Of a stretch of 64,000 nucleotides of DNA, positions 1 through 64,000 are shown piece by piece. The stretch comes from Formosa haliotis. GTDB taxonomy: Bacteria > Bacteroidota > Bacteroidia > Flavobacteriales > Flavobacteriaceae. Each line of letters opens with the position of its first letter. Positions within the stretch are counted from its first letter, which is position 1. The stretch covers positions 4,189,501 through 4,253,500 of the forward strand of contig NZ_BDEL01000001.1 in NCBI RefSeq assembly GCF_001685485.1. The letters run 5' to 3'. The position numbers and the translations under genes are program-made. The notes under the pieces were generated by a model that saw nothing but the letters and a program-made list of their open reading frames with translations, had not been told where the DNA came from and searched no databases.

Positions 1-524
1 ATGGCAGAACTTGTATGATGGCCATGTGTTGTTCCCGGCGATCTGTGGTCGAATCGGTTTATAATAACATCGGGTTGAAATTTTCTTATGGCTAAAACCA
101 CATCTTTTAAAACTTCGTCTTTATTCCAAATAGTTAAAGTTTCATCTGGGTGTTTAGAATATCCGAAATCGTTAGCTCGGGTAAAAAACTGTTCTCCGCC
201 ATCAATGCGTCTTGCTGCCAATAATTCTTCGGTGCGAATAACTCCTAAAAGTTCTCTAATTTCCGGACCAATTAAATTTTGTCCGCCATCTCCACGAGTT
301 AACGATAGGTAGGCGGTTCTAGCTTTTACGTTGTTTGCCATATACGAAATTAGCTTGGTGTTTTCGTCGTCTGGATGAGCTGCTAAATATAAAACGGAAC
401 CTAAAAAGTTTAGTTTTTTTATAGATTCGTGAATCTCGGAAGCACTAGGTTTTTTAGGGCTTTGCGCAAGACAGGCAGGTAATACTAGTAAAATAATTAA
501 AAGTGTAAGAACTTGTTTTTTCAT
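1..524 (-). CDS. PIG-L family deacetylase, N-terminal part (runs off the window)
   Basis: The reading frame starts with ATG at 522-524 and stays open to base 1, so only about the first 174 residues are present. It opens with a signal peptide (Lys-Lys start, hydrophobic stretch, then a short Ala/Cys/Gln region that could be a lipobox or a signal peptidase I site). It then carries the PIG-L/LmbE metal-binding motif AAHPDDE at about residues 49-55 and a Leu-Thr-Arg-Gly-Asp-Gly-Gly stretch typical of the family. Members are zinc-dependent N-deacetylases acting on GlcNAc-type substrates; the signal peptide suggests an exported enzyme. The substrate cannot be told from this fragment. It differs from the shorter cytoplasmic BshB1 relative at 13246. 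Confidence 0.85.
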   Translation of the reverse strand, partial: MKKQVLTLLIILLVLPACLAQSPKKPSASEIHESIKKLNFLGSVLYLAAHPDDENTKLISYMANNVKARTAYLSLTRGDGGQNLIGPEIRELLGVIRTEELLAARRIDGGEQFFTRANDFGYSKHPDETLTIWNKDEVLKDVVLAIRKFQPDVIINRFDHRSPGTTHGHHTSSA

Positions 525-892
525 TACTATCAATTTGATTTTTGGCATGAGCTTCAAATATAAAAAGTAGGCTCGGCTTTTAGGGTGTTTTAAGGTTTCT
601 TTAACTTTAGTATAATAGTATAGACGTTATCTAATCAAAATAATTTCAAAATAAAAAAAGAGAATAAAAACTTAAGCGTTTGTAACTATACCCCACAAGG
701 AAATATGTTATTCATTTTTTACCCTAATGAAAAATCGAATAAAGCCTTCAGTTATACACAGAACAGGAAAAATGTACGAAGACCACCCTTTGTCAAATTT
801 GATAGCTCTACATCTAGATTTTAGGAACTCGCTATAAAGTATTGCTTTTTATTTATAAGTTTCTGAAAAAAGATCTCATTTTACAAGAGATC
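525..892. other. Gene-poor gap with corA terminator and one doubtful 36-codon frame
   Basis: Between the divergent side of the PIG-L gene and the 3' end of corA there is no long reading frame. The half next to 524 should hold the minus-strand promoter of the PIG-L gene, but I see no clean TTTG/TAnnTTTG pair. A plus-strand frame of 36 codons at 727-837 begins with Met-Lys-Asn-Arg and is reported among the findings rather than called as a gene. Confidence 0.5.
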
Positions 893-894
893 TT
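866..894 (-). terminator. Intrinsic terminator of corA
   Basis: Perfect 8-bp arms AAGATCTC (870-877) and GAGATCTT (887-894) enclose a 9-base loop. Read on the minus strand the hairpin is followed by a T run (A's at 866-870). The hairpin overlaps the corA stop codon. Confidence 0.75.
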
Positions 895-1981
895 ACAACC
901 ACTTTTTACGTTTAAAATAGATAATCATAATAATAAACATAACGGCCATTACACCAAGTAGAATAGGATAACTATGTTTATAATGTAACTCTGGCATTTT
1001 GTCGAAATTCATTCCGTAAATACCTGCAATGAAGGTAAGCGGAATAAAAATAGTTGATATAATGGTTAGTACTTTCATGACTTCGTTCATTTTATTGCTG
1101 ATACTCGTCATGTACATATCCATAAGGCCCCATACCATTTCACGGTAAATTTCTGTGTTTTCATTAATTTGAACGGTATGGTCGTAAACATCTTGAAAGA
1201 AGGGGAGTGTTTTTTCGTTTATTAGGCTATGTTCACTTTTTTCTATGCGATTTATAATATCGCGTAGCGGAAAAATAGCACGTCGAATACGTAATATTTC
1301 ACGTTTTAAATCTTGAATTTGGGTGGTTACATGATCTTTAGCCAAACCGTTAAAAAGATCGTCTTCTAAATCTTCAATTTTTTCGCCTATAGCCTCGATA
1401 ACCACATAATAATGATCGACTACATTATCAATTAAAGCATACAAAAGATAGTCAGATCCTAGGGTTCTAATTCTTCCTTTACCTTGGCGAATGCGTTCTC
1501 TTAAATCATCAAAAACATCGCCTTCGGCTTCTTGAAACGAAAGCACATAATTATGTCCGAGAATAAAACTAATTTGTTCTGAGCTTAAACCATCATTAGC
1601 ATCATAATACAACATTTTCATGTTTACCGAAATATAATGTACAAATTCATCAAATTTAGGACGTTGCGAAATGTTTGCAATATCTTCTAGAATTAATGGA
1701 TGTATATTATAATGCGCTCCAATTTTTTCAATAGCATCAATATGGTTTAACCCGTTTATGTTAATCCAAGTAACTTCGTTTGTAGTTTCAGACTTATATT
1801 TAAAGGCTTCTTCTATGGTTTTTAGCTCCTTTTCATAAATATGTTCGGGGCTGTAATTAAAGCATTCAATATATAGCTTTTGAGATTCTTTTTCACCCGT
1901 ATAAACAATTGTTCCTGGAGATAATCCTGGTTTCTGTTTCGGTTTTTGCCTTGGTTTTTTTGTGCGTGTTTTTTTTGCCAT
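893..1981 (-). CDS. corA: CorA family magnesium/cobalt transporter
   Basis: A 362-residue protein with the CorA plan: a long soluble alpha/beta and helical N-terminal domain, then two C-terminal membrane helices. The signature Gly-Met-Asn sits at about residues 323-325 inside YGMNFDKMPEL, between the two helices, as in the pore loop of CorA channels. The first 18 residues are a Lys/Arg/Pro-rich tail that looks disordered. CorA forms a pentameric inner-membrane channel that imports Mg2+ (also Co2+/Ni2+). It lies 18 bases downstream of a small MscS-type channel gene on the same strand, so the two may be co-transcribed. Length and motif make the call firm. Confidence 0.93.
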   Translation of the reverse strand: MAKKTRTKKPRQKPKQKPGLSPGTIVYTGEKESQKLYIECFNYSPEHIYEKELKTIEEAFKYKSETTNEVTWININGLNHIDAIEKIGAHYNIHPLILEDIANISQRPKFDEFVHYISVNMKMLYYDANDGLSSEQISFILGHNYVLSFQEAEGDVFDDLRERIRQGKGRIRTLGSDYLLYALIDNVVDHYYVVIEAIGEKIEDLEDDLFNGLAKDHVTTQIQDLKREILRIRRAIFPLRDIINRIEKSEHSLINEKTLPFFQDVYDHTVQINENTEIYREMVWGLMDMYMTSISNKMNEVMKVLTIISTIFIPLTFIAGIYGMNFDKMPELHYKHSYPILLGVMAVMFIIMIIYFKRKKWL

Positions 1982-1999
1982 ACTTAAGTGCTTTACGAA

Positions 2000-2530
2000 T
2001 TAAAGGGCATCATGGCCATCGTCTATCGCATCTTTCTGAATTAAAGTTACAGCTTTTTGAAGAATTAAATTGTTTGGGTAGGTAACTAAGTTCCCATTAT
2101 CTAAACGTAAATGTAATTGAAAAGCCCCTATGTCTTCAATTATAGCTTCTATAGGAAAGTCTTTATCGTGAATACTTATTTTATCGCCCACTTTATACGG
2201 AAAAGAGAAAAACATAATAACACCAGAAGTGATGTTGCTTAAAATAGACCAAATAGCAAATAAGGCAATCCCGATAACTGCAAAAACAGACGAAAAGACT
2301 AGCGCTAAATCTTCAGGTTTTGCACCTAAAATAATAGATAGAAATAACAGGCCTATTAAAAAAATGCTGACCGTAGAGTATCGCTGAATTAAATGAATTC
2401 GCGCTTCATTAATACCGCTTTTTCTTCCAATCTTTTTTACTAAAACAATAACGATTTGTCTTATTATAAGAAGGATAATAAGCAAAATGATACTCGAAAT
2501 AATTTCTTTTAAATGTGCTTCTAAAAACAT
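2000..2530 (-). CDS. Small-conductance mechanosensitive channel family protein (MscS core only)
   Basis: This 176-residue protein has an N-terminal membrane helix, two further hydrophobic segments (about residues 50-75 and 80-110) and a short soluble beta domain containing a Val-Gly-Asp-Lys-Ile segment typical of the MscS middle domain. Escherichia coli MscS has 286 residues; the C-terminal vestibule is missing here, as in many short bacteroidal members. The expected role is a tension-gated pore in the inner membrane or a small solute/ion leak channel. It is 84 bases from maf upstream and just ahead of corA. Confidence 0.8.
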   Translation of the reverse strand: MFLEAHLKEIISSIILLIILLIIRQIVIVLVKKIGRKSGINEARIHLIQRYSTVSIFLIGLLFLSIILGAKPEDLALVFSSVFAVIGIALFAIWSILSNITSGVIMFFSFPYKVGDKISIHDKDFPIEAIIEDIGAFQLHLRLDNGNLVTYPNNLILQKAVTLIQKDAIDDGHDAL

Positions 2531-2614
2531 ATCATTAAGATGAATTTATTACCCAAAGATACTTGAAGATATTTACATGACATGCATGATTTGAATAACT
2601 TTAATAGGAATTAT

Positions 2615-3202
2615 TTACGCAATAATTTCGTTTAAAATTCTGTAAACAACATCTGTTGGCAAGCCCATAACATTAAAATAGGAGCCTTCAAGTTTGGTTA
2701 CACCTATAAACCCAATCCACTCTTGTATACCGTATCCGCCAGCTTTGTCGAAGGGTTTGCATGTTTTTATATAGTAGTTAATCTCGTCTTCGGTTAACGC
2801 TTTAAAAGTTACTTTAGTTACCGAACTAACTGTTTTTTCGTAATTCGTTGTTGTAAAACATACCGAGGTAATTACTTCGTGTGTGGTATTACTTAAAGAT
2901 TGAAGCATCTGGAATGCTTCTGCCTCTGTTCTTGGTTTTCCTAATGCTGTTTCGTTATGCCAAACTATGGTATCGCTGGTTATTAAAATGTCTTTAGGTT
3001 TTAAGTGTGCTTTAAACGGAAGGGCTTTAAGCTGCGATAAATAATCGCTAATTTCAAAATGACGCAATCGCGGTGGATATATTTCTTCTACAGGTTTTAA
3101 TTCGATAGAAAAATCTAATCCTAAATTCTTGAAAAATTGTTGTCTTCTAGGAGATCCTGAAGCCAATATAATATTATAATTTTTTAAATTTTGATGTAAC
3201 AT
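2615..3202 (-). CDS. maf: Maf family nucleotide pyrophosphatase
   Basis: At 195 residues this matches the Maf/HAM1-like fold. The N-terminal signature ILASGSPRRQ is at about residues 12-21, and the family's Ser/Asp motif appears as SDTIVWHN near residue 75, followed by GKPRTEAEA. The GYGIQEW stretch near residue 156 fits the second conserved motif. Maf proteins hydrolyse non-canonical or modified nucleoside triphosphates (dTTP/UTP class or m7GTP class) to monophosphates. It starts two bases after the stop of the prenyltransferase gene, consistent with one operon from the DUF2520 gene down to corA. Confidence 0.9.
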   Translation of the reverse strand: MLHQNLKNYNIILASGSPRRQQFFKNLGLDFSIELKPVEEIYPPRLRHFEISDYLSQLKALPFKAHLKPKDILITSDTIVWHNETALGKPRTEAEAFQMLQSLSNTTHEVITSVCFTTTNYEKTVSSVTKVTFKALTEDEINYYIKTCKPFDKAGGYGIQEWIGFIGVTKLEGSYFNVMGLPTDVVYRILNEIIA

Positions 3203-3204
3203 TT

Positions 3205-4113
3205 TTATGGTGTAAAAACATATAAAAGTAATGATAAAACGCCTGTTAACATAACAAATTTAATTACAGAACTAATTTTGCGAAACTCTTTTTTTGTTTT
3301 AGCACTAAATAATTCAATGCTTATATAAATAAGTGGGCCAATAATTAAAAAAGTAAAATAGCCTACCTCTAAAGGGTTTTTGTACAAATATGTTATTACA
3401 TAATACAGTAAAATGAAGGTCGGGATAAAAGACAATATTAAAGCGACCTTCGAGGCACGAGCTCTACCAATAAGTATAGGTAGGGTGTGCATTCCAGACT
3501 TGTAATCGCCATCTACATCTTCTATATCTTTTACTATTTCCCGGATAAAATTTAGTAAAATAGCCATACCAGCATATGTCAAAACCAGTTTAAAAACTAA
3601 GCGTTGATTATCTTGATTTTCGAAAGTTATAACCGGTATTAAATCGAACAATCCTACGATTATTAAACTTAAACCAACTAAAACAGAAATGATCATGTTT
3701 CCAACTAATAGCGTCCGTTTTAGGTAGCTAGCATATAAATAAAGTAAAACGGAGATTATAACGAATAGTGCGAAAAATCCACTTTTACCTATAGCATTCG
3801 AGAGGTAAAAACCTAGGGCCACGCCAATAACATTAAAACCAATAAATAAGTTGTAAGCTGTTTTTTCGGATATGAATTTGCCTACAATTACCCGATTGGG
3901 TTTATTAATGGTATCGGTATCAACGTCGTAAATGTCGTTTATAATATTTCCGGCAGCGGCCAAACATAAGGTCGCTATAACAAGGATACTAAATTGCCAA
4001 TCATTTAAAGCCGTATCGACATAAAACGCTGGGAATAAAGCGTATTTTATTAATGTTTGAACAAGTATAATTAGCAATAAATTTTTCCAACGTATGAGGT
4101 TTAAAAGCCACAT
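3205..4113 (-). CDS. UbiA family prenyltransferase (geranylgeranylglycerol-phosphate geranylgeranyltransferase-like)
   Basis: A membrane protein with about eight or nine hydrophobic segments and the two Asp-rich motifs of the UbiA superfamily: NDIYDVDTD near residues 56-64 and DIEDVDGD near residue 195. These bind the Mg2+-diphosphate of the prenyl donor. In Bacteroidota this lineage is annotated as related to archaeal digeranylgeranylglyceryl-phosphate synthase; the acceptor here is not known. I prefer the ATG at 4111-4113 (302 residues, starting MWLLNLIRW) over the upstream ATG at 4143, because 4113 sits directly after the stop of the preceding gene and gives a normal start to the first helix. 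Confidence 0.85.
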   Translation of the reverse strand: MWLLNLIRWKNLLLIILVQTLIKYALFPAFYVDTALNDWQFSILVIATLCLAAAGNIINDIYDVDTDTINKPNRVIVGKFISEKTAYNLFIGFNVIGVALGFYLSNAIGKSGFFALFVIISVLLYLYASYLKRTLLVGNMIISVLVGLSLIIVGLFDLIPVITFENQDNQRLVFKLVLTYAGMAILLNFIREIVKDIEDVDGDYKSGMHTLPILIGRARASKVALILSFIPTFILLYYVITYLYKNPLEVGYFTFLIIGPLIYISIELFSAKTKKEFRKISSVIKFVMLTGVLSLLLYVFTP

Positions 4114-4114
4114 G

Positions 4115-4645
4115 TTAATCGTATTGAGCGTCAAAATTACCACGCCATTTACCTTGCACTTTTAAAACTTGCTCAATAACATCTCTTACAGCGCCTTTAC
4201 CACCATTTTTATGAGACACATATTTTGAGATGTTTTTTATTTCTGGAACAGCATCCTGCGGGCAGGTAGGTAAACCAACAATGAGCATAACGGGATAATC
4301 TGGAATGTCATCGCCCATATATAGAATGTTTTCGGTTTTAATATCGTGTTTTTCTATAAACTCGTCTAGTTTATCAATTTTATTGTGGGCTCCTAAAAAG
4401 ATATCGGTAACACCTAACCCTTCTAAGCGTTTGCGTACCCCTTCATTGGATCCGCCAGAGATAATGCACATTTTAAAGCCTTCGTCTATAGCCGTTTTAA
4501 TAGCGTAACCATCTTTAACATTCATTACTCTTAGCATTTCGCCCGATGTAGTTACCGTAACGTTACCGTCTGTTAAAACACCATCCACATCAAAAATAAA
4601 AGTTGTAATATGTCCTAAGTATTCTTTATAGCTTTTTTCTTCCAT
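4115..4645 (-). CDS. kdsC: KdsC-like HAD phosphatase (3-deoxy-D-manno-octulosonate 8-phosphate phosphatase)
   Basis: The 176-residue length and motifs fit the C0-type HAD phosphatases. The nucleophile motif DVDGVLTDG is at about residues 19-27, motif II is the Ser of IISGGS, and motif IV is MGDDIPDYPVM. KdsC removes phosphate from KDO-8-phosphate in lipopolysaccharide core synthesis. The related sugar-acid phosphatases of this branch cannot be fully excluded, since kdsA/kdsB are not nearby. It overlaps the upstream DUF2520 gene by 20 bases and abuts the prenyltransferase, so translation is probably coupled. Confidence 0.82.
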   Translation of the reverse strand: MEEKSYKEYLGHITTFIFDVDGVLTDGNVTVTTSGEMLRVMNVKDGYAIKTAIDEGFKMCIISGGSNEGVRKRLEGLGVTDIFLGAHNKIDKLDEFIEKHDIKTENILYMGDDIPDYPVMLIVGLPTCPQDAVPEIKNISKYVSHKNGGKGAVRDVIEQVLKVQGKWRGNFDAQYD

Positions 4646-5393
4646 GTGTTTCTGTTATTGAATCCGTTAATAGTTGGTATATCGCTTTTTGTTGCGGGTT
4701 TTGTATAAGTTTTAAATGCTTGGTAACTGTAGTTTTGTCGCCTCGAACAGCCGGTCCGGTTTGAGCACGATAGGGTGATAAGTTTTGTATTTTTTTAGCT
4801 GTTTCTAAAATAAGTGGCTTTAATACATCGAATTCTATCTGGTTGGCTTCGCAAATTTCATGAGAAATTCTATACATCTGATTTGTAAAATTGTTTGCAA
4901 AAACAGCAGCCACATGTAAATAGCGTCGTTGTTCTGTAGATACTTTATAAGCCTTGCAGCCAATTGCTTTAGCCAGTCCTTTAAGCGTTTTAAAATCGTC
5001 TTTTAATAGGGCTTCTAAACATAATGGAACCTTTGTAAAATCCATTTCAGAATCTTTAGAAAATGATTGTAACGGATAAAAAACACCACGTCTATGTTTA
5101 CTGTCTAATTCGTAAAGGCTTGCTGTGCCAGAGGTGTGCACTACAAACCGATCTTGAAAAGGTAAAGCTTCAGAAATTGTAGATATGGCATCGTCGCTTA
5201 CTGCAATAATATAAAGATCGGCCGCTTTTAATTCTGAAAGGCTATCGGTAATCTGAACTTCATTTTGATAAGACGATATTTTATTAATATGCCTATTGTA
5301 CCATTGTGTTACAGAAATTTTGTCGGAATTCTGAAACACTTTAAATAAATGTGTGGCAACATTTCCTGCGCCAAGTAATACAATTGAAATCAT
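4626..5393 (-). CDS. Rossmann-like / DUF2520 protein
   Basis: The 255-residue protein begins with a dinucleotide-binding fold: LLGAGNVA at residues 6-13 fits the Gly-x-Gly-x-x-Ala nucleotide-binding turn. The C-terminal half is the helical DUF2520 domain. It resembles ketopantoate or F420-dependent reductases in overall plan, but the substrate is unknown. It is the first gene of a tightly packed minus-strand run (DUF2520, KdsC, UbiA, Maf, MscS, CorA). Confidence 0.85.
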   Translation of the reverse strand: MISIVLLGAGNVATHLFKVFQNSDKISVTQWYNRHINKISSYQNEVQITDSLSELKAADLYIIAVSDDAISTISEALPFQDRFVVHTSGTASLYELDSKHRRGVFYPLQSFSKDSEMDFTKVPLCLEALLKDDFKTLKGLAKAIGCKAYKVSTEQRRYLHVAAVFANNFTNQMYRISHEICEANQIEFDVLKPLILETAKKIQNLSPYRAQTGPAVRGDKTTVTKHLKLIQNPQQKAIYQLLTDSITETHGRKKL

Positions 5394-5553
5394 CTTGCTA
5401 AAATACAGTTTTTAAAAATATATTTTAAGGCTGTGAAAAGATTTTAAGTATGTAAAGATTCAATTTTAAAGATTGAGACCATATTTAACACGTATTGAGC
5501 GTGGTGTAACTATATTTGTAATATTGCTTTTATAAACCTAAATCAATTAAAAT

Positions 5554-5955
5554 ATGGATACTAATAAATCTGATATAAAGACTCATGACGATGTGTATAA
5601 ACTGGTTTCTACGTTCTACGATAAGATAAGAAAAGATGATTTTTTAGGACCTTTTTTTGAGACCTTAATCACCGATTGGCCAGCTCATATAGAACGCTTA
5701 ACAACTTTTTGGGAGTCGAGTCTGTTTTTAAAAACTAAATATTATGGGAATCCTTTAGAGGTTCATATTAAAGTCGATCAAGCAAATAATAATAGTATTT
5801 CTGAAAAACATTTTGGAGCATGGCTAAATCTTTGGATACAAACTATAGATGAACTTTTTGAAGGGGATATGGCAAATAATGCCAAACAAAGGGCACGTAA
5901 AATGGGGACATTTTTGTATTTAAATATTTTTCAAGCACGAACCAAAACGGAATAA
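5554..5955 (+). CDS. Group III truncated haemoglobin
   Basis: A 133-residue single-domain globin. It shows the helical pattern of group III (P-type) truncated globins: FYDKIRKDDFLGPFF near the B/C helices and a proximal His candidate in EKHFGAWL at about residue 89. Such globins bind O2 or NO in the cytoplasm and are often linked to microaerobic growth or NO handling. That fits the nos and cbb3 loci elsewhere in the window, though no NO-producing enzyme is seen. A possible -7 box TATATTTG lies at 5511-5518, but no convincing -33 element is at the right distance. No ATGAY-N4-GTCAT operator is present upstream. Confidence 0.85.
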   Translation: MDTNKSDIKTHDDVYKLVSTFYDKIRKDDFLGPFFETLITDWPAHIERLTTFWESSLFLKTKYYGNPLEVHIKVDQANNNSISEKHFGAWLNLWIQTIDELFEGDMANNAKQRARKMGTFLYLNIFQARTKTE

Positions 5956-6068
5956 GCTCATGGTAATCTTAAAATTAGGTTAATTTTAACAGACTTTAAA
6001 TTTAAATGGTGACGGGCAACTGAACAAAATAAACTAAATTTGCCCGACTTAAATTTAGAGTAAACATT

Positions 6069-9000
6069 ATGCAAAATAAACTTGCCAAAATACTTTTTTC
6101 TACACGTTTAACTTCCGTTTTATTTTTAGTTTTTGCCGGGGCTATGGCCATTGGAACTTTTATGGATGCGGGTCAAGATACATCGCCTACACCATATTCT
6201 AGAACTTTAATTTATAATACGTGGTGGTTTGAAGCCATCATGGTTATTTTCCTTATTAATTTTATAGGAAACATTAAGCGCTATAGGCTTTATAAGAAAG
6301 AAAAATGGGCCTCTTTAGTGCTGCACTTATCGTTTATTTTAATATTATTAGGTGCTTTTATTACCCGATATATTGGTTTTGAAGGGATGATGGCTATCCG
6401 TGAAGGAGCTACAGAAAACACATTTTTATCTCAAAAAACGTATATAACGGCATATATTGATGGGGATTATGTAATCGACGGTTTGCCACAGCGTTTACCA
6501 ATAGAACGCGAAGTAGATTTTTCTCCACGATTAGACAATAAATTTAAGGTTGAAACAAAATACGATCAGCAACCTGTAACGATAGAGTTGGAATCTTTTA
6601 TTAGCGGGGCAGAAGAAGATATTATTCCAGACGAATCGGGTGAATCGTATTTAAAGTTGGTTGAAGCCAGTGATGGCGGATCGCATAACCACTTTTTAAA
6701 GTCTGGCGAAGTGCAAAGCATTCACAGCATGCTAATTTCTCTAAATAAAGAAACTCCAGGCGCTATAAATATCACCTCTAACGATGAGGGGATTTTTATT
6801 AAATCGCCTTTTGAAGGAGAATACATGACCATGGCAACTATGGCCACAGGAACTTTAGCAAAAGATAGTTTGCAACCTTTGGTATTACGTTCGCGTTATG
6901 TTATTGGTAATATGCAATTGGTGTTTCCTAAGCCTGTTGTAAAAGGAAAATTCGATATCGTAAAAAAAGCAGAATTTCTTAAAAACGATGAAGATGGAGT
7001 GGTTTTAAAAGTAACTACAAATGGTGAAACTCAACGTGTAGGTGTGTTAGGAGGCAAAGGAAGTAATGGTGCTTTTAAACAGGTAAAAATTGGTGGATTA
7101 GATTTTGCCTTTAAATACGGTTCTAAAGTTTTAGAACTTCCGTTTAGTATTAAATTAAACGATTTTGAAGCAGAACGTTATCCTGGAACCGATAAAAGTT
7201 ACTCCGCGTTTTCTAGTCAAGTTACAGTAATTGATGACCAAGAGGGCGACTTTGATTATAAAATTTTTATGAATCATATTTTAGATCATCGTGGGTATCG
7301 CTTCTTCCAATCTGGTTTCGATCCAGATGAAAAAGGAACTATTCTATCTGTTAATCACGATTATTGGGGGACATTATTCACCTATATTGGGTATTTCTTA
7401 TTGTATTTCGCCATGTTGGCAACCTTATTTAGTAAAGGGACTCGTTTTGGAGATTTACGTAAAAAGTTAGATCAGATTAAATCGAAAAAAGCAAAACTGC
7501 TATCGGTAATCTTATTGTGTTTCGGTTTACATGGTTTTGCTCAAGATCATGGCCATACAGATCACGATGGACATGCTCATAATAACCGACCTACAAAGGC
7601 ACAAATAGATTCTATTTTAATAGCCAATAAAGCGCCACAAGACCATGCCGATAAATTTGGACATATGGTTATTCAAGATATTGGTGGTCGTATGATGCCT
7701 GTTAATACCTATGCATCAGAGTTGTTGCGTAAAATTTCTAATGCCGATACCTATGCAGATTTAGATGCCGACCAAGTATTTCTTTCTATGCATGAGAGTC
7801 CGTTACTTTGGTACAATGTCCCAATCGTTTATTTAAAGTATAAGAAGTCCGATTCTATTCGTTCTATAATAGGCATTCCTAAGGATCAGAAATATGCAAC
7901 TTTAGCCGATTTCTTTACAGATCGTGGGGCTTATAAATTGGGACCGTTTTTGGAGGATGCGTATAAAGCACCAATACCGAATGGATTTCAAAAGGAATTT
8001 AAAGAAGTAGATCAGCATGTAAACTTATTATATAATACGATTGAAGGTCGTTCGTTACGAATTTTCCCTATTCCAGATGATGAAAATAACAAATGGATTT
8101 CTTCTATAGAATATAAAAACGGGAATTATAAGATTCAAGATTCATTATATGCCAATTTTGTGAAAAGCGGATTTTCGGCGTATTTAATGACTTTAAATCA
8201 GGCTAAACAAACGGGAGATTTTACCGATGCAAATAAAATTTTAGAGGCTTTTCATAAAACTCAGCATCAATACGGAAGCGACGTTATGCTTTCTGATAAA
8301 AAGATAAAAACCGAGATTTTATACAATCATTACGATATTTTTAAAAAGTTGTACAGTTGGTATTTATATGCGGGCATGTTAATGTTCGTACTATTAATTG
8401 TTCAGATTTTTAAAAGTAAAAACAAAACCATCGATGTTAGTGTGTCTGTGTTTAGATGGATTGTTGTTGGGTTGTTTGTATTGCATACTTTAGGATTAAT
8501 TGCGAGATGGTATATCTCGGGGCACGCGCCTTGGAGTGATGCCTACGAATCTATGATTTATGTGGCATGGGCGACGATGTTATTTGGATTAGTATTTGGA
8601 AGAAAGAGTGATTTAACCATTGCGTCTACAGCTTTAGTAACTTCTATGATTTTAATGGTGGCGCACTGGAACTGGATGGATCCAGCCATTGCCAATCTGC
8701 AACCGGTATTAGATAGTTATTGGTTAATGATTCACGTTGCTGTGATTGTGGGTAGTTATGGGCCGTTTACTATTGGTATGGTTTTAGGTTTAACCGTACT
8801 TTTCCTTATGATTTTTACAAATAAAGACAATAAAGACAAGATGCTAATTAACATACAAGAGCTTACTGTAATTAACGAAATGGCGTTAACGGTAGGATTG
8901 GTTATGTTAACAATAGGAAATTTCCTTGGGGGTATGTGGGCTAACGAGAGTTGGGGACGCTACTGGGGATGGGATCCAAAAGAAACTTGGGCGTTAATTA

Positions 9001-9263
9001 GTATTATGGTTTACGCTTTTGTAATTCATATGCGATTGGTGCCAGGATTACGAGGTAGATTTGGGTTTAACTTAGCATCTATACTTGCGTTTTCTAGTAT
9101 TATGATGACTTATTTTGGGGTAAATTTCTACTTGGCAGGTTTGCACTCTTACGCCAGTGGAGACCAAATTGTAAGTGTTAAGTTTATTTTAATTGCCTTA
9201 GGTATTGTGGCTGTTATTGCCGGGTTAGCCTATGCGAAATACGTTAAGTATTACAAGAAATAA
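6069..9263 (+). CDS. ccsBA: Fused CcsB-CcsA cytochrome c biogenesis protein (system II)
   Basis: This 1064-residue membrane protein joins a ResB/CcsB half to a CcsA half. The N-terminal part has membrane helices near residues 12-30, 50-66 and 78-100 followed by a large periplasmic domain. The C-terminal part has many helices and the haem-handling WWD signature at about residues 962-975 (WGRYWGWDPKETWA). System II synthases carry haem across the membrane and attach it to CxxCH motifs. Products needing it in this window include the cytochrome at 36947, CcoP and CcoNO. A His-rich stretch (about residues 492-506) follows a central hydrophobic segment. Upstream, TAAATTTG at 6035-6042 is a plausible -7 box. 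Confidence 0.93.
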   Translation: MQNKLAKILFSTRLTSVLFLVFAGAMAIGTFMDAGQDTSPTPYSRTLIYNTWWFEAIMVIFLINFIGNIKRYRLYKKEKWASLVLHLSFILILLGAFITRYIGFEGMMAIREGATENTFLSQKTYITAYIDGDYVIDGLPQRLPIEREVDFSPRLDNKFKVETKYDQQPVTIELESFISGAEEDIIPDESGESYLKLVEASDGGSHNHFLKSGEVQSIHSMLISLNKETPGAINITSNDEGIFIKSPFEGEYMTMATMATGTLAKDSLQPLVLRSRYVIGNMQLVFPKPVVKGKFDIVKKAEFLKNDEDGVVLKVTTNGETQRVGVLGGKGSNGAFKQVKIGGLDFAFKYGSKVLELPFSIKLNDFEAERYPGTDKSYSAFSSQVTVIDDQEGDFDYKIFMNHILDHRGYRFFQSGFDPDEKGTILSVNHDYWGTLFTYIGYFLLYFAMLATLFSKGTRFGDLRKKLDQIKSKKAKLLSVILLCFGLHGFAQDHGHTDHDGHAHNNRPTKAQIDSILIANKAPQDHADKFGHMVIQDIGGRMMPVNTYASELLRKISNADTYADLDADQVFLSMHESPLLWYNVPIVYLKYKKSDSIRSIIGIPKDQKYATLADFFTDRGAYKLGPFLEDAYKAPIPNGFQKEFKEVDQHVNLLYNTIEGRSLRIFPIPDDENNKWISSIEYKNGNYKIQDSLYANFVKSGFSAYLMTLNQAKQTGDFTDANKILEAFHKTQHQYGSDVMLSDKKIKTEILYNHYDIFKKLYSWYLYAGMLMFVLLIVQIFKSKNKTIDVSVSVFRWIVVGLFVLHTLGLIARWYISGHAPWSDAYESMIYVAWATMLFGLVFGRKSDLTIASTALVTSMILMVAHWNWMDPAIANLQPVLDSYWLMIHVAVIVGSYGPFTIGMVLGLTVLFLMIFTNKDNKDKMLINIQELTVINEMALTVGLVMLTIGNFLGGMWANESWGRYWGWDPKETWALISIMVYAFVIHMRLVPGLRGRFGFNLASILAFSSIMMTYFGVNFYLAGLHSYASGDQIVSVKFILIALGIVAVIAGLAYAKYVKYYKK

Positions 9264-9267
9264 AAGT

Positions 9268-9981
9268 TTATAAAATCGTGATTAGGTAGTTAAACACCAA
9301 TCCGCAACTTATAGCAAGACCGAAACTTATTAGGGTACCAATTAAAATGTATTCTGTTAATTTTCGGTCTTTTGCTTTAGATAAATCTCCAAATCGAAAT
9401 ACCGATTTTGCAGTTATTAAAAACCCGATACCTTCCCAATAGTGCATCACGATAAATGCGAATACAAATAGGCGCTCTAACATGCCAATATACGCGCCTG
9501 CATCTTTTAAAGACGCTTCATTGGTTTCTTCTAATTGCCATTTCGAGATAATAATTTTCATTATAACCGACGAGACTACGGTTACAAATAGGATGCAGCA
9601 AATAGTCAATAAAAAGGTGGTGTCGTAAAAAGCTTCTATAGGAATTTTGTAAGGTTCGTATAGGCGAACAGCAATGGCTATAATAATTAAATGGGCTAGT
9701 TGGTCGGCTATAAATAACCAGCGAGAATTTATTTTACCGGTTAAATATAGCTTAATGGCATCTATAATATAGTGCGAAATGCTAATGAGTAAAATACCCC
9801 AGATATAATCAAAATTGAATTGCAGTACCACTAGTAATGCGATAGCATGAATTGCAATATGAGCATATAAATACTTCGATTTTAGTTTATGTCTTTCTTT
9901 GTCGAGTACCCATTTTGTAGGTTGTAAAAGAAAATCGCCAACCAAGTGTGCAAGGAGTAATTTTATAAATAGCGCTATCAT
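9268..9981 (-). CDS. DUF3307 membrane protein
   Basis: A 237-residue protein with about six or seven hydrophobic helices. The N-terminus carries a conserved HLVGDFLLQP-like stretch (residues 12-21), and a second His/Asp pair sits in SISHYIIDAIK near residue 70. This pattern is typical of DUF3307. The function is unknown; the conserved His/Asp residues could bind metal. The start overlaps the upstream SatD gene by 4 bases, so the two are translationally coupled. It converges on ccsBA with a 4-base gap and no visible terminator. Confidence 0.8.
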   Translation of the reverse strand: MIALFIKLLLAHLVGDFLLQPTKWVLDKERHKLKSKYLYAHIAIHAIALLVVLQFNFDYIWGILLISISHYIIDAIKLYLTGKINSRWLFIADQLAHLIIIAIAVRLYEPYKIPIEAFYDTTFLLTICCILFVTVVSSVIMKIIISKWQLEETNEASLKDAGAYIGMLERLFVFAFIVMHYWEGIGFLITAKSVFRFGDLSKAKDRKLTEYILIGTLISFGLAISCGLVFNYLITIL

Positions 9982-10574
9982 AACATGACATTTTTTGAAT
10001 AATAAGCAATCATTTTAATAATTTCGTCGTAACCCGCTCGCTTTAATCCTTGACTAATGTTACCTTGTGTGCTTTGTGTTAATTCGGCCAATTCCATTTG
10101 GTTGGCTTGCGGATGTGTAAAAGCTAGTTTTAGTAAAGTTGCCGAAGTGGGTGTCCATGTGTTCATGGTTAATAACGCTAATTCCAGCATTATATTTATG
10201 GCCGAATCAAATTCTGGTCGGTTTGATTTTATAGCCATATTTATTTTTTTTAACTGCTCAAAGCACTCTCCAGAATTTATAAAAGCACTGCCATTTGCTT
10301 GGGTAATATGGTCTGCATCGTATGTTTTTTCGCCTAAACCAATAGCGATTCGTACATCTATAGTTTTAAATTGTTTTAAACTCGCTTTTATAAGTATTGC
10401 AGCTTTTAAAGCCTCTTCTGGTGGTACTTCCAATTGAAAGCTATCGCCTCGGTATATTTCCCAATGTTTAGGAGTGCTTCCATAAGTGCTCAATTCCGTT
10501 TTTAATTGGGTTAGCCAATCTTTGGTGTCGTGCGCTCTAGAATTTATAATATCCCCTGTAATAATACTCGTCAT
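9978..10574 (-). CDS. SatD family protein
   Basis: At 198 residues it begins with the family's ITGDIINSR stretch and has a GDSFQ segment near residue 44. The C-terminal third looks like a winged-helix region (LAELTQSTQGNISQGLKRAG), which suggests DNA binding or a regulatory role. SatD proteins are poorly characterised and are commonly found next to DUF3307 genes, as here. Co-transcription with the DUF3307 gene is supported by the 4-base overlap. No catalytic function can be assigned. Confidence 0.78.
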   Translation of the reverse strand: MTSIITGDIINSRAHDTKDWLTQLKTELSTYGSTPKHWEIYRGDSFQLEVPPEEALKAAILIKASLKQFKTIDVRIAIGLGEKTYDADHITQANGSAFINSGECFEQLKKINMAIKSNRPEFDSAINIMLELALLTMNTWTPTSATLLKLAFTHPQANQMELAELTQSTQGNISQGLKRAGYDEIIKMIAYYSKNVML

Positions 10575-10765
10575 AGTTATGGCTTTGTATCAAATATATT
10601 CTAATTCTTTTTAAATTCAAAAAATATTAGCTTAAAAACTAATATTTAAAATTATAATTGTAATAGCTAATAATTTGGCTTATAATTAAAAAGGCTAATA
10701 GTAACTTGATGTAATTGCTGTTGTTAAACAGCAGATTAAAAAATATATTTGTTAAAAAAGAAATT

Positions 10766-11215
10766 ATGAAGTTAATACAAGAATTTAAGGAGTTTGCTGT
10801 AAAAGGAAACATGATTGATATGGCTGTGGGTATTATTATCGGGGCCTCATTTAATAAGGTTATCGATGTGTTGGTAAAAAAAATATTTATGCCACCCTTA
10901 TCTTTACTCTCGGAAGGAATTAATTTTCAGGACAAAGTTTGGGTCCTTCGCGACGAAGTAAAAGATGCTAGTGGAGAGGTTGTAGTCGAAGCTGTGTCGT
11001 TAGGCTACGGCGCTTTAATTGAGGCCTTTTTAGATTTTTTAATCATAGGATTTACGGTGTTTATAGTAGTGAAATTCATGAACAGACTGCGAAAAAAATC
11101 ACAAGACCCTAAAGATAAAACTGTAGAGACTCCTAAAGATATTCAGTTATTATCGGGTATTACAGATTTAATGAAAGAACAAAATGCATTATTAAAATCT
11201 AAACTTAAAGAATAA
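10766..11215 (+). CDS. mscL: Large-conductance mechanosensitive channel MscL
   Basis: The 149-residue product starts MKLIQEFKEFAVKGN, which matches the amphipathic N-terminal helix of MscL. It is followed by the pore helix (MAVGIIIGASFNKVI), a periplasmic loop, a second helix (FLIIGFTVFIVVKF) and a charged C-terminal coil. An in-frame ATG 51 bases further upstream at 10715 would add residues unlike any MscL, so I chose 10766. MscL opens under extreme membrane tension to release solutes during osmotic downshock. Confidence 0.93.
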   Translation: MKLIQEFKEFAVKGNMIDMAVGIIIGASFNKVIDVLVKKIFMPPLSLLSEGINFQDKVWVLRDEVKDASGEVVVEAVSLGYGALIEAFLDFLIIGFTVFIVVKFMNRLRKKSQDPKDKTVETPKDIQLLSGITDLMKEQNALLKSKLKE

Positions 11216-11218
11216 AAA

Positions 11219-11252
11219 AACAACTATAATAACATGTATCATAGCTGTTTTC
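11219..11252 (+). terminator. Possible mscL terminator
   Basis: Arms AACAACTAT (11220-11228) and ATAGCTGTT pair with one mismatch across a 13-base loop, followed by a short T-rich stretch. The hairpin is weak. Confidence 0.35.
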
Positions 11253-11437
11253 TTCACAGGTAATTAATAGCATTTTTATATGGTAATCTTTAAAAATTAA
11301 AGATGTCATAATCAGATTGTACATTCAAATGTAGGTTAGATAGGTTAGGCGTGCAATACCCAATTTTGGGTATATTTTAGCAGTTATGATAACTTAGGTT
11401 TTATAATTAAGATTAAATATTTTTATACCTTTAGCTA

Positions 11438-12043
11438 ATGAAAACATTAGTCGTACTTATGCTTGCTATTATGGTATGTAGTTGTAAGCAAAACACAAAA
11501 GCACAGCCTGAATTAGCAATTCATGAATCGGGTATAGAAGTTAAAAATATCGAAGCCACAGCTGTAGAGACCATTTATCAATTTAAGGTAAAGGATTTGT
11601 ATGGGAATCCGTTTGATTTTTCAACTTTAAAAGGAAAGAAAATCATGGTGGTAAATACCGCGAGTAAATGTGGTTTAACTCCGCAATACAAAAACCTTCA
11701 AGAGTTATATAAAACGTATAAAGATGCCAACTTTACAATAATAGGTTTTCCTGCCAATAATTTTAAATCGCAAGAGCCGGGGAGTAATGCTGAAATCGCC
11801 GAATTTTGTGAGGCAAATTATGGAGTAACTTTTCCTATGATGAGTAAAATTTCTGTAAAAGGAAACGATATGGATGAGGTGTACAAATTTTTAACTCAGA
11901 AAAGTAGAAATGGTTTAGAAGATTCTGAGGTAGAGTGGAATTTCCAAAAGTATTTAATTAATGAAGAAGGGCATGTTGTACGTGTCGTTTCACCAAAAAC
12001 ATTACCTACAGACGAATCAATTATTTCATGGATTAAAAGCTAA
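11438..12043 (+). CDS. Glutathione peroxidase family lipoprotein
   Basis: A 201-residue member of the GPx family with a lipoprotein signal (cysteines at 14 and 16). The peroxidatic Cys is C78 in NTASKCGLTPQY. The Trp-Asn pair of the catalytic tetrad is present in VEWNFQKYL. The usual Asn-Gln-Phe of motif II reads Asn-Asn-Phe, so the tetrad Gln is replaced. A resolving Cys is probably the one in EFCEANYGVTFP. Bacteroidota lack glutathione in most cases, so thioredoxin is the likely reductant. The next gene begins five bases after the stop, suggesting one transcript. Confidence 0.88.
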   Translation: MKTLVVLMLAIMVCSCKQNTKAQPELAIHESGIEVKNIEATAVETIYQFKVKDLYGNPFDFSTLKGKKIMVVNTASKCGLTPQYKNLQELYKTYKDANFTIIGFPANNFKSQEPGSNAEIAEFCEANYGVTFPMMSKISVKGNDMDEVYKFLTQKSRNGLEDSEVEWNFQKYLINEEGHVVRVVSPKTLPTDESIISWIKS

Positions 12044-12047
12044 AAAA

Positions 12048-13199
12048 ATGACTAAAAAAATAGGATTACAAACCATTTGTACCCATGTGGGAGAAGTGAA
12101 GGACGAACAGTTTAAAGGAGCTGTTTCGCCAATTTATATGTCAACCTCTTACCAGTTTGACGATGTAGATGTAAAACGATATCCGCGTTATTTTAATACG
12201 CCAAATCAAGAGAGTTTATCGAAAAAAATTGCTGCTTTAGAGCATGCAGAAGCAGGAATGATTTTTGGTTCGGGTATGGCTGCTATTAGTACAACCTTAT
12301 TAGCATTTTTAAAAACTGGTGATCATGTTGTGGTGCAAAATACATTATATGGCGGTACCAGTAATTTTATACGCGAAGAATTTCCGAAGTATGGTATCGA
12401 GTTTTCGTTTACAAAAGGGTATGATGTAGCCGATTTTGAAGCTGAAATAAAAGAAAACACCAAGGTACTTTATATAGAAACACCTTCAAATCCGTTACTA
12501 ACAATTACCGACTTAAAAGGGATTTCCAATTTAGCGAAAGCGAAAGGATTATTGTCTATAATAGATAATACCTTTGCTAGTCCAGTGAATCAAAACCCAA
12601 TCGATTTTGGGATTGACATTGTAGTGCATTCAGCAACAAAATATCTTGGTGGACATAGCGATATCTTGGCAGGAGCTGTAGCATGTTCAGATCTGCATAT
12701 GAAAGCTATTTGGAATGTGGCTAAAAATTTAGGTGGTAGTTTAAGCGACTTTATGGTTTGGATGTTAGAGCGTAGCATAAAAACCTTAGTTCTTCGTGTT
12801 AAAGCTCAAAACAGAAATGCTAAGAAATTGGCGAAGTTTTTAAGCAGTCATCCAGATGTAAAAAATGTCTATTATCCAGGGCTGAAAAGTCATCCGCAAT
12901 ACGAATTAGCAAAATCCCAAATGCGTGGTTTTGGCGGGATGTTATCTTTCGAGCTTAATGAAAATTTAGATGCTTTGGCTTTTCAAAAAGCCTTAAAATT
13001 AATAAAATCATCCATGAGTTTAGCAGGTGTAGAGAGTACTATGTTATCACCTTATTTAACCTCTCATGCCTTATTAACACAGGAAGAACGTGATAGTATT
13101 GGGGTTACCAACGGATTGATTCGTTTTTCGGTAGGGATAGAAACTAAAGCCGACTTGATAGACGATATAGAACAAGCCATTCAACAAGTGAAAGCATAG
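12048..13199 (+). CDS. Cys/Met metabolism PLP-dependent enzyme (cystathionine gamma-synthase / methionine gamma-lyase type)
   Basis: This 383-residue enzyme has the fold-type I PLP signature. The Schiff-base Lys lies in VHSATKYLGGHSD near residue 203, and a YGGTSNF stretch near residue 103 provides phosphate-binding residues. The family covers cystathionine gamma-synthase, cystathionine lyases and methionine gamma-lyase, which cannot be separated reliably by eye. ATG at 12048 is chosen over 11961 because the longer version would run through the end of the glutathione peroxidase gene in another frame. It is 46 bases ahead of bshB1; a role in cysteine supply for bacillithiol is possible. Confidence 0.85.
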   Translation: MTKKIGLQTICTHVGEVKDEQFKGAVSPIYMSTSYQFDDVDVKRYPRYFNTPNQESLSKKIAALEHAEAGMIFGSGMAAISTTLLAFLKTGDHVVVQNTLYGGTSNFIREEFPKYGIEFSFTKGYDVADFEAEIKENTKVLYIETPSNPLLTITDLKGISNLAKAKGLLSIIDNTFASPVNQNPIDFGIDIVVHSATKYLGGHSDILAGAVACSDLHMKAIWNVAKNLGGSLSDFMVWMLERSIKTLVLRVKAQNRNAKKLAKFLSSHPDVKNVYYPGLKSHPQYELAKSQMRGFGGMLSFELNENLDALAFQKALKLIKSSMSLAGVESTMLSPYLTSHALLTQEERDSIGVTNGLIRFSVGIETKADLIDDIEQAIQQVKA

Positions 13200-13245
13200 A
13201 GTAGCATTTCAGGTTCAAAGGAAGTGCTTAAAAAATATAATATAA

Positions 13246-13962
13246 ATGAAATTAGATATACTTGCTATTGGAGCGCATCCCGATGATGTTGAACTGGGGT
13301 GTGGGGCAACCATAGCTAAAGAAATTGCCAACGGGAAAAAAGTTGGTATTTTAGATTTAACGCGAGGAGAATTAGGAACTCGAGGAACCGTCTTAACTCG
13401 CGCTGCGGAAGCAAAAGATGCAGCCGAAATATTGGGGGTGTCCATTCGAGAGAATTTAGGATTTGCTGATGCGTTTTTTGTGAATAACAAAGAACATCAA
13501 TTAGAAATTATTAAAATAATTCGGAAATATCAGCCGGAAATTGTGCTGTGTAACGCTATAGACGACCGGCATATCGATCATGGAAAAGGAAGTAGTTTGG
13601 TAAGTGATGCTTGTTTTTTAAGCGGATTAAAAAGAATTGAAACCACACTAGAAGGGGAGCAACAACTACAATGGCGGCCAAAACATGTTTATCATTACAT
13701 ACAATGGAAGCCTATAGAGCCTGATTTTGTAGTGGATGTTACTGGGTTTATGGAAACGAAAGAACAAGCCGTTTTAGCGTATAAAACGCAATTTTTCGAT
13801 CCGGCGAGTAAAGAGCCAGAAACACCAATATCTAGTAAAAACTTTACCGAGAGTGTAAATTATCGCGCAAAAGATTTAGGACGCCTCATTGGGGTGGAAT
13901 ATGCAGAAGGCTTTACATCAGAGCGTTATGTTGCCGTTGAAAATTTATTTAAATTAAAATAA
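13246..13962 (+). CDS. bshB1: Bacillithiol biosynthesis deacetylase BshB1
   Basis: A 238-residue PIG-L family enzyme with the metal-binding GAHPDDVELGCG motif at residues 8-19 and DLTRGELGTRGT at about 38-49. It also has IDDRHIDHGKGS near residue 104, where further zinc ligands lie. BshB1 removes the acetyl group from GlcNAc-malate in bacillithiol synthesis. The protein lacks a signal peptide and is cytoplasmic, unlike the PIG-L fragment at the start of the window. The presence of this gene suggests bacillithiol is the low-molecular-weight thiol here. Confidence 0.9.
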   Translation: MKLDILAIGAHPDDVELGCGATIAKEIANGKKVGILDLTRGELGTRGTVLTRAAEAKDAAEILGVSIRENLGFADAFFVNNKEHQLEIIKIIRKYQPEIVLCNAIDDRHIDHGKGSSLVSDACFLSGLKRIETTLEGEQQLQWRPKHVYHYIQWKPIEPDFVVDVTGFMETKEQAVLAYKTQFFDPASKEPETPISSKNFTESVNYRAKDLGRLIGVEYAEGFTSERYVAVENLFKLK

Positions 13963-13980
13963 AAATTTTTTAAAAAAAGG

Positions 13981-14011
13981 TTTGGAATATCTGTTATTTC
14001 GTTTAAATTTG
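13981..14011 (+). promoter_or_regulatory. Promoter of tRNA-His (TTTG-N19-TAnnTTTG)
   Basis: TTTG at 13981-13984 and TAAATTTG at 14004-14011 are separated by exactly 19 bases, a full match to the Bacteroidota housekeeping promoter (-33 and -7 elements). The predicted start near 14018 lies about 23 bases before the tRNA. Confidence 0.75.
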
Positions 14012-14040
14012 CACTCGCATTACAGAATGCACGTCACATG

Positions 14041-14114
14041 GTGGTTGTAGCTCAGTTGGTTAGAGCATTGGTTTGTGGTACCAAGGGTCGCCGGTTCGAA
14101 TCCGGTCTTCCACC
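14041..14114 (+). tRNA. tRNA-His (anticodon GTG)
   Basis: A cloverleaf can be drawn. The acceptor strand is GTGGTTG, the D arm is GCTC/GAGC, and the anticodon arm is TTGGT-TTGTGGT-ACCAA with GTG at its centre. The T arm contains TTCGAAT, and the 3' acceptor strand is CTTCCAC. Base 14040 is G and base 73 is C, giving the extra G-1:C73 pair characteristic of tRNA-His. Two adjacent T-T mismatches fall at acceptor positions 5-68 and 6-67. A full 3' CCA is not encoded after C73. Confidence 0.95.
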
Positions 14115-14122
14115 CAAAAAGC

Positions 14123-14155
14123 AAAAGCCTTTCGATTTTTCGAAAGGCTTTTTTT
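14123..14155 (+). terminator. Terminator of tRNA-His
   Basis: A perfect 13-bp stem (AAAAGCCTTTCGA, 14123-14135, with TCGAAAGGCTTTT, 14140-14152) with a TTTT loop is followed by further T's. Confidence 0.9.
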
Positions 14156-14275
14156 GTGGAGTTAATTTTGTTAATTTCATTAATTTCATAATTATCCGAT
14201 CTTAAAGTTCTAATTATTTAATTTTTTAATAGAATATTGCGAAGCTCATAAAAATGTACACAGTATGGTGTAAAC

Positions 14276-14291
14276 TAAGTATAATTACTTA
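14276..14291. promoter_or_regulatory. Palindromic operator TAAGTA-N4-TACTTA before the FNR-like gene
   Basis: Perfect 6-bp arms with a 4-base spacer (TAAT), centred 34 bases before the ATG at 14318. The 5-N4-5 core geometry is that of Crp/Fnr boxes. The same palindrome, with the same flanking AAAC and AAT, occurs at 15356-15371. Autoregulation by the adjacent regulator is inferred. Confidence 0.7.
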
Positions 14292-14317
14292 ATTTTATAT
14301 CAAATACTTATTTTTTA

Positions 14318-15067
14318 ATGACATTAATCGCTTCACATCAAACTTTTAAACGGCAAGCACTTTCTAGTGTAGCGTGTGGAGCGTGTATCAATGAAAATTG
14401 TTTAATAAAGCGAAATTTTCAATCGCTCTCCGATTCTAAATTTGTCGACCAGAAAACCACATTACGCTGTAAAAAAGGGCAGCAATTTATTATGGAGGGA
14501 GCACCAGTTCACGGTTTATATTTTGTGATGAAAGGCAAAGTAAAGGTGTTTAGAACTGGGATTAATGGTAAAGAGCATATTGTTCGTTTTTCTAAAGAAG
14601 GTGAAATAATTGGGCATCGCGGTTTTGGTACAGAAGAGTGTTATTCTATAGGAGCTATTGCGTTAGAACATACCGTTTTGTGTTATTTTTCGAAAGATGT
14701 CTTACAGGGCATATTACTTGAAAACCCTCGGTTTGCCTACGATATGATGTTGTTTTATGCTAACGAACTGAATAGAAGTGAGTCTAAGGTGAAATCCTTA
14801 TCGCAAATGACTGTTCGTGAGCGTGTCGCCGATATGTTACTGTATATAAATCGAAAATTTGGTTCGACTAATGGCTTCTTAAATCTTCCTTTAAGTAGAA
14901 AAGAGTATGCCGATTATACCGGAACTTCCGAAGAGCAAATTATAAGAATTTTTTCAACTTTGAAAAAAGAAAAGTTAATTAATGCTAGCGGAAAAAAAAT
15001 AGGGATCAACGATATTAATCGTCTTAAAAATGAAATTAGCGAGCACAATTTCTTCTTAGATAGCTAG
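14318..15067 (+). CDS. Crp/Fnr family regulator with FNR-like cysteines
   Basis: A 249-residue regulator: N-terminal Cys cluster, cyclic-nucleotide-binding-like beta barrel (about residues 45-130), dimer helix, and C-terminal helix-turn-helix (about 180-225, with the recognition helix in TSEEQIIRIF). Cysteines at 20, 23, 28 and 122 closely match the 20/23/29/122 pattern that ligates the 4Fe-4S cluster in E. coli FNR, so oxygen sensing is plausible but inferred. The gene lies just upstream of the nitrate-type importer, and both have the TAAGTA-N4-TACTTA palindrome. It is probably the local regulator of nitrate uptake. Confidence 0.88.
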   Translation: MTLIASHQTFKRQALSSVACGACINENCLIKRNFQSLSDSKFVDQKTTLRCKKGQQFIMEGAPVHGLYFVMKGKVKVFRTGINGKEHIVRFSKEGEIIGHRGFGTEECYSIGAIALEHTVLCYFSKDVLQGILLENPRFAYDMMLFYANELNRSESKVKSLSQMTVRERVADMLLYINRKFGSTNGFLNLPLSRKEYADYTGTSEEQIIRIFSTLKKEKLINASGKKIGINDINRLKNEISEHNFFLDS

Positions 15068-15391
15068 TTTTATATTTTCAATTGTTTTACTATTTAGTTT
15101 ATTTATTCAAAACTCACGAAGGGTAAATGGTCTTGTTGTATTCGTGTGTTTCTTCACTTTTTCAAATAATTACGTAGTTTTTTTACTAAAATATCTTTTT
15201 CTAAGTACATCTTATTTTGATTGTATTTTACTGTAAATCAGTATTTTGTATTGAAAATATGTTTTTTGTCAGGTTTTTATATGTTGTAAAAAGTGGTTTG
15301 TTTATGGGGTATCTCATGAAATAGATTTAAGACTACTTATATATTTGTTGAAAACTAAGTATTACTACTTAATATTATTAAACCAATAGAT
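15068..15391. other. Intergenic region upstream of the nitrate importer
   Basis: This 324-base AT-rich gap holds no reading frame of note. Near its end are a -7-like box TATATTTG (15340-15347) and the operator at 15356-15371. No -33 TTTG is found 19 bases upstream of the -7 box, and no terminator for the regulator gene is evident. Confidence 0.5.
15356..15371. promoter_or_regulatory. Palindromic operator TAAGTA-N4-TACTTA before the nitrate importer
   Basis: Perfect 6-bp arms with spacer TTAC, centred 28 bases before the ATG at 15392. If the TATATTTG at 15340-15347 is the -7 box, the operator covers the first transcribed bases. That would suit repression, but the start site is not known. Confidence 0.7.
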
Positions 15392-16786
15392 ATGAAAACA
15401 GTATTAAAAAAATCGCTCTTTATTTTACCATTAGCCATTATGCTAGGGTCTTGTGGAGGAAAGGACAAACAAAAAACAATAGCCGAAAATGTAACTCCTG
15501 AAGTTTCAAAAACTAAATCTTTAGCGATTGAGAAGCCTCAATTAACTTTCGGGTTTATCAAATTAACAGATATGGCGCCTCTAGCTATTGCTAAAGAAAA
15601 AGGTTTCTTTGAAGATGAAGGCCTTTTTGTGTCGGTAGAAGCACAATCTAACTGGAAAAATGTTTTAGATCGTGTGATCGATGGGCAATTAGATGGTTCG
15701 CATATGTTAGCAGGACAACCTATAGCGGCAGGAGCAGGGTTTGGAAGACAAGCAGAATTAGTAACGGCCTTTTCAATGGACTTAAATGGAAACGGTATTA
15801 CAGTGTCTAACGATGTATGGTCTAAAATGAAACCCAATGTTCCGATGGATTCAGATGGTAAGCCTGTTCATCCTATAAAAGCGGATGCTTTAAAACCTGT
15901 AATAGATGAATACAGGAAAGAAGGTAAAGCATTTAAAATGGGAATGGTGTTTCCGGTATCGACCCATAATTATGAAATAAGATATTGGCTAGCAGCTGCA
16001 GGAATAAATCCGGGGATGTATACGGCCGACAATGTTCAAGGACAAATTGATGCTGAGGTTTTATTATCGGTTACTCCACCGCCACAAATGCCAGCAACGC
16101 TAGAAGCAGGAACCATTTTTGGATATTGCGTAGGAGAGCCATGGAACCAACAAGCCGTATTTAAAGGTATTGGAGTACCTGTAGTTACCAATTATGATAT
16201 CTGGAAGAATAATCCTGAGAAGGTTTTTGTAATGACAAAAAAGTTTGTAGAAGATAACCCTAACACTGCAATTGCAGTAACCAAAGCATTAATTAGAGCT
16301 GGTAAATGGTTAGATGAACCAAGCAACAGAGCAGAAGCTGTTAAAATTTTATCGATGTCTCAATATGTAGGTGCAGACGAAGCTGTAATTGCAAACTCTA
16401 TGACAGGGACTTTTGAGTTTGAAAAAGGAGATAAACGCGATATGCCAGATTTTAATGTGTTTTATAAGTACAATGCAACCTATCCGTTTTATTCTGATGG
16501 TATTTGGTTTTTAACTCAAATGAGAAGATGGGGGCAAATTCCAGAATCAAAATCATCAGACTGGTATGCTGAAACCATTAAAGATATTTACCGTCCAGAT
16601 ATTTGGAAAAAAGCGGCTGCGCTGTTAGTTGAAGAAGGTCATATTCCAGCTGCCGATATTCCTACAACCGATGGGTATAAGCCAGCTACAGCAGATTTTA
16701 TAGATGGCACTTTGTACGATGCGAAACATCCAATTGAGTATATAAATAGTTTTAAAATAGGAAACAAGGACGAACCTATTCAGTAA
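15392..16786 (+). CDS. nrtA: Nitrate-type ABC transporter substrate-binding lipoprotein (NrtA/CmpA-like)
   Basis: A 464-residue lipoprotein with lipobox LGSC (Cys21). It is followed by the NrtA/CmpA fold: an early [21 protein letters not shown] segment (about residue 51) typical of SsuA/NrtA-like periplasmic binding proteins, and a large C-terminal lobe. Family members bind nitrate, nitrite or bicarbonate. Its place ahead of a matching permease and two ATPases, under an FNR-like regulator, favours nitrate. Being lipid-anchored in a Gram-negative cell, it probably sits on the outer face of the inner membrane. It starts the operon 15392-19627. Confidence 0.85.
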
Positions 16787-16813
16787 TTAAGTAATCATTT
16801 AAAGTACGTCATC

Positions 16814-17920
16814 ATGAAGCAAAGCATAACATTAGGAAACGTTGGTAGATTTATGGGCTTGGGGTTTTTAGGCACCTTAAAAGATTTGTTCACAGGGAAT
16901 TTACAACGTGAAGATTTTATAAGCTTTTTACGAAAAGTTATAGTTCCACTAGCCTCGATACTCTTATTTATAGGTTTATGGCACCTGGGCGCAAAGGCAT
17001 TATACCAAAGAGAAGCAAATTTTAAAATTGAAAAAGCCTTAGCAGATCAAGGGCCAGAAGCCGCAGATGCTATGCGTGCTTGCATTGCATCTGGAGATCT
17101 TAGTTGCCAGCCTAATACCTTACCAGCACCTAGTCAAGTTTGGGATTCGTATAAATCTTTATTAAAAGATCACAGAGCAATTAGCGCAGATAAAGCCGAG
17201 TTTAAACAAAAAACAGCAGCCTTAAACAAAAAACGTGTGGCTGCCGGCGAAGCACCAATAACATATACAGGAAGACCATCATTTATCGATCAGATTATTA
17301 TGAGTTTAAAAACAGTATTTGCTGGGTTCCTTTTAGCCTTGGTAATTGCTGTGCCGCTAGGAGTATTAATAGGATTAAGTCCTACCTTAAAAAGCGCTTT
17401 TAATTGGTTTATTCAAATTTTTAAACCGGTTTCGCCAGTTGTTTGGTATTTGCTAGTCTTCATGATTGTAAAAACTATTTTAATAGATTCTAACGACGAT
17501 AGTTCCTTTATCATCTCGTTTATAAGTGTTGGGTTTTGTTCTATGTGGGCAACCTTAGTTAATACGGCTATGGGCGTGTCTTCGGTAGATAAAGATTATT
17601 TAAATGTGGCTAAAGTTTTAAAACTAGGGCCAATTCAAAATGTGTTTAAAGTGATTTTACCTTCGGCTTTACCTTTAATTTTTACAGGTTTAAAAATTAC
17701 CTTATCGGTGGCCTGGATGGTGTTAATCGCCATAGAATTATTAGCGCAAAGTCCAGGTTTAGGATCGTTTGTTTGGGAAGAATTTCAGAATGGTGCCAAC
17801 GATTCAAATTCAAAAATTATAGTCGCTATGTTCGTAATTGGAATCATCGGGTTTCTATTAGATCGCATAATGCTTACCATTCAAAATGCCGTGTCGTTCA
17901 ATAAAAATGAAGGTATTTAA
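16814..17920 (+). CDS. nrtB: Nitrate-type ABC transporter permease (NrtB-like)
   Basis: The 368-residue protein has an N-terminal membrane helix, a roughly 90-residue periplasmic stretch (about residues 65-150), and then the BPD-transp-1 domain with five or six helices. The EAA-type loop appears around VAKVLKLGPIQNVFKVILPSALP (about residue 263), where the permease contacts the ATPases. Longer than typical cyanobacterial NrtB because of the inserted periplasmic region. It is 27 bases after nrtA and 17 before the first ATPase gene, so a single operon is likely. Confidence 0.86.
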   Translation: MKQSITLGNVGRFMGLGFLGTLKDLFTGNLQREDFISFLRKVIVPLASILLFIGLWHLGAKALYQREANFKIEKALADQGPEAADAMRACIASGDLSCQPNTLPAPSQVWDSYKSLLKDHRAISADKAEFKQKTAALNKKRVAAGEAPITYTGRPSFIDQIIMSLKTVFAGFLLALVIAVPLGVLIGLSPTLKSAFNWFIQIFKPVSPVVWYLLVFMIVKTILIDSNDDSSFIISFISVGFCSMWATLVNTAMGVSSVDKDYLNVAKVLKLGPIQNVFKVILPSALPLIFTGLKITLSVAWMVLIAIELLAQSPGLGSFVWEEFQNGANDSNSKIIVAMFVIGIIGFLLDRIMLTIQNAVSFNKNEGI

Positions 17921-17937
17921 TCTGAAAAAATAAAGTT

Positions 17938-18783
17938 ATGGCATATTTAGAATTGAATAATATTTATAAATCTTATGGGCAGGCTCACGATGCCACCGAA
18001 GTGCTTTCAAACATTAATTTAACTATTGAAGAAGGCGAGTTTGTAGCCATTGTAGGGTTTACGGGAAGTGGAAAAACCACATTAGTAAATTTAATAAACG
18101 GACTTGTAGAACCAACAAAAGGGGAGGTGTTATTTAAAGGTGAACCGGTGTCTGGAACTAGTCACGAACGCGGTGTTATTTTTCAGAATTACTCGCTTTT
18201 ACCCTGGTTAACTGTAGGACAAAATATTTATATGGCAGTTAAAGAAGTGTTTCCAAAGATGAAAAAATTAGAATTACAAGCCTTAGTTGCCGAGTATGTG
18301 GAAATGGTAAGTTTAACCCCGGCAATTAATAAACGTCCAAAAGAATTATCTGGAGGAATGCGTCAGCGTGTTGCCGTAGCTCGAGCTTTAGCGATGAAAC
18401 CCGAAATGATTATAATGGATGAACCGCTTGGCGCTTTAGATGCTTTAACGCGGGGAAACCTTCAGGATGAAATTTTAAACATCTGGGGCAAAGATAAACG
18501 TACCGCCTTGTTAATTACCAACGATGTAGATGAAGGTATTTACATGGCAGATCGTATTATTCCGTTGCGGCCAGGACCCAATGCCACACTTGGTCCAGAG
18601 TTTAAAATAGATATTGAACGCCCTCGCGATAAAACGGCTTTAAACGATAACCCGAATTTTAAATCGACTCGAAATGCAATTATCGAATATTTAATGGATA
18701 TCGGGAATCAAAGAAAACAGGAGGTAACCCAAGAGTATATTTTACCAGATTTACAACCAAAAAGTTTTGTCGGACACTTTTAA
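17938..18783 (+). CDS. ABC transporter ATPase, nitrate type (NrtC/D-like, first subunit)
   Basis: This 281-residue nucleotide-binding subunit has Walker [10 protein letters not shown] near residue 40, signature LSGGMRQRV near residue 138, and Walker B MIIMDEP. Its H-loop reads [10 protein letters not shown]: the usual catalytic His is Asn. The C-terminal 60 residues form an extension after the ATPase core. Together with the next gene it should form a heterodimer under the NrtB-like permease. The signature motif is intact whereas the partner's is not (see findings). Confidence 0.87.
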
Positions 18784-18793
18784 AATTGAAAAC

Positions 18794-19627
18794 ATGAATA
18801 CAGAATCAACTATAGAACCACAAATGATGCAAGGCGAAAATGGTATTGTTTACCCTTCGGCTAATGTGATGTTAGATTTAAACAATCTGAAAAAAGTGTA
18901 CCCAACTCCTAAAGGCGATTATACCGTTTTAGAAGATTTAAATCTTCAAATTATGAAAGAGGAATTTGTTACCATTATCGGGCATTCGGGATGTGGAAAA
19001 ACAACCATGCTTTCTATGATTGCAGGTTTAAACGATATTTCGGGCGGATCCATTTCTGTTTTAGGAAATAGAATTAAAGGTCCTGGTCCAGATCGTGGTG
19101 TTATTTTTCAATCGCCAAGTTTAATGCCTTGGATGACTGCGCTTCAAAATGTAATGTTAGGCGTAAATCAAGTTTTTCCCGATGCTACAAAAGCGCAACG
19201 TAACGATATTGCTAAATACTACCTTCAAAAAGTAGGTTTAGAAGATGCCTTTCATAAAAAAGCATCGGCATTATCGCAGGGGATGCAGCAGCGCGTGGGT
19301 ATAGCCAGAGCTTTTGCCATAAAACCTAAAGTGTTGTTATTAGATGAACCTTTTGGAATGTTAGATTCTCTAACACGTGGCGAGCTACAAGATATTTTAA
19401 TAGAAATCTGGAATAAAGAAAAAATTACAGCTGTAATGATTACGCATGATGTAGATGAAGCCATCTTTTTGGCCGATCGTGTGGTGATGATGACCAGCGG
19501 ACCTAAAGCTAAAATAGGGGATATTTTAAATATCGATTTTGAGCGTCCAAGAACTCGAAAGGCCGTGCTTGAGCATAGCGATTATTACACCTATAGAAAA
19601 CATCTTATCGACTTTCTAGAGCATTAA
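18794..19627 (+). CDS. ABC transporter ATPase, nitrate type (NrtC/D-like, second subunit)
   Basis: The second ATPase (277 residues) has Walker A GHSGCGKTT, Walker B LLLDEP and a normal H-loop MITHDVDEA, but its signature reads LSQGMQQRV, with Gln in place of the first Gly. I chose ATG at 18794, eleven bases after the previous stop; the frame is open further upstream to an ATG at 18767 that overlaps the preceding gene. In an ABC heterodimer this subunit would supply the Walker/H-loop side of the active site and the weak signature side of the other. Substrate is presumably nitrate, from context. Confidence 0.87.
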   Translation: MNTESTIEPQMMQGENGIVYPSANVMLDLNNLKKVYPTPKGDYTVLEDLNLQIMKEEFVTIIGHSGCGKTTMLSMIAGLNDISGGSISVLGNRIKGPGPDRGVIFQSPSLMPWMTALQNVMLGVNQVFPDATKAQRNDIAKYYLQKVGLEDAFHKKASALSQGMQQRVGIARAFAIKPKVLLLDEPFGMLDSLTRGELQDILIEIWNKEKITAVMITHDVDEAIFLADRVVMMTSGPKAKIGDILNIDFERPRTRKAVLEHSDYYTYRKHLIDFLEH

Positions 19628-19791
19628 AAGGGAAGTCAATTCAGTTAAACCGTTATAATTTAAGTCAGCCTAATTGTAGTTAGGTCCCTTTGGTGTGTCA
19701 AATATTAAGCATTCCAAAATAAAAAATACTTGTGCGATTAAAGTGAGCACAAAACAACCAATAATAAAAACAATCAACCAAAAAGAAAATA

Positions 19792-21099
19792 ATGAAAAAG
19801 CAATTATTAATTTTAGCGCTACTACTTAGCGGATTTCAAAGCATTCAAGCACAATTTACTTTAGATGGCGAATTTAGGCCACGAACAGAATACCGCCATG
19901 GTTATGGTAGTATTTTTCCGGAAGACGCAGAACCAGGTTTTGCTATTAGTACAAGAGCCCGATTAAATGCGGGATATAAAACAGAAGCTTATAATTTTTA
20001 TTTAAGTCTGCAAGATGTTTTAGTTTGGGGAGAAAACAGGCAAATAGATCCAGTAGATGTAAATAATTCGTTTGCCATTTTTCAGGCTTGGGCCGATATT
20101 CGTTTAGGAAACGGATTCTCTACAAAATTAGGACGTCAAATCTTGTCTTACGATGATCAGCGTATCATGGGAGGATTAGACTGGGCGCAACAAGGACGTA
20201 ACCATGATGCGGCATTAATTCGCTATAAAAAGGACAGCTTTATGTTCGATGTAGGATTAGCTTTTAATCAGGATTTAGATAATGCAACGGGTAATGTTAG
20301 CGGATTTGTTAGTGTTGGAAATGAATATACCGAAGACCCAAATTTCTTCACATATAAAGCCATGCAATATCTGTATTTAAAGAAGGAATGGAAAGGATTT
20401 TCTGCAAGTGTTTTGGCTATGAATAATACCTTCCAAAACTTTGTGTTAGTTGATGGCGTAAGGACGTATGATGGTTATGGGGTAAGTAGTTTACAAACTA
20501 TAGGAACGCATTTACAGTTTAAATCTGGTGCTTTTGGATTAGAAGGAAATGCATTTTTCCAGACAGGTGAGCGTGTGAATGAATTGGCTGTAAAAGGCGC
20601 TTTTTTATTAGGATTAGATGCTAGTTTTAAAGTTACAGAAGGTATAGGTTTAGGTGCCGGATTAGAAGTGATTAGTGGTAACGATGCCGATGCAGGAGAA
20701 ACTGGAGCATTCTTTCCGTTATACGGAACAAACCATAAATTTAATGGGTTTATGGATTATTTCTACGTAGGTAATCATGCCAATTCAATAGGTTTAGTAG
20801 ATATTCATTTAAGTGCAAATTTTGCTTTTAATGAGACCTCGAGTTTAATGGTGAAGATTTTAAATTTTAAGGGTGAACAAGAATTACCTAGTGGAGATAG
20901 TTCTTTAGGAACAGAAGTAGATTTAGTATATTCTAAGGCATTTAAAGGATTTGCGTTAAAGTTAGGATACTCGCAAATGTTTGCTAACGATGGTATGTAC
21001 GAGTTAAAAGGTGTGCCAAAAGATGAAGCTTCAGACATTCAAAACTGGGCTTGGGCCATGTTAGTGATGAAACCAAAATTCTTGAATGGGACTAATTAA
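19792..21099 (+). CDS. Outer-membrane beta-barrel protein (alginate-export family), probable nitrate-locus porin
   Basis: A 435-residue protein with signal peptide (cleavage after IQAQ, about residue 20) and alternating amphipathic strands throughout. It opens with FTLDGEFRPRTEYRHG and contains KLGRQILSYDDQRIMGG near residue 110. These fit the alginate-export/OprD-like barrel family of Bacteroidota. Similar barrels are commonly found beside nitrate assimilation genes, so it may serve as the outer-membrane channel for the ABC importer; this is inference from position. It follows nrtD by 164 bases, enough for a separate promoter. Confidence 0.78.
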   Translation: MKKQLLILALLLSGFQSIQAQFTLDGEFRPRTEYRHGYGSIFPEDAEPGFAISTRARLNAGYKTEAYNFYLSLQDVLVWGENRQIDPVDVNNSFAIFQAWADIRLGNGFSTKLGRQILSYDDQRIMGGLDWAQQGRNHDAALIRYKKDSFMFDVGLAFNQDLDNATGNVSGFVSVGNEYTEDPNFFTYKAMQYLYLKKEWKGFSASVLAMNNTFQNFVLVDGVRTYDGYGVSSLQTIGTHLQFKSGAFGLEGNAFFQTGERVNELAVKGAFLLGLDASFKVTEGIGLGAGLEVISGNDADAGETGAFFPLYGTNHKFNGFMDYFYVGNHANSIGLVDIHLSANFAFNETSSLMVKILNFKGEQELPSGDSSLGTEVDLVYSKAFKGFALKLGYSQMFANDGMYELKGVPKDEASDIQNWAWAMLVMKPKFLNGTN

Positions 21100-21109
21100 A
21101 TTCTAAAAA

Positions 21110-21247
21110 GGAGGCTGTTTAAAGCGTTTTGAAATTCATTATTCTGAATGTATTTCAGAATCTCATTAAATTATTAACCCATAATATGAGAAGCTGAATC
21201 AAGTTCAGACTGACAAAAACTCAACTTCTAGACAGCCTCATTTTTTT
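21110..21247. repeat. Dispersed intergenic hairpin element, copy 1
   Basis: Bounded by GAGGCTGT (21111-21118) and its complement ACAGCCTC (21232-21239). Two internal hairpins: ATTCTGAA-N5-TTCAGAAT (21141-21161) and CTGAA-N5-TTCAG (about 21193-21208). It is followed by a T run. It is the reverse-oriented relative of the element at 24478-24612, and both lie between convergent genes. Confidence 0.8.
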
Positions 21248-21265
21248 CGATTATTAAACTTTGCT

Positions 21266-22684
21266 TTATTGGTTAAGCATGCCTAATAATTGTTCTTCAA
21301 AATCTTTAGAGAACATATTGGTATTGCTATTAATAATAGTTCTGTCTGCATTTATAAGCATAACTCTATTAATAGAATTTAAAGCTAAAATTTGTCTTGA
21401 AATATCTGGATTTTTAAAATGATATTCATTTTTAAGCGGATATTGATATTGTTGTAAATAGTTCACCCAGTTTACATCATCTTTATCAATATTCATGGCA
21501 ATGAAATCTATTTCAGGATACTTTTTCATGAGTTCCTGAACTTTTTTATGACTATCTAAAAAGTGATTTTTAAGATTAAAAGACCAAAAATAAATAACAG
21601 TTGGTCGTTTTATAAAATCGCTTAAATGTAATTCTTCATTCTTATTGTTGGTAACAATAGTATTGGGTAGGAGGTTACCAGGTTTCAAGTTTTTAAGAGA
21701 TGTAACCAGTTTTTTTATGTATGCGTCATTTTCTGGCGAAGTACTTTTTTCGAGATAAGAATTTAAATATGGTGTAAAATCATCTATCCGATTACATGAA
21801 TTTATATATCGTAAAGCTGCAAAGTTTAAAAGGAAATTTTTAATCGATGAGTTAGTCACCAAACTATCTATTACCTCGAGTTTATCTAAATTGTAATGCA
21901 GCGATCTTTTATTGAAAACACTATCCTTAGAATGGTTAAAATGTCTTTGTAAAGCTAGATTATTTACATTGTATTTTAAAAAAGTATAATACGGGAAATA
22001 GTCTTTTAAGTCGTTGTCGTTATAATCAATTTTAGAGCGGTAATCGTAAAAATCTTCGGGTAAAGATTGTAAATTTTTTAATTCATTATTGCCGTAATAA
22101 GCAAAAGGATAAAGTTCTTTCTGAGCATAAAAATTATAGTCAATATTAGCTTGAGCAATTTTTTTGAATAAATCCGATGTTGTGTATTTAGATTCAAATT
22201 CGTCTAAATTTTCTTGAAGTACAGATTTAATAGAATCTAAATGTTTTTCGAAAATTTCTGGAGACGACTGACTAAGTCTTAATACTTTATTATTAATGCG
22301 TTCGTTTTCTAAGAACATATTAATAAGATAATTATTTTCTTTGGCGCCTTTTCCTGTAAAAACTAAAGATTCATCAAAATCTAAATTGTTAAGTCTAAAA
22401 ATAATACTGTCGTTAGGTTCAAGAAAAATCATTTGAATTTCTCCGCCATGCGAAAAGGTGTATAAACCAGACTCTACCGGGTTTATTTTATATAAAAATC
22501 GATTATTTTGGTCTAAATCGACCGTATCTAAAACTTTGTTTTCTCTAGAAATAATAACAAATTTATCGCTCGGATTAATTATTTCTCCACCTAAAAAGGC
22601 CGAAGACCCAGTACCGTTTTTAGAATTTTTATTGCAGGCCGTAAAACATATTGAAAGTAAGATAATTAGGTAAAGGTGCTTCAT
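21266..22684 (-). CDS. Lipoprotein with C-terminal thioredoxin-like fold lacking CxxC
   Basis: The 472-residue lipoprotein (lipobox near FTAC, Cys17) resembles bacteroidal TlpA-type proteins in plan. It has an N-terminal beta domain (DUF4369-like, about residues 28-110), a helical middle, and a C-terminal domain (about 335-472) beginning LPNTIVTNNKNEELHLSDF. In that domain the position where TlpA/ResA proteins have Trp-Cys-x-x-Cys reads WSFNLKNH, so no redox-active pair remains. It may be a scaffold or chaperone rather than an oxidoreductase. The gene stands alone, converging on the porin. Confidence 0.7.
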   Translation of the reverse strand: MKHLYLIILLSICFTACNKNSKNGTGSSAFLGGEIINPSDKFVIISRENKVLDTVDLDQNNRFLYKINPVESGLYTFSHGGEIQMIFLEPNDSIIFRLNNLDFDESLVFTGKGAKENNYLINMFLENERINNKVLRLSQSSPEIFEKHLDSIKSVLQENLDEFESKYTTSDLFKKIAQANIDYNFYAQKELYPFAYYGNNELKNLQSLPEDFYDYRSKIDYNDNDLKDYFPYYTFLKYNVNNLALQRHFNHSKDSVFNKRSLHYNLDKLEVIDSLVTNSSIKNFLLNFAALRYINSCNRIDDFTPYLNSYLEKSTSPENDAYIKKLVTSLKNLKPGNLLPNTIVTNNKNEELHLSDFIKRPTVIYFWSFNLKNHFLDSHKKVQELMKKYPEIDFIAMNIDKDDVNWVNYLQQYQYPLKNEYHFKNPDISRQILALNSINRVMLINADRTIINSNTNMFSKDFEEQLLGMLNQ

Positions 22685-22774
22685 AGATTAGGACGCTCTT
22701 AATATAAAAGAAACAAGATTGTTAATAACAAAAATATGGCATGCAGTCAACTTGGGCTGTTAATGGCTTGTTAA

Positions 22775-24469
<1,695 letters not shown>

Positions 24470-24477
24470 TAACTTAT

Positions 24478-24612
24478 AAAAAAGCTGTATTAGACTTAGA
24501 GGTTTCGTCAATATGAATTTTATTCAGGTTCTCACATGTTTGGTTATCCAAGTGATGAGATTTTGAAATACATTCAGAATGATGAATTACAATATTTTTT
24601 AGACAGTTTTTT
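24478..24612. repeat. Dispersed intergenic hairpin element, copy 2 (inverted)
   Basis: Read on the minus strand it aligns along its length with the element at 21110-21247. A shared core of about 30 bases is nearly identical (24555-24587), and degenerate internal hairpin and terminal CTGT/ACAG arms are present. It lies between the convergent ABC-F and DUF2007 genes and probably serves as a bidirectional terminator. Confidence 0.75.
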
Positions 24613-24848
24613 TATGCCTCTAATTCTGAAGTTACCGCGGTAATAATTTTTAAAGCCGCTTGTTCTTCTTCTTTATTAACAAAAATTTCTTGTTGCCCTT
24701 GAATCGAAGAGCCAAATCCTGCTAGTCTTCCAGACTCACTTTCGTCTTTTATTATAGCATTAATATTTGCTGTTTCTAGTTCGTTTGTTAATCGCTGAAC
24801 CAGTATGAAGCTTCCGGTAAACACCTTTACATAGTTAGAATCTTTCAT
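24612..24848 (-). CDS. DUF2007 domain protein
   Basis: This 78-residue protein fits the DUF2007 family (putative signal-transducing proteins). It starts with a beta strand (YVKVFTGSF), then a helix (LVQRLTNELETANI), and ends with EIFVNKEEEQAALKII. It is short and soluble with no catalytic residues. The function is unknown. It is a single gene, divergent from the cold-shock gene. Confidence 0.75.
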   Translation of the reverse strand: MKDSNYVKVFTGSFILVQRLTNELETANINAIIKDESESGRLAGFGSSIQGQQEIFVNKEEEQAALKIITAVTSELEA

Positions 24849-24995
24849 AATTTTAAGTCCTTAAAGTTGATTATTAAAGATACGAACTTTTAAATAAAAT
24901 TTAAAAAACTATTTAAATCATTCAGTAAAATTGAAGATTTTCTTTTATTTCTAAAATAAAAATGAAAACATAGCTGAATATCTCATATATAATCT

Positions 24996-25003
24996 TACAT
25001 TTG
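24996..25003 (+). promoter_or_regulatory. -7 promoter box of the cold-shock gene
   Basis: TACATTTG matches TAnnTTTG and lies 30 bases before the ATG at 25033. A clear -33 TTTG is not found 19 bases upstream. Confidence 0.45.
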
Positions 25004-25032
25004 TATCAATTATAATTATTTAATTTATTACA

Positions 25033-25224
25033 ATGAACAAAGGAACAGTAAAATTCTTTAACGACTCAAAAGGATTTGGATTCATTATTGAAGACGACAC
25101 AAACAAAGAACATTTCGTACACATCTCTGGATTAATTGACGAAATTCGTGAAGGAGATGCAGTAGAATTCGATTTACAAGAAGGTAAAAAAGGATTAAAC
25201 GCAGTAAATGTAAAAGTAATCTAA
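25033..25224 (+). CDS. Cold-shock domain protein (CspA family)
   Basis: A 63-residue single cold-shock domain with both RNA-binding motifs: KGFGFI (RNP1, residues 13-18) and HFVHIS (RNP2, about residues 27-32). It binds single-stranded nucleic acid and acts as an RNA chaperone. The gene is monocistronic, with its own -7 box and a strong terminator. Confidence 0.93.
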   Translation: MNKGTVKFFNDSKGFGFIIEDDTNKEHFVHISGLIDEIREGDAVEFDLQEGKKGLNAVNVKVI

Positions 25225-25257
25225 TACTTCTGGTAAGTATATACTTTTTATGATCTT

Positions 25258-25291
25258 AAAACCTATCAATGTATTGATAGGTTTTTTTTAT
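25258..25291 (+). terminator. Terminator of the cold-shock gene
   Basis: A perfect stem AAACCTATCAAT / ATTGATAGGTTT with a two-base gap (GT) at the centre, followed by a run of T's. Confidence 0.9.
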
Positions 25292-25509
25292 GCCTTATAC
25301 CGAAGTCCTCTACAACTCTTTTTATAATCTTATAAGTTTAGCTAATAGGTTTTTACTTCTTAAATACTTCTTGTTTTTATCAGATTACAAGGGGCATGAG
25401 TGCTAAACTACAGTTCAGACTTTAAAAACTACAGTTCGGTAATTACTTTTTTTTATTACATGTCTTTCCATAGATATTTGTTTCATAATAATTTTAAAAC
25501 CAATATAAT

Positions 25510-25683
25510 ATGAAACATTTAGTTTATCTCGCAGTGTTTTTGGCAAGCTTAATTACCCAAGCCCACCAAAACCTTAACTCAAAACAGAACCCTTCCTTAG
25601 TAACTGCTCATAATTTAACCGAGAAGGAGTCGCATTTTCACTATTCTTTAGAACTTTTTTCTAACTTTAAACAGGACATTTAA
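25510..25683 (+). CDS. Small secreted protein, 57 residues
   Basis: A short frame with ATG at 25510 and TAA at 25681-25683. It begins MKHLVYLAVFLASLITQA, a plausible signal peptide with cleavage after TQA. The mature part would be about 38 residues, polar and rich in Asn, Ser and His. The gene lies 73 bases before a LytS-type kinase gene on the same strand. I do not recognise the family. The clean signal peptide makes a real gene plausible, but it could be the remnant of a longer one. Confidence 0.5.
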   Translation: MKHLVYLAVFLASLITQAHQNLNSKQNPSLVTAHNLTEKESHFHYSLELFSNFKQDI

Positions 25684-25756
25684 TTTTATCTAATGTCTAT
25701 AGAAAGATCTCTAAAGCACAAGTAGAAAGCATTAGGTTATTAATTTTAGAAGTATC

Positions 25757-27091
25757 ATGACAGAGTCAGTAAAAAATATAGTTATAACATTTGGATTAGG
25801 TTGCGTTATTTTCTTAATCGGGAATATTTTCTTTGATGGGTTTAATTTCGAATCGGTAAGCGATTTTTTTATCGACTTTATATTTTATCAGTTATATGCT
25901 TTTGTGTTAGGCTATTCAAATATGACATTTTTTGCTATGCTAGCTAAGCGACCATGGCGAAAGGAACAAGGTGTTTTAAGAATAATATTAGGATTTATAG
26001 GCGCGGCCCTAATTACCTTATTAGGCTTGTTTGTATTGCATGGTTTTACCAGTATGGTGTATCATGGCAATACTTTTTCCGAATTTATTGCTCATGAAAA
26101 ACTATCGCATTATAGCTTTGGTTTTTGGGTCACTATAAATATTGTTATTATTTATCATTTTGTGTATTACTACAATGCATATCAGCAACGAAAAATTAAA
26201 GAGCAGAAGGTAATTGCCGGTACCGCAAGTGCACAATTCGAGAGTTTAAAAAACCAAATCGATCCACATTTCTTATTTAATAGTTTAAATGTATTAAGTG
26301 CCTTAATCGAAGAAAATCCAGACAATGCGCAACGCTTTACGGTTTCATTATCTAAAATTTACCGCTATGTTTTAGAGCAAAAAGATAAGGAGTTGGTAAC
26401 GGTAGAAGAGGAATTAAGTTTTGCTAAAACGTATATGAATTTGCTTAATATGCGATTCGAAAACAGCATCATCTACTCGCCACCAGTACATTTTGATAAT
26501 CCAGATGCTAAAGTCGTGCCGCTCTCTTTGCAATTGTTATTAGAGAATACGATAAAACACAATATAGTAAGTGAGCAAAAACCCTTAAAAATAAGCATTA
26601 CTGTAGAAGATAATTATTTAATAGTAACCAATAATTTACAAAAGAAAGACGTATTAAAAACCCGAGAGGGCGTGGGTTTACAAAATATTGTAAATCGTTA
26701 TGCTATTCTAACTAAACGACATGTTTTAGTAAGTGAAACGGCAGATGCTTTCAGTGTTAAAATACCAATATTAACCAAACAAATTTCAATTATGGAAACA
26801 ACAAAACAACAATATAACGAACAAGACGCGTATTACCGCGCAAAAAAACGCGTAGAAGAAATAAAAGGATTTTATGGAAATTTAGTCTCTTATTGTGTTG
26901 TCATACCTTTTTTAATATTTATAAATTACAAAACCTCGTGGGGCTTTCAATGGTTTTGGTTCCCAATGTTGGGTTGGGGAATGGGCCTAATTTTTCATGC
27001 TTTTTCTGTGTTCGGATATGGAAAAACATGGGAAGAACGTAAAATTCAAGAAATTTTAGAAAAAGAAAAACAACAAAAAAAATGGAACTAA
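25757..27091 (+). CDS. LytS-type sensor histidine kinase fused to a 2TM domain
   Basis: A 444-residue protein. Four N-terminal membrane helices are followed by the His_kinase domain with the phospho-acceptor candidate His171 in NQIDPHFLFNSL. An ATPase region follows, with the N-box in LLLENTIKHN and the GVGLQNI glycine motif. Kinases of this type normally end soon after (about residue 345). Here the frame continues from Met346 into a 2TM domain (YYRAKKRVEEIKGFYGN and two helices) that resembles the whole of the next protein. It partners with the LytTR regulator at 27558. Confidence 0.88.
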   Translation: MTESVKNIVITFGLGCVIFLIGNIFFDGFNFESVSDFFIDFIFYQLYAFVLGYSNMTFFAMLAKRPWRKEQGVLRIILGFIGAALITLLGLFVLHGFTSMVYHGNTFSEFIAHEKLSHYSFGFWVTINIVIIYHFVYYYNAYQQRKIKEQKVIAGTASAQFESLKNQIDPHFLFNSLNVLSALIEENPDNAQRFTVSLSKIYRYVLEQKDKELVTVEEELSFAKTYMNLLNMRFENSIIYSPPVHFDNPDAKVVPLSLQLLLENTIKHNIVSEQKPLKISITVEDNYLIVTNNLQKKDVLKTREGVGLQNIVNRYAILTKRHVLVSETADAFSVKIPILTKQISIMETTKQQYNEQDAYYRAKKRVEEIKGFYGNLVSYCVVIPFLIFINYKTSWGFQWFWFPMLGWGMGLIFHAFSVFGYGKTWEERKIQEILEKEKQQKKWN

Positions 27092-27405
27092 TGGAACAGT
27101 CATATTTTGAAAAAGAACGATACGAACGAGCTAAAAAACAAGTAAAACGCATCAGAGGTTTTTATTCACATGCCTTAGTTTACATTGTCATAAATCTCAT
27201 GTTAGTCGTAATAAACATTCAGCATTTGGAACCCGGAGAGAGTTATTTTCAATGGCGTAATTTTATAACTCTAGGGTCGTGGGGTATAGGCTTGCTCGCT
27301 CATGGTTTATCTGTATTTCTACCCACTTTAGTAATTGGTAAAAATTGGGAAGACGAGAAAATTAAAGAACTCATGGAAAAGGAGAAAAAACATACTTGGG
27401 AGTAA
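27091..27405 (+). CDS. 2TM domain protein
   Basis: A 104-residue protein made of one 2TM domain: a charged N-terminal helix (ERYERAKKQVKRIRGFY), two membrane helices, and a charged C-terminal tail (NWEDEKIKELMEKEKK). Its ATG overlaps the kinase stop codon (TAATG); an alternative in-frame ATG lies at 27082. It is a clear relative of the C-terminal 100 residues of the kinase just upstream, so the two probably arose by tandem duplication. The role is unknown, but the family is regularly found with LytS/LytTR systems in Bacteroidota. Confidence 0.82.
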   Translation: MEQSYFEKERYERAKKQVKRIRGFYSHALVYIVINLMLVVINIQHLEPGESYFQWRNFITLGSWGIGLLAHGLSVFLPTLVIGKNWEDEKIKELMEKEKKHTWE

Positions 27406-27430
27406 TAGTATATTAAAATTTTAGAACTAT

Positions 27431-27520
27431 TTTGGGCGTATTTTTCTCCGCTACCGCTTCAAAAAACCGCGCTTTCCGCGCTACATGGTAGCTTGCTGCA
27501 ATCGCTCACGCGAGGATACC
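27431..27520. repeat. GC-rich REP-like intergenic element
   Basis: This segment is markedly richer in GC than the surroundings and contains several short inverted repeats: GCTAC-ATG-GTAGC, GTAT/ATAC near the ends (GGGCGTAT ... ATACCC) and CGCGC stretches. The pattern of GCGCTTTCCGC and GCTGCAATCGCTCACGC recalls interspersed repeats of flavobacterial genomes. It sits between the kinase operon and the response regulator. I find no second copy in the window. Confidence 0.6.
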
Positions 27521-27557
27521 CGAAAAATTTAGTTTAATACACAAAACTCAGTTTATA

Positions 27558-28313
27558 ATGAAAGTCATTATTATAGAAGACGAAAAACCATCAGCACGGC
27601 GCTTGCAACGCATGTTGTTACAACTAAACCTAGAGGTAGAAACGATGTTACATTCTGTAGAAGCTTCCATCCAGTGGTTTCAAGAGAATACCCATCCCGA
27701 TTTAATATTTTTAGACATCCAGCTTAGCGATGGTTTATCGTTCGAAATCTTTGATGCTGTTACCATTCAATCAGCAATAATTTTCACCACGGCTTACGAT
27801 GAATATGCACTTAAAGCATTTAAATTAAATAGCATAGATTATCTGCTTAAACCCATAGATGAGGACGATTTAATACAAGCTGTAGATAAGTTTAAAATGC
27901 GAATTCCTAAACAGGAGCAAGTGGTTTTAAATTTTAACGATATAAAAAATTTGTTAGTTAACCCTCTAGATAGATCATATAAAAAGCGGTTTTCTGTACA
28001 AGTTGGTCAGCATTTAAAACTTATAAATAGCGACGATGTAGAGTGCTTTTATAGCGAAAATAAAGGGACGTATGTGCATACCCAAAACGGAAGAAATTAT
28101 TTGTTAAACACAACTTTAGATCAGTTAGAAAATGATTTAGAACCCGAAACTTTTTTTCGCGTTAACCGTAAGTTTATTATAAATATTAATGCAATAGGAG
28201 ACATGTTAAACTTTACAAATTCTAGATTAGAAATAAAATTAAAGTCCTTTAGAGGAGATCAAGTTATTGTTGCTAGAGAACGTGTAAAAACGTTTAAAGA
28301 TTGGTTGGTGTAA
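27558..28313 (+). CDS. LytTR family response regulator
   Basis: A 251-residue regulator with an N-terminal receiver domain and a C-terminal LytTR DNA-binding domain. The receiver has acidic pocket IIEDE, phospho-acceptor Asp53 in IFLDIQ, and the conserved Lys in YLLKPIDEDD. The LytTR domain spans about residues 145-250 and contains FYSENKGTYVHT and FFRVNRKFIININ. It should be phosphorylated by the kinase encoded at 25757. A REP-like element separates the two genes, so it may be expressed partly on its own. Confidence 0.92.
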   Translation: MKVIIIEDEKPSARRLQRMLLQLNLEVETMLHSVEASIQWFQENTHPDLIFLDIQLSDGLSFEIFDAVTIQSAIIFTTAYDEYALKAFKLNSIDYLLKPIDEDDLIQAVDKFKMRIPKQEQVVLNFNDIKNLLVNPLDRSYKKRFSVQVGQHLKLINSDDVECFYSENKGTYVHTQNGRNYLLNTTLDQLENDLEPETFFRVNRKFIININAIGDMLNFTNSRLEIKLKSFRGDQVIVARERVKTFKDWLV

Positions 28314-28421
28314 AATATACGTAATTACTTAACAGTTAGGCTTTAAAACGAGTAGCTTGGCAGATTTTTTTTTATAGTAAGTTGTAAAACAACTACATTT
28401 AGTCTTTAAAAATCAATCGCT

Positions 28422-30035
28422 ATGAAAACCAACCTAACCACTTTACTATTAGTATGTTTAGTCTGTTATTTTACACAGGCCCAAGACTGGAAAACTTATC
28501 CTTATTCACCAGAAGGCAGTTTAATATCCTTTCCCAAAGATGAAGGAGCTCATACTGCCGAAGCCGTTGAATGGTGGTATACAGCAGGCGAAGTTGTAGG
28601 AGAAACTTCTGGTAAACATTATGCCTATATGTTAAGTTATTTCGATTATAGTTATGGAGGTTTTGATGGGTTTAGAATTTTTAACCTTAGAGATTTAAGT
28701 ACGGGAGCATTTTATCAAAGTACCCTTCCTTTATACTATAAAACCTTATCTACCGAGGCTTTAAGCATCGAGGCTGCAGTGGTTTTAGGAACCACTGAAA
28801 CGTGGAGCAATACCGTTGATGGAGATAATAAAATTATCCCTTTTGAATATACCGTTAAAGCCAGTTCTGATGCTGGTAGTATAGACTTTTTGTATGAAAG
28901 CGTTAAGCGACCTCTAATTATTGGTGGTACAGGGAAGATCGATCAAGGATCATCTAAATATTCGTATTATTATTCTCAAACAAAGAATGAAGTATCTGGT
29001 AAAATTACCCTAAACGGTATAACAGAGAATGTTATAGGAACAGCCTGGATAGATAGACAATATGGTAATTTTAATCCGTTATCTAGTGAAAAGTATGAGT
29101 GGTTTAGTCTACAGCTTTCTAATGGAATGGATTTAAATCTCTGGAATATTTTTACTCCAGAGAATACCGTTCCAAACAATTCTAAATATAAAATTCTTTC
29201 GGCTTATGTTAATGAAGACACACGGTTTACCATTCACGATTTCAACATCGAGCGATTAGCGTTTAACTGGATGCCTGATGAAGCTAAGTGCTATTCTAAA
29301 AAATGGCACTTAACGGCAGCATCTAAAGGTATAGATTTAACCATAGAAAACCGATATACCGATGCAGAAATTCAATTGCCTTTTAGGTTTTACGAAGGGG
29401 CAACCACTATAACAGGAACAATTAATGGTGTGGAGGTTACAGGAATAGGTTTCTCAGAACTTGTGCATTCTTACGAGCACCCAGAAATTTCCATCTCTAG
29501 TTTGCCAGACCAAATGTATACCCCGGGGATTCCAGTAACGTGGGAGTTAGAAAACCCAGACGATGGCCGGCCAATATATTACGATATTTTATTTTCTACT
29601 GATGAAACGAACTTTATGGAAATTGCTTCAAATCTAACCGACACTAGCTTTACCTGGGACTCGCCTACCTTGGAACAAGGAGACACGGTGACCTTTAAAG
29701 TAGTTGCACATTCTATAGATAATGCCTTAATAAGTGAAACAACTTCTGACCCTTGGGTGTTTTCAACCTTATCTGTAGAAGAATCAGTTTTAAACCAAAT
29801 TAATATATTTCCAAACCCCGTTCAATCGCAATTGCATTTACATGTACCACAACAATTAAAAAATTTAAACGTACAGGTTATAGATATTAGTGGACGTATT
29901 GTTTCTCAGATTAAAGTGCCTGCAGGCTCTTCTAAAATAGTTGCTATAGATACTAAGAATTTTCATTCAGGGTTTTATTACTTGCATTGTATAAGTAATG
30001 GCGCAAAAAAGAGTTTTAAATTTATAAAGAAGTAA
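28422..30035 (+). CDS. Secreted CrtC/AttH-like lipocalin protein with type IX sorting tail
   Basis: This 537-residue protein has a signal peptide (about residues 1-20). It is followed by a domain like hydroxyneurosporene synthase (CrtC)/AttH, with DEGAH and VEWWYTAGEV at about residues 40-57 and AWIDRQYGNF near 208. A Fibronectin-like region (about residues 355-450) and a C-terminal type IX secretion tail (FPNPVQSQLHL ... SGFYYLH) follow. CrtC-fold proteins hydrate carotenoids or related lipids; the export tail indicates a cell-surface or released role, and the substrate is unknown. Its 3' end is one base from the convergent LETM1-like gene. Confidence 0.8.
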   Translation: MKTNLTTLLLVCLVCYFTQAQDWKTYPYSPEGSLISFPKDEGAHTAEAVEWWYTAGEVVGETSGKHYAYMLSYFDYSYGGFDGFRIFNLRDLSTGAFYQSTLPLYYKTLSTEALSIEAAVVLGTTETWSNTVDGDNKIIPFEYTVKASSDAGSIDFLYESVKRPLIIGGTGKIDQGSSKYSYYYSQTKNEVSGKITLNGITENVIGTAWIDRQYGNFNPLSSEKYEWFSLQLSNGMDLNLWNIFTPENTVPNNSKYKILSAYVNEDTRFTIHDFNIERLAFNWMPDEAKCYSKKWHLTAASKGIDLTIENRYTDAEIQLPFRFYEGATTITGTINGVEVTGIGFSELVHSYEHPEISISSLPDQMYTPGIPVTWELENPDDGRPIYYDILFSTDETNFMEIASNLTDTSFTWDSPTLEQGDTVTFKVVAHSIDNALISETTSDPWVFSTLSVEESVLNQINIFPNPVQSQLHLHVPQQLKNLNVQVIDISGRIVSQIKVPAGSSKIVAIDTKNFHSGFYYLHCISNGAKKSFKFIKK

Positions 30036-30036
30036 A

Positions 30037-31212
30037 TTACTCGTCTTCTATACGGTTATCATCAAAGGCAGCAGGTAGTAATTTCGGAATAAATTTAATT
30101 ACAATTGGTAACAAAATAGCACCTCCAGGAAGCAAGAATATAGCTAGGCTAGGTATGGTTTTAAAAATATCTAACAATTGCTCATTTACTTTTTTGTGTT
30201 CCTGTGGGGTTAAATCGCGTACGGTAGATTTTGTTAAAAGCACCATTAATTCTTTGCTTCCTCTTAATTCTTTTAAAAGTCTATGACGGTTTCTTGAGAT
30301 TAGTTTACTAACCATTTGTGTAGACCTGTGGTAAAAACTTTTTACCACATTTTTAGAACTTAGTAAAGGAATGTTACTTCGGTTATCGTTAAAAAATGCA
30401 TTTATAGTATATAACGAATCAGCTCGTTCTTTATCTGTTATATGAAGCGAGAGGCTTAATGTATTTAAAAATTCAACTTCTATAGGTTCTATGGTTTTGT
30501 CGCTCCAGGCTGCCATACAAGCAATATCGAAATAATATAGTGTATGCTGATCGCCATTTGCCATGGCAAGGGCTTCATTAAAAGTTAAGGGTTTAGTTTG
30601 TTGATACCGGATGGAGGATTCAAACAATTCAATTAAACTATTGTCGTAACTACTTTTAAAAGATTTTAAATTTAAGGCATGAAGCACAATTGTAATTATA
30701 GAAGATTCTAGGTGCTCTAAGTAAGATTTCGAAATTTTATTTTGTTCTAGAAAATGCTGGTAGGCTATTATGTCAATATACAACAAGACGTTTGTAATGT
30801 AGTGATTAAAGTTTTTTGTAATCACGTTGTCATTAATTTGAACGCGCTTATGCATTATTTTTTCAACCAAAATCTCAACAGAATCTCGCCCCAATATATC
30901 ATCTAGAAAAGACGATTTATTTTCGTTTATGGCCGAATAAAACTCAACGATACTCTCAAATAATGGTTTTGCGGTATTACTTTCTTTATGGATATGTATA
31001 AAGGCTATAAAAAAGTTTACTTTACATAGCTCTTCTTCAGTTAAATCTGCATTTATAATATAGTCGTTTACAACTTTTATGTTATAACCATAAATAAATC
31101 CAGTTTCACGAAAAGCAGTATAGAAATTTTCATCAGAAGGATTATCTAATAACGTTTGTTGCGATAATTCTTTAATTAATTTCTTAATCCAGCCACTTGC
31201 CGATGGGTTCAT
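30037..31212 (-). CDS. LETM1-related protein
   Basis: A 391-residue, mostly helical protein. The C-terminal segment (DLTPQEHKKVNEQLLDI, then IPSLAIFLLPGGAILLPIV, about residues 330-380) matches the ribosome-binding-like domain of LETM1 proteins, with a single hydrophobic segment. The middle part contains a TerB-like stretch (AWSDKTIEPIEVEFL, about residue 235). Bacteroidal members are annotated as LETM1-related and linked to biofilm in one annotation lineage; the molecular function is not established. It stands alone, divergent from the DUF4331 operon. Confidence 0.72.
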   Translation of the reverse strand: MNPSASGWIKKLIKELSQQTLLDNPSDENFYTAFRETGFIYGYNIKVVNDYIINADLTEEELCKVNFFIAFIHIHKESNTAKPLFESIVEFYSAINENKSSFLDDILGRDSVEILVEKIMHKRVQINDNVITKNFNHYITNVLLYIDIIAYQHFLEQNKISKSYLEHLESSIITIVLHALNLKSFKSSYDNSLIELFESSIRYQQTKPLTFNEALAMANGDQHTLYYFDIACMAAWSDKTIEPIEVEFLNTLSLSLHITDKERADSLYTINAFFNDNRSNIPLLSSKNVVKSFYHRSTQMVSKLISRNRHRLLKELRGSKELMVLLTKSTVRDLTPQEHKKVNEQLLDIFKTIPSLAIFLLPGGAILLPIVIKFIPKLLPAAFDDNRIEDE

Positions 31213-31360
31213 TCAAATTGAGTTTAATGATGCAAATGTAATTTTTAAAGGTTAATCCTGCAATTAATTGTATTAACAAAATTTTAACAAAACCGATCTA
31301 TTCATTTTTGCGTAGGTATGTGTGAGAATCAAAAAAATCATTAACTAAATCTCAAACATT

Positions 31361-32011
31361 ATGAAAACAATGAAAATTATTTTAGGAATCGGAGCGTTGT
31401 CAATAGCCGGATTCTTTATGGTAGCAGCCGATCATATCGATGCGCCAGCAGTACAGGGAGGTTCAAGCGATATTACCGACTTTTATGCCTTTCAAGGAGA
31501 AAACACAGACAATTTAGTATTTGTTGCCAATGTCCAAGGATTATTAAGTCCGTCGGCTTCAGAAAAAGCTATGTTTAGTGAAAACACCTTAATAGAAATT
31601 AACATCGATACCAACGATGACAAAATTGAAGATTGGGTTATTCAAGCCATTCCTCGCGATGGGAAAATGTATTTCTTCGGTCCTGTAAAACCATCGGCAA
31701 CAGGATTAACAAGTAAAATTGAAACTATGGGAACTTCGGCTATGGTAGATATTACACCTTACGGCTCTGAAGCTATAATTGCGAACAGTAATGGAATGTC
31801 ATTTTTTGCAGGTCCAAGAGACGATCCTTTTTTTATGGATTTCGCACAATACACCGAAATTATTAATGGAAATGCCTCCGGCTTTAACGCCATGGGGAGC
31901 GACACTTTTGCAGGAACCAATGTTATGGCTGTAGTCGTAGAAGTACCAAAAAATATGATTGGTGGTTCTGGAACTATAAACACTTGGGTAGAATCTAAAA
32001 CAAAACAATAA
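31361..32011 (+). CDS. DUF4331 family protein, N-terminal type
   Basis: A 216-residue exported protein with a signal peptide or N-terminal anchor (residues 1-24). The family motif ADHIDAPAVQGGSSDITDFYAF begins at about residue 23 (only the first part is typical of the mature N-terminus). The gene is followed 20 bases later by a second DUF4331-like gene and then a TPR lipoprotein gene. The function of DUF4331 is unknown. An alternative start is the ATG three codons downstream. Confidence 0.82.
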   Translation: MKTMKIILGIGALSIAGFFMVAADHIDAPAVQGGSSDITDFYAFQGENTDNLVFVANVQGLLSPSASEKAMFSENTLIEINIDTNDDKIEDWVIQAIPRDGKMYFFGPVKPSATGLTSKIETMGTSAMVDITPYGSEAIIANSNGMSFFAGPRDDPFFMDFAQYTEIINGNASGFNAMGSDTFAGTNVMAVVVEVPKNMIGGSGTINTWVESKTKQ

Positions 32012-32031
32012 TCAATTAAAAACTTACACAT

Positions 32032-32589
32032 ATGAAAACTTTAAAATATTTAATTGTAGCAGTAGGGGTTTCAATACTTTCTTTTAACTGTTCTAACGAC
32101 GACGATAATATGATGGTAGATGAATCGGGTCCTGATTTTTCTGGAATCTACATGCAAGCCGATCAAATGGGGCGCCCAGCAGTAAACACGGTTTTTGTGT
32201 CGCCTTCGGCCAAAGATCAATTCAATGTTACTATTCCGTCTAAACAAGGAGCCGCTTTTCAAAGCATGTTTCAAACCAATTTAGAAGGTTTAAGTCCGGC
32301 CTATGCTATGCCCGGTGATAAAAATGCATTGGGATTAGATGCGGCAACATTTACCAGTGTTTTAGCAACCGATGTGTTAACCGTGTCATTAGATGGAAAA
32401 ACTACATTTTACGACGGTACCAATGTATTAACGGGGCGCGCTTTACAAGATGATGTTATTACGGTAGAATTGTTATTAATTTTTGGAGGAGAAGACTTTT
32501 CAGAAAATCCAGGATTATCTAACGACAATGTAGATGCCAACGATAAGGCGTTCTTAAGTTCATTTCCGTACCTAGCCTCAGCTTGGTAG
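32032..32589 (+). CDS. DUF4331-like lipoprotein, C-terminal type
   Basis: The 185-residue lipoprotein (lipobox SFNC, about Cys20) contains GRPAVNTVF near residue 48. It ends with the family's GGEDFSENPGLSNDNVDAND region followed by a FPYLA close. These are features of the C-terminal part of longer DUF4331 proteins, so this gene and its neighbour may be a split or specialised pair. It is co-directional, 20 bases downstream of 31361-32011. The role is unknown. Confidence 0.78.
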   Translation: MKTLKYLIVAVGVSILSFNCSNDDDNMMVDESGPDFSGIYMQADQMGRPAVNTVFVSPSAKDQFNVTIPSKQGAAFQSMFQTNLEGLSPAYAMPGDKNALGLDAATFTSVLATDVLTVSLDGKTTFYDGTNVLTGRALQDDVITVELLLIFGGEDFSENPGLSNDNVDANDKAFLSSFPYLASAW

Positions 32590-32601
32590 ATACCTAATAC
32601 G

Positions 32602-32640
32602 CCAATAGAACGAATTTAGATTGGTTCTATTGGTTTCTTA
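32602..32640 (+). terminator. Hairpin after the second DUF4331 gene
   Basis: Perfect 10-bp arms CCAATAGAAC (32602-32611) and GTTCTATTGG (32624-32633) enclose a 12-base loop. The T tract is short (TTTCTT), so it may be a partial terminator ahead of the TPR gene. Confidence 0.5.
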
Positions 32641-32660
32641 CTAACACAAAACACACCATC

Positions 32661-33932
32661 ATGAAAACAATTCAATACATACATTTATTGGTATTAGCAC
32701 TAATTTGTTTTAGCTGTAATCATACCAAAACGACTCAAAAAATAGCTCAATCGAGCGACTATAACACCTATGTAGAAGTAGAAGATACTAAGGCGCTGGC
32801 AAGTGTGCAAGCTGATTATGCGTTTTGGAGGGATAAGTTAATTGCGCATCCAAATCAGTTTCCATATTTATCGAAGAAGGCAGCGTCTTTATCTTCTATA
32901 TTTAAAATTACAGGAAATATAGATTATTTAGTAGAAGCCGAGCGTGATTTAGTTGAAGCGAATCAGCGCACGAACTATAAAAACTCGGCGTATTTAAGAG
33001 CCTTGGCGAGAACCTATATTTCGCAACATCGTTTTAAAGAAGCTTTAGAACTTTTAGAAAAGGCTGAAAAGGAAGGTGAACATTTAAAAGGAACACAACA
33101 TATGCTTTTTGATGTACATTTAGAATTAGGAAATGCTACGGAGGCCAAAAAATATTTGCTAGCTGTTCAGGATTTTACTGATTTCGATTATGTAATTCGA
33201 TTGGCAAAATGGCAAGATCACCAAGGCGATTTAAAATCGGCAATAACATATATGGAAAAGGCTTTGCAAATGGCCGAATCATCTAATAATATAGCGTTAA
33301 AACAATGGGTATATACTAATATAGCCGATTTTTATGGTCACGATGGGCAGGTTGAAAAATCTTATCGGTATTATTTAAAAACCTTAGCTATAGAACCGTC
33401 TGATGCTTATGCGAAAAAAGGCATTGCATGGATAGTCTATTCTCACGATAAGAATCCTACAGAAGCTTTACGTATTTTAAACAAGATATCACAGTCTCAT
33501 AAAACTCCAGATTACGAGTTATTAAAGGCCGAAATTGCAGAGTACATGGGAGATAATGTTTCTAAATCCAATTATCTGAATGCGTATTTAAAAGCTGTAA
33601 AAAATGATAAATACGGAGATATGTACAACGCATATAATACATTAGTATATACTGACGATTTAGAAATTTTTGATGCTGCCTTGAAATTAGCAGAACAAGA
33701 GGTTGAAAATAGACCAACCCCAAATGCTTACGATTTGTTGGCTTGGAGTTATTTTAAAAATGGCCAGACTAAAAAAGCACTATATATCATTGAAAATCAT
33801 GTAAAAGATAAAAGTTTCGAACCTACTATTTTATACCATATGGCTCAAATTTATAAAGAAAATGGTAATGTAAAAGAGGCTAAAAATTTAAAAAAGAATT
33901 ACTTACCGCTACTTATGAGTTGGGTCCATTAG
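32661..33932 (+). CDS. Tetratricopeptide repeat lipoprotein
   Basis: A 423-residue lipoprotein (lipobox CFSC near Cys19). At least six TPR-like helical pairs span residues 80-415, for example AYLRALARTYISQHRFKEAL and AYDLLAWSYFKNGQTKKALY. Such repeats mediate protein contacts. Lying 71 bases after the two DUF4331 genes and ending in a strong terminator, it probably belongs with them, perhaps as a partner protein at the cell envelope. Confidence 0.82.
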   Translation: MKTIQYIHLLVLALICFSCNHTKTTQKIAQSSDYNTYVEVEDTKALASVQADYAFWRDKLIAHPNQFPYLSKKAASLSSIFKITGNIDYLVEAERDLVEANQRTNYKNSAYLRALARTYISQHRFKEALELLEKAEKEGEHLKGTQHMLFDVHLELGNATEAKKYLLAVQDFTDFDYVIRLAKWQDHQGDLKSAITYMEKALQMAESSNNIALKQWVYTNIADFYGHDGQVEKSYRYYLKTLAIEPSDAYAKKGIAWIVYSHDKNPTEALRILNKISQSHKTPDYELLKAEIAEYMGDNVSKSNYLNAYLKAVKNDKYGDMYNAYNTLVYTDDLEIFDAALKLAEQEVENRPTPNAYDLLAWSYFKNGQTKKALYIIENHVKDKSFEPTILYHMAQIYKENGNVKEAKNLKKNYLPLLMSWVH

Positions 33933-33996
33933 TGGCAAAACAAGTTAAGAATATTTAAAAAAGAAATGGTTTTTTGGTGGTTTTTGTTGAGAAGAG

Positions 33997-34024
33997 GGTT
34001 TGCTATTATGGCAAACCTTTTTTT
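33997..34024 (+). terminator. Terminator of the TPR gene
   Basis: GGTTTGC (33997-34003) pairs with GCAAACC (34011-34017) across a 7-base loop, followed by seven T's. Confidence 0.85.
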
Positions 34025-34060
34025 GTGTAATAGCTGTATCACTCGATATCCGAATGAATA

Positions 34061-34100
34061 AAAAAAGCTCAGAATTAAGATGACATTTTTAACCCTGAGC
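34061..34100 (-). terminator. Terminator of the sigma/anti-sigma operon
   Basis: On the minus strand GCTCAG and CTGAGC form the outer stem. The inner stem is extended by wobble pairs and TTAA/TTAA, and a run of T's follows (A's at 34061-34066). Confidence 0.8.
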
Positions 34101-34154
34101 ATTTAATTTTAATATTAAAGATTTCTTATAGTATTTTAATTTTTTTATGATTAT

Positions 34155-34967
34155 TTACGATACAGATTCTACAGTTCCTAAAGTGTAAAGTTGTTCTAGA
34201 GTAGGAGAGTCGCTTCCTCCAGCTGGTTCTAATGTAATACCAAAGGCTTCAGAAGCATTTGTGTTTTCAATAGTAAAAATCTTATTATCATCTGATGCGA
34301 AATCATCTAAAGTTCCTAAACTTGTTGGTGTTAACGGATTTAAAGTTAAAGACCAAACTTGGTATACTTTACCTTGCGGTGGTTCTGGTAAACCTTGAAC
34401 GTCTAAATAAATGGTATTGTCATGTTTATCCCAATAGACTTTTGCGTAAGATTCTGGCGAAACGGTTTGCCCTCCTAACGGAATGGCTAAAATATTTTTA
34501 TCTCTAAGAATAGTATTTAATTTTTTTACTTCTTTTAAATCTTTATTAGCAATATCAATTTGTTGTTCTAAAAATTGTTTGTCGGTTTCCACAACATTCA
34601 TTTTAGATTGTAATTCTGTGTTCTGCTCTATAGCCCAAAATAATCCTCCAGCTAATAAAATGGCCGCTGCCCAACCCGTGTAAGTAAACCAAAGTGTTCT
34701 GCTATTAGATTTCTGAATGGAAACAACTTTAGATGACGTGTTTGGTTGACGAATTTTTTCAGCTATCGTATTAAAATCTAATGTACTGTCTTTTGGAGCA
34801 GTGGCCGCAGTTAACTTTAAAATGGCCGCTTCAATGTGTAGCACTTCATTTAAAACTTCAGGATGTTTTTGCATCATGGCATATACTGCCTTATTTTCTT
34901 CATCAGAAAGTGCGCCAGCAACATAGAGTTCTAAGATTCCGGAATTTATGTAGGTGTTAATATCCAT
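34155..34967 (-). CDS. Anti-sigma factor (RskA-type)
   Basis: A 270-residue single-pass membrane protein. The N-terminal cytoplasmic part contains a GALSDEENKAV segment typical of anti-sigma domains. A membrane helix spans about residues 91-110 (TGWAAAILLAGGLFWAI), followed by a coiled-coil stretch (about 115-155). The extracytoplasmic RskA-like domain contains QVWSLTLNPLTPTSLG. It begins one base after the stop of the sigma factor gene. It should hold that factor inactive until an envelope signal is received. Confidence 0.87.
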   Translation of the reverse strand: MDINTYINSGILELYVAGALSDEENKAVYAMMQKHPEVLNEVLHIEAAILKLTAATAPKDSTLDFNTIAEKIRQPNTSSKVVSIQKSNSRTLWFTYTGWAAAILLAGGLFWAIEQNTELQSKMNVVETDKQFLEQQIDIANKDLKEVKKLNTILRDKNILAIPLGGQTVSPESYAKVYWDKHDNTIYLDVQGLPEPPQGKVYQVWSLTLNPLTPTSLGTLDDFASDDNKIFTIENTNASEAFGITLEPAGGSDSPTLEQLYTLGTVESVS

Positions 34968-34968
34968 A

Positions 34969-35532
34969 TTAGTTTAAAACCATTGCGCGTAATTCGTTAA
35001 TACAATTTCTATTTCTCGTTTTTATAGTGCCAATAGGCATGTCTAAAGTTTCTGAAGCTTCTTTTTGAGTATAGCCCTTAAAGTAAAGCAATTCTATAAC
35101 TTCTATACATTTTTTAGCCAATTTGCTTACAAATTTTCCAATGCCAATAGCATCGGTTTTATCGTTTAAGTTATCGCTGTGCTGTAGGATATCTACGAAA
35201 AATTGAGCATTTAGGTTTTGCTTTTTATTTTTATAAGCTTTAGATCTAGTTTTATCTATGGCGGCATTTCGAGCAATATTTAAAAGCCACGTAAAGAAAC
35301 GTCCTTTTTCTGCAGAATACGAATCTGCTTTGTGCCAAGCTTTAATAAAAACATCCTGCATAATTTCTTCGGCCGTGTCTTGATCGCGAACAATATTGTA
35401 AATAACACCTTGAATGTTTTGGGCATACATCTCATATAAAGACGCAAAAGCTTTTTCGTCCTTTTGTTTAAATTGTTCAATAAGCGTTTCTAACTGCATA
35501 GGCTTGGTTTGTAATTGTTGAAAGTAAGACAT
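34969..35532 (-). CDS. ECF-type RNA polymerase sigma factor
   Basis: A sigma-70 family protein of 187 residues (176 if the internal ATG at 35499 is used). Region 2 contains DTAEEIMQDVFIKAWHKA and region 4 contains LLYFKGYTQKEASETLDMPIGTIKTR, the DNA-binding helix. The upstream ATG at 35532 lies only 12 bases beyond the sodC terminator hairpin, so the internal start (MQLETLIEQF) may be the true one. It is co-transcribed with the anti-sigma gene. The targets are unknown; the convergent DUF4331 operon is one possibility. Confidence 0.88.
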   Translation of the reverse strand: MSYFQQLQTKPMQLETLIEQFKQKDEKAFASLYEMYAQNIQGVIYNIVRDQDTAEEIMQDVFIKAWHKADSYSAEKGRFFTWLLNIARNAAIDKTRSKAYKNKKQNLNAQFFVDILQHSDNLNDKTDAIGIGKFVSKLAKKCIEVIELLYFKGYTQKEASETLDMPIGTIKTRNRNCINELRAMVLN

Positions 35533-35543
35533 TTAACCGACAT

Positions 35544-35573
35544 AAAAAAAACTGCACCAGGCAGCTTTTTTAT
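35544..35573 (-). terminator. Terminator of sodC
   Basis: GCTGC and GCAG arms flanked by A and T runs make a hairpin with a T tail on the minus strand, 20 bases after the sodC stop. It lies directly in front of the sigma factor start. Confidence 0.7.
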
Positions 35574-35592
35574 AATTTGATTTTTTGAAATA

Positions 35593-36180
35593 TTATTCAA
35601 TAATACCACCACAACTAACACGTCCGCCAGCATCACCTGTAGGTTGAGTTTTAAAGTCGTCTTCGCCTTGGTGTACAATAATACCTTTCCCTATAATGTT
35701 TTTGTTTACATCTCCGCAACCAATACACCATTCATCTGTAGTAAAAGTTATAGTACCATTACCATTTTCGTCTGCGGTAAAATTACCAATATCTCCTTTA
35801 TGATATCCACCTGCAGTATCACCCCATTTTCCATGGTTTTGTGCAGTTGGATTCCAGTGTCCTCCAGTCGATTTTCCATCAGGTGAAGAGCAGTCTGCTT
35901 TTTCGTGTAAATGAATCGCGTGCACCCCTGGAGTTAATCCTTCAAAAACGGCAACCATAGTTACTGTTCCGTTTTCTTCGGTAAATACAGCATTTCCTGA
36001 TACACCACTATCGCTTTTAGCTTCTAATGCAACTTTTACTTTTTTAACTACAGGTTCTGCTTTTTGTTCTGTAGGAGGAGGAGTAGGCGTATCTGCGACT
36101 TTGGTTTCTTTTTTATCAGATTTACAACTAGTCGCAAAAACTAATGCTAGAGCGGCTATTAAAATTGTTCCTTTTTTCAT
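35593..36180 (-). CDS. sodC: Copper/zinc superoxide dismutase (lipoprotein)
   Basis: The 195-residue protein has a lipoprotein signal (lipobox TSC, Cys19), a low-complexity Pro/Lys spacer, and then the SodC fold. Metal ligands lie in HAIHLHEKADC (about residues 86-96) and in GGHWNP and NHGKWGD. The C-terminus has the electrostatic and disulfide regions (HQGEDDFKTQPTGDAGGRVSCG). It dismutates superoxide in the periplasm or at the outer surface. It is transcribed away from the long gap before the nos operon. Confidence 0.93.
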   Translation of the reverse strand: MKKGTILIAALALVFATSCKSDKKETKVADTPTPPPTEQKAEPVVKKVKVALEAKSDSGVSGNAVFTEENGTVTMVAVFEGLTPGVHAIHLHEKADCSSPDGKSTGGHWNPTAQNHGKWGDTAGGYHKGDIGNFTADENGNGTITFTTDEWCIGCGDVNKNIIGKGIIVHQGEDDFKTQPTGDAGGRVSCGGIIE

Positions 36181-36536
36181 TTTTAATTGTTTTTAATGAT
36201 TGTAATTGGAAATTTACAGAATATTTAAACCAATTCAAATTTTACAGCATTCTAATTAATTGTTATATAAAATAGAATTACCTAAAAAATATTTTTAAAC
36301 ATGCTATTCATGTTAATTTTTTGTGAGAAATCAAGAAAATGAAATAAAACGTTTTGATTGCTTTAACAATCCGTGTTAAATAAAATGTAAAGTTTAATAA
36401 ATCAATTGTTTGCTATTAACTATCTGATTACATTTACAATATAAATAGTTAGTTAGTTTTTTTTCAAATAATTCTATGATATAGTTTGGTTGGTTATTAA
36501 ATAGAATTTATAGTTTGTTAGTTAATTTTTAGTTGA

Positions 36537-36577
36537 AAAGGGAGTTGTTTTTATAATAAAAATAATTCCCTTTTTTT
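36537..36577 (+). terminator. Orphan plus-strand terminator
   Basis: Arms of 18 bases (36537-36554 and 36556-36573) pair completely if two G-U wobbles are allowed. On the plus-strand RNA both are G-U; on the minus strand they would be A-C mismatches. A run of T's follows. No coding gene lies upstream on this strand, which suggests a short non-coding transcript. Confidence 0.75.
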
Positions 36578-36881
36578 ATGCGCTTTTTTAGAAAATCTAC
36601 CCTCCATTCTTATTCAACTTATTTTCTAAATCCACTTTGCACAGGTTACGATAAATCACATTAGGTTTCATCTTAGGTTAAACAACTTGGTTTTTTCACT
36701 AGAAATGGGTGTGTTGTAAATTGTTGTAAGACGCATATTTTGGTGCATAGATTACCCAAAAAGGCAGGGTTAAATCCTTATATTTGTGGGACTTGGGGAT
36801 TAATATGAGTTTTAATATTTCGTCAGTTAATTTTTTGTAATGTAAAGTATTATGTTTAATAAGGACTTTTTTGTCTGAAAT

Positions 36882-36925
36882 ATGATAAATGTCATGTTTT
36901 TTAAGCCCAAGCTCACTTAAATTTG
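36882..36925 (+). promoter_or_regulatory. nos promoter: ATGAT-N4-GTCAT operator and -7 box
   Basis: ATGAT (36882-36886) and GTCAT (36891-36895) flank AAAT, a 5-N4-5 Crp/Fnr-type box. TAAATTTG at 36918-36925 is a perfect TAnnTTTG -7 box. With a start near 36930 the operator centre (36888.5) lies about -41.5, the position of class II activation. The first nos gene starts at 36947. Confidence 0.75.
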
Positions 36926-36946
36926 CTAATAAAATCTTAATTAATT

Positions 36947-37447
36947 ATGAAGACAGGATTAAAACTATTAACCTTATTATTCGCTACTCTAATTATGAGT
37001 TGTGGAGGAAAAGAAGAAAAGAAAACAGAAAAATTTAGTTACGACAAAAAAGCTCCAGCCACAGAAAAACCGGTAGCAAAGGAAGAAGTAGTTCCTGCCT
37101 CTAAACGTGTCGATTTAACGAATAAGGGGATTGGCCCAATAACTTCTGTGACTTTAGATGCTGAAGTTAATCAAGAAATGGCAACTCGTGGTGCAGATAT
37201 TTTCAAGAAGAATTGTACAGCTTGTCATAGAACCGACAAAAAATTCATTGGTCCAGCTCCAAAAGGTGTTTTAGATATTAGAACTCCAGAGTGGGTAATG
37301 AATATGATTTTAAATCCGGAAGTTATGGTAAAAGAAGATCCGTTAGCTAAAGATTTATTAATAGAATTTAATGGCGCACCTATGGCAAACCAACATTTGT
37401 CTGAAGAAGAAGCTAGAGCAATATTAGAATATTTCAGAACACTTTAA
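36947..37447 (+). CDS. Lipid-anchored mono-haem cytochrome c of the nos operon
   Basis: A 166-residue lipoprotein (lipobox IMSC, Cys19) with a charged linker and one haem site CTACH at residues 90-94. The probable axial Met is in GAPMANQHL near residue 145. It is the first gene of the nos operon and directly follows the shared operator and promoter. A membrane-tethered cytochrome here is a good candidate for the electron donor to NosZ, since no NosR is present. The gap to the next gene is 10 bases. Confidence 0.87.
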   Translation: MKTGLKLLTLLFATLIMSCGGKEEKKTEKFSYDKKAPATEKPVAKEEVVPASKRVDLTNKGIGPITSVTLDAEVNQEMATRGADIFKKNCTACHRTDKKFIGPAPKGVLDIRTPEWVMNMILNPEVMVKEDPLAKDLLIEFNGAPMANQHLSEEEARAILEYFRTL

Positions 37448-37457
37448 TATTAGGCTT

Positions 37458-38039
37458 ATGAAATCATTAAAAATTTCATTCTTAATTGTAGTAACATTTG
37501 GGTTTCTTTTGTCATGTAAAAATGACAAAGAAACCTCTGTAAGTAATTCAACTTCAGCGGCCGAGGCCACAAGATCTAATTCAACTGCAGATCAAGGTCA
37601 AGCTTTTATTAAGGACGACGAAGGTAAACCAACAGTACTGAGTATTGCCATGGAATCTCCAGACCATACCACTTTAGTTGCTGCGGTTAAAGCGGCAGGT
37701 CTGGAAAATGTATTAGTAAATGCAGGACCGTTAATGGTTTTTGCCCCTACAAACGAAGCTTTTGCAGCTTTACCAGAAGGCACTTTAGAGACCTTATTAA
37801 AGCCAGAAAATAAAGATGCTTTGGCTAATATTTTAAAGTATCATGTAACACCAGGAAATTATTCAAAAGACTTTTTAAAGAAATTTAAAGAATTAGGTCA
37901 AGCCAACAACCAATATGTAAAGGTAGAAGTTGTAGACGGCGAGCCGGTAATTGGTGGTGCTAAAATTTTAGCTAGTATTCCTGCCGGGAATGGGATTGTG
38001 CATGTTATAGACAAGGTATTGCTACCTCCAACCGAATAA
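37458..38039 (+). CDS. Fasciclin-domain lipoprotein in the nos operon
   Basis: A 193-residue lipoprotein (lipobox LSC, Cys20) with a single fasciclin (FAS1) domain from about residue 60 to 190. Both conserved boxes are present: VFAPTNEAFAALP and a closing NGIVHVIDKVLLPP. FAS1 domains mediate adhesion or protein contact and have no known catalytic function. Its place between the cytochrome and nosZ, with gaps of 10 and 26 bases, shows it belongs to the nos transcript. A role as an envelope partner for NosZ or the cytochrome is inference. Confidence 0.85.
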   Translation: MKSLKISFLIVVTFGFLLSCKNDKETSVSNSTSAAEATRSNSTADQGQAFIKDDEGKPTVLSIAMESPDHTTLVAAVKAAGLENVLVNAGPLMVFAPTNEAFAALPEGTLETLLKPENKDALANILKYHVTPGNYSKDFLKKFKELGQANNQYVKVEVVDGEPVIGGAKILASIPAGNGIVHVIDKVLLPPTE

Positions 38040-38065
38040 ATCAAACTATTAAATTATTGACGATA

Positions 38066-40036
38066 ATGATAAAAATTACCAAACTACCTCTTGCTATTCT
38101 AGCCATGTTTATGGTGCTTTCAAGTTGTAATGACGCTAAAAAATCTGATGGAAAATCGGGAGCCTTATCAAGTAATGTTGCCGAGAGAGTTTATGTTGCT
38201 CCAGGACAGCACGACGAATATTATGCTTTTATTTCTGGAGGTTATAGCGGAAACTTAACCGTATATGGATTGCCATCGGGAAGAATGTTTAAGGAAATTC
38301 CTGTGTTCTCTCAATTTCCAACTTCTGGATATGGATATTCTGAAGAAACAAAACCAATGTTGAATACCTCTCACGGCTTTGTGCCTTGGGGAGATGCACA
38401 TCACCCAGACATTTCTCAAACCAATGGTGAAACAGATGGTCGTTTTGTTTTTATTAACGAAAATAATACGCCTAGAATTGCGAAAGTAGATCTAACAACT
38501 TTTGAAACGACAGAGATTATTGAGATTCCTAACAGTGCAGGAAATCATAGTTCTTCTTTCGTAACCGAGAATACAGAGTATGTGGTAGCAGGAACACGTT
38601 TTTCTGTTCCAATTCCACAACGCGATATGCCAATTAAAGATTACAAAGGAAATTTTAAAGGCGCCTTATCTTTTTTATCGGTAGAACCAGAGCATGGAAC
38701 TATGGATCTTTCTTTCCAGATTTTAATGCCTGGATTTAACTACGATTTAGCCCACCCAGGTCGTGGCGAATCTCATGGTTGGTTCTTCTTTTCAACATAT
38801 AATACAGAAGAAGCAAGCACACTTTTAGAAGTTAATGCCTCGCAAAACGATAAAGATTTTATCGCTGCTGTAAACTGGAAAAAAGCAGAAGAATACATTA
38901 AAGCTGGAAAATTTAAAACAATGCCAGCGAATTACGCACACAATGTTTACGATGAAGCTACGCATACGGCAACATCAACAATGAAAAAAGAAGTTCGTGT
39001 ATTAAATGCATCAGAATTACCAGGATTGGTATATTTATTACCAACACCAAAATCACCTCACGGTTGTGATGTAGATCCTTCTGGACAATACATTGTAGGG
39101 AATGGTAAACTTTCTGCTAACTTAACCGTGCATTCATTCACTAAAATGATAGATGCTATTGAAAATAAAAAGTTTGATGGTGAAGCTTACGGTATTCCAA
39201 TTTTGAAATTTGAAGATGTTCTTGCAGGTGTTGTAGAGCAAGCAGGTTTAGGCCCATTACATACAGAATTTGACGATAAAGGAAATGGTTATACTACGTT
39301 CTTTATTTCTTCGGAAGTTGTAAAATGGAAATTAGGTACTTGGGAGGTGTTAGACAGACAACCAACATTTTACTCGGTGGGTCACCTAACAATTCCTGGA
39401 GGAAATTCTAGAAAACCTACTGGTAAATATATGTTTGCCATGAATAAAATTACAAAGGACCGTTATTTACCAACGGGACCAGAATTAGAGCATTCAGCAC
39501 AATTGTATGATATTTCTGGAGATAAAATGGAATTGTTATTAGATTTTCCAACACACGGAGAACCGCATTATGCTGCTGCCATTCTAGCATCTAAAGTAGC
39601 TCCTAACTCTAAGAAAATTTATAAGTTAGAAGATAACGAGCATCCTTTTGCTGCCAAAAGCGATAGCGAAACTAAAGTGGTTCGCGATGGTAATACTGTT
39701 CATATATACATGACGACTATTAGAAGTCATTTCTCACCAGATAATATCGAGGGGATAAAAGTAGGAGATAAGGTTTACTTCCATGTTACCAATCTCGAAC
39801 AAGATTTTGATGTGCCTCATGGCTTCGCTGTTATCGGACAAAATACATCAGAGCTTTTAATTATGCCTGGACAAACAAAAACATCGGTTTGGGAGCCTAA
39901 ACAAGTAGGCGTTTGGCCGTTCTATTGTACAGATTTCTGTTCTGCATTACACCAAGAGATGCAAGGCTATATTCGTGTTTCTGCTGCCGGTGCCGATACC
40001 CCACTAAAATGGTCTATGGGTGAAGATATAGAATAA
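38066..40036 (+). CDS. nosZ: Nitrous oxide reductase, clade II type
   Basis: A 656-residue enzyme that reduces N2O to N2. It has a Sec-type lipoprotein signal (lipobox SSC, about Cys21 from this start) rather than the Tat signal of clade I. The CuZ centre ligands lie in GDAHHPD, KSPHGCD, GPLHTEF, VGHL and HGEPHYA. The CuA site is in the C-terminal cupredoxin domain: Cys621, Cys625, His629 and Met632 in CTDFCSALHQEM, plus the His in DVPHGF. I chose ATG at 38066; the only upstream option is a TTG nine bases earlier. A strong terminator follows (40081). Confidence 0.96.
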   Translation: MIKITKLPLAILAMFMVLSSCNDAKKSDGKSGALSSNVAERVYVAPGQHDEYYAFISGGYSGNLTVYGLPSGRMFKEIPVFSQFPTSGYGYSEETKPMLNTSHGFVPWGDAHHPDISQTNGETDGRFVFINENNTPRIAKVDLTTFETTEIIEIPNSAGNHSSSFVTENTEYVVAGTRFSVPIPQRDMPIKDYKGNFKGALSFLSVEPEHGTMDLSFQILMPGFNYDLAHPGRGESHGWFFFSTYNTEEASTLLEVNASQNDKDFIAAVNWKKAEEYIKAGKFKTMPANYAHNVYDEATHTATSTMKKEVRVLNASELPGLVYLLPTPKSPHGCDVDPSGQYIVGNGKLSANLTVHSFTKMIDAIENKKFDGEAYGIPILKFEDVLAGVVEQAGLGPLHTEFDDKGNGYTTFFISSEVVKWKLGTWEVLDRQPTFYSVGHLTIPGGNSRKPTGKYMFAMNKITKDRYLPTGPELEHSAQLYDISGDKMELLLDFPTHGEPHYAAAILASKVAPNSKKIYKLEDNEHPFAAKSDSETKVVRDGNTVHIYMTTIRSHFSPDNIEGIKVGDKVYFHVTNLEQDFDVPHGFAVIGQNTSELLIMPGQTKTSVWEPKQVGVWPFYCTDFCSALHQEMQGYIRVSAAGADTPLKWSMGEDIE

Positions 40037-40080
40037 ATATATGCTTAGGAGAATTTTATTTTAAGGTTTATTTTCCTACT

Positions 40081-40120
40081 AAAGGCGGGAGTTGTGTTAT
40101 CGCTCCCGCCTTTCTTTTTT
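40081..40120 (+). terminator. Terminator between nosZ and the nos accessory genes
   Basis: AAAGGCGGGAG (40081-40091) pairs with CTCCCGCCTTT (40103-40113) across an 11-base loop, followed by CTTTTTT. The stem is GC-rich and strong. Confidence 0.88.
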
Positions 40121-40163
40121 ACAGAGTAATTGATAACTAACCTAAAACTAATCTGTATGTGTT

Positions 40164-40784
40164 ATGAAAAAAGCAGGTATTATAATGATAGTAGGTTCCT
40201 TACTTTTATTAGGACTTTTTAAATTTCCATTATGGAACATCATGCTTGGCGCCCCACAATATCCAGATCCCCTGGGAATGAATATTTATGTTGACGGTAT
40301 TCGAGGGGTATCTGAATTTGATATTCAAAATTTAGACGGATTAAATCATTATATTGGCATGAAAAAAATTCCGAAACCTGAAGAGATGTGGGAGTTTTCC
40401 GTGTTTCCAAAGGTGGTTTTAGGCATGTCATTACTTGGTGTTTTATTAGGAATTCTGGGGTTTATGAAAAAAATCAGTCCAAAGTATTTCTTAGGATGGT
40501 TTGTGTTAATGGCTGTTTTAGGTATTTTAGGGATGTACGATTTTAATAATTGGTTAATAGATTATGGTAGCAATTTAGATCCGAAAGCGATCATTAAAGC
40601 TTATAATCCAGATGGATCGCCAATGGCTTATAAACCACCATTATTAGGCCATAAACAATTATTAAATTTTCATGTAACCTCTTTACCACACACGGGCGGA
40701 TATTTAATGTTTGTGGGAATGACACTAACACTTATTGCCTATTGGGTAGGTAAAAAATCAACTCAAATGCAATCTAAACGATAA
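40164..40784 (+). CDS. Membrane protein of the nos cluster (NosB-like candidate)
   Basis: The 206-residue protein has about four membrane helices (residues 5-22, 80-98, 107-125 and 178-196) and a periplasmic loop after the first. Clade II nos clusters commonly carry a membrane protein of unknown function after nosZ (nosB), and the position fits; I cannot confirm homology by eye. The conserved-looking His/Tyr segments (GLNHYIGMKKIPKPEEMW, LLNFHVTSLPHTGGY) could bind copper or haem. It starts 127 bases after nosZ, past a strong terminator, and leads the accessory genes. Confidence 0.7.
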   Translation: MKKAGIIMIVGSLLLLGLFKFPLWNIMLGAPQYPDPLGMNIYVDGIRGVSEFDIQNLDGLNHYIGMKKIPKPEEMWEFSVFPKVVLGMSLLGVLLGILGFMKKISPKYFLGWFVLMAVLGILGMYDFNNWLIDYGSNLDPKAIIKAYNPDGSPMAYKPPLLGHKQLLNFHVTSLPHTGGYLMFVGMTLTLIAYWVGKKSTQMQSKR

Positions 40785-40815
40785 GCGATTTGCAAAACTT
40801 TTAAAAATCGAAATT

Positions 40816-41253
40816 ATGCAAACTTTAAAAAAATATTCAGTTTTAGCCTTACTATTATTTTTTCTTGGCTGTAATGTGTCTCCAAAAGCTATAGATTATG
40901 GTAATGAAGGCTGTCATTATTGTAGTATGACTATAGTCGATAAAATTCACGCTGCAGAGGTTGTTACAAATAAAGGTAAAGTCTATAAATTCGATGCTAC
41001 AGAGTGTATGGCTCATTTTATGGAAGATTTTAATCGTTCAGAAATAGCACTTTATTTAGTAAATCATTATTCAAAACCGGAAGTTCTTATAGATGCTACT
41101 CAAGCCACTTTTTTGGTAAGTAAAAATATTCCAAGTCCGATGGGAGCCTTTGTAACTGCTTTCCAAGACCATAACATTGCGGAAAAGGTAAAATCGGAAC
41201 AAGGCGGAACGCTATATACTTGGAACGAAATTTTAGAGCATTTAAAGCAGTAG
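40816..41253 (+). CDS. nosL: NosL copper chaperone lipoprotein
   Basis: A 145-residue lipoprotein (lipobox LGC, about Cys19) with the NosL metal motif GCHYCSM at about residues 32-38. The TECMAHFM region and the MGAFVTAF stretch near residue 112 are also typical. NosL delivers Cu(I) for assembly of the CuZ centre of NosZ. It is followed three bases later by nosD. Confidence 0.93.
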   Translation: MQTLKKYSVLALLLFFLGCNVSPKAIDYGNEGCHYCSMTIVDKIHAAEVVTNKGKVYKFDATECMAHFMEDFNRSEIALYLVNHYSKPEVLIDATQATFLVSKNIPSPMGAFVTAFQDHNIAEKVKSEQGGTLYTWNEILEHLKQ

Positions 41254-41256
41254 TTA

Positions 41257-42492
41257 ATGTATAAAAAATTAGCTTGTTTAGTCGTTATGTTTATAACGTG
41301 TTACAGTAATGCACAACAAATCGAGGTATGTAGCAACTGTAATATTTCTTCCATTAAAGAGGCTATTGCACAAGCAAAGGATTTTGATACCATTCTTATT
41401 CAAAAGGGTACTTATAAGGATCATAATATAGTAGTCGATAAACCTTTAACCATAATCGGAAAAAATTACCCAGTAATTGATGGAGAACTTAAAGGTGAAA
41501 TTTTTACTATAACGTCAAATCATGTCACTCTAGATGGATTATTCATTATTAATGTTGGTACAAGTTATACAACAGATTTTGCTGCGGTTCGCGTAAAACG
41601 TAGCAATCATTTTATAATTAAAAATCTAGTATTAGAGAAGTTGTTCTTTGGTATTTATCTAGAAAAATCGAACAACGGAAAAGTATTTCACAATAAAATA
41701 ATTGGAGACGCCGTAGAAGAGTATAATTCTGGAAATGGTATTCAATTATGGTATTGTAAAAATGTCGAGATAGAACGCAATCATATAGAACATGTTCGCG
41801 ATGGTATTTACCTTGAATTTTCAGACCACTGTGTGATTAAAAATAACGTAAGTGTTAATAATGTTAGGTATGGTTTACATTTCATGTTTTCTAACGACGA
41901 TGATTATATCGATAATACCTTCGAAAATAACGGTGCCGGTGTAGCCGTAATGTTCTCTAAGCGGATTAAAATGATAAATAATCTCTTTAAAGAAAATTGG
42001 GGACCAGCGTCTTATGGTATGCTTTTAAAAGAAATAAATGATTCTGAAATTAGGGGTAATACTTTTCAAAAAAACACCATAGGTATAAACATTGAAGGCT
42101 CTAATAGAATAAAGTATACCAATAATAATTTTATGAATAACGGTTGGGCTATTAAAGTTCGCGGAGCGTGTTACACCAATAGTTTTACTCAAAACAACTT
42201 TTTGTATAACTCCTTCGATATCGCCTACAACAGTCGTGTAAACGACAATACCTTTGAAGGTAATTTTTGGAGCAATTATACCGGATACGATTTAAATAAG
42301 GATGGTGTGGGCGATGTACCGTATCGTCCTGTAAAACTGTTTTCTTATATTGTAAATAGAACTCCAGAAACTATCATTTTAATGCGGAGCATGTTTATAG
42401 ACCTTATCGATTTTTCAGAAAAAGTATCACCCGTCTTTACACCAGATAATTTAATGGATAACGCACCTGCAATACAACAAATAACATGGTAA
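41257..42492 (+). CDS. nosD: NosD periplasmic copper-processing protein
   Basis: The 411-residue protein has a signal peptide (about residues 1-20). A right-handed beta-helix follows with CASH-type repeats, seen as regularly spaced GI/GN and NN turns such as GNGIQLWYCKNVEI and RDGIYLEFSDHC. NosD acts with the NosFY ABC transporter in maturation of NosZ, probably in sulfur or copper supply to CuZ. Its end overlaps nosF by 7 bases. Confidence 0.93.
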   Translation: MYKKLACLVVMFITCYSNAQQIEVCSNCNISSIKEAIAQAKDFDTILIQKGTYKDHNIVVDKPLTIIGKNYPVIDGELKGEIFTITSNHVTLDGLFIINVGTSYTTDFAAVRVKRSNHFIIKNLVLEKLFFGIYLEKSNNGKVFHNKIIGDAVEEYNSGNGIQLWYCKNVEIERNHIEHVRDGIYLEFSDHCVIKNNVSVNNVRYGLHFMFSNDDDYIDNTFENNGAGVAVMFSKRIKMINNLFKENWGPASYGMLLKEINDSEIRGNTFQKNTIGINIEGSNRIKYTNNNFMNNGWAIKVRGACYTNSFTQNNFLYNSFDIAYNSRVNDNTFEGNFWSNYTGYDLNKDGVGDVPYRPVKLFSYIVNRTPETIILMRSMFIDLIDFSEKVSPVFTPDNLMDNAPAIQQITW

Positions 42493-43193
42493 ATATTCAA
42501 GACCTACATAAGAGATTTGGAAAAAACAACGTGCTTAAAGGCATCGATTTAGAAATTAAGGAAGGTGGAATCTTCGCGGTGCTTGGCCCTAACGGATCGG
42601 GAAAAACGACCTTAATTAAATCGATATTAGGGATGGTAATTCCCGATAAAGGAAACATAACGGTATTAGGAGAAAGCATTAAGAAGAACCCAAATTACCG
42701 TCATGAAATTGATTATTTACCACAAATTGCAAATTTTCCGAGCAATTTGAAGGTAAAGGAATTGATTAAAATGATAAAAGATTTACGTAAAAATACCAAT
42801 CAAGACCTGCATCTTATAGAATTATTGAAACTGGGACCTTTTTTAGATAAAAAATTAGGTAACCTTTCTGGAGGAACAAAACAAAAAGTGAATTTGGTGT
42901 TAGCCTTTATGTTCGATAGTCCTATTATTATTTTAGACGAACCAACTACTGGCTTAGACCCAATATCGCTAATCCGTTTAAAAGAACTTATTTTATCGGA
43001 AAAGGCGAAAGGAAAAACTATACTCATTACCTCTCATATTATGAGTTTTGTTGAAGAAATGTCAGATGAAATTGTATTTCTTTTAGAAGGTAAGATTTAC
43101 TTTAAAGGAAGCATTTCAGAATTAAAAACTAAGACAAATCAGCTCGATTTTGAACATGCTATTGCGTCTATATTAAACGAAAATAATGCTTAA
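42486..43193 (+). CDS. nosF: NosF ABC transporter ATPase
   Basis: A 235-residue ATPase with Walker A GPNGSGKTT (residues 36-44), signature LSGGTKQKV, Walker B IIILDEPTTGLD and an H-loop ITSH. It overlaps nosD by 7 bases and nosY by 8 bases, indicating translational coupling. NosF energises the NosFY transporter that works with NosD in assembly of NosZ. Confidence 0.93.
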   Translation: MVNIQDLHKRFGKNNVLKGIDLEIKEGGIFAVLGPNGSGKTTLIKSILGMVIPDKGNITVLGESIKKNPNYRHEIDYLPQIANFPSNLKVKELIKMIKDLRKNTNQDLHLIELLKLGPFLDKKLGNLSGGTKQKVNLVLAFMFDSPIIILDEPTTGLDPISLIRLKELILSEKAKGKTILITSHIMSFVEEMSDEIVFLLEGKIYFKGSISELKTKTNQLDFEHAIASILNENNA

Positions 43194-43968
43194 AATATTA
43201 AAATATAGTTTCTACGATTTAATGCGTAGCCGTTGGAGTTACGTTTACTTTGCGTTCTATTTGTTACTAGGGGTGGTGCTCTTGTTTTTAAACCACGACC
43301 TTTCAAAAGCAGTTATAACTTTAATGAATGTTATAATTGTTTTAGTCCCATTAATAGGAACTATTTTTGGAGTCATGTACTATTACAATTCCCAAGAATT
43401 TACAGAACTCTTACTCGCACAGCCCTTAAAACGATCTTCCATATTTATGGGACAATATTTAGGAGTCGCTTTATCGCTATCCTTAAGTTTAATTTTAGGA
43501 TTAGGAATTCCGTTTGTATTCTACGGTTTGTTTAAAAGTAACGCCATTTGGGACTTTTCTTTACTACTAATAACAGGAACTTTTTTAACCTTAATCTTTA
43601 CGGCATTAGCGTTTAATATCGCGCTGTCTAACGAGAATAAAATTAAAGGTTTTGGCTATGCTATTTTATTATGGCTGTTTCTGGCCATTATTTACGATGG
43701 TGTGTTTTTAATGACACTAGTGTATTTTGAAAGCTATCCTTTAGATAAATTATCGCTTATAGGTACTATGTTAAATCCGATCGATTTATCGCGAACCCTT
43801 ATTTTGTTGAAGTTAGATATCTCGGCTTTATTAGGATATACTGGAGCCGTATTTAAACAATTTTTTGGAACTAACTACGGGCTTATCGTATCGTTAATTA
43901 CGCTTACTATTTGGGTTATTGTTCCTGTGTTAAGAATTATGCAAAAAGCTAAGAAAAAGGATTTTTAA
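43186..43968 (+). CDS. nosY: NosY ABC transporter permease
   Basis: A 260-residue ABC-2 type permease with six hydrophobic segments, matching NosY in length. It overlaps nosF by 8 bases and is the last gene of the nos cluster. It is the membrane partner of NosF and NosD. A decayed copy of the dispersed hairpin element lies between its stop and the convergent SafE-like gene. Confidence 0.92.
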   Translation: MLKILKYSFYDLMRSRWSYVYFAFYLLLGVVLLFLNHDLSKAVITLMNVIIVLVPLIGTIFGVMYYYNSQEFTELLLAQPLKRSSIFMGQYLGVALSLSLSLILGLGIPFVFYGLFKSNAIWDFSLLLITGTFLTLIFTALAFNIALSNENKIKGFGYAILLWLFLAIIYDGVFLMTLVYFESYPLDKLSLIGTMLNPIDLSRTLILLKLDISALLGYTGAVFKQFFGTNYGLIVSLITLTIWVIVPVLRIMQKAKKKDF

Positions 43969-44029
43969 CCGTTTCATTGTGTTGCTAACTTTAGTGGTCT
44001 AGAAGATATTGAAAACACTATTTTATAAT

Positions 44030-44135
44030 GAGGAGATATGAATAGACTTAGTGTCACATTTTAGTTATCATCTTGAATTCTGTTTAGAGTCTTCCTAAGT
44101 AAGTAAAGCTGTATTGAAGTTGAAATGCGTTCCTG
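44030..44135. repeat. Decayed copy 3 of the dispersed intergenic element
   Basis: In the same orientation as copy 1, it shows the pattern of both internal hairpins in degenerate form (CTTGAATTCTGTTTAGAG, and AAGCTGTATTGAAGTTGAAATGC). It again lies between two convergent genes (nosY and the SafE-like gene). The match is imperfect. Confidence 0.45.
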
Positions 44136-44152
44136 TAAAATTCTTTGCAGTA

Positions 44153-44854
44153 CTAATGACACTCTATTTCACTACTAATAACAGGATTTACTGGAGCGGG
44201 AGAGAGGTAGGGAATGCCTAGGCCTAGACCTCTAATAATAAAAAGGATTCCAATTATAATTACAAATACCGGAATGAGTTTCTGGATTCGTTTTTTTGCC
44301 AAACTACTCAATAGGTTTCCAAAATAAATGGCTGTCGTCATTAAAGGAATTGTACCTAATCCGAAAAGGAACATATACAAGCTCCCTTGTAAAGGTTCAG
44401 CTGTAGCGATAGACGATAGAACCGCCATATACACTAAGCCACAAGGTAGAAATCCGTTTAAAAAACCGATGGTTAAAAAGGTATCTGCTGTTTTTTTCTG
44501 AAGTGCAACACCCATTCCTTTTTTTACTTTGGAAATTATACTGAAAATGGGCTTCGAGAAATTGTATTTGCTAAAGGTTTTATAGGGCAATAAAACCACA
44601 ATAATTAAACACACTCCAATAAGTATTGATAGCTTTTGCTGAAGTCCGAAAATGTATAACCCCTTACCAATAAACCCGAAAATTAATCCAATAATGCTGT
44701 AGGCTAATAATCGGCCAAAGTGATAGGTGAATATCTGGCTTACTTTTTTCAACGTATTACTACGATCTACAGGAAGCATAAAGGCGATTGGCCCACACAT
44801 GCCAATACAATGAAAACTTCCTAATAGGCCAAATATAAACGCTGAAAGAAACAT
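44153..44854 (-). CDS. SafE/TauE-like (DsbD_2 type) membrane protein of the cbb3 locus
   Basis: A 233-residue protein with six hydrophobic helices. Conserved motifs are GSFHCIGMCGP near residues 12-22 and GFLNGFLPCGLVY near residue 130, each with Cys residues close to the membrane surface. These Cys pairs are typical of this branch, found at the end of many cco clusters and thought to act in copper supply to the oxidase. It starts one base after the ccoH stop codon, so it belongs to the cco operon. The His-rich end reads SEIECH. Confidence 0.82.
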   Translation of the reverse strand: MFLSAFIFGLLGSFHCIGMCGPIAFMLPVDRSNTLKKVSQIFTYHFGRLLAYSIIGLIFGFIGKGLYIFGLQQKLSILIGVCLIIVVLLPYKTFSKYNFSKPIFSIISKVKKGMGVALQKKTADTFLTIGFLNGFLPCGLVYMAVLSSIATAEPLQGSLYMFLFGLGTIPLMTTAIYFGNLLSSLAKKRIQKLIPVFVIIIGILFIIRGLGLGIPYLSPAPVNPVISSEIECH

Positions 44855-45301
44855 TTAATAGGTTATTGATTCCTTAAAAAGATAACTCGAGTCGTTATTT
44901 TTCCAATCGACTTTCATATCCCAACGGCCATCCAAAAGGCGGTCTTTTGGGATGAGAAAAGTGTGATTTTCTACCTTAATTGGTAATTGAAAATCTAATG
45001 CTTTATTTGAAGGACGATATAAGGACACCGTTCCAGAGATATTAGAGGCTTTAAATGCCGTAGGGAACTGTATTAAAATCCCTTTATCTGTAGACGTCCA
45101 TGTAACATCATCTTCAAGTGTTCTGGCATTTTGTTCTTTAGTAATATCATTTTGGAAGCTTAATTCTTGTTTGTAATAATCGTCGACTACTAAATCGTGA
45201 TTAAAACGATCGCCAACCATCATATTATATACAAAATATAATATAAACGATATAAAACACACAAAAGCAATAACAATTCCTGTTCCCCAATTTATTTTCA
45301 T
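44855..45301 (-). CDS. ccoH: CcoH (FixH) family assembly protein
   Basis: A 148-residue protein with one N-terminal membrane helix (about residues 7-28), then a periplasmic domain of the FixH fold (RWDMKVDWKN near the C-terminus). CcoH is a cbb3 oxidase assembly factor. It lies 24 bases after ccoG and one base before the SafE-like gene. Confidence 0.85.
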   Translation of the reverse strand: MKINWGTGIVIAFVCFISFILYFVYNMMVGDRFNHDLVVDDYYKQELSFQNDITKEQNARTLEDDVTWTSTDKGILIQFPTAFKASNISGTVSLYRPSNKALDFQLPIKVENHTFLIPKDRLLDGRWDMKVDWKNNDSSYLFKESITY

Positions 45302-45325
45302 AATGATAAGCTTTAGTCTTTTTAA

Positions 45326-46750
45326 TTATTTGTAGCTTCTTGGTCCTAAGAAACTAACAGTAGTGGTTTCAATCAATTTATCGTGACTGTAAACTTCAAG
45401 GGTAAGTTCGTTTTTATCTCCTTTTAAATCAGATTGTTTGATTTCGATAAATAAAGTACCTTCTGCCAAACCTTGACCAGGAACAACAAAAGTATCTGAA
45501 GCTGAAACTAATTTAATTTCGCCAGGATAATCCGCGAGTTTAAACGTTACATCGTCAATATCGTCGTTAGTTTTATTGATCAATTTATAGGTGAAAACGT
45601 TACTAATAATGTTGTTCTCTTTGTGTTGATATAACTGGCCTGGTAATCTTAACACTGTAGCTTCTAAAGCATTTCTAGAAAACAGCATACCACCCCAAAC
45701 CACGAGTAGAACGATTAAAACAGCACTGTAACCTTTTAAACGTGCTGTAAATTTAAATTTCTCCTTTTTCTCAATTTCGTCTTCACTAGCATATCTAATA
45801 AGTCCACGCGGAAAACCTACGCTATCCATTATGGTATCACACTCGTCTATACAAGCGGTACAATTAACACATTCTAATTGTGTACCATTTCTAATATCTA
45901 TACCAGTAGGGCAGACGTTTACACATTGAAAACAGTCTATACAATCGCCATGGCCAAGGGCTTCGCGATCTTCATTTTTACGGAATTTTTTTCTTCCATT
46001 TTCACCTTCACCACGTTTATGGTCGTAGGCCACAATTATAGATTTATCGTCTAGTAATACACCTTGAAGTCGGCCGTACGGACAAGCAATTATGCACACT
46101 TGTTCTCTAAACCAAGCAAATACAAAGTAGAATACTGCGGTAAATATTATTAATGAAATTAAGGTGCTAAAGTGGTTGGCAGGGCCTTCTTTAATATAAC
46201 TAATAACCTCGTCTCCACCTATTAAATACGCAAGGAATACATTTGCAATAATAAATGAAATGAGAAGGAAAAGAAACCATTTTATAAGTCGTTTTCTTAT
46301 TTTTTCTGCGTTCCAAGGCTGACGATCTAAACGCATTTGTTTTCCGCGGTCGCCATCGATCCAGAATTCTATTCTTCGGAAAACCATTTCCATAAAAATA
46401 GTTTGCGGACAAATCCATCCACAAAAAATACGTCCGAACGCTACTGTAAATAAGGCGAGAAAAACCACGCCAATAAGTAAGGAAACAACAAAGAGTTTAA
46501 AATCTTGAGGCCAGAACGGAAATCCGAAAATATTAAATCTACGCTCTAATACATTAAACATTAAAAATTGATTTCCGTGAATTTTAATAAACGGAGAAAC
46601 CAATAAAATGATTAATAGAATATAACTAACAATTTTACGCTTGTCGTAATACCTACCACTAGGTTTTTTAGGAAACACCCAAGCCCGTTTACCTTCTTCG
46701 GTTATTGTTCCAATAGAATCTCGAAAGACTTCGTGATCGGGAGTTTCCAT
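45326..46750 (-). CDS. ccoG: CcoG (FixG) ferredoxin-like assembly protein
   Basis: The 474-residue protein has five or six membrane helices. A GRIFCGWICPQTIFMEM motif (about residue 108) is present, and two 4Fe-4S sites fall near residues 262-305 (CIDCFQCVNVCPTG and CVNCTACIDECD). The C-terminal periplasmic domain contains an Ig-like fold. CcoG acts in copper reduction and assembly of cbb3 oxidase. It is 30 bases after ccoP. Confidence 0.93.
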   Translation of the reverse strand: METPDHEVFRDSIGTITEEGKRAWVFPKKPSGRYYDKRKIVSYILLIILLVSPFIKIHGNQFLMFNVLERRFNIFGFPFWPQDFKLFVVSLLIGVVFLALFTVAFGRIFCGWICPQTIFMEMVFRRIEFWIDGDRGKQMRLDRQPWNAEKIRKRLIKWFLFLLISFIIANVFLAYLIGGDEVISYIKEGPANHFSTLISLIIFTAVFYFVFAWFREQVCIIACPYGRLQGVLLDDKSIIVAYDHKRGEGENGRKKFRKNEDREALGHGDCIDCFQCVNVCPTGIDIRNGTQLECVNCTACIDECDTIMDSVGFPRGLIRYASEDEIEKKEKFKFTARLKGYSAVLIVLLVVWGGMLFSRNALEATVLRLPGQLYQHKENNIISNVFTYKLINKTNDDIDDVTFKLADYPGEIKLVSASDTFVVPGQGLAEGTLFIEIKQSDLKGDKNELTLEVYSHDKLIETTTVSFLGPRSYK

Positions 46751-46780
46751 AAATTATAATTGTTCTAAACTATTAAATAT

Positions 46781-47668
46781 TTATTGAGCTGAGTCATCAA
46801 CCCACACTTCGCCTTCAGCCTCTTTTGGGTTTGCAGGAGTAGTACCTTGCAAACTTAAAACATAACTGGCTACTTGAGCAATTTCGGCAGGTTTTAAACT
46901 TTGTTTCCATGCAATCATACCTTTACCAGCACGACCACCTTCGCTAATCGTGTGGAATACATGTTTAATACCTCCACCTATAATCCAATGATCATCGGTA
47001 AGGTTAGGACCAATTCCACCACCACCATCGGCCATATGGCACGCCACACAGTTAGCTTGGAAAATGGCTTTACCAGCACTTAAATCAGATTTATCTGTTA
47101 AAAGCGTTACCGAGTCGGCATCTACTAAATCTTTTGCTGTTTTTTTGTATTCCGCAATGGCTATTTTAGCTTCGGCTAATTCTGTTTCGTATTCATCTAT
47201 TTGAGAATCTCCATTAAAGACTTCATATTTTAATAGATATACAATAGCAAATACTATAGAAATGTAAAACGCATATTTCCACCATGGCGGAAGCGAATTG
47301 TCTAATTCTCGAATACCATCATAATTATGGTCTAAGATGATTTCATTTTCTTGCGCTATAGGTTTCTGACCTAATAATTTAATATACGTGTCTTTTGCCC
47401 ATTGTACAATTCGAGGTGTTTTGGATGCATTAGCAATATATCTCGCTTGTTCAGTTTCATCTAAACTTTGAAACAATACATTGTCTAACGCAGAAACAAT
47501 AGCTTCTATAGCAATAAGTACAACTAATACTAGAAGTAAGAATAGTAAAACAACAGGATATTTTATAAAAGCAGGCTCATTTCCAGAATCAACAAAGTAT
47601 TCTACTATCCCGGCGATGATAAAAAAGAGTACAGGTATTCTAACGTACGATGGTATATATTTTCTCAT
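46781..47668 (-). CDS. ccoP: CcoP, cbb3 oxidase subunit III (single haem)
   Basis: A 295-residue subunit with membrane helices near residues 10-25, 35-60 and 133-152, and a C-terminal cytochrome c domain. Only one CxxCH is present (CVACH, residues 207-211), whereas proteobacterial CcoP has two. The axial Met is probably in KGMIAWKQSL. It should pass electrons to CcoO in the fused subunit. Its start overlaps ccoQ by 4 bases. Confidence 0.92.
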   Translation of the reverse strand: MRKYIPSYVRIPVLFFIIAGIVEYFVDSGNEPAFIKYPVVLLFLLLVLVVLIAIEAIVSALDNVLFQSLDETEQARYIANASKTPRIVQWAKDTYIKLLGQKPIAQENEIILDHNYDGIRELDNSLPPWWKYAFYISIVFAIVYLLKYEVFNGDSQIDEYETELAEAKIAIAEYKKTAKDLVDADSVTLLTDKSDLSAGKAIFQANCVACHMADGGGGIGPNLTDDHWIIGGGIKHVFHTISEGGRAGKGMIAWKQSLKPAEIAQVASYVLSLQGTTPANPKEAEGEVWVDDSAQ

Positions 47669-47859
47669 AATGTGGTTTCGTTTTGGTGGTTATCGTTTTC
47701 AAAAGGAATTTGGCTTACCTTATCGATATAATCTTTTTTAGCAGTTAAAACCCACCAAAAGAGTACAACAAAAAAGCCAAAAAATATTAATAGAGACAGT
47801 ATCGGGTATATTTCTATTCCCGAGATACTATCCATATAGTTTTTTACGAAGCTTAACAT
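47665..47859 (-). CDS. ccoQ: CcoQ, small cbb3 subunit
   Basis: The 64-residue protein has a single membrane helix (about residues 17-40) and a polar tail. Size and place between ccoNO and ccoP fit CcoQ/FixQ, which stabilises the oxidase. It lies 14 bases after ccoNO and overlaps ccoP by 4 bases. Confidence 0.82.
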   Translation of the reverse strand: MLSFVKNYMDSISGIEIYPILSLLIFFGFFVVLFWWVLTAKKDYIDKVSQIPFENDNHQNETTL

Positions 47860-47873
47860 GATTCTTGTTTTAT

Positions 47874-50054
47874 TTATTCTACTTCTTTTACTTTAATATC
47901 TGTTCCTAATCGTTGTAAATATGCGATAATAGCTACGATTTCACGATTTCTCATCTCGACAAAGTCGGCACCACTTTCGGCAGCTGCTTTCTTATCACTT
48001 TCGTAAGTGGCAGCAAAATCGGGATCGTTATATAAATTCTTTTCTATGGCTGTTCCTTGTTCTAACATGCTTTGTTGTGCATTGGCAATGTCTTCTTCTG
48101 TATAAGGTACACCTAAGCTAACCATGGCTTTCATTTTACCTTCGGTGTTAGATTTGTCTAATTCATCTCTAACAATCCATTGGTATGCAGGCATAATAGA
48201 TCCACTAGAAGTACTTTGAGGATCGTACATGTGGTTTAAGTGCCAGTTATCTGAATATTTACCACCAACGCGATGTAAATCTGGTCCGGTACGTTTACTT
48301 CCCCAAAGGAATGGGTGATCGTAAACATATTCTCCTGCTTTAGAATATTCTCCGTAACGCTCTACTTCACTTCTAAATGGTCTAATCATTTGTGAGTGAC
48401 AACCCACACAACCTTCACGAATATAAATATCGCGACCTTCAAGTTCTAACGGCGTATATGGTTTTACACTACTAATAGTAGGGATGTTAGATTTTACCAT
48501 TATAGTTGGTACTATTTGAATAATACCACCAATTAATATAGCGATAGTTGCTAAAATAGTTAACTGAATTGGTTTACGCTCTAACCAAGTATGGAAGCCT
48601 TCGCCTGCAAGTCTACGTTTAGAAACACGTTCTAAAGCAGGAGCTTCAGCTAATTCGTCTGATACTGTTGTACCGCGTTTAACCGTTGCAATTACGTTAT
48701 ACACTAATACTAACATTCCGGTTAAGTAAAGCGTTCCACCCACAGCACGCATCGCGTACATCGGAATGATTTCGGTTACGGTTTCTAAAAAGTTACCATA
48801 AACTAAAGTTCCGTCAGGGTTAAATTGATTCCACATACTTGCTTGTAAGAAACCAGCAACATATAGCGGAAGTGCGTACATTACGATACCTAAAGTACCT
48901 ATCCAGAAATGAAGGTTTGCAAGCTTTAAAGAGTATAATTTTGTTTTAAATAATTTTGGTACTAACCAATAAATCATTCCAAAAGTAAAGAATCCGTTCC
49001 ATGCTAAAGCACCAACATGTACGTGAGCAATAATCCAATCGGTAAAGTGACCAACGGCATTTACATTTTTAAGCGATAATAATGGACCTTCGAAAGTCGC
49101 CATACCATAACCTGTAATGGCAACAACCATAAACTTTAAAACAGGATCTGTACGTACTTTATCCCAAGCCCCTCTTAAGGTTAAGAGTCCGTTTATCATA
49201 CCTCCCCAAGAAGGCATTAATAACATTACAGAGAAGGCTACACCTAAGTTTTGTGCCCATTCTGGTAGAGCGGTGTATAATAAATGGTGAGGTCCTGCCC
49301 AGATATAAATAAAGATTAAAGACCAAAAGTGAACGATAGATAGTTTATAAGAATATACAGGTCTGTTCGCTGCTTTTGGAACAAAATAATACATTAATCC
49401 TAAGAACGGTGTTGTTAAAAAGAAGGCTACCGCGTTGTGCCCGTACCACCATTGTACTAAGGCATCTTGAACACCAGCGTACACCGAGTAGCTTTTCATT
49501 CCGCTAACAGGAAGTTCTAAACTGTTGAAAATATGTAACACCGCAACGGTAACAAATGTGGCTAAATAAAACCAAATAGCAACATATAAATGGCGTTGTC
49601 TACGTTTTAAAATGGTTGCAATTAAGTTCCATCCAAATACAACCCAAACCAAGGCTATAGCAATATCTATAGGCCATTCTAACTCGGCATATTCTTTAGA
49701 CGATGTATACCCTAGCGGTAATGAAATGGCTGCTGCAACAATAATAAGTTGCCATCCCCAAAAGTTTATACTACTTAAAAGATCGCTCGCCATTCTGGCT
49801 TTAAGAAGCCGTTGAGAGGAGTAATATACTCCGGCAAAAATGGCATTACCAACAAAAGCGAAAATAATAGCATTTGTATGTAATGGTCTTAATCTACCAA
49901 AACTTAGCCAAGAAATGCCATCGGTAAGATTAGGAAACAAAAAGAAAAATGCCAGTAATAAACCCACTGCCATTCCAACTACACCCCAAAAAATGGTTGC
50001 ATAAATGAATTTTTTAACGATTTTATTATCGTAGTAGAATTGTTGTATTTCCAT
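47874..50054 (-). CDS. ccoNO: CcoNO, fused cbb3 oxidase subunits I and II
   Basis: A 726-residue fusion. The N-terminal part (about residues 1-475) is the 12-helix CcoN haem-copper core, with metal ligands in LHTNAIIFAF, QWWYGHNAVAF and HVGALAWNG (His ligands). The C-terminal part is CcoO, with one more membrane helix (about residues 497-517) and haem site CVGCH near residue 549. It catalyses reduction of O2 to water with high affinity and pumps protons. The locus order is ccoS-ccoNO-ccoQ-ccoP-ccoG-ccoH-SafE. Confidence 0.95.
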   Translation of the reverse strand: MEIQQFYYDNKIVKKFIYATIFWGVVGMAVGLLLAFFFLFPNLTDGISWLSFGRLRPLHTNAIIFAFVGNAIFAGVYYSSQRLLKARMASDLLSSINFWGWQLIIVAAAISLPLGYTSSKEYAELEWPIDIAIALVWVVFGWNLIATILKRRQRHLYVAIWFYLATFVTVAVLHIFNSLELPVSGMKSYSVYAGVQDALVQWWYGHNAVAFFLTTPFLGLMYYFVPKAANRPVYSYKLSIVHFWSLIFIYIWAGPHHLLYTALPEWAQNLGVAFSVMLLMPSWGGMINGLLTLRGAWDKVRTDPVLKFMVVAITGYGMATFEGPLLSLKNVNAVGHFTDWIIAHVHVGALAWNGFFTFGMIYWLVPKLFKTKLYSLKLANLHFWIGTLGIVMYALPLYVAGFLQASMWNQFNPDGTLVYGNFLETVTEIIPMYAMRAVGGTLYLTGMLVLVYNVIATVKRGTTVSDELAEAPALERVSKRRLAGEGFHTWLERKPIQLTILATIAILIGGIIQIVPTIMVKSNIPTISSVKPYTPLELEGRDIYIREGCVGCHSQMIRPFRSEVERYGEYSKAGEYVYDHPFLWGSKRTGPDLHRVGGKYSDNWHLNHMYDPQSTSSGSIMPAYQWIVRDELDKSNTEGKMKAMVSLGVPYTEEDIANAQQSMLEQGTAIEKNLYNDPDFAATYESDKKAAAESGADFVEMRNREIVAIIAYLQRLGTDIKVKEVE

Positions 50055-50066
50055 AGTAAGAGTTGA

Positions 50067-50252
50067 TTATTCTTTTTTAGTTAGTATAGGTTTTTTAGGT
50101 TTTTCTGTTATTAGTTCGTCTTCAAAGAGCATCCGAACCGAAGGGGTGTAACTATCATCAAATTGCCCATTTTTTACAGCAAAAATAAACGCAACAAAAA
50201 AGATTAATGCTACGATGATGCTGACTCCCAGTAAAATGTAAATTACACTCAT
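50067..50252 (-). CDS. ccoS: CcoS, cbb3 oxidase maturation protein
   Basis: A 61-residue protein with one membrane helix (about residues 4-27), then NGQFDD, a stretch typical of CcoS. CcoS is required for cofactor insertion in cbb3 oxidases. It begins the operon, 45 bases after the palindromic operator at 50297-50320. Confidence 0.88.
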   Translation of the reverse strand: MSVIYILLGVSIIVALIFFVAFIFAVKNGQFDDSYTPSVRMLFEDELITEKPKKPILTKKE

Positions 50253-50271
50253 ATATATTTATAATAATTCG

Positions 50272-50320
50272 TAAAAGTAATAGGCTCTAACGCTTCAAAA
50301 TATGACATTTGTCATATTTT
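50272..50320 (-). promoter_or_regulatory. cco promoter: perfect palindromic ATGAC-N4-GTCAT operator and -7-like box
   Basis: The 24-base palindrome at 50297-50320 has 11-base arms that are fully complementary, with two central T's; the core is ATGAC-N4-GTCAT. On the minus strand TACTTTTA (50279 down to 50272) is one base from TAnnTTTG. With a start near 50266 the operator centre (50308.5) lies at about -42, a class II activator position. Confidence 0.78.
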
Positions 50321-50333
50321 TAGAATTCGATTC

Positions 50334-52718
50334 CTACAATTTTCTTCCTACCCAATTTGTTGTAATGGTTGTAAAAACAACAATACTAATTGAACTTAGC
50401 GGCATAAGTATGGCTGCGACTACAGGTGCAAGTTGTCCTGTTACAGCAAAATAGAGCCCAATGCAATTATAGAATAAAGATAATAAAAAACTCCATTTAA
50501 TAATCTTAATTGCTGATTTTGATGCTTTAATAAACCGATTTAACTTGTCAAAAACGCTCGCATCCATAATACCATCGCAGGCCGGCGAGAAAATATTTAT
50601 GTTTTCAGAAAGGGCAATCCCAACATCACTTTGGGCTAAAGCACCAGAATCGTTTAATCCATCTCCAACCATGAGTACTTTTGCACCTTCGGTTTGATGG
50701 TATTTTATATATTCTAATTTATCTTCGGGTTTTTGGTTAAATAGCAATTTTGTTTTTGTGGGTAATAATTTGGTTAGGTTTTCTAATTCACCTTCATTAT
50801 CTCCCGATAAAATAACCAAATCGTAAGCTGCTTTCAAGCTGTTAAAAAGTTTAGATAAGCCCGTTCTGTAGCTATTATAAAACGTAAACTTCCCTTTGTA
50901 TGCATTATTACTACTTATATGTACACTTGTATTTAATGATTTCTGAAGTTCCTTTTGTCCGACGAAATTTGCAGACCCTACTTTTATCGCATTATTTTTA
51001 ATCGAGGCCTCTAAACCTAGTCCAATATGCTCTTCAAAAGTGTCTAAAGAGATAATATCGTTAGTTTTTAAAATATCGTAAAGTGTTCTGCTTAATGGAT
51101 GATTAGATCCTCGCAATGTATTTTTTAATAGGCGCTCTTCCTCCTGATTAAGCGGTGTGCCATGATAGGTTGCCGTACTTTTTTTATTCGATGTTATGGT
51201 TCCAGTTTTATCAAAAATAATGGTGTTTATAGCTGCTAATTGTTCTATAACACTGGCATTTTTTAAATAGAATTTATGCTTACCAAAAATACGAAGGATG
51301 TTACCAAAGGTAAACGGAGCTGCTAAAGCAAGAGCGCACGGGCAAGCAATTATAAGCACAGCAGTAAAAACATTCATGGCTTTACTGGCATCGTAAAATA
51401 GCCAAAATGTTGTAGCAATAACCGCAATAGAGAGGATAGAAATGGTAAAACGTTTGCTTATGGTGTTGGTTAAGTTTACAAAACTATCTTCTTTGTTTTT
51501 ATTGAAAATATCGTGGCTCCAAAGTTGTGTTAAATAACTTTGTTTCACTTCTTTTAAGGCTTCCATTTCAATACTTCCAGAGGTTTGTTTTCCTCCAGCG
51601 AATAATTTATCGCCCGAAATTTTTGTAATGGTTTCCGATTCTCCGGTTACAAAACTATAATCGATTGCCGCTTTGCCTTTTATTAAAATTCCGTCTACAG
51701 GAATAAGTTCTTCATTGCGAATAAGTAATCGATCTCCTTTTTTAATATCGTAAATCTGAATTGGGATTTCTTCGGTTTCCGAAACAATTTTAGTCACCGC
51801 AATAGGGAAATACGATTTGTAATCGCGCTCAAAAGATAAAAACGAATAAGTTTTCTGCTGAAAAAACTTTCCTAATAATAAGAAGAACACCAGTCCAGTT
51901 AAACTATCAAAAAAGCCTTGCCCTAAATCGAACATAATTTCTATGGTGCTCCTTACAAAAAGAACTAGAATTCCAATAGCAATAGGAACATCTATATTTA
52001 GCAGATTTGCACGCAATCCTTTATAGGCAGAAATAAAATAATCGCGCCCGGCATAAAATACAACCGGAAGAGAAAAAGCAAACATTAACCACCTAAACAC
52101 AGGTTTATACTGGTCTAACCAAAATTCGTTCACTTCAAAATATTCTGGAAACGATAAAAACATTACATTTCCGAAGGCAAAACCAGCAATTCCTAATTTG
52201 TAAATTATAGAACGATTTATTTGTTTTTTAGTCGAGCTATAATCGTCTAAACTAATATAGGGTTCGTAACCAATGCTACTTAATAAGATAACTACTTCTT
52301 GAAGACTAGTGTGCTGAGATTGATAAGTAATTCGGACTGTTTTTTTATTGAAATCGACTTGCGAACTGGTTATTTCGGGTTTCAGTTTGTGTAAATTTTC
52401 TAAAATCCAAATACAAGAACTACAATGAATATGCGGAATATATAAACTAGCAATTTGTACGTTTTCGTCGTTAAATTCTAAAAGCTTTTCTAAAATGTGT
52501 TCATCTTTTAAAAAGTCGTATTTGCCTTCATTTATAATCGGAATGGCTCCAGGCGCATTCTGTATGTCGTAATATGCTGTAAGATTACTTTCAGAAAAAA
52601 TTTCATAAACCGTTTTACAGCCATTACAGCAAAACCATTTGTCATCGAAAGGGATGGCAACAGCGTCACAGCTATTCCCACAGTGATAACAGGTATTTTT
52701 ATCTGAAAGTTTACTCAT
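50334..52718 (-). CDS. ccoI: CcoI (FixI) copper-translocating P-type ATPase
   Basis: The 794-residue ATPase begins with a Cys-rich domain (CYHCGNSC and FCCNGCKTVYE) and an HMA domain (CSSCIW near residue 98). Eight membrane helices include the ion-binding CPC in IIACPCALAL (about residue 458). The phosphorylation site is DKTGT, and the GDGLNDSGAL hinge is present. It exports Cu+ from the cytoplasm for assembly of the cbb3 CuB centre. It lies upstream of ccoS, separated by the operator at 50297, and is divergent from the Crp/Fnr gene. Confidence 0.94.
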   Translation of the reverse strand: MSKLSDKNTCYHCGNSCDAVAIPFDDKWFCCNGCKTVYEIFSESNLTAYYDIQNAPGAIPIINEGKYDFLKDEHILEKLLEFNDENVQIASLYIPHIHCSSCIWILENLHKLKPEITSSQVDFNKKTVRITYQSQHTSLQEVVILLSSIGYEPYISLDDYSSTKKQINRSIIYKLGIAGFAFGNVMFLSFPEYFEVNEFWLDQYKPVFRWLMFAFSLPVVFYAGRDYFISAYKGLRANLLNIDVPIAIGILVLFVRSTIEIMFDLGQGFFDSLTGLVFFLLLGKFFQQKTYSFLSFERDYKSYFPIAVTKIVSETEEIPIQIYDIKKGDRLLIRNEELIPVDGILIKGKAAIDYSFVTGESETITKISGDKLFAGGKQTSGSIEMEALKEVKQSYLTQLWSHDIFNKNKEDSFVNLTNTISKRFTISILSIAVIATTFWLFYDASKAMNVFTAVLIIACPCALALAAPFTFGNILRIFGKHKFYLKNASVIEQLAAINTIIFDKTGTITSNKKSTATYHGTPLNQEEERLLKNTLRGSNHPLSRTLYDILKTNDIISLDTFEEHIGLGLEASIKNNAIKVGSANFVGQKELQKSLNTSVHISSNNAYKGKFTFYNSYRTGLSKLFNSLKAAYDLVILSGDNEGELENLTKLLPTKTKLLFNQKPEDKLEYIKYHQTEGAKVLMVGDGLNDSGALAQSDVGIALSENINIFSPACDGIMDASVFDKLNRFIKASKSAIKIIKWSFLLSLFYNCIGLYFAVTGQLAPVVAAILMPLSSISIVVFTTITTNWVGRKL

Positions 52719-52759
52719 TATTTTTTGGCCAAAGGTTTAAAATAGCATGCTGCAAAAAT

Positions 52760-52773
52760 ATGATATTTGTCAT
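52760..52773. promoter_or_regulatory. ATGAT-N4-GTCAT operator between ccoI and the Crp/Fnr gene
   Basis: ATGAT-ATTT-GTCAT is centred at 52766.5, about midway between the divergent starts at 52718 and 52813. The surrounding bases resemble the cco palindrome. On the plus strand TACTTTTG (52782-52789) is a -7 box, so the operator would be centred near -28. This overlaps the -33 region, which suits negative autoregulation. Confidence 0.7.
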
Positions 52774-52812
52774 GGTTTCACTACTTTTGCTAAGAATTAA
52801 ATTATTTTTGGA

Positions 52813-53490
52813 ATGAGCGATTGCGAGCAATGCATGGTGAGAAAGCTTAGTGCTTTACAAATGTTAAAAGGCGAAGAAATTAAAGCAATTTCTGGGTGTA
52901 AAATAACAAAGCAGGTAAAAAGAGGGGAAGTTATTTTTAAGGAAGGAGAGATGTTGAATGGCGTGTATTGCATAAGCTCTGGAGTTTGTAAGTTAACCAA
53001 GTTAACAGAGAAAGGTAAAGAGCAAGTTGTAAAACTGGTTATTAAGGGTGAGCTTTTAGGGCAACGTTCTGTAATTATAAATCAGGTTGCTAATTTAACT
53101 GCAACTGCTTTAAACGATATGGAGGTTTGTTTTATTCCGAAACAAGAAATATTAGAAGATTTATTGCAAAACTCTGAGTTTTCATTCAACGTGTTAAAAC
53201 GCATGGCTACCGATTTAAAGGAAGCCGAAACTGCAATTATTAACATGGCTCAAAATTCGGTTAGACGACGCTTAGCTGATATTATACTGTACTTACAAGA
53301 TAATTTTGGGAAAGATGAAGAAGGATATTTAAGTGTAACCTTGTCTAGAGACGATTTTGCTAGTATTGTTGGTACAGCTACCGAGTCGGTAATAAGGACC
53401 TTGTCTCAGTTTAAAAAAGAAGGTTTAATTAAAACCTCTGGTAAAAGAATAAAAATTTCAGATTATCAGGGTTTTGAAGCCTTAGAATAA
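52813..53490 (+). CDS. Crp/Fnr family regulator of the cbb3/nos region
   Basis: A 225-residue regulator: effector domain (about residues 25-125), dimer helix, and C-terminal helix-turn-helix (about 170-210) with recognition segment TATESVIRTL. Cysteines at 4, 7 and 29 plus Cys106 could bind a metal cluster, but the spacing differs from FNR. The gene is divergent from ccoI. The intervening gap carries an ATGAY-N4-GTCAT site like those before ccoS and the nos operon, so this protein is the likely common regulator. Confidence 0.88.
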   Translation: MSDCEQCMVRKLSALQMLKGEEIKAISGCKITKQVKRGEVIFKEGEMLNGVYCISSGVCKLTKLTEKGKEQVVKLVIKGELLGQRSVIINQVANLTATALNDMEVCFIPKQEILEDLLQNSEFSFNVLKRMATDLKEAETAIINMAQNSVRRRLADIILYLQDNFGKDEEGYLSVTLSRDDFASIVGTATESVIRTLSQFKKEGLIKTSGKRIKISDYQGFEALE

Positions 53491-53640
53491 TTTTTATTTC
53501 TGAATTGTAATCCTCGATTATTTATATCGAGTTAATATTTATAAAGTTGAATGGCAGTTATTGCGATTCAACTTTTTTCGTTTATAATAATATCTTAAAG
53601 GCTCTAAGGTTTACCAATAAATTAGTATTTTTATAAGGCT

Positions 53641-54765
53641 ATGAAAAGATCAATACATAAAAAAGGGTTTGTATTTAAAACATATGAAGCTAAAAATCAG
53701 TCGCCTTTCGATAAGCTTTTTGATATTTTTAAAGAGCTTATTACACATACTTCGGGCGATTTCGATGAAGCCATAAGTTGGCTACGCGAATTAGATAAGG
53801 AATACAAACTTACAGATGCCAATTATACCATAGACGATTTTATTGAAGACCTTAAAAAGAAAGGTTACATTAAAGACGATGTTGATCCCGACGGGAAAGG
53901 TGGTACCAAAATTACGGCAAAAACGGAGCGCGCTATTAGGCAGCAAGCTTTAAATCAAATTTTCGGAAAATTAAAACGCAGTGGTTCTGGAAACCATAAA
54001 AGTAAATCTCCAGGCGTTGGCGATGAACATACAGGAGAATTTAGGAATTATCAGTTTGGCGATGCTCTAGATAAAGTATCCATCACCGAAAGTTTAAAAA
54101 ATGCCCAAATAAATCATGGTATTGGAAGCTTTAATCTTAGCGAAGAAGATTTAGTAGTTGAAGAAACGTTGCATAAATCGCAGATGAGTACAGTGCTGAT
54201 GATTGATATTAGTCATAGTATGATTTTGTATGGAGAAGATAGAATTACACCAGCTAAAAAAGTTGCCATGGCTCTAGCCGAATTAATCACGACTCGTTAT
54301 CCAAAAGATTCTTTAGATATTTTGGTGTTTGGAAATGATGCCTGGCTTATAGAAATTAAAGATTTACCTTATTTACAAGTTGGGCCTTACCATACCAATA
54401 CTGTAGCAGGATTGCAATTGGCCATGGATGTATTACGAAGAAAGCGACATACCAATAAGCAAATTTTTATGATTACAGACGGAAAGCCGAGTTGCCTGCG
54501 AATGCCAGGTGGCGAGTATTATAAAAATAGTATGGGTTTAGACGATTTTATTGTAAACAAGTGTTACGATTCTGCCCAACAAGCCAGACGTTTACACATT
54601 CCCATTACCACATTTATGATTGCTAAAGATCCTTATCTAACCCAATTTGTTAGGGAATTTACACGGGCTAATCAAGGCAAGGCGTTTTATACAGGATTAA
54701 AAGGCTTGGGAGAAATGATTTTTGAAGATTACGAATCTAATAGAAAGAAAAGAATTCGAGGATGA
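53641..54765 (+). CDS. VWA-domain protein
   Basis: The 374-residue protein has a charged N-terminal region and a C-terminal von Willebrand A domain (about residues 180-374). The MIDAS metal site Asp-x-Ser-x-Ser is in IDISHSM near residue 189, with the Thr and Asp of the MIDAS later (ITDGKPS). It is followed 94 bases later by an AAA+ ATPase gene. Such VWA/AAA+ pairs act as chaperones for metal-cofactor insertion or complex remodelling (the MoxR/NorQ-NorD principle). The substrate here is unknown. Confidence 0.82.
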   Translation: MKRSIHKKGFVFKTYEAKNQSPFDKLFDIFKELITHTSGDFDEAISWLRELDKEYKLTDANYTIDDFIEDLKKKGYIKDDVDPDGKGGTKITAKTERAIRQQALNQIFGKLKRSGSGNHKSKSPGVGDEHTGEFRNYQFGDALDKVSITESLKNAQINHGIGSFNLSEEDLVVEETLHKSQMSTVLMIDISHSMILYGEDRITPAKKVAMALAELITTRYPKDSLDILVFGNDAWLIEIKDLPYLQVGPYHTNTVAGLQLAMDVLRRKRHTNKQIFMITDGKPSCLRMPGGEYYKNSMGLDDFIVNKCYDSAQQARRLHIPITTFMIAKDPYLTQFVREFTRANQGKAFYTGLKGLGEMIFEDYESNRKKRIRG

Positions 54766-54859
54766 TCGCATCCCAATCTTCCCAAAGGGAAAAAGAAAAA
54801 TTTATTTAAAAACATTGCAGTGCTCTTTCTAAAGGAGTACGTTAGATAACAGAAAAACT

Positions 54860-56320
54860 ATGAAAAATATAAAGACCCTTGGCGAATTAAAAAAATCGGG
54901 TTATAAAAGCAAATCTATTAAAGACGAATTACGGGATAATTTAATTGAAAAATTAAAACATAATGAAGTGACTTTTGAAGGTGTTCACGGGTATGAAAAT
55001 ACGGTTGTTCCGGAGTTGGAACGTGCCATTCTATCGCGACATAATATTAATTTATTAGGATTACGTGGTCAAGCCAAAACACGTTTAGCGCGATTAATGG
55101 TGAATTTACTCGACGCGTATATTCCTGTGGTTGAAGGTTCAGAAATTAATGACGATCCGTTGCAACCCATTTCAAGATTTGCTATCGAGCTTATAAAAGA
55201 AAAGGGCGATGATACTCCTATTTCATGGATGCATAAGAGTGAACGTTTTGCAGAAAAATTGGCCACCCCAGATGTTACCGTTGCCGATATTATTGGTGAT
55301 GTAGACCCAATAAAAGCGGCACATTTAAAACTGAGTTATGCCGACGATCGCGTGATTCATTACGGAATGATTCCTAGAGCAAATCGCTGTATTTTTGTAA
55401 TTAATGAATTACCAGATTTACAAGCTAGAATACAAGTAGCCTTATTTAATATTCTTCAGGAAGGCGATATTCAAATTCGCGGATTCAAACTCCGATTAGC
55501 TTTAGATATCCAATTTGTATTTACAGCAAACCCTGAAGATTATACAAATCGCGGAAGTATAGTTACACCATTAAAAGATAGAATTGGCTCGCAGATTATT
55601 ACGCATTATCCTTATGATATTGAAATAGCCAAAAAGATTACGCAACAAGAAGCAAAAATTAATGCAGACCAGGTAGACCTAGTAACAGTGCCTGAGTTAG
55701 CAAAAGATTTATTAGAACAAATTGTTTTTGAAGCTCGCGATAACGAATTTATAGATGCCAAAAGTGGGGTTAGTGCCCGATTAGGAATTACGGCACTAGA
55801 AAATTTGGTAAGTACAGCCGAGCGTAGGAGCTTAATATCAGGAGATGCTAAAACCAATATCAGATTAAGTGATTTTGTAGGTATTATTCCTGCTATAACG
55901 GGAAAGGTTGAGTTGGTTTACGAAGGTGAGCAAGAAGGGGCTTCTGTGGTAGCTTTTAATTTAATTGGAGATGCGGTAGAAACCATATTCCCTAAGTTAT
56001 TTCCGAAAATAAAAAAATTAGAAAAGCAAAGTGAAGAATCGCCTTATGACGGGGTTGCTTCCTGGTTTTTTAATACCGAAGAAGATTTTGAATTGCTAGA
56101 CGATTTGGACGAAGCTACGTACAAATCAACTTTAGATCGTATTGCTCCATTAGACGATTTTATTAATACCTATCAACCCGAATTAAAAGTCGAGGAGCGT
56201 TATTTTGTTAAAGAGTTTGTGCTTTGGGGCTTGGTTCAGTTTAGTAAATTAAGTAAATTTCGTTATACAGAAGGTATCCAATTTAAAGATCCTTATGGGA
56301 GTTATATAAAAGGATTGTAG
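54860..56320 (+). CDS. AAA+ ATPase (magnesium-chelatase/MoxR-like)
   Basis: A 486-residue AAA+ protein. The Walker A motif GLRGQAKT is at about residues 67-74, with Ala in place of the second Gly. Walker B reads IFVINELPDL, and the sensor-like IQFVFTANPED stretch is near residue 220. The C-terminal region (about 300-486) contains a helical lid. It is paired with the VWA gene just upstream and is likely the motor of that pair. The regulator and cbb3 locus next door make an oxidase-related role possible, but this is only context. Confidence 0.83.
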   Translation: MKNIKTLGELKKSGYKSKSIKDELRDNLIEKLKHNEVTFEGVHGYENTVVPELERAILSRHNINLLGLRGQAKTRLARLMVNLLDAYIPVVEGSEINDDPLQPISRFAIELIKEKGDDTPISWMHKSERFAEKLATPDVTVADIIGDVDPIKAAHLKLSYADDRVIHYGMIPRANRCIFVINELPDLQARIQVALFNILQEGDIQIRGFKLRLALDIQFVFTANPEDYTNRGSIVTPLKDRIGSQIITHYPYDIEIAKKITQQEAKINADQVDLVTVPELAKDLLEQIVFEARDNEFIDAKSGVSARLGITALENLVSTAERRSLISGDAKTNIRLSDFVGIIPAITGKVELVYEGEQEGASVVAFNLIGDAVETIFPKLFPKIKKLEKQSEESPYDGVASWFFNTEEDFELLDDLDEATYKSTLDRIAPLDDFINTYQPELKVEERYFVKEFVLWGLVQFSKLSKFRYTEGIQFKDPYGSYIKGL

Positions 56321-56784
56321 GGAGATTGTTGTTTGTTTTTAGTTGTTCGTTATTTGCCGTTTTCAATTTTAAATTTTCAAATCTTCAAATTGATAATTAT
56401 TACATTGTCACATTAATCAATTGTTACATTATTAACCCGGCAAAGGAGTGCTGTAATGTGGAGGAGTGGAATTGCAGGGTATCGAAATGGTTTTTGTATT
56501 TAGGTATTTTATATTTTCTATTCTGTAACTATTGTTAAAACAGGCATAGTATTTTTACTTTAAAATTGAATAATCACGGGTGTTCCCAAGGTATAAAAGA
56601 TTGTATATGAACATAAAGGAAGATACAGTGATGACCTTAACAGCGGCATAAACATTAGATAATTAACTGCTAGTCTTTTTCCTTCATTATTTAATATATT
56701 GAAAAAAGGGAATAACAATTAGTAGTTAAAAATACTGAGGTCAACGCTTTCAACATAAAATAACGCAATTAAAACCTTCAAAAA
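56321..56784. other. Gene-free AT-rich gap
   Basis: This 464-base region is AT-rich, with repeated TTACATTxTCACATT-like tracts (about 56398-56432). An open frame at 56326-56538 has no signal or domain character. No terminator or promoter is clear. Confidence 0.5.
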
Positions 56785-57255
56785 ATGGAAAGAACTATAG
56801 TAACACTATTATTTACGGCCGTTTTAATGTCTTGTAATTCATCAGACAAAACGAAAATTAATACCGCGTCATCTTCTAATACAGAAATTGTAGCAGACAG
56901 CACATTAAATATAGTTAAAACGGAATACACTGCAATCGACACCGATGCTGCTCTAATTGCAACGGCACTTCTGGCTGCTCCAGAAGACAGCAGAGCAAAT
57001 TGCAAAGTTATAGGGTATAATATGGCTGGAGATTTTGTAACACTAAAGGAAGGAGATAACGAATTTATTGTCTTGGCAGACGATCCTAAAATACCCGGAT
57101 TTAGTGCAGCCTGTTACCACAAAAGCCTAGAGCCTTTTATGGCCCGAGGCCGAGTACTTAAAGCCGAAGGCAAGTCATCATCGGAAATCTTTGAGATTCG
57201 AGAAGCAGAAGCCAAAACAACTACGAAAAAGTCGGGTTTAATCATAAGAATTTAA
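56785..57255 (+). CDS. Hypothetical lipoprotein, 156 residues
   Basis: The product has a lipoprotein signal (lipobox LMSC, Cys17), a Ser/Thr-rich spacer, and a small soluble domain. That domain includes LLAAPEDSRANCKVIGYN (about residues 68-85) and EFIVLADDPKIPGFSAACYHK (about 96-116, beginning after Asn). A pair of Cys residues may form a disulfide. I do not recognise the family. The end, Lys-Lys-Ser-Gly-Leu-Ile-Ile-Arg-Ile, is abrupt, so a frameshift in a longer protein is possible. A strong terminator follows. Confidence 0.7.
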   Translation: MERTIVTLLFTAVLMSCNSSDKTKINTASSSNTEIVADSTLNIVKTEYTAIDTDAALIATALLAAPEDSRANCKVIGYNMAGDFVTLKEGDNEFIVLADDPKIPGFSAACYHKSLEPFMARGRVLKAEGKSSSEIFEIREAEAKTTTKKSGLIIRI

Positions 57256-57301
57256 ACGATATATAATTAAGGATTTTAACTCAGGAACCTATTTTAAAAT
57301 T

Positions 57302-57350
57302 CAAAACAGGATTAGATTTTAATAAAAATCTAATCCTGTTTTGCTTTTGT
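57302..57350 (+). terminator. Strong hairpin after the hypothetical lipoprotein gene
   Basis: Perfect 19-bp arms (57302-57320 and 57325-57343) with a 4-base loop, followed by CTTTTG. It may work in both directions. Confidence 0.85.
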
Positions 57351-57628
57351 AAACGATGAAATATCTAGAATATCATAATTATTTTAAAAAGTAAATATAC
57401 GTAGTACTGTGTATTTTATTCTTCAATTACTTGTTGTAATTTGAAAGAGCTATTAATCAAGGGTTTATTCCTAAAACATTACTACTTTTTAAACCATATT
57501 CTTCAAGTGTTTTTATTAGTATAAAAACTATTTGTACTACTTACCTAGAAAACCATTGGGTGAGTTCAGATTTTGTGAATATGCTAAAAGCAATTTTGTT
57601 TTGTTTTAAATCTTTCAAACCAAAAATT
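57351..57628. other. AT-rich leader of the 1277-residue secreted protein gene
   Basis: Nothing coding is evident. The frame of the downstream gene is open back to an ATG at 57560, but those residues do not look like a signal peptide. Confidence 0.4.
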
Positions 57629-60600
57629 ATGAAAACAAAATTACTGGTATTAGTGCTCTTTTTTTTAATGAGCCAAGTAGGAAAATCACAAGTAGAGAAA
57701 ATTGAAACGTATAAGGTTGGCACAAAAATAACGTACTACCCAGGGCAATGTGCTAAAGATATTCCTGAGGCAAAAGGGAAAATATCGTTTTGCGATAAAA
57801 TTAGTAATTTAGGTGTAGTAGAAGCGAGTTACGGATTAAATTCTAGAGTTCTAAAAAAGATGGTTGAGAACTATTTTAATAAGGATGAGGTGTTTTTAAC
57901 TTCGGAAGGGATTTCTATACGTAAAGAAAATGGGAGTTGGGATAATATCCCTAATCTTGCCATTCCCAAAGCAATTGTGTCATCATCATTTTCTCATGGG
58001 GTTGATGAAGCTTTATTATCTAAATCTGGATTTCTTTTTTTTAAGGCCAATTTTTATCGCTCGGTTAATTACATCGATATGAATACTAAAACCTTTAAAA
58101 GTGTGTCTTTACCTAGTAATAGTAATGGGACAACTTATACGCATTCTTTTGCGTATGATGAAATTACGGATGCCACTTATATTTTAACGACTAACACCCC
58201 AGAGAAGGAGTTTAACGTTTTTAAATTTCAAAACGGAAATTTATCTGTGATGGGTAGCTTAGGGATATCCGCTACAGGATCTAATAATCATAGTCAATTG
58301 CTCTTTACTAATGATGCTCTATATTTTGGAACTGATACAGGTTTGTATAAATATAACAAAAACACTTTAGACCTAGAAGCATCTTATTTTACAGATAACA
58401 CGAATTATGTGAATAATGTACGTGATATAGTTGTAGATAATGATGGAAATATCTGGACTGCCAATTGGGTAAATAATGGGGGCGGAGCTATATACAAGTT
58501 AAACACCCAAACAGAAGCAATTACAACTTTTGAACTAGCGCTTACTGAAGTTACAAATTACAGATTCGATAAATTGGCTGTAGATGGTGATGGGAATGTA
58601 TGGTCTACTCCAGTAAATTGGTCTGGGTTTATACACTTAAATCCTATAGAAAATAACCCAGAATGGACTTTTTTTAATATGGCTGATATTGAAAATTTAG
58701 GTTTTAAAATGGCGTATGCGCCAGACGAAATTTTTAACTTTAATAATAAAATTTATGTGATGACTACTACTGCTGGTACTACTCGTCATACAAATTTTGA
58801 GGCCATGTATAATGACCAAGGGGTTTGGCACGGTATTAATGATGATGAACCCAAAAATATTTCACATGCCATGATTACCCGTTCTCAAGTTGCCTATCCA
58901 GATGCTGATGGGGTTTGGTTTTATAATGATTATGATAGTAATGGTACGATTAGTTATATGTCTAATAGTGATACATTTAAAAGGCAATATGAAATAAATG
59001 GACATACATCTTTTTTATTAGATGCAGATGGAATCCCGGTAGTTAACGATTCTAGGGTTAAAAAATTATATATGCCTTATATAGCGAAGTTGCCAGATTT
59101 GGCACCTAATAGTGTTGAACAACTAGCTAAGTATAAGGATCAAATTTGGGTGTATAGTAGAAGGACACAAAAAATAGATATATTAAAATATGATAAATTA
59201 GTTGAAACTATCGATTTAAAAGATACAGATTACCAGAATTTTTATCACTTTACACCAGATATTTATGGTAATGCATATTTTGCTAGAGTTTATAGTGCCG
59301 ATTTCTATCTTAAAAAATTCGACACCAATACACAAACTACAGAAACCTTCGAAGCTGCAGCTATAGGAGCTATAAAAAAGATTTTAGCACTTCCTAATGG
59401 TAATGTAGCTATAGTTTGTGCTAGGGGGGTGTTATTATTTAACGGAACAACACTTGTAACTATAGATAATAGCGATTATGCGGATTTAGGCAATATCGTG
59501 AATGGCGTTGTAGATATAGATGGTGACATTTTTTTACTGACTAACGATAATGCTGAACTTATTAGCATTAAGAATCCAGAATCCAACTCACCTACTTTTG
59601 AAACCATTATACTTGAAGGAGGAGAAGGTATTATTCCTGAAAGTAGTTTCTACAGACCCGTTTCTTTAGCTATAGATAATAATGGTGCATTTTGGTCTAA
59701 TGCATCAGAATCTTGGCTAAAATTAACAACAGAGCATACAGCTGAACAATTTTTAAATGGTGGGGAGACCTTTGGGATTCATGGCTTAGTTTATTTTGAT
59801 AAAAATGAAAACAATCAATTTGACGCGGGAGAGGGCTATGCAAATCAAAAAGTAACTATTATTACAAGTAAAAATAATATTTTCGAGACCTATACCAATG
59901 CAGATGGTAAATATTATTTCCCGTATTACGATGATGGTGGAAACTATGATATTCGCATGTCTGTTGTAAATCCTTACGTTGTTGCAACAAATAGACAAAT
60001 TATATTTTCTGTTTCAAATTTGGAAGAACATACCACAGTAAATGATTTTCAATTAAAATCCAATAATATTGAAACCATAGTTGTTAAATCCTCTTCGAAA
60101 TTAGGTGCATGGGCTTTTAATAGAGCAGGTTTTAACAACACTTTTACCACAGCAGTTGGAAATATGTCTGATTCTAAATCTTATAATGACATTACTTTTG
60201 ATTATGTGTATTTTAATGAGGATGTTGGTAGCGATAACCAATTGCCAGAAGTTGAAGATGTTATTGTAACCAAATTAGCGCCAAAAGGGAATTTTCATCT
60301 TTTAGATTATATAACTATAGAACCAAAAGGGCATACATGGGGAGTGAAATTAGATAAAGCATTATATAGTTCTGAGGTGGTTTCAATAACGCCAAAAATT
60401 CTGTACGAATCCGATACTACCAAAGTAAAATTCACGTTACCTAAGATTGATCCTTTAGACACTTATATTATTGAGGTTAAAACGGATTTGTTCCAGTCTG
60501 AAGAAAATGGAACGGTTGTGGGGTATGGATTTTCTAAGGCGGCAAGTAAAGACTTTGAAGATGATGGAAATGGCTCAATAGGGGATAACATTATAGATTT

Positions 60601-61462
60601 AGTTCCTCCGCCAGGAGGTACAGGGAGCGGCTTTTCTGATTTGCCAGAACCATTTTGGCCTCCAAGTGTACCTAGTGTTCCTGCTCCACCTACAGTTGAA
60701 GGCAGAACTAGTCCGAGTAAATCTGATGGACCACATAGAGTACCTATTCGAAGTTCCTACGCTCCAAACGATAAATTAGTAACTCCTGGAGTTGCCGGAG
60801 TAGAAATACATGAAACACCTCTTGATTATAAGTGGTTAACTTATACAATTCGTTTTCAGAATGATGGTAATTTCTCAGCAAAGGATGTTTTTATTATTGA
60901 TGTATTAGATGAAAAATTTGATCAATATTCATTAAGCTTCTTAGAAAGTTCACATCCTATGTCGATAGAAATTATTCCTTCTGAAGAAGAGAATATTGTG
61001 AAATTCAATTTCAATGATATTTACTTAGATTATACGGCAAATTCTGAAACCGAAAATCAGGGATATGTTACTTATATGATAAAGGTTAAAGATGACGTTG
61101 ATGTTGGAGATATATTGGAAAATCAAGCATCCATTTATTTCGACCAAAACCCACCAATATTGACGAACGTAACACAAAATAAATTTACAGAGATGATCCT
61201 TGACGTAGATGAAATTTCCGAAAATGAGGATTCTATACAAGCATATCCAAATCCTGTAGAAGATGTTATTTATTTAAAATCGGCTAATAGTTTAGAGTTT
61301 GAAGTTGCTTTATACACATTGCTAGGTCAACATATCCTAACAAAATCCAATAATGTAGGACATGCAAGTTTGAAGGTCTCTGACTTAAAAACAGGTATGT
61401 ATTTATTAAAAATAACGAGTAACAAGGACACGACCAAGACCATTAAATTCATTAAAAATTAA
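57629..61462 (+). CDS. Large secreted propeller protein with SdrD-B-like domain and type IX sorting tail
   Basis: The 1277-residue product has a signal peptide (residues 1-20). A beta-propeller of Reg_prop-like repeats follows (about residues 100-690, with units such as VDNDGNIWTANW and VDGDGNVWSTP). Next is an SdrD-B-like domain (GLVYFDKNENNQFDAGEG, about residue 715). A DUF7619-like adhesin repeat domain (about 1030-1180, PNDKLVTPG ... YFDQNPPI) and a type IX secretion sorting tail (YPNPVEDVIY ... IKFIKN) complete it. It should be exported through the T9SS to the cell surface. ATG 57629 is chosen because it gives a clear signal peptide. No function is known. Confidence 0.82.
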   Translation: MKTKLLVLVLFFLMSQVGKSQVEKIETYKVGTKITYYPGQCAKDIPEAKGKISFCDKISNLGVVEASYGLNSRVLKKMVENYFNKDEVFLTSEGISIRKENGSWDNIPNLAIPKAIVSSSFSHGVDEALLSKSGFLFFKANFYRSVNYIDMNTKTFKSVSLPSNSNGTTYTHSFAYDEITDATYILTTNTPEKEFNVFKFQNGNLSVMGSLGISATGSNNHSQLLFTNDALYFGTDTGLYKYNKNTLDLEASYFTDNTNYVNNVRDIVVDNDGNIWTANWVNNGGGAIYKLNTQTEAITTFELALTEVTNYRFDKLAVDGDGNVWSTPVNWSGFIHLNPIENNPEWTFFNMADIENLGFKMAYAPDEIFNFNNKIYVMTTTAGTTRHTNFEAMYNDQGVWHGINDDEPKNISHAMITRSQVAYPDADGVWFYNDYDSNGTISYMSNSDTFKRQYEINGHTSFLLDADGIPVVNDSRVKKLYMPYIAKLPDLAPNSVEQLAKYKDQIWVYSRRTQKIDILKYDKLVETIDLKDTDYQNFYHFTPDIYGNAYFARVYSADFYLKKFDTNTQTTETFEAAAIGAIKKILALPNGNVAIVCARGVLLFNGTTLVTIDNSDYADLGNIVNGVVDIDGDIFLLTNDNAELISIKNPESNSPTFETIILEGGEGIIPESSFYRPVSLAIDNNGAFWSNASESWLKLTTEHTAEQFLNGGETFGIHGLVYFDKNENNQFDAGEGYANQKVTIITSKNNIFETYTNADGKYYFPYYDDGGNYDIRMSVVNPYVVATNRQIIFSVSNLEEHTTVNDFQLKSNNIETIVVKSSSKLGAWAFNRAGFNNTFTTAVGNMSDSKSYNDITFDYVYFNEDVGSDNQLPEVEDVIVTKLAPKGNFHLLDYITIEPKGHTWGVKLDKALYSSEVVSITPKILYESDTTKVKFTLPKIDPLDTYIIEVKTDLFQSEENGTVVGYGFSKAASKDFEDDGNGSIGDNIIDLVPPPGGTGSGFSDLPEPFWPPSVPSVPAPPTVEGRTSPSKSDGPHRVPIRSSYAPNDKLVTPGVAGVEIHETPLDYKWLTYTIRFQNDGNFSAKDVFIIDVLDEKFDQYSLSFLESSHPMSIEIIPSEEENIVKFNFNDIYLDYTANSETENQGYVTYMIKVKDDVDVGDILENQASIYFDQNPPILTNVTQNKFTEMILDVDEISENEDSIQAYPNPVEDVIYLKSANSLEFEVALYTLLGQHILTKSNNVGHASLKVSDLKTGMYLLKITSNKDTTKTIKFIKN

Positions 61463-61576
61463 AACAAAAATTTTAGTCTGTATAGTAGTCATATAAAAAA
61501 AGAATACCCACAATTGAAAATATAGTGTTAAGATTAAACCAGAGGTAGTGTTTTTGTAAACATCTGCCTCTGGTTT

Positions 61577-62686
61577 TTATTTTTTAACTTCTTGTATACT
61601 AAAATCTGTATAGTGTAATGTTTCATCTCTGAGGTCATTTTCATTGATTAAACTTCTGTAAATCCCCCATTTTGGTCTAACAAAACTTGCCCCAGGTCTC
61701 CAGTTTACAATACCTGTCTTGGCGTAGCTAAATAACACGGTATCGTCGTTTACATTTTTTATTTCAATCTTATAATTTCCAGAAGTACTATAAGTAATAG
61801 TTTCTGTAACGTCTAACCAAACACCAGTTAATGGGGCTAAGGGAGTTTGTGCTAAAGTAATTTGTTTGTCGGTTTCGGCATACCGTAACTCTAAGCGATC
61901 AGGATTAGATTTGCGGGTGGTTAACGTATAAATTGGCATGCTTTCTAAATCGCCACCAACCGATTTTAATTGATGAATGTGTGTAAAATTGGAAGACGAT
62001 TGAAAACCTTCGTCTAGTTTAAATTTCCATTTATAAACTACAGTTTCATCTTCTGTTCCTTTTAAGTTCTCTGGAGATTGATCGTAGGTTTTTATTTCGT
62101 TGCGTTGTCTATCAAAATTTATACATCTATCGTTATCTGGTGAGGTATGCATATGGAATCTAAACACATAAGCATTTAATTCGTTATCGAAAACTTCATC
62201 TATATGCCTTCCAAAGTCGGCGTGATTACAATCTGGTGTTTCAATAGGGTTTGCTCCAGGGGCTAGAACCGAGGTAATTAATTCATAAGTTTCCCCAGGA
62301 CCATCTGCCTGTAATGTAACGGGAGCTAAAGGTATATTCGTTTTAACAAGCGTAATGGTTACAGCATTGTTGGTTGTGTTTTCATCGGTATATACATTTT
62401 CGAAGGCCGGTTTAAAAGCGATACTTGCAATAACCTGTGTAGTATCGGTATTGAATGTTAATGGTTTATCTACTTCGTTTTCTTTCGCCTCTCCATAATG
62501 GTAAGTCAAAGCCTCTTCTATGGCTGTTGTTAGCTCATTTGAGTTGGTCCAATGAATTTCATTTGTCGTAGTAGAAACAGAAATATCGGTAAGTACGGGT
62601 GGGTTTCCTTCATCGCTGTCATCATTACAACTTACAAATATATAATGGGCAGTGAGCCAAAGGCAAATAAATAAGAGCTTTTTCAT
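61577..62686 (-). CDS. Polysaccharide-lyase-like lipoprotein (jelly-roll)
   Basis: A 369-residue lipoprotein (lipobox VSC, Cys20) with an N-terminal Ig-like region (about residues 30-150) and a C-terminal beta-rich domain (about 155-369). That domain contains DRQRNEIK, an Arg-x-Glu element, and FTHIHQLK. These resemble motifs of beta-jelly-roll polysaccharide lyases such as PL7- and PL20-like folds. The assignment is tentative; a glycan-binding protein is equally possible. ATG at 62684-62686 gives a clean signal peptide; the upstream ATG at 62701 adds five unlikely residues. Confidence 0.6.
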   Translation of the reverse strand: MKKLLFICLWLTAHYIFVSCNDDSDEGNPPVLTDISVSTTTNEIHWTNSNELTTAIEEALTYHYGEAKENEVDKPLTFNTDTTQVIASIAFKPAFENVYTDENTTNNAVTITLVKTNIPLAPVTLQADGPGETYELITSVLAPGANPIETPDCNHADFGRHIDEVFDNELNAYVFRFHMHTSPDNDRCINFDRQRNEIKTYDQSPENLKGTEDETVVYKWKFKLDEGFQSSSNFTHIHQLKSVGGDLESMPIYTLTTRKSNPDRLELRYAETDKQITLAQTPLAPLTGVWLDVTETITYSTSGNYKIEIKNVNDDTVLFSYAKTGIVNWRPGASFVRPKWGIYRSLINENDLRDETLHYTDFSIQEVKK

Positions 62687-62764
62687 AAGTCTAAAAATCA
62701 AAATATTAGTATTGATTTATATGTTTACAAAGGTAATTTAAGTGAAACGATTAGAACACTTTTT

Positions 62765-64000
62765 TTATGATTTTAGCTTGGAATACACATAAAAATCTTC
62801 ATCAACTTCAAAGTCTACTTTATCATAAGATACTGGTAAGGTTTTCCATGCCGCTGTGGGGTATAGCCATTGTTCTTTTTTATCTATTGTCACTTGAATC
62901 GGCATGTCGAAGTTATCTACAATTTCTGTCCAACGGTATTTTAAAGTGTTGTTCTCAATGGAATACTCTAAAGTAGGAATGCGAACATCTCTTAAATACT
63001 GATTGAAAAAGGCCGTTAAATCGATGCCTGTTTCCTTGCTTAAATAGGTTTCAATTTGTTGCGTATTTACCGTTTGGTGGTAGAATGTTTTATTCATTCC
63101 TCGTAAAATGTGTCGCCATTTTTCATCATCCTCTATCAATTGTCTTAAGGTGTGTAACATGTTTGCACCCTTATAGTACATATCTCCAGAACCTTCGTGG
63201 TTTACATTGTAAACGCCTATAATAGGTTTGTCGTTTTGTATGGCATTACGTGTGCCTATAACATATTCTGCCGAGGCCTTTTTACCGTAATAATAGTCTA
63301 AAAATAAATTTTCGGAATAGGCAGTAAAACTTTCATGAATCCACATATCTGCGATATCGATATTGGTAATATTATTAGCAAACCATTCGTGGCCGGCTTC
63401 ATGAATAATTATAAAATCAAATTTTAATCCCCATCCGGTTCCCGATAAATCACGGCCTAAATACCCATTTTCGTATTTATTACCATAGGTTACAGAGCTT
63501 TGGTGTTCCATGCCTAAATACGGTACTTCTACCAGTTTAAAGCTGTCTTCGTAAAACGGATACGGGCCAAACCAATGTTCGAAAGCTTTCATCATACGTG
63601 GTGCATCTTTAAAATGGACTTTGGCCTTTTCAAGATTCTCTTTTAGCACGTAATAATTCATGTCTAAAGGTCCTTTTTCTCCTTGATAAACTTCAGAAAA
63701 ATGCGCGTAATTCCCAATGTTTACATTTACTCCATAATTGTTTATAGGATTTTTTACCGACCAAGTATATGTCTTCGTACCGTTGGTATGTATTTTTGTG
63801 TCGGTTAATCGCCCATTAGACACATCCATTAAACCTTTTGGTGTTTTAACAGAAATATCCATACTATCTACTTCGTCGTACATATGGTCTTTACAAGGCC
63901 ACCAAACACTAGCTCCCAAACCTTGGCAAGAGGTTGCTACAAAATCATTTCCGTTATCGTCTTTTTTCCAAGAAAAACCACCATCCCAAGGTGCTCTTAC
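62765..64000 (-). CDS. M1 family aminopeptidase, C-terminal part (runs off the window)
   Basis: The frame is open from 62765 to the window edge. It encodes the last roughly 411 residues of an M1 zinc peptidase. The zinc motif is HEAGHEW followed about 18 residues later by the third ligand Glu in MWIHESFTAY. The GMEHQSSVTYG stretch is the family's exopeptidase (GAMEN-like) motif. The N-terminal domain is missing. It probably acts on peptides in the periplasm or outside the cell, but the signal sequence cannot be seen. Confidence 0.9.
   Translation of the reverse strand, partial: VRAPWDGGFSWKKDDNGNDFVATSCQGLGASVWWPCKDHMYDEVDSMDISVKTPKGLMDVSNGRLTDTKIHTNGTKTYTWSVKNPINNYGVNVNIGNYAHFSEVYQGEKGPLDMNYYVLKENLEKAKVHFKDAPRMMKAFEHWFGPYPFYEDSFKLVEVPYLGMEHQSSVTYGNKYENGYLGRDLSGTGWGLKFDFIIIHEAGHEWFANNITNIDIADMWIHESFTAYSENLFLDYYYGKKASAEYVIGTRNAIQNDKPIIGVYNVNHEGSGDMYYKGANMLHTLRQLIEDDEKWRHILRGMNKTFYHQTVNTQQIETYLSKETGIDLTAFFNQYLRDVRIPTLEYSIENNTLKYRWTEIVDNFDMPIQVTIDKKEQWLYPTAAWKTLPVSYDKVDFEVDEDFYVYSKLKS

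Follow-up and report, generated by a model that had tools for sequence, protein, structure and literature searches.

Clade II NosZ occurs in bacteria, many of which belong to the Bacteroidota, that are considered important as sinks for N2O. The closest described counterparts of the regulator considered here are the FNR proteins of Escherichia coli and Aliivibrio fischeri, whose cluster is held by four cysteines, three in a CX2CX5C arrangement plus a distal one, and whose binding site is the box TTGAT-N4-ATCAA. In rhizobia, a pathway headed by FixL, a kinase whose haem PAS domain has functional roles for a proximal His and for an Arg, offers a second point of comparison. This PAS kinase pathway, FixL-FixJ-FixK, operates alongside the Crp/Fnr protein FnrN in the control of cbb3 oxidase at low oxygen (PMC7888657). 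In a third group, the DNR, NnrR and HcpR regulons, Crp/Fnr proteins control nitrogen-oxide genes through inverted repeats of 5-4-5 form (PMC1274295). The main text of that paper makes no mention of Flavobacteria or Cytophaga. The CRP/FNR homologues predicted in Flavobacteriales, Ignavibacteria and Saprospiraceae have been termed MalR-like, and evidence that they control denitrification was reportedly not found (PMC8510549). A literature search covering titles and the openings of abstracts found no account of the box described below, of its regulators, or of the switching of nos genes in Flavobacteriaceae.

The window analysed here is a stretch of 64,000 nucleotides from Formosa haliotis that carries a nos operon, a cbb3 oxidase operon, the copper ATPase gene ccoI and a gene for a Crp/Fnr protein, FNR1, which is divergent from ccoI. 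A preliminary description had placed one shared operator core at three sites, and a scan of the window sequence reproduced both the coordinates and the core. The features are as follows.

36882..36895, + strand: operator 1, ATGATAAATGTCAT, 5' of nos; predicted position -48 to -35
36918-36925, + strand: nos -7 box TAAATTTG, gap of 22 from the operator; predicted start near 36930
36947..43968, + strand: nos operon; cytochrome c, fasciclin-domain protein, NosZ (Sec type), an unknown protein of 206 aa, NosL, NosD, ABC ATPase and permease-like protein
44153..50252, - strand: cbb3 operon; ccoS (FixS), ccoNO fusion, ccoP-like gene, ccoG, FixH (ccoH) and DsbD-like membrane protein
50272-50279, - strand: ccoS -7 box TACTTTTA, one mismatch, gap of 22; predicted start near 50267
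50302..50315, - strand: operator 2, ATGACAAATGTCAT, 5' of ccoS, inside a near-palindrome at 50297-50320
50334..52718, - strand: ccoI, the cbb3 cluster's copper P-type ATPase; the name comes from a metal-ATPase match and the location
52730-52737, - strand: ccoI -7 box AACCTTTG, one mismatch, gap of 22 from operator 3; predicted start near 52725
52760..52773, no strand assigned: operator 3, ATGATATTTGTCAT, between ccoI and FNR1; predicted class II toward ccoI, and over the FNR1 promoter
52782-52789, + strand: FNR1 -7 box TACTTTTG, gap of 8 from operator 3; predicted start near 52794
52813..53490, + strand: FNR1, Crp/Fnr regulator of 225 aa, with Cys 4, 7, 29, 53, 59 and 106

The sites before nos, ccoS-ccoNO and ccoI/FNR1 share the consensus ATGAY-N4-RTCAT. 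Like the FNR box this is a 5-4-5 repeat with a TGA core, and it differs in the outer base of the commonest half-site, which is A rather than T; it differs also from the boxes of DNR, CTTGATnnnnATCAAG, and HcpR, TTGACnnnnGTCAA and GTAACnnnnGTTAC (PMC1274295). Operator 2 had been said to lie in a perfect 24-base palindrome; 22 of the 24 positions do agree, and the central two (50308-50309) are mismatched. The motif ATGAYNNNNGTCAT has four strand matches at three places in the window against 0.18 expected, a count reached by none of 100 shuffled sequences.

The preliminary description had proposed a search of related genomes, and there the operator recurs at the homologous nos, cco and FNR1 places, so that the common site of nos, cbb3 oxidase and regulator gene is a conserved linkage within the Flavobacteriaceae. 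Upstream of nos in 60 sampled genomes of the family it is exact in 57 and has one mismatch in two more. Behind ccoI, where the ccoS site lies, 62 of 71 regions have it in exact form, as do 61 of 80 loci in the 300 bases preceding FNR1. Among 3584 spaced palindromic words counted in the 80 regions preceding FNR1, ATGAY-N4 ranked first (61, the next reaching 31), and other words of the same composition reached 1 at most; it ranked first again in the 60 nos upstream regions (54, with 31 for the next). One genome, G077, has FNR1 and nosZ, and no nos operator was found in it. Beyond the Flavobacteriaceae, 20 regions upstream of nos, drawn from 19 further families of the class and scanned as whole 4-kb stretches that are wider than promoters, had an exact site with the box at 22 in six cases and at 23 in one, and 13 had no such combination of site and box.

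The distance from operator to TAnnTTTG promoter box is conserved in relatives too: on the nos, ccoS and ccoI sides it is fixed at 22 bases, and on the FNR1 side at 8. When boxes with up to one mismatch were accepted, the gap was 22 in 54/54 nos promoters with an exact operator (51 boxes exact), in all 64 ccoS promoters examined (60 exact) and in 59/61 ccoI promoters, and it was 8 in 59/61 FNR1 promoters (24 exact). The sigma-A box of Flavobacterium psychrophilum is described as mapping to -12 to -5 (PMC9723704), and the account of F. johnsoniae reports that a -33 motif was not found (PMC7366714). If the box is placed likewise here, a gap of 22 centres the operator at -41.5 at nos, ccoS and ccoI, and a gap of 8 centres it at -27.5 at FNR1. 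The first three are thus predicted, from the placement of the F. psychrophilum box, to have the class II activator position. This bears out the class II placement first suggested for nos and cco, and extends it: the site at 52760, previously described as overlapping the regulator gene's own promoter, an arrangement that is conserved in the family, is also class II toward ccoI, which is therefore added to the probable targets.

FNR1 itself belongs to the Crp/Fnr superfamily, with matches above cut-off to PF00027 (70.3 bits) followed by PF13545 (HTH_Crp_2; 58.5 bits). It resembles FNR in fold, aligns with it end to end, and is predicted to share class II activation. Its score with the curated Fnr model NF008365 was 91 bits, whereas the cut-off is 228, so that it falls below the level of FNR proper. 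Two N-terminal cysteines and a cysteine of VCxIP type line up with the first, second and fourth ligands of the FNR cluster; the third is replaced by S13 here and by N13 in 22/22 further orthologues, and FNR1 differs also in its invariant Cys53. Cys 4, 7, 53 and 106 are invariant in 81/81 and in 22/22 orthologues, two overlapping sets. Cys29 was considered as a replacement ligand and dropped, since it is kept in only 13/22 of the further orthologues against 22/22 for the invariant four, and is missing from one homologue (P0011) as well; Cys59 is kept in 15/22. The recognition helix has the pattern ESxIR, with E191 and R195 in 81/81. A structural model of FNR1 (mean pLDDT 72.5, about 50 at the N-terminus) retrieved a Porphyromonas Crp/Fnr protein first in a Foldseek search; A. 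fischeri FNR was listed together with many Crp structures, a ranking that does not single out FNR.

We propose, with a probability of about 0.7, that ATGAY-N4-RTCAT serves a low-oxygen respiratory regulon of the Flavobacteriaceae as its class II activator site, read in this organism most likely by FNR1. Under oxygen scarcity, a Crp/Fnr dimer bound at -41.5 would assist sigma-A RNA polymerase at nos, ccoS-ccoNO and ccoI, with the result that N2O reduction and high-affinity O2 respiration would rise jointly. Occupation of operator 3 by FNR1 would cover FNR1's own promoter, limiting FNR1 while activating ccoI; the geometry fits such self-repression. If so, the box and its constant spacing may allow one to predict from sequence which Flavobacteriaceae couple N2O reduction to low oxygen.

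The bare motif shows little excess over a reversed control in this genome, as would be expected if the three sites were chance matches or a functionless repeat. ATGAYNNNNRTCAT is hardly enriched (32 places against 25), and ATGACWWWWRTCAT with one mismatch is found less often than its control, 41 times per strand against 83 and 55. All 12 exact ATGACWWWWRTCAT places nevertheless lie outside ORFs of at least 120 aa, whereas 16 of the 20 remaining ATGAYNNNNRTCAT places fall within one. Of the 32 ATGAYNNNNRTCAT places, 10 have a box, one mismatch being allowed, exactly 22 bases away. The background rate is 2.5% (binomial 3.3e-9), taken over all locus positions including coding ones and possibly too low for AT-rich spacers. 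The signal of the operator is its position, not the genome-wide abundance of the motif, and in view of the conserved homologous places, the spacing constant to the base and the shuffling result, chance is a very remote explanation. The signal sensed might instead be nitric oxide or another nitrogen oxide, as for DNR or NnrR, since nos genes of Pseudomonas are controlled by NO-responsive Crp/Fnr proteins (PMC1274295). We consider this improbable: the cbb3 genes, an atypical target for NO, have the same operator and spacing; FNR1 has cysteines at FNR cluster positions; and cbb3 of F. psychrophilum is described as strongly induced under oxygen limitation (PMC9723704).

The preliminary description assigned all three sites to the one regulator encoded at 52813, and FNR1 does remain the best candidate here; in the family at large the assignment is too narrow. 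The presence of regulators was compared in 60 of 178 nos-positive Flavobacteriaceae, hand-picked among the matches listed, and in 20 of 219 nos-negative ones. Eleven of the 60 have no FNR1 orthologue, and all 11 keep the nos operator; nine of them have ccoI, and all nine keep the ccoI and ccoS operators. A protein in which a receiver is fused to a Crp part is present in 11/11 of these genomes, and its recognition helix, E[ST]xIR in 26/26 examined, is similar to that of FNR1. Such observations would fit another Crp/Fnr-type protein as the main reader, with FNR1 secondary; the family candidate would be the fusion with its PAS kinase, and in this genome it would have to be L040, another Crp/Fnr gene, or an undetected protein. 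We regard this as unlikely, for in 18 of the 60 genomes FNR1 is present and the threshold used brings up no fusion, 17 of these genomes having a nos site of at most one mismatch, and a search of the present genome likewise found no fusion. The window's second Crp/Fnr gene (14318-15067) was set aside, because its orthologue loci have another 5-4-5 repeat: a box AAGTA-N4-TACTT stands beside it, the repeat is present in 9/11 of these loci, and exact ATGAY-N4-RTCAT is absent from all 11 (7-kb regions). As its helix is also E-x-x-I-R, the helix cannot separate the readers; a further Crp/Fnr protein of this genome, L041, has a different one. Since no fusion was found in the genome and the other Crp/Fnr protein of the window seems to have its own box, FNR1 is most likely the reader of the operator in this organism.

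Elsewhere in the family, the receiver-Crp fusion encoded beside a PAS histidine kinase probably reads the same site, also or instead. In three loci inspected the kinase gene precedes the fusion gene. In one of these relatives (L193) the fusion is a single protein of 350 aa with receiver, cNMP-like and HTH_Crp_2 domains, in place of separate FixJ and FixK proteins, and the PAS domain of the kinase matches FixL at 6.7e-20, with the His and Arg columns agreeing in the alignment, so that by sequence it appears to be of FixL type. Unlike the two-branch control of rhizobia, many Flavobacteriaceae genomes show only one branch. We tentatively suggest, at somewhat less than even odds, that one conserved box serves two unlike, interchangeable sensors, FNR1 with rearranged ligands (Cys 4, 7, 53 and 106) and a haem-PAS kinase with a fused FixJ-FixK-type protein, lineages gaining or losing either while their promoters are kept to the base. 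Unchanged promoters with a changing likely reader would make these genomes a natural experiment in network evolution. FNR1 or the fusion is present in 60/60 nos genomes and in 13/20 nos-less ones (Fisher 2.4e-5, uncorrected for ancestry); several of the seven nos-less genomes with neither are small, at 1.6-2.2 Mb. Against the proposal, genome G020, in which the thresholds used bring up neither regulator, retains a ccoS site that has one mismatch and its box at 22.

The most plausible reading of the operator ATGAY-N4-RTCAT is a conserved class II Crp/Fnr site for respiration at low oxygen, whose reader in this genome is most likely FNR1, a 225-aa Crp/Fnr regulator. The window (G000:C1:4189501-4253500) belongs to a single-contig genome of 4.31 Mb, the source genome G000. 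Profile matches identify a nos operon, whose Sec-type NosZ scores 940.8 bits against a cut-off of 625, and, in the opposite direction, a cbb3 operon comprising FixS (ccoS), a ccoN-ccoO fusion, a ccoP-like gene, ccoG and FixH. ccoI lies upstream of the cbb3 operon and is divergent from FNR1, whose named full-length relatives are Formosa proteins of 75-84% identity, which places the organism close to Formosa, in Flavobacteriaceae. The three operator coordinates of the preliminary description are correct, against a chance expectation of 0.18 matches; the sequence at 50302, reported there as a perfect 24-base palindrome, is palindromic but imperfect, agreeing at 22 of 24 positions.

Operators and associated genes in the window
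36882-36895, operator before nos
36947-43968, nos operon: NosZ (Sec type), NosD, NosL, ABC ATPase, permease-like protein
50302-50315, operator before ccoS
52760-52773, operator between ccoI and FNR1
52813-53490, +, FNR1

The operators stand at fixed distances from a -7 box, TAnnTTTG, measured to its first T. Among relatives the gap is 22 bases in 54/54 nos promoters with an exact operator (51 exact boxes), in 64/64 ccoS promoters (60 exact boxes) and in 59/61 ccoI promoters, where the box as a rule carries one mismatch; on the FNR1 side it is 8 in 59/61 (24 exact boxes). Shuffled sequences yield a mean of 0.1-0.2 exact boxes at gaps 20-22, and all four promoters of the window fit the family gaps. 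The sigma-A box of Flavobacterium psychrophilum occupies -12 to -5, and its cbb3 genes are strongly induced under oxygen limitation in a study whose main text contains neither 'fnr' nor 'crp' (PMC9723704). With the box so placed, a gap of 22 corresponds to an operator spanning -48 to -35, centred at -41.5, so that the class II position proposed for nos and cco is exact and the 52760 operator is class II for ccoI too. For a gap of 8 the operator spans -34 to -21, centred at -27.5, and the 52760 operator thus covers the FNR1 promoter, as had been suggested. We infer that the box would serve activation, with oxygen as the signal, and self-repression of FNR1. The first base of the ccoI box (52730-52737, -) is off consensus, as it is in almost every relative: 1/61 loci has an exact box at 22. 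It looks as if this promoter were kept weak and activator-dependent.

A motif search of related genomes, as the preliminary description had proposed, finds the operator again at the homologous nos, ccoS and ccoI/FNR1 places, in named loci and genome sets that overlap (the L068 locus and the G230 contig, for example) and are not independent. Among 80 named FNR1 loci, the best 80 of 392 relatives, 61 carry an exact operator within 300 bases before FNR1; in 7 others FNR1 is preceded by a receiver-Crp fusion and a Usp gene, and L080 has a Usp-like gene there. ATGAY-N4 ranks first (61) among 3584 spaced palindromic words in these 80 upstream regions, the runner-up reaching 31 and same-composition words at most 1. 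An exact operator separates the ccoI stop from ccoS in 62 of the 71 loci with a ccoI ORF found; 2 of the 71 end at a contig edge inside ccoI. NosZ was found in 178/397 family genomes; of 60 hand-picked among the matches listed, 54 have an exact operator no more than 300 bases upstream of the cytochrome c start, three (G314, G253, G025) have an exact one at another place upstream of nos, followed by a box at 22, two (G155, G135) have a one-mismatch operator with a box at 22, and the upstream search found none in G077. Throughout G000 the bare motif is hardly enriched (32 places versus 25 for a reversed control), and with one mismatch allowed its count falls below the control. Its distinctive feature is position: a -7 box lies at exactly 22 bases in 10 of the 32 places, versus a 2.5% background, and none of the 12 exact copies of ATGACWWWWRTCAT falls within an ORF of at least 120 aa, as do 16 of the remaining 20 places.

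The preliminary description assigned the operator to one regulator encoded at 52813. That gene is the best candidate here; across the family the readers are best taken to be FNR1, the receiver-Crp fusion, or both. Of the 60 nos genomes, 49 have an FNR1 orthologue (44-63% identity) and 42 the fusion (~350 aa) at E 1e-60: both in 31, FNR1 only in 18, fusion only in 11, neither in 0. The fusion was not found in G000 among the 34 of 52 candidates scored, and the four HTH_Crp_2 genes of this genome are open frames of 224-260 aa. In the three relatives' loci read for gene order, the fusion follows a PAS histidine kinase gene.

PAS histidine kinase and receiver-Crp fusion pairs in relatives
L193:6529-8822, +, beside ccoI
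L060:6679-9025, +, beside ccoI
L185:5972-8539, +, fusion-only genome

The order in L193 is ccoI, a 414-aa kinase, fusion, Usp gene and FNR1; L060 adds two ORFs after ccoI, and the L185 kinase has 501 aa. Pfam assigns PAS, HisKA and HATPase domains to the kinases of L193 and L185; in the L193 fusion it finds receiver, cNMP-like and HTH_Crp_2 domains. The L193 PAS domain matches FixL (E 6.7e-20) with conserved His and Arg columns, residues that in FixL serve haem and oxygen binding. The pair looks like FixL with FixJ and FixK, except that the latter two parts are fused, and the PAS domain may bind haem. In most of the loci L182-L192, L196-L198 and L201 the fusion gene is followed by an array of 2-6 universal stress protein genes, and ATGAY-N4-RTCAT often lies directly behind the fusion gene.

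One box read by two sensors, FNR1 and the kinase/fusion pair, each able to replace the other, is a tentative reading to which we give a probability of roughly 0.4. Fusion-only genomes with ccoI have the ccoI site in 9/9 and the ccoS site in 9/9 (at most one mismatch, box at 22); FNR1-only genomes have them in 18/18 (box at 21-22) and 17/18. Neither regulator was found in 7/20 nos-less genomes versus 0/60 nos genomes (Fisher 2.4e-5, uncorrected for ancestry), several of the seven being small; within the 60 nos genomes alone the FNR1/fusion pattern is weak (Fisher 0.024). Nos-less genomes with ccoI keep the ccoI site in 11/12 and, with a box that can be read, a ccoS site in 8/12. One genome, G020, for which the thresholds used gave neither regulator, retains a one-mismatch ccoS site, and there may thus be another reader or a more diverged one. 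All 26 fusions examined have the recognition helix E[ST]xIR, and FNR1 has ESxIR; E-x-x-I-R is found in the window's second Crp/Fnr too, and the helix alone therefore cannot name the reader. The odds of the two-sensor arrangement are slightly reduced because a third paralogue shares the helix and the seven regulator-less genomes are partly small.

Second Crp/Fnr gene and its repeats
14277-14290, AAGTA-N4-TACTT repeat before the second Crp/Fnr gene
14318-15067, second Crp/Fnr gene, CX2CX4C and a distal Cys
15357-15370, AAGTA-N4-TACTT repeat before a nitrate/sulfonate-type ABC transporter (15392-18783)

AAGTA-N4-TACTT recurs at 9 of 11 orthologue loci of this second gene, none of the 11 having an exact ATGAY-N4-RTCAT, and is probably its own operator.

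FNR1 aligns end to end with Aliivibrio fischeri FNR; C4 and C7 correspond to the first two cluster cysteines and C106 to the last, whereas the third is replaced by S13. C4, C7, C53 and C106 are conserved in 81/81 FNR1 sequences and in 22/22 further ones (18 from FNR1-only genomes, 4 from L193-L196), among which C29 occurs in 13 and C59 in 15. Since C53 is invariant and C29 and C59 vary, we propose C53 as the putative replacement cluster ligand.

Beyond nos, ccoS and ccoI, a survey of this genome finds operators with a box at 22 that mark a candidate regulon.

Further candidate targets in G000
L029, ExtI-like porin divergent from a Usp gene
L034:401-3617, -, TonB/B12-type receptor operon; exact box, start codon 411 bases away
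L032:2108-3916, -, 602-aa protein, no match in Pfam or NCBIfam; one-mismatch box
L019, 461-aa protein with a sub-threshold SprT-like match
L017:948-2939, -, glyoxalase-fold and carboxyltransferase pair; exact box

Two further operators with a box at 22, both within ORFs, are probably due to chance. As a guess, L034 and L017 might tie low oxygen to B12-dependent propionate metabolism.
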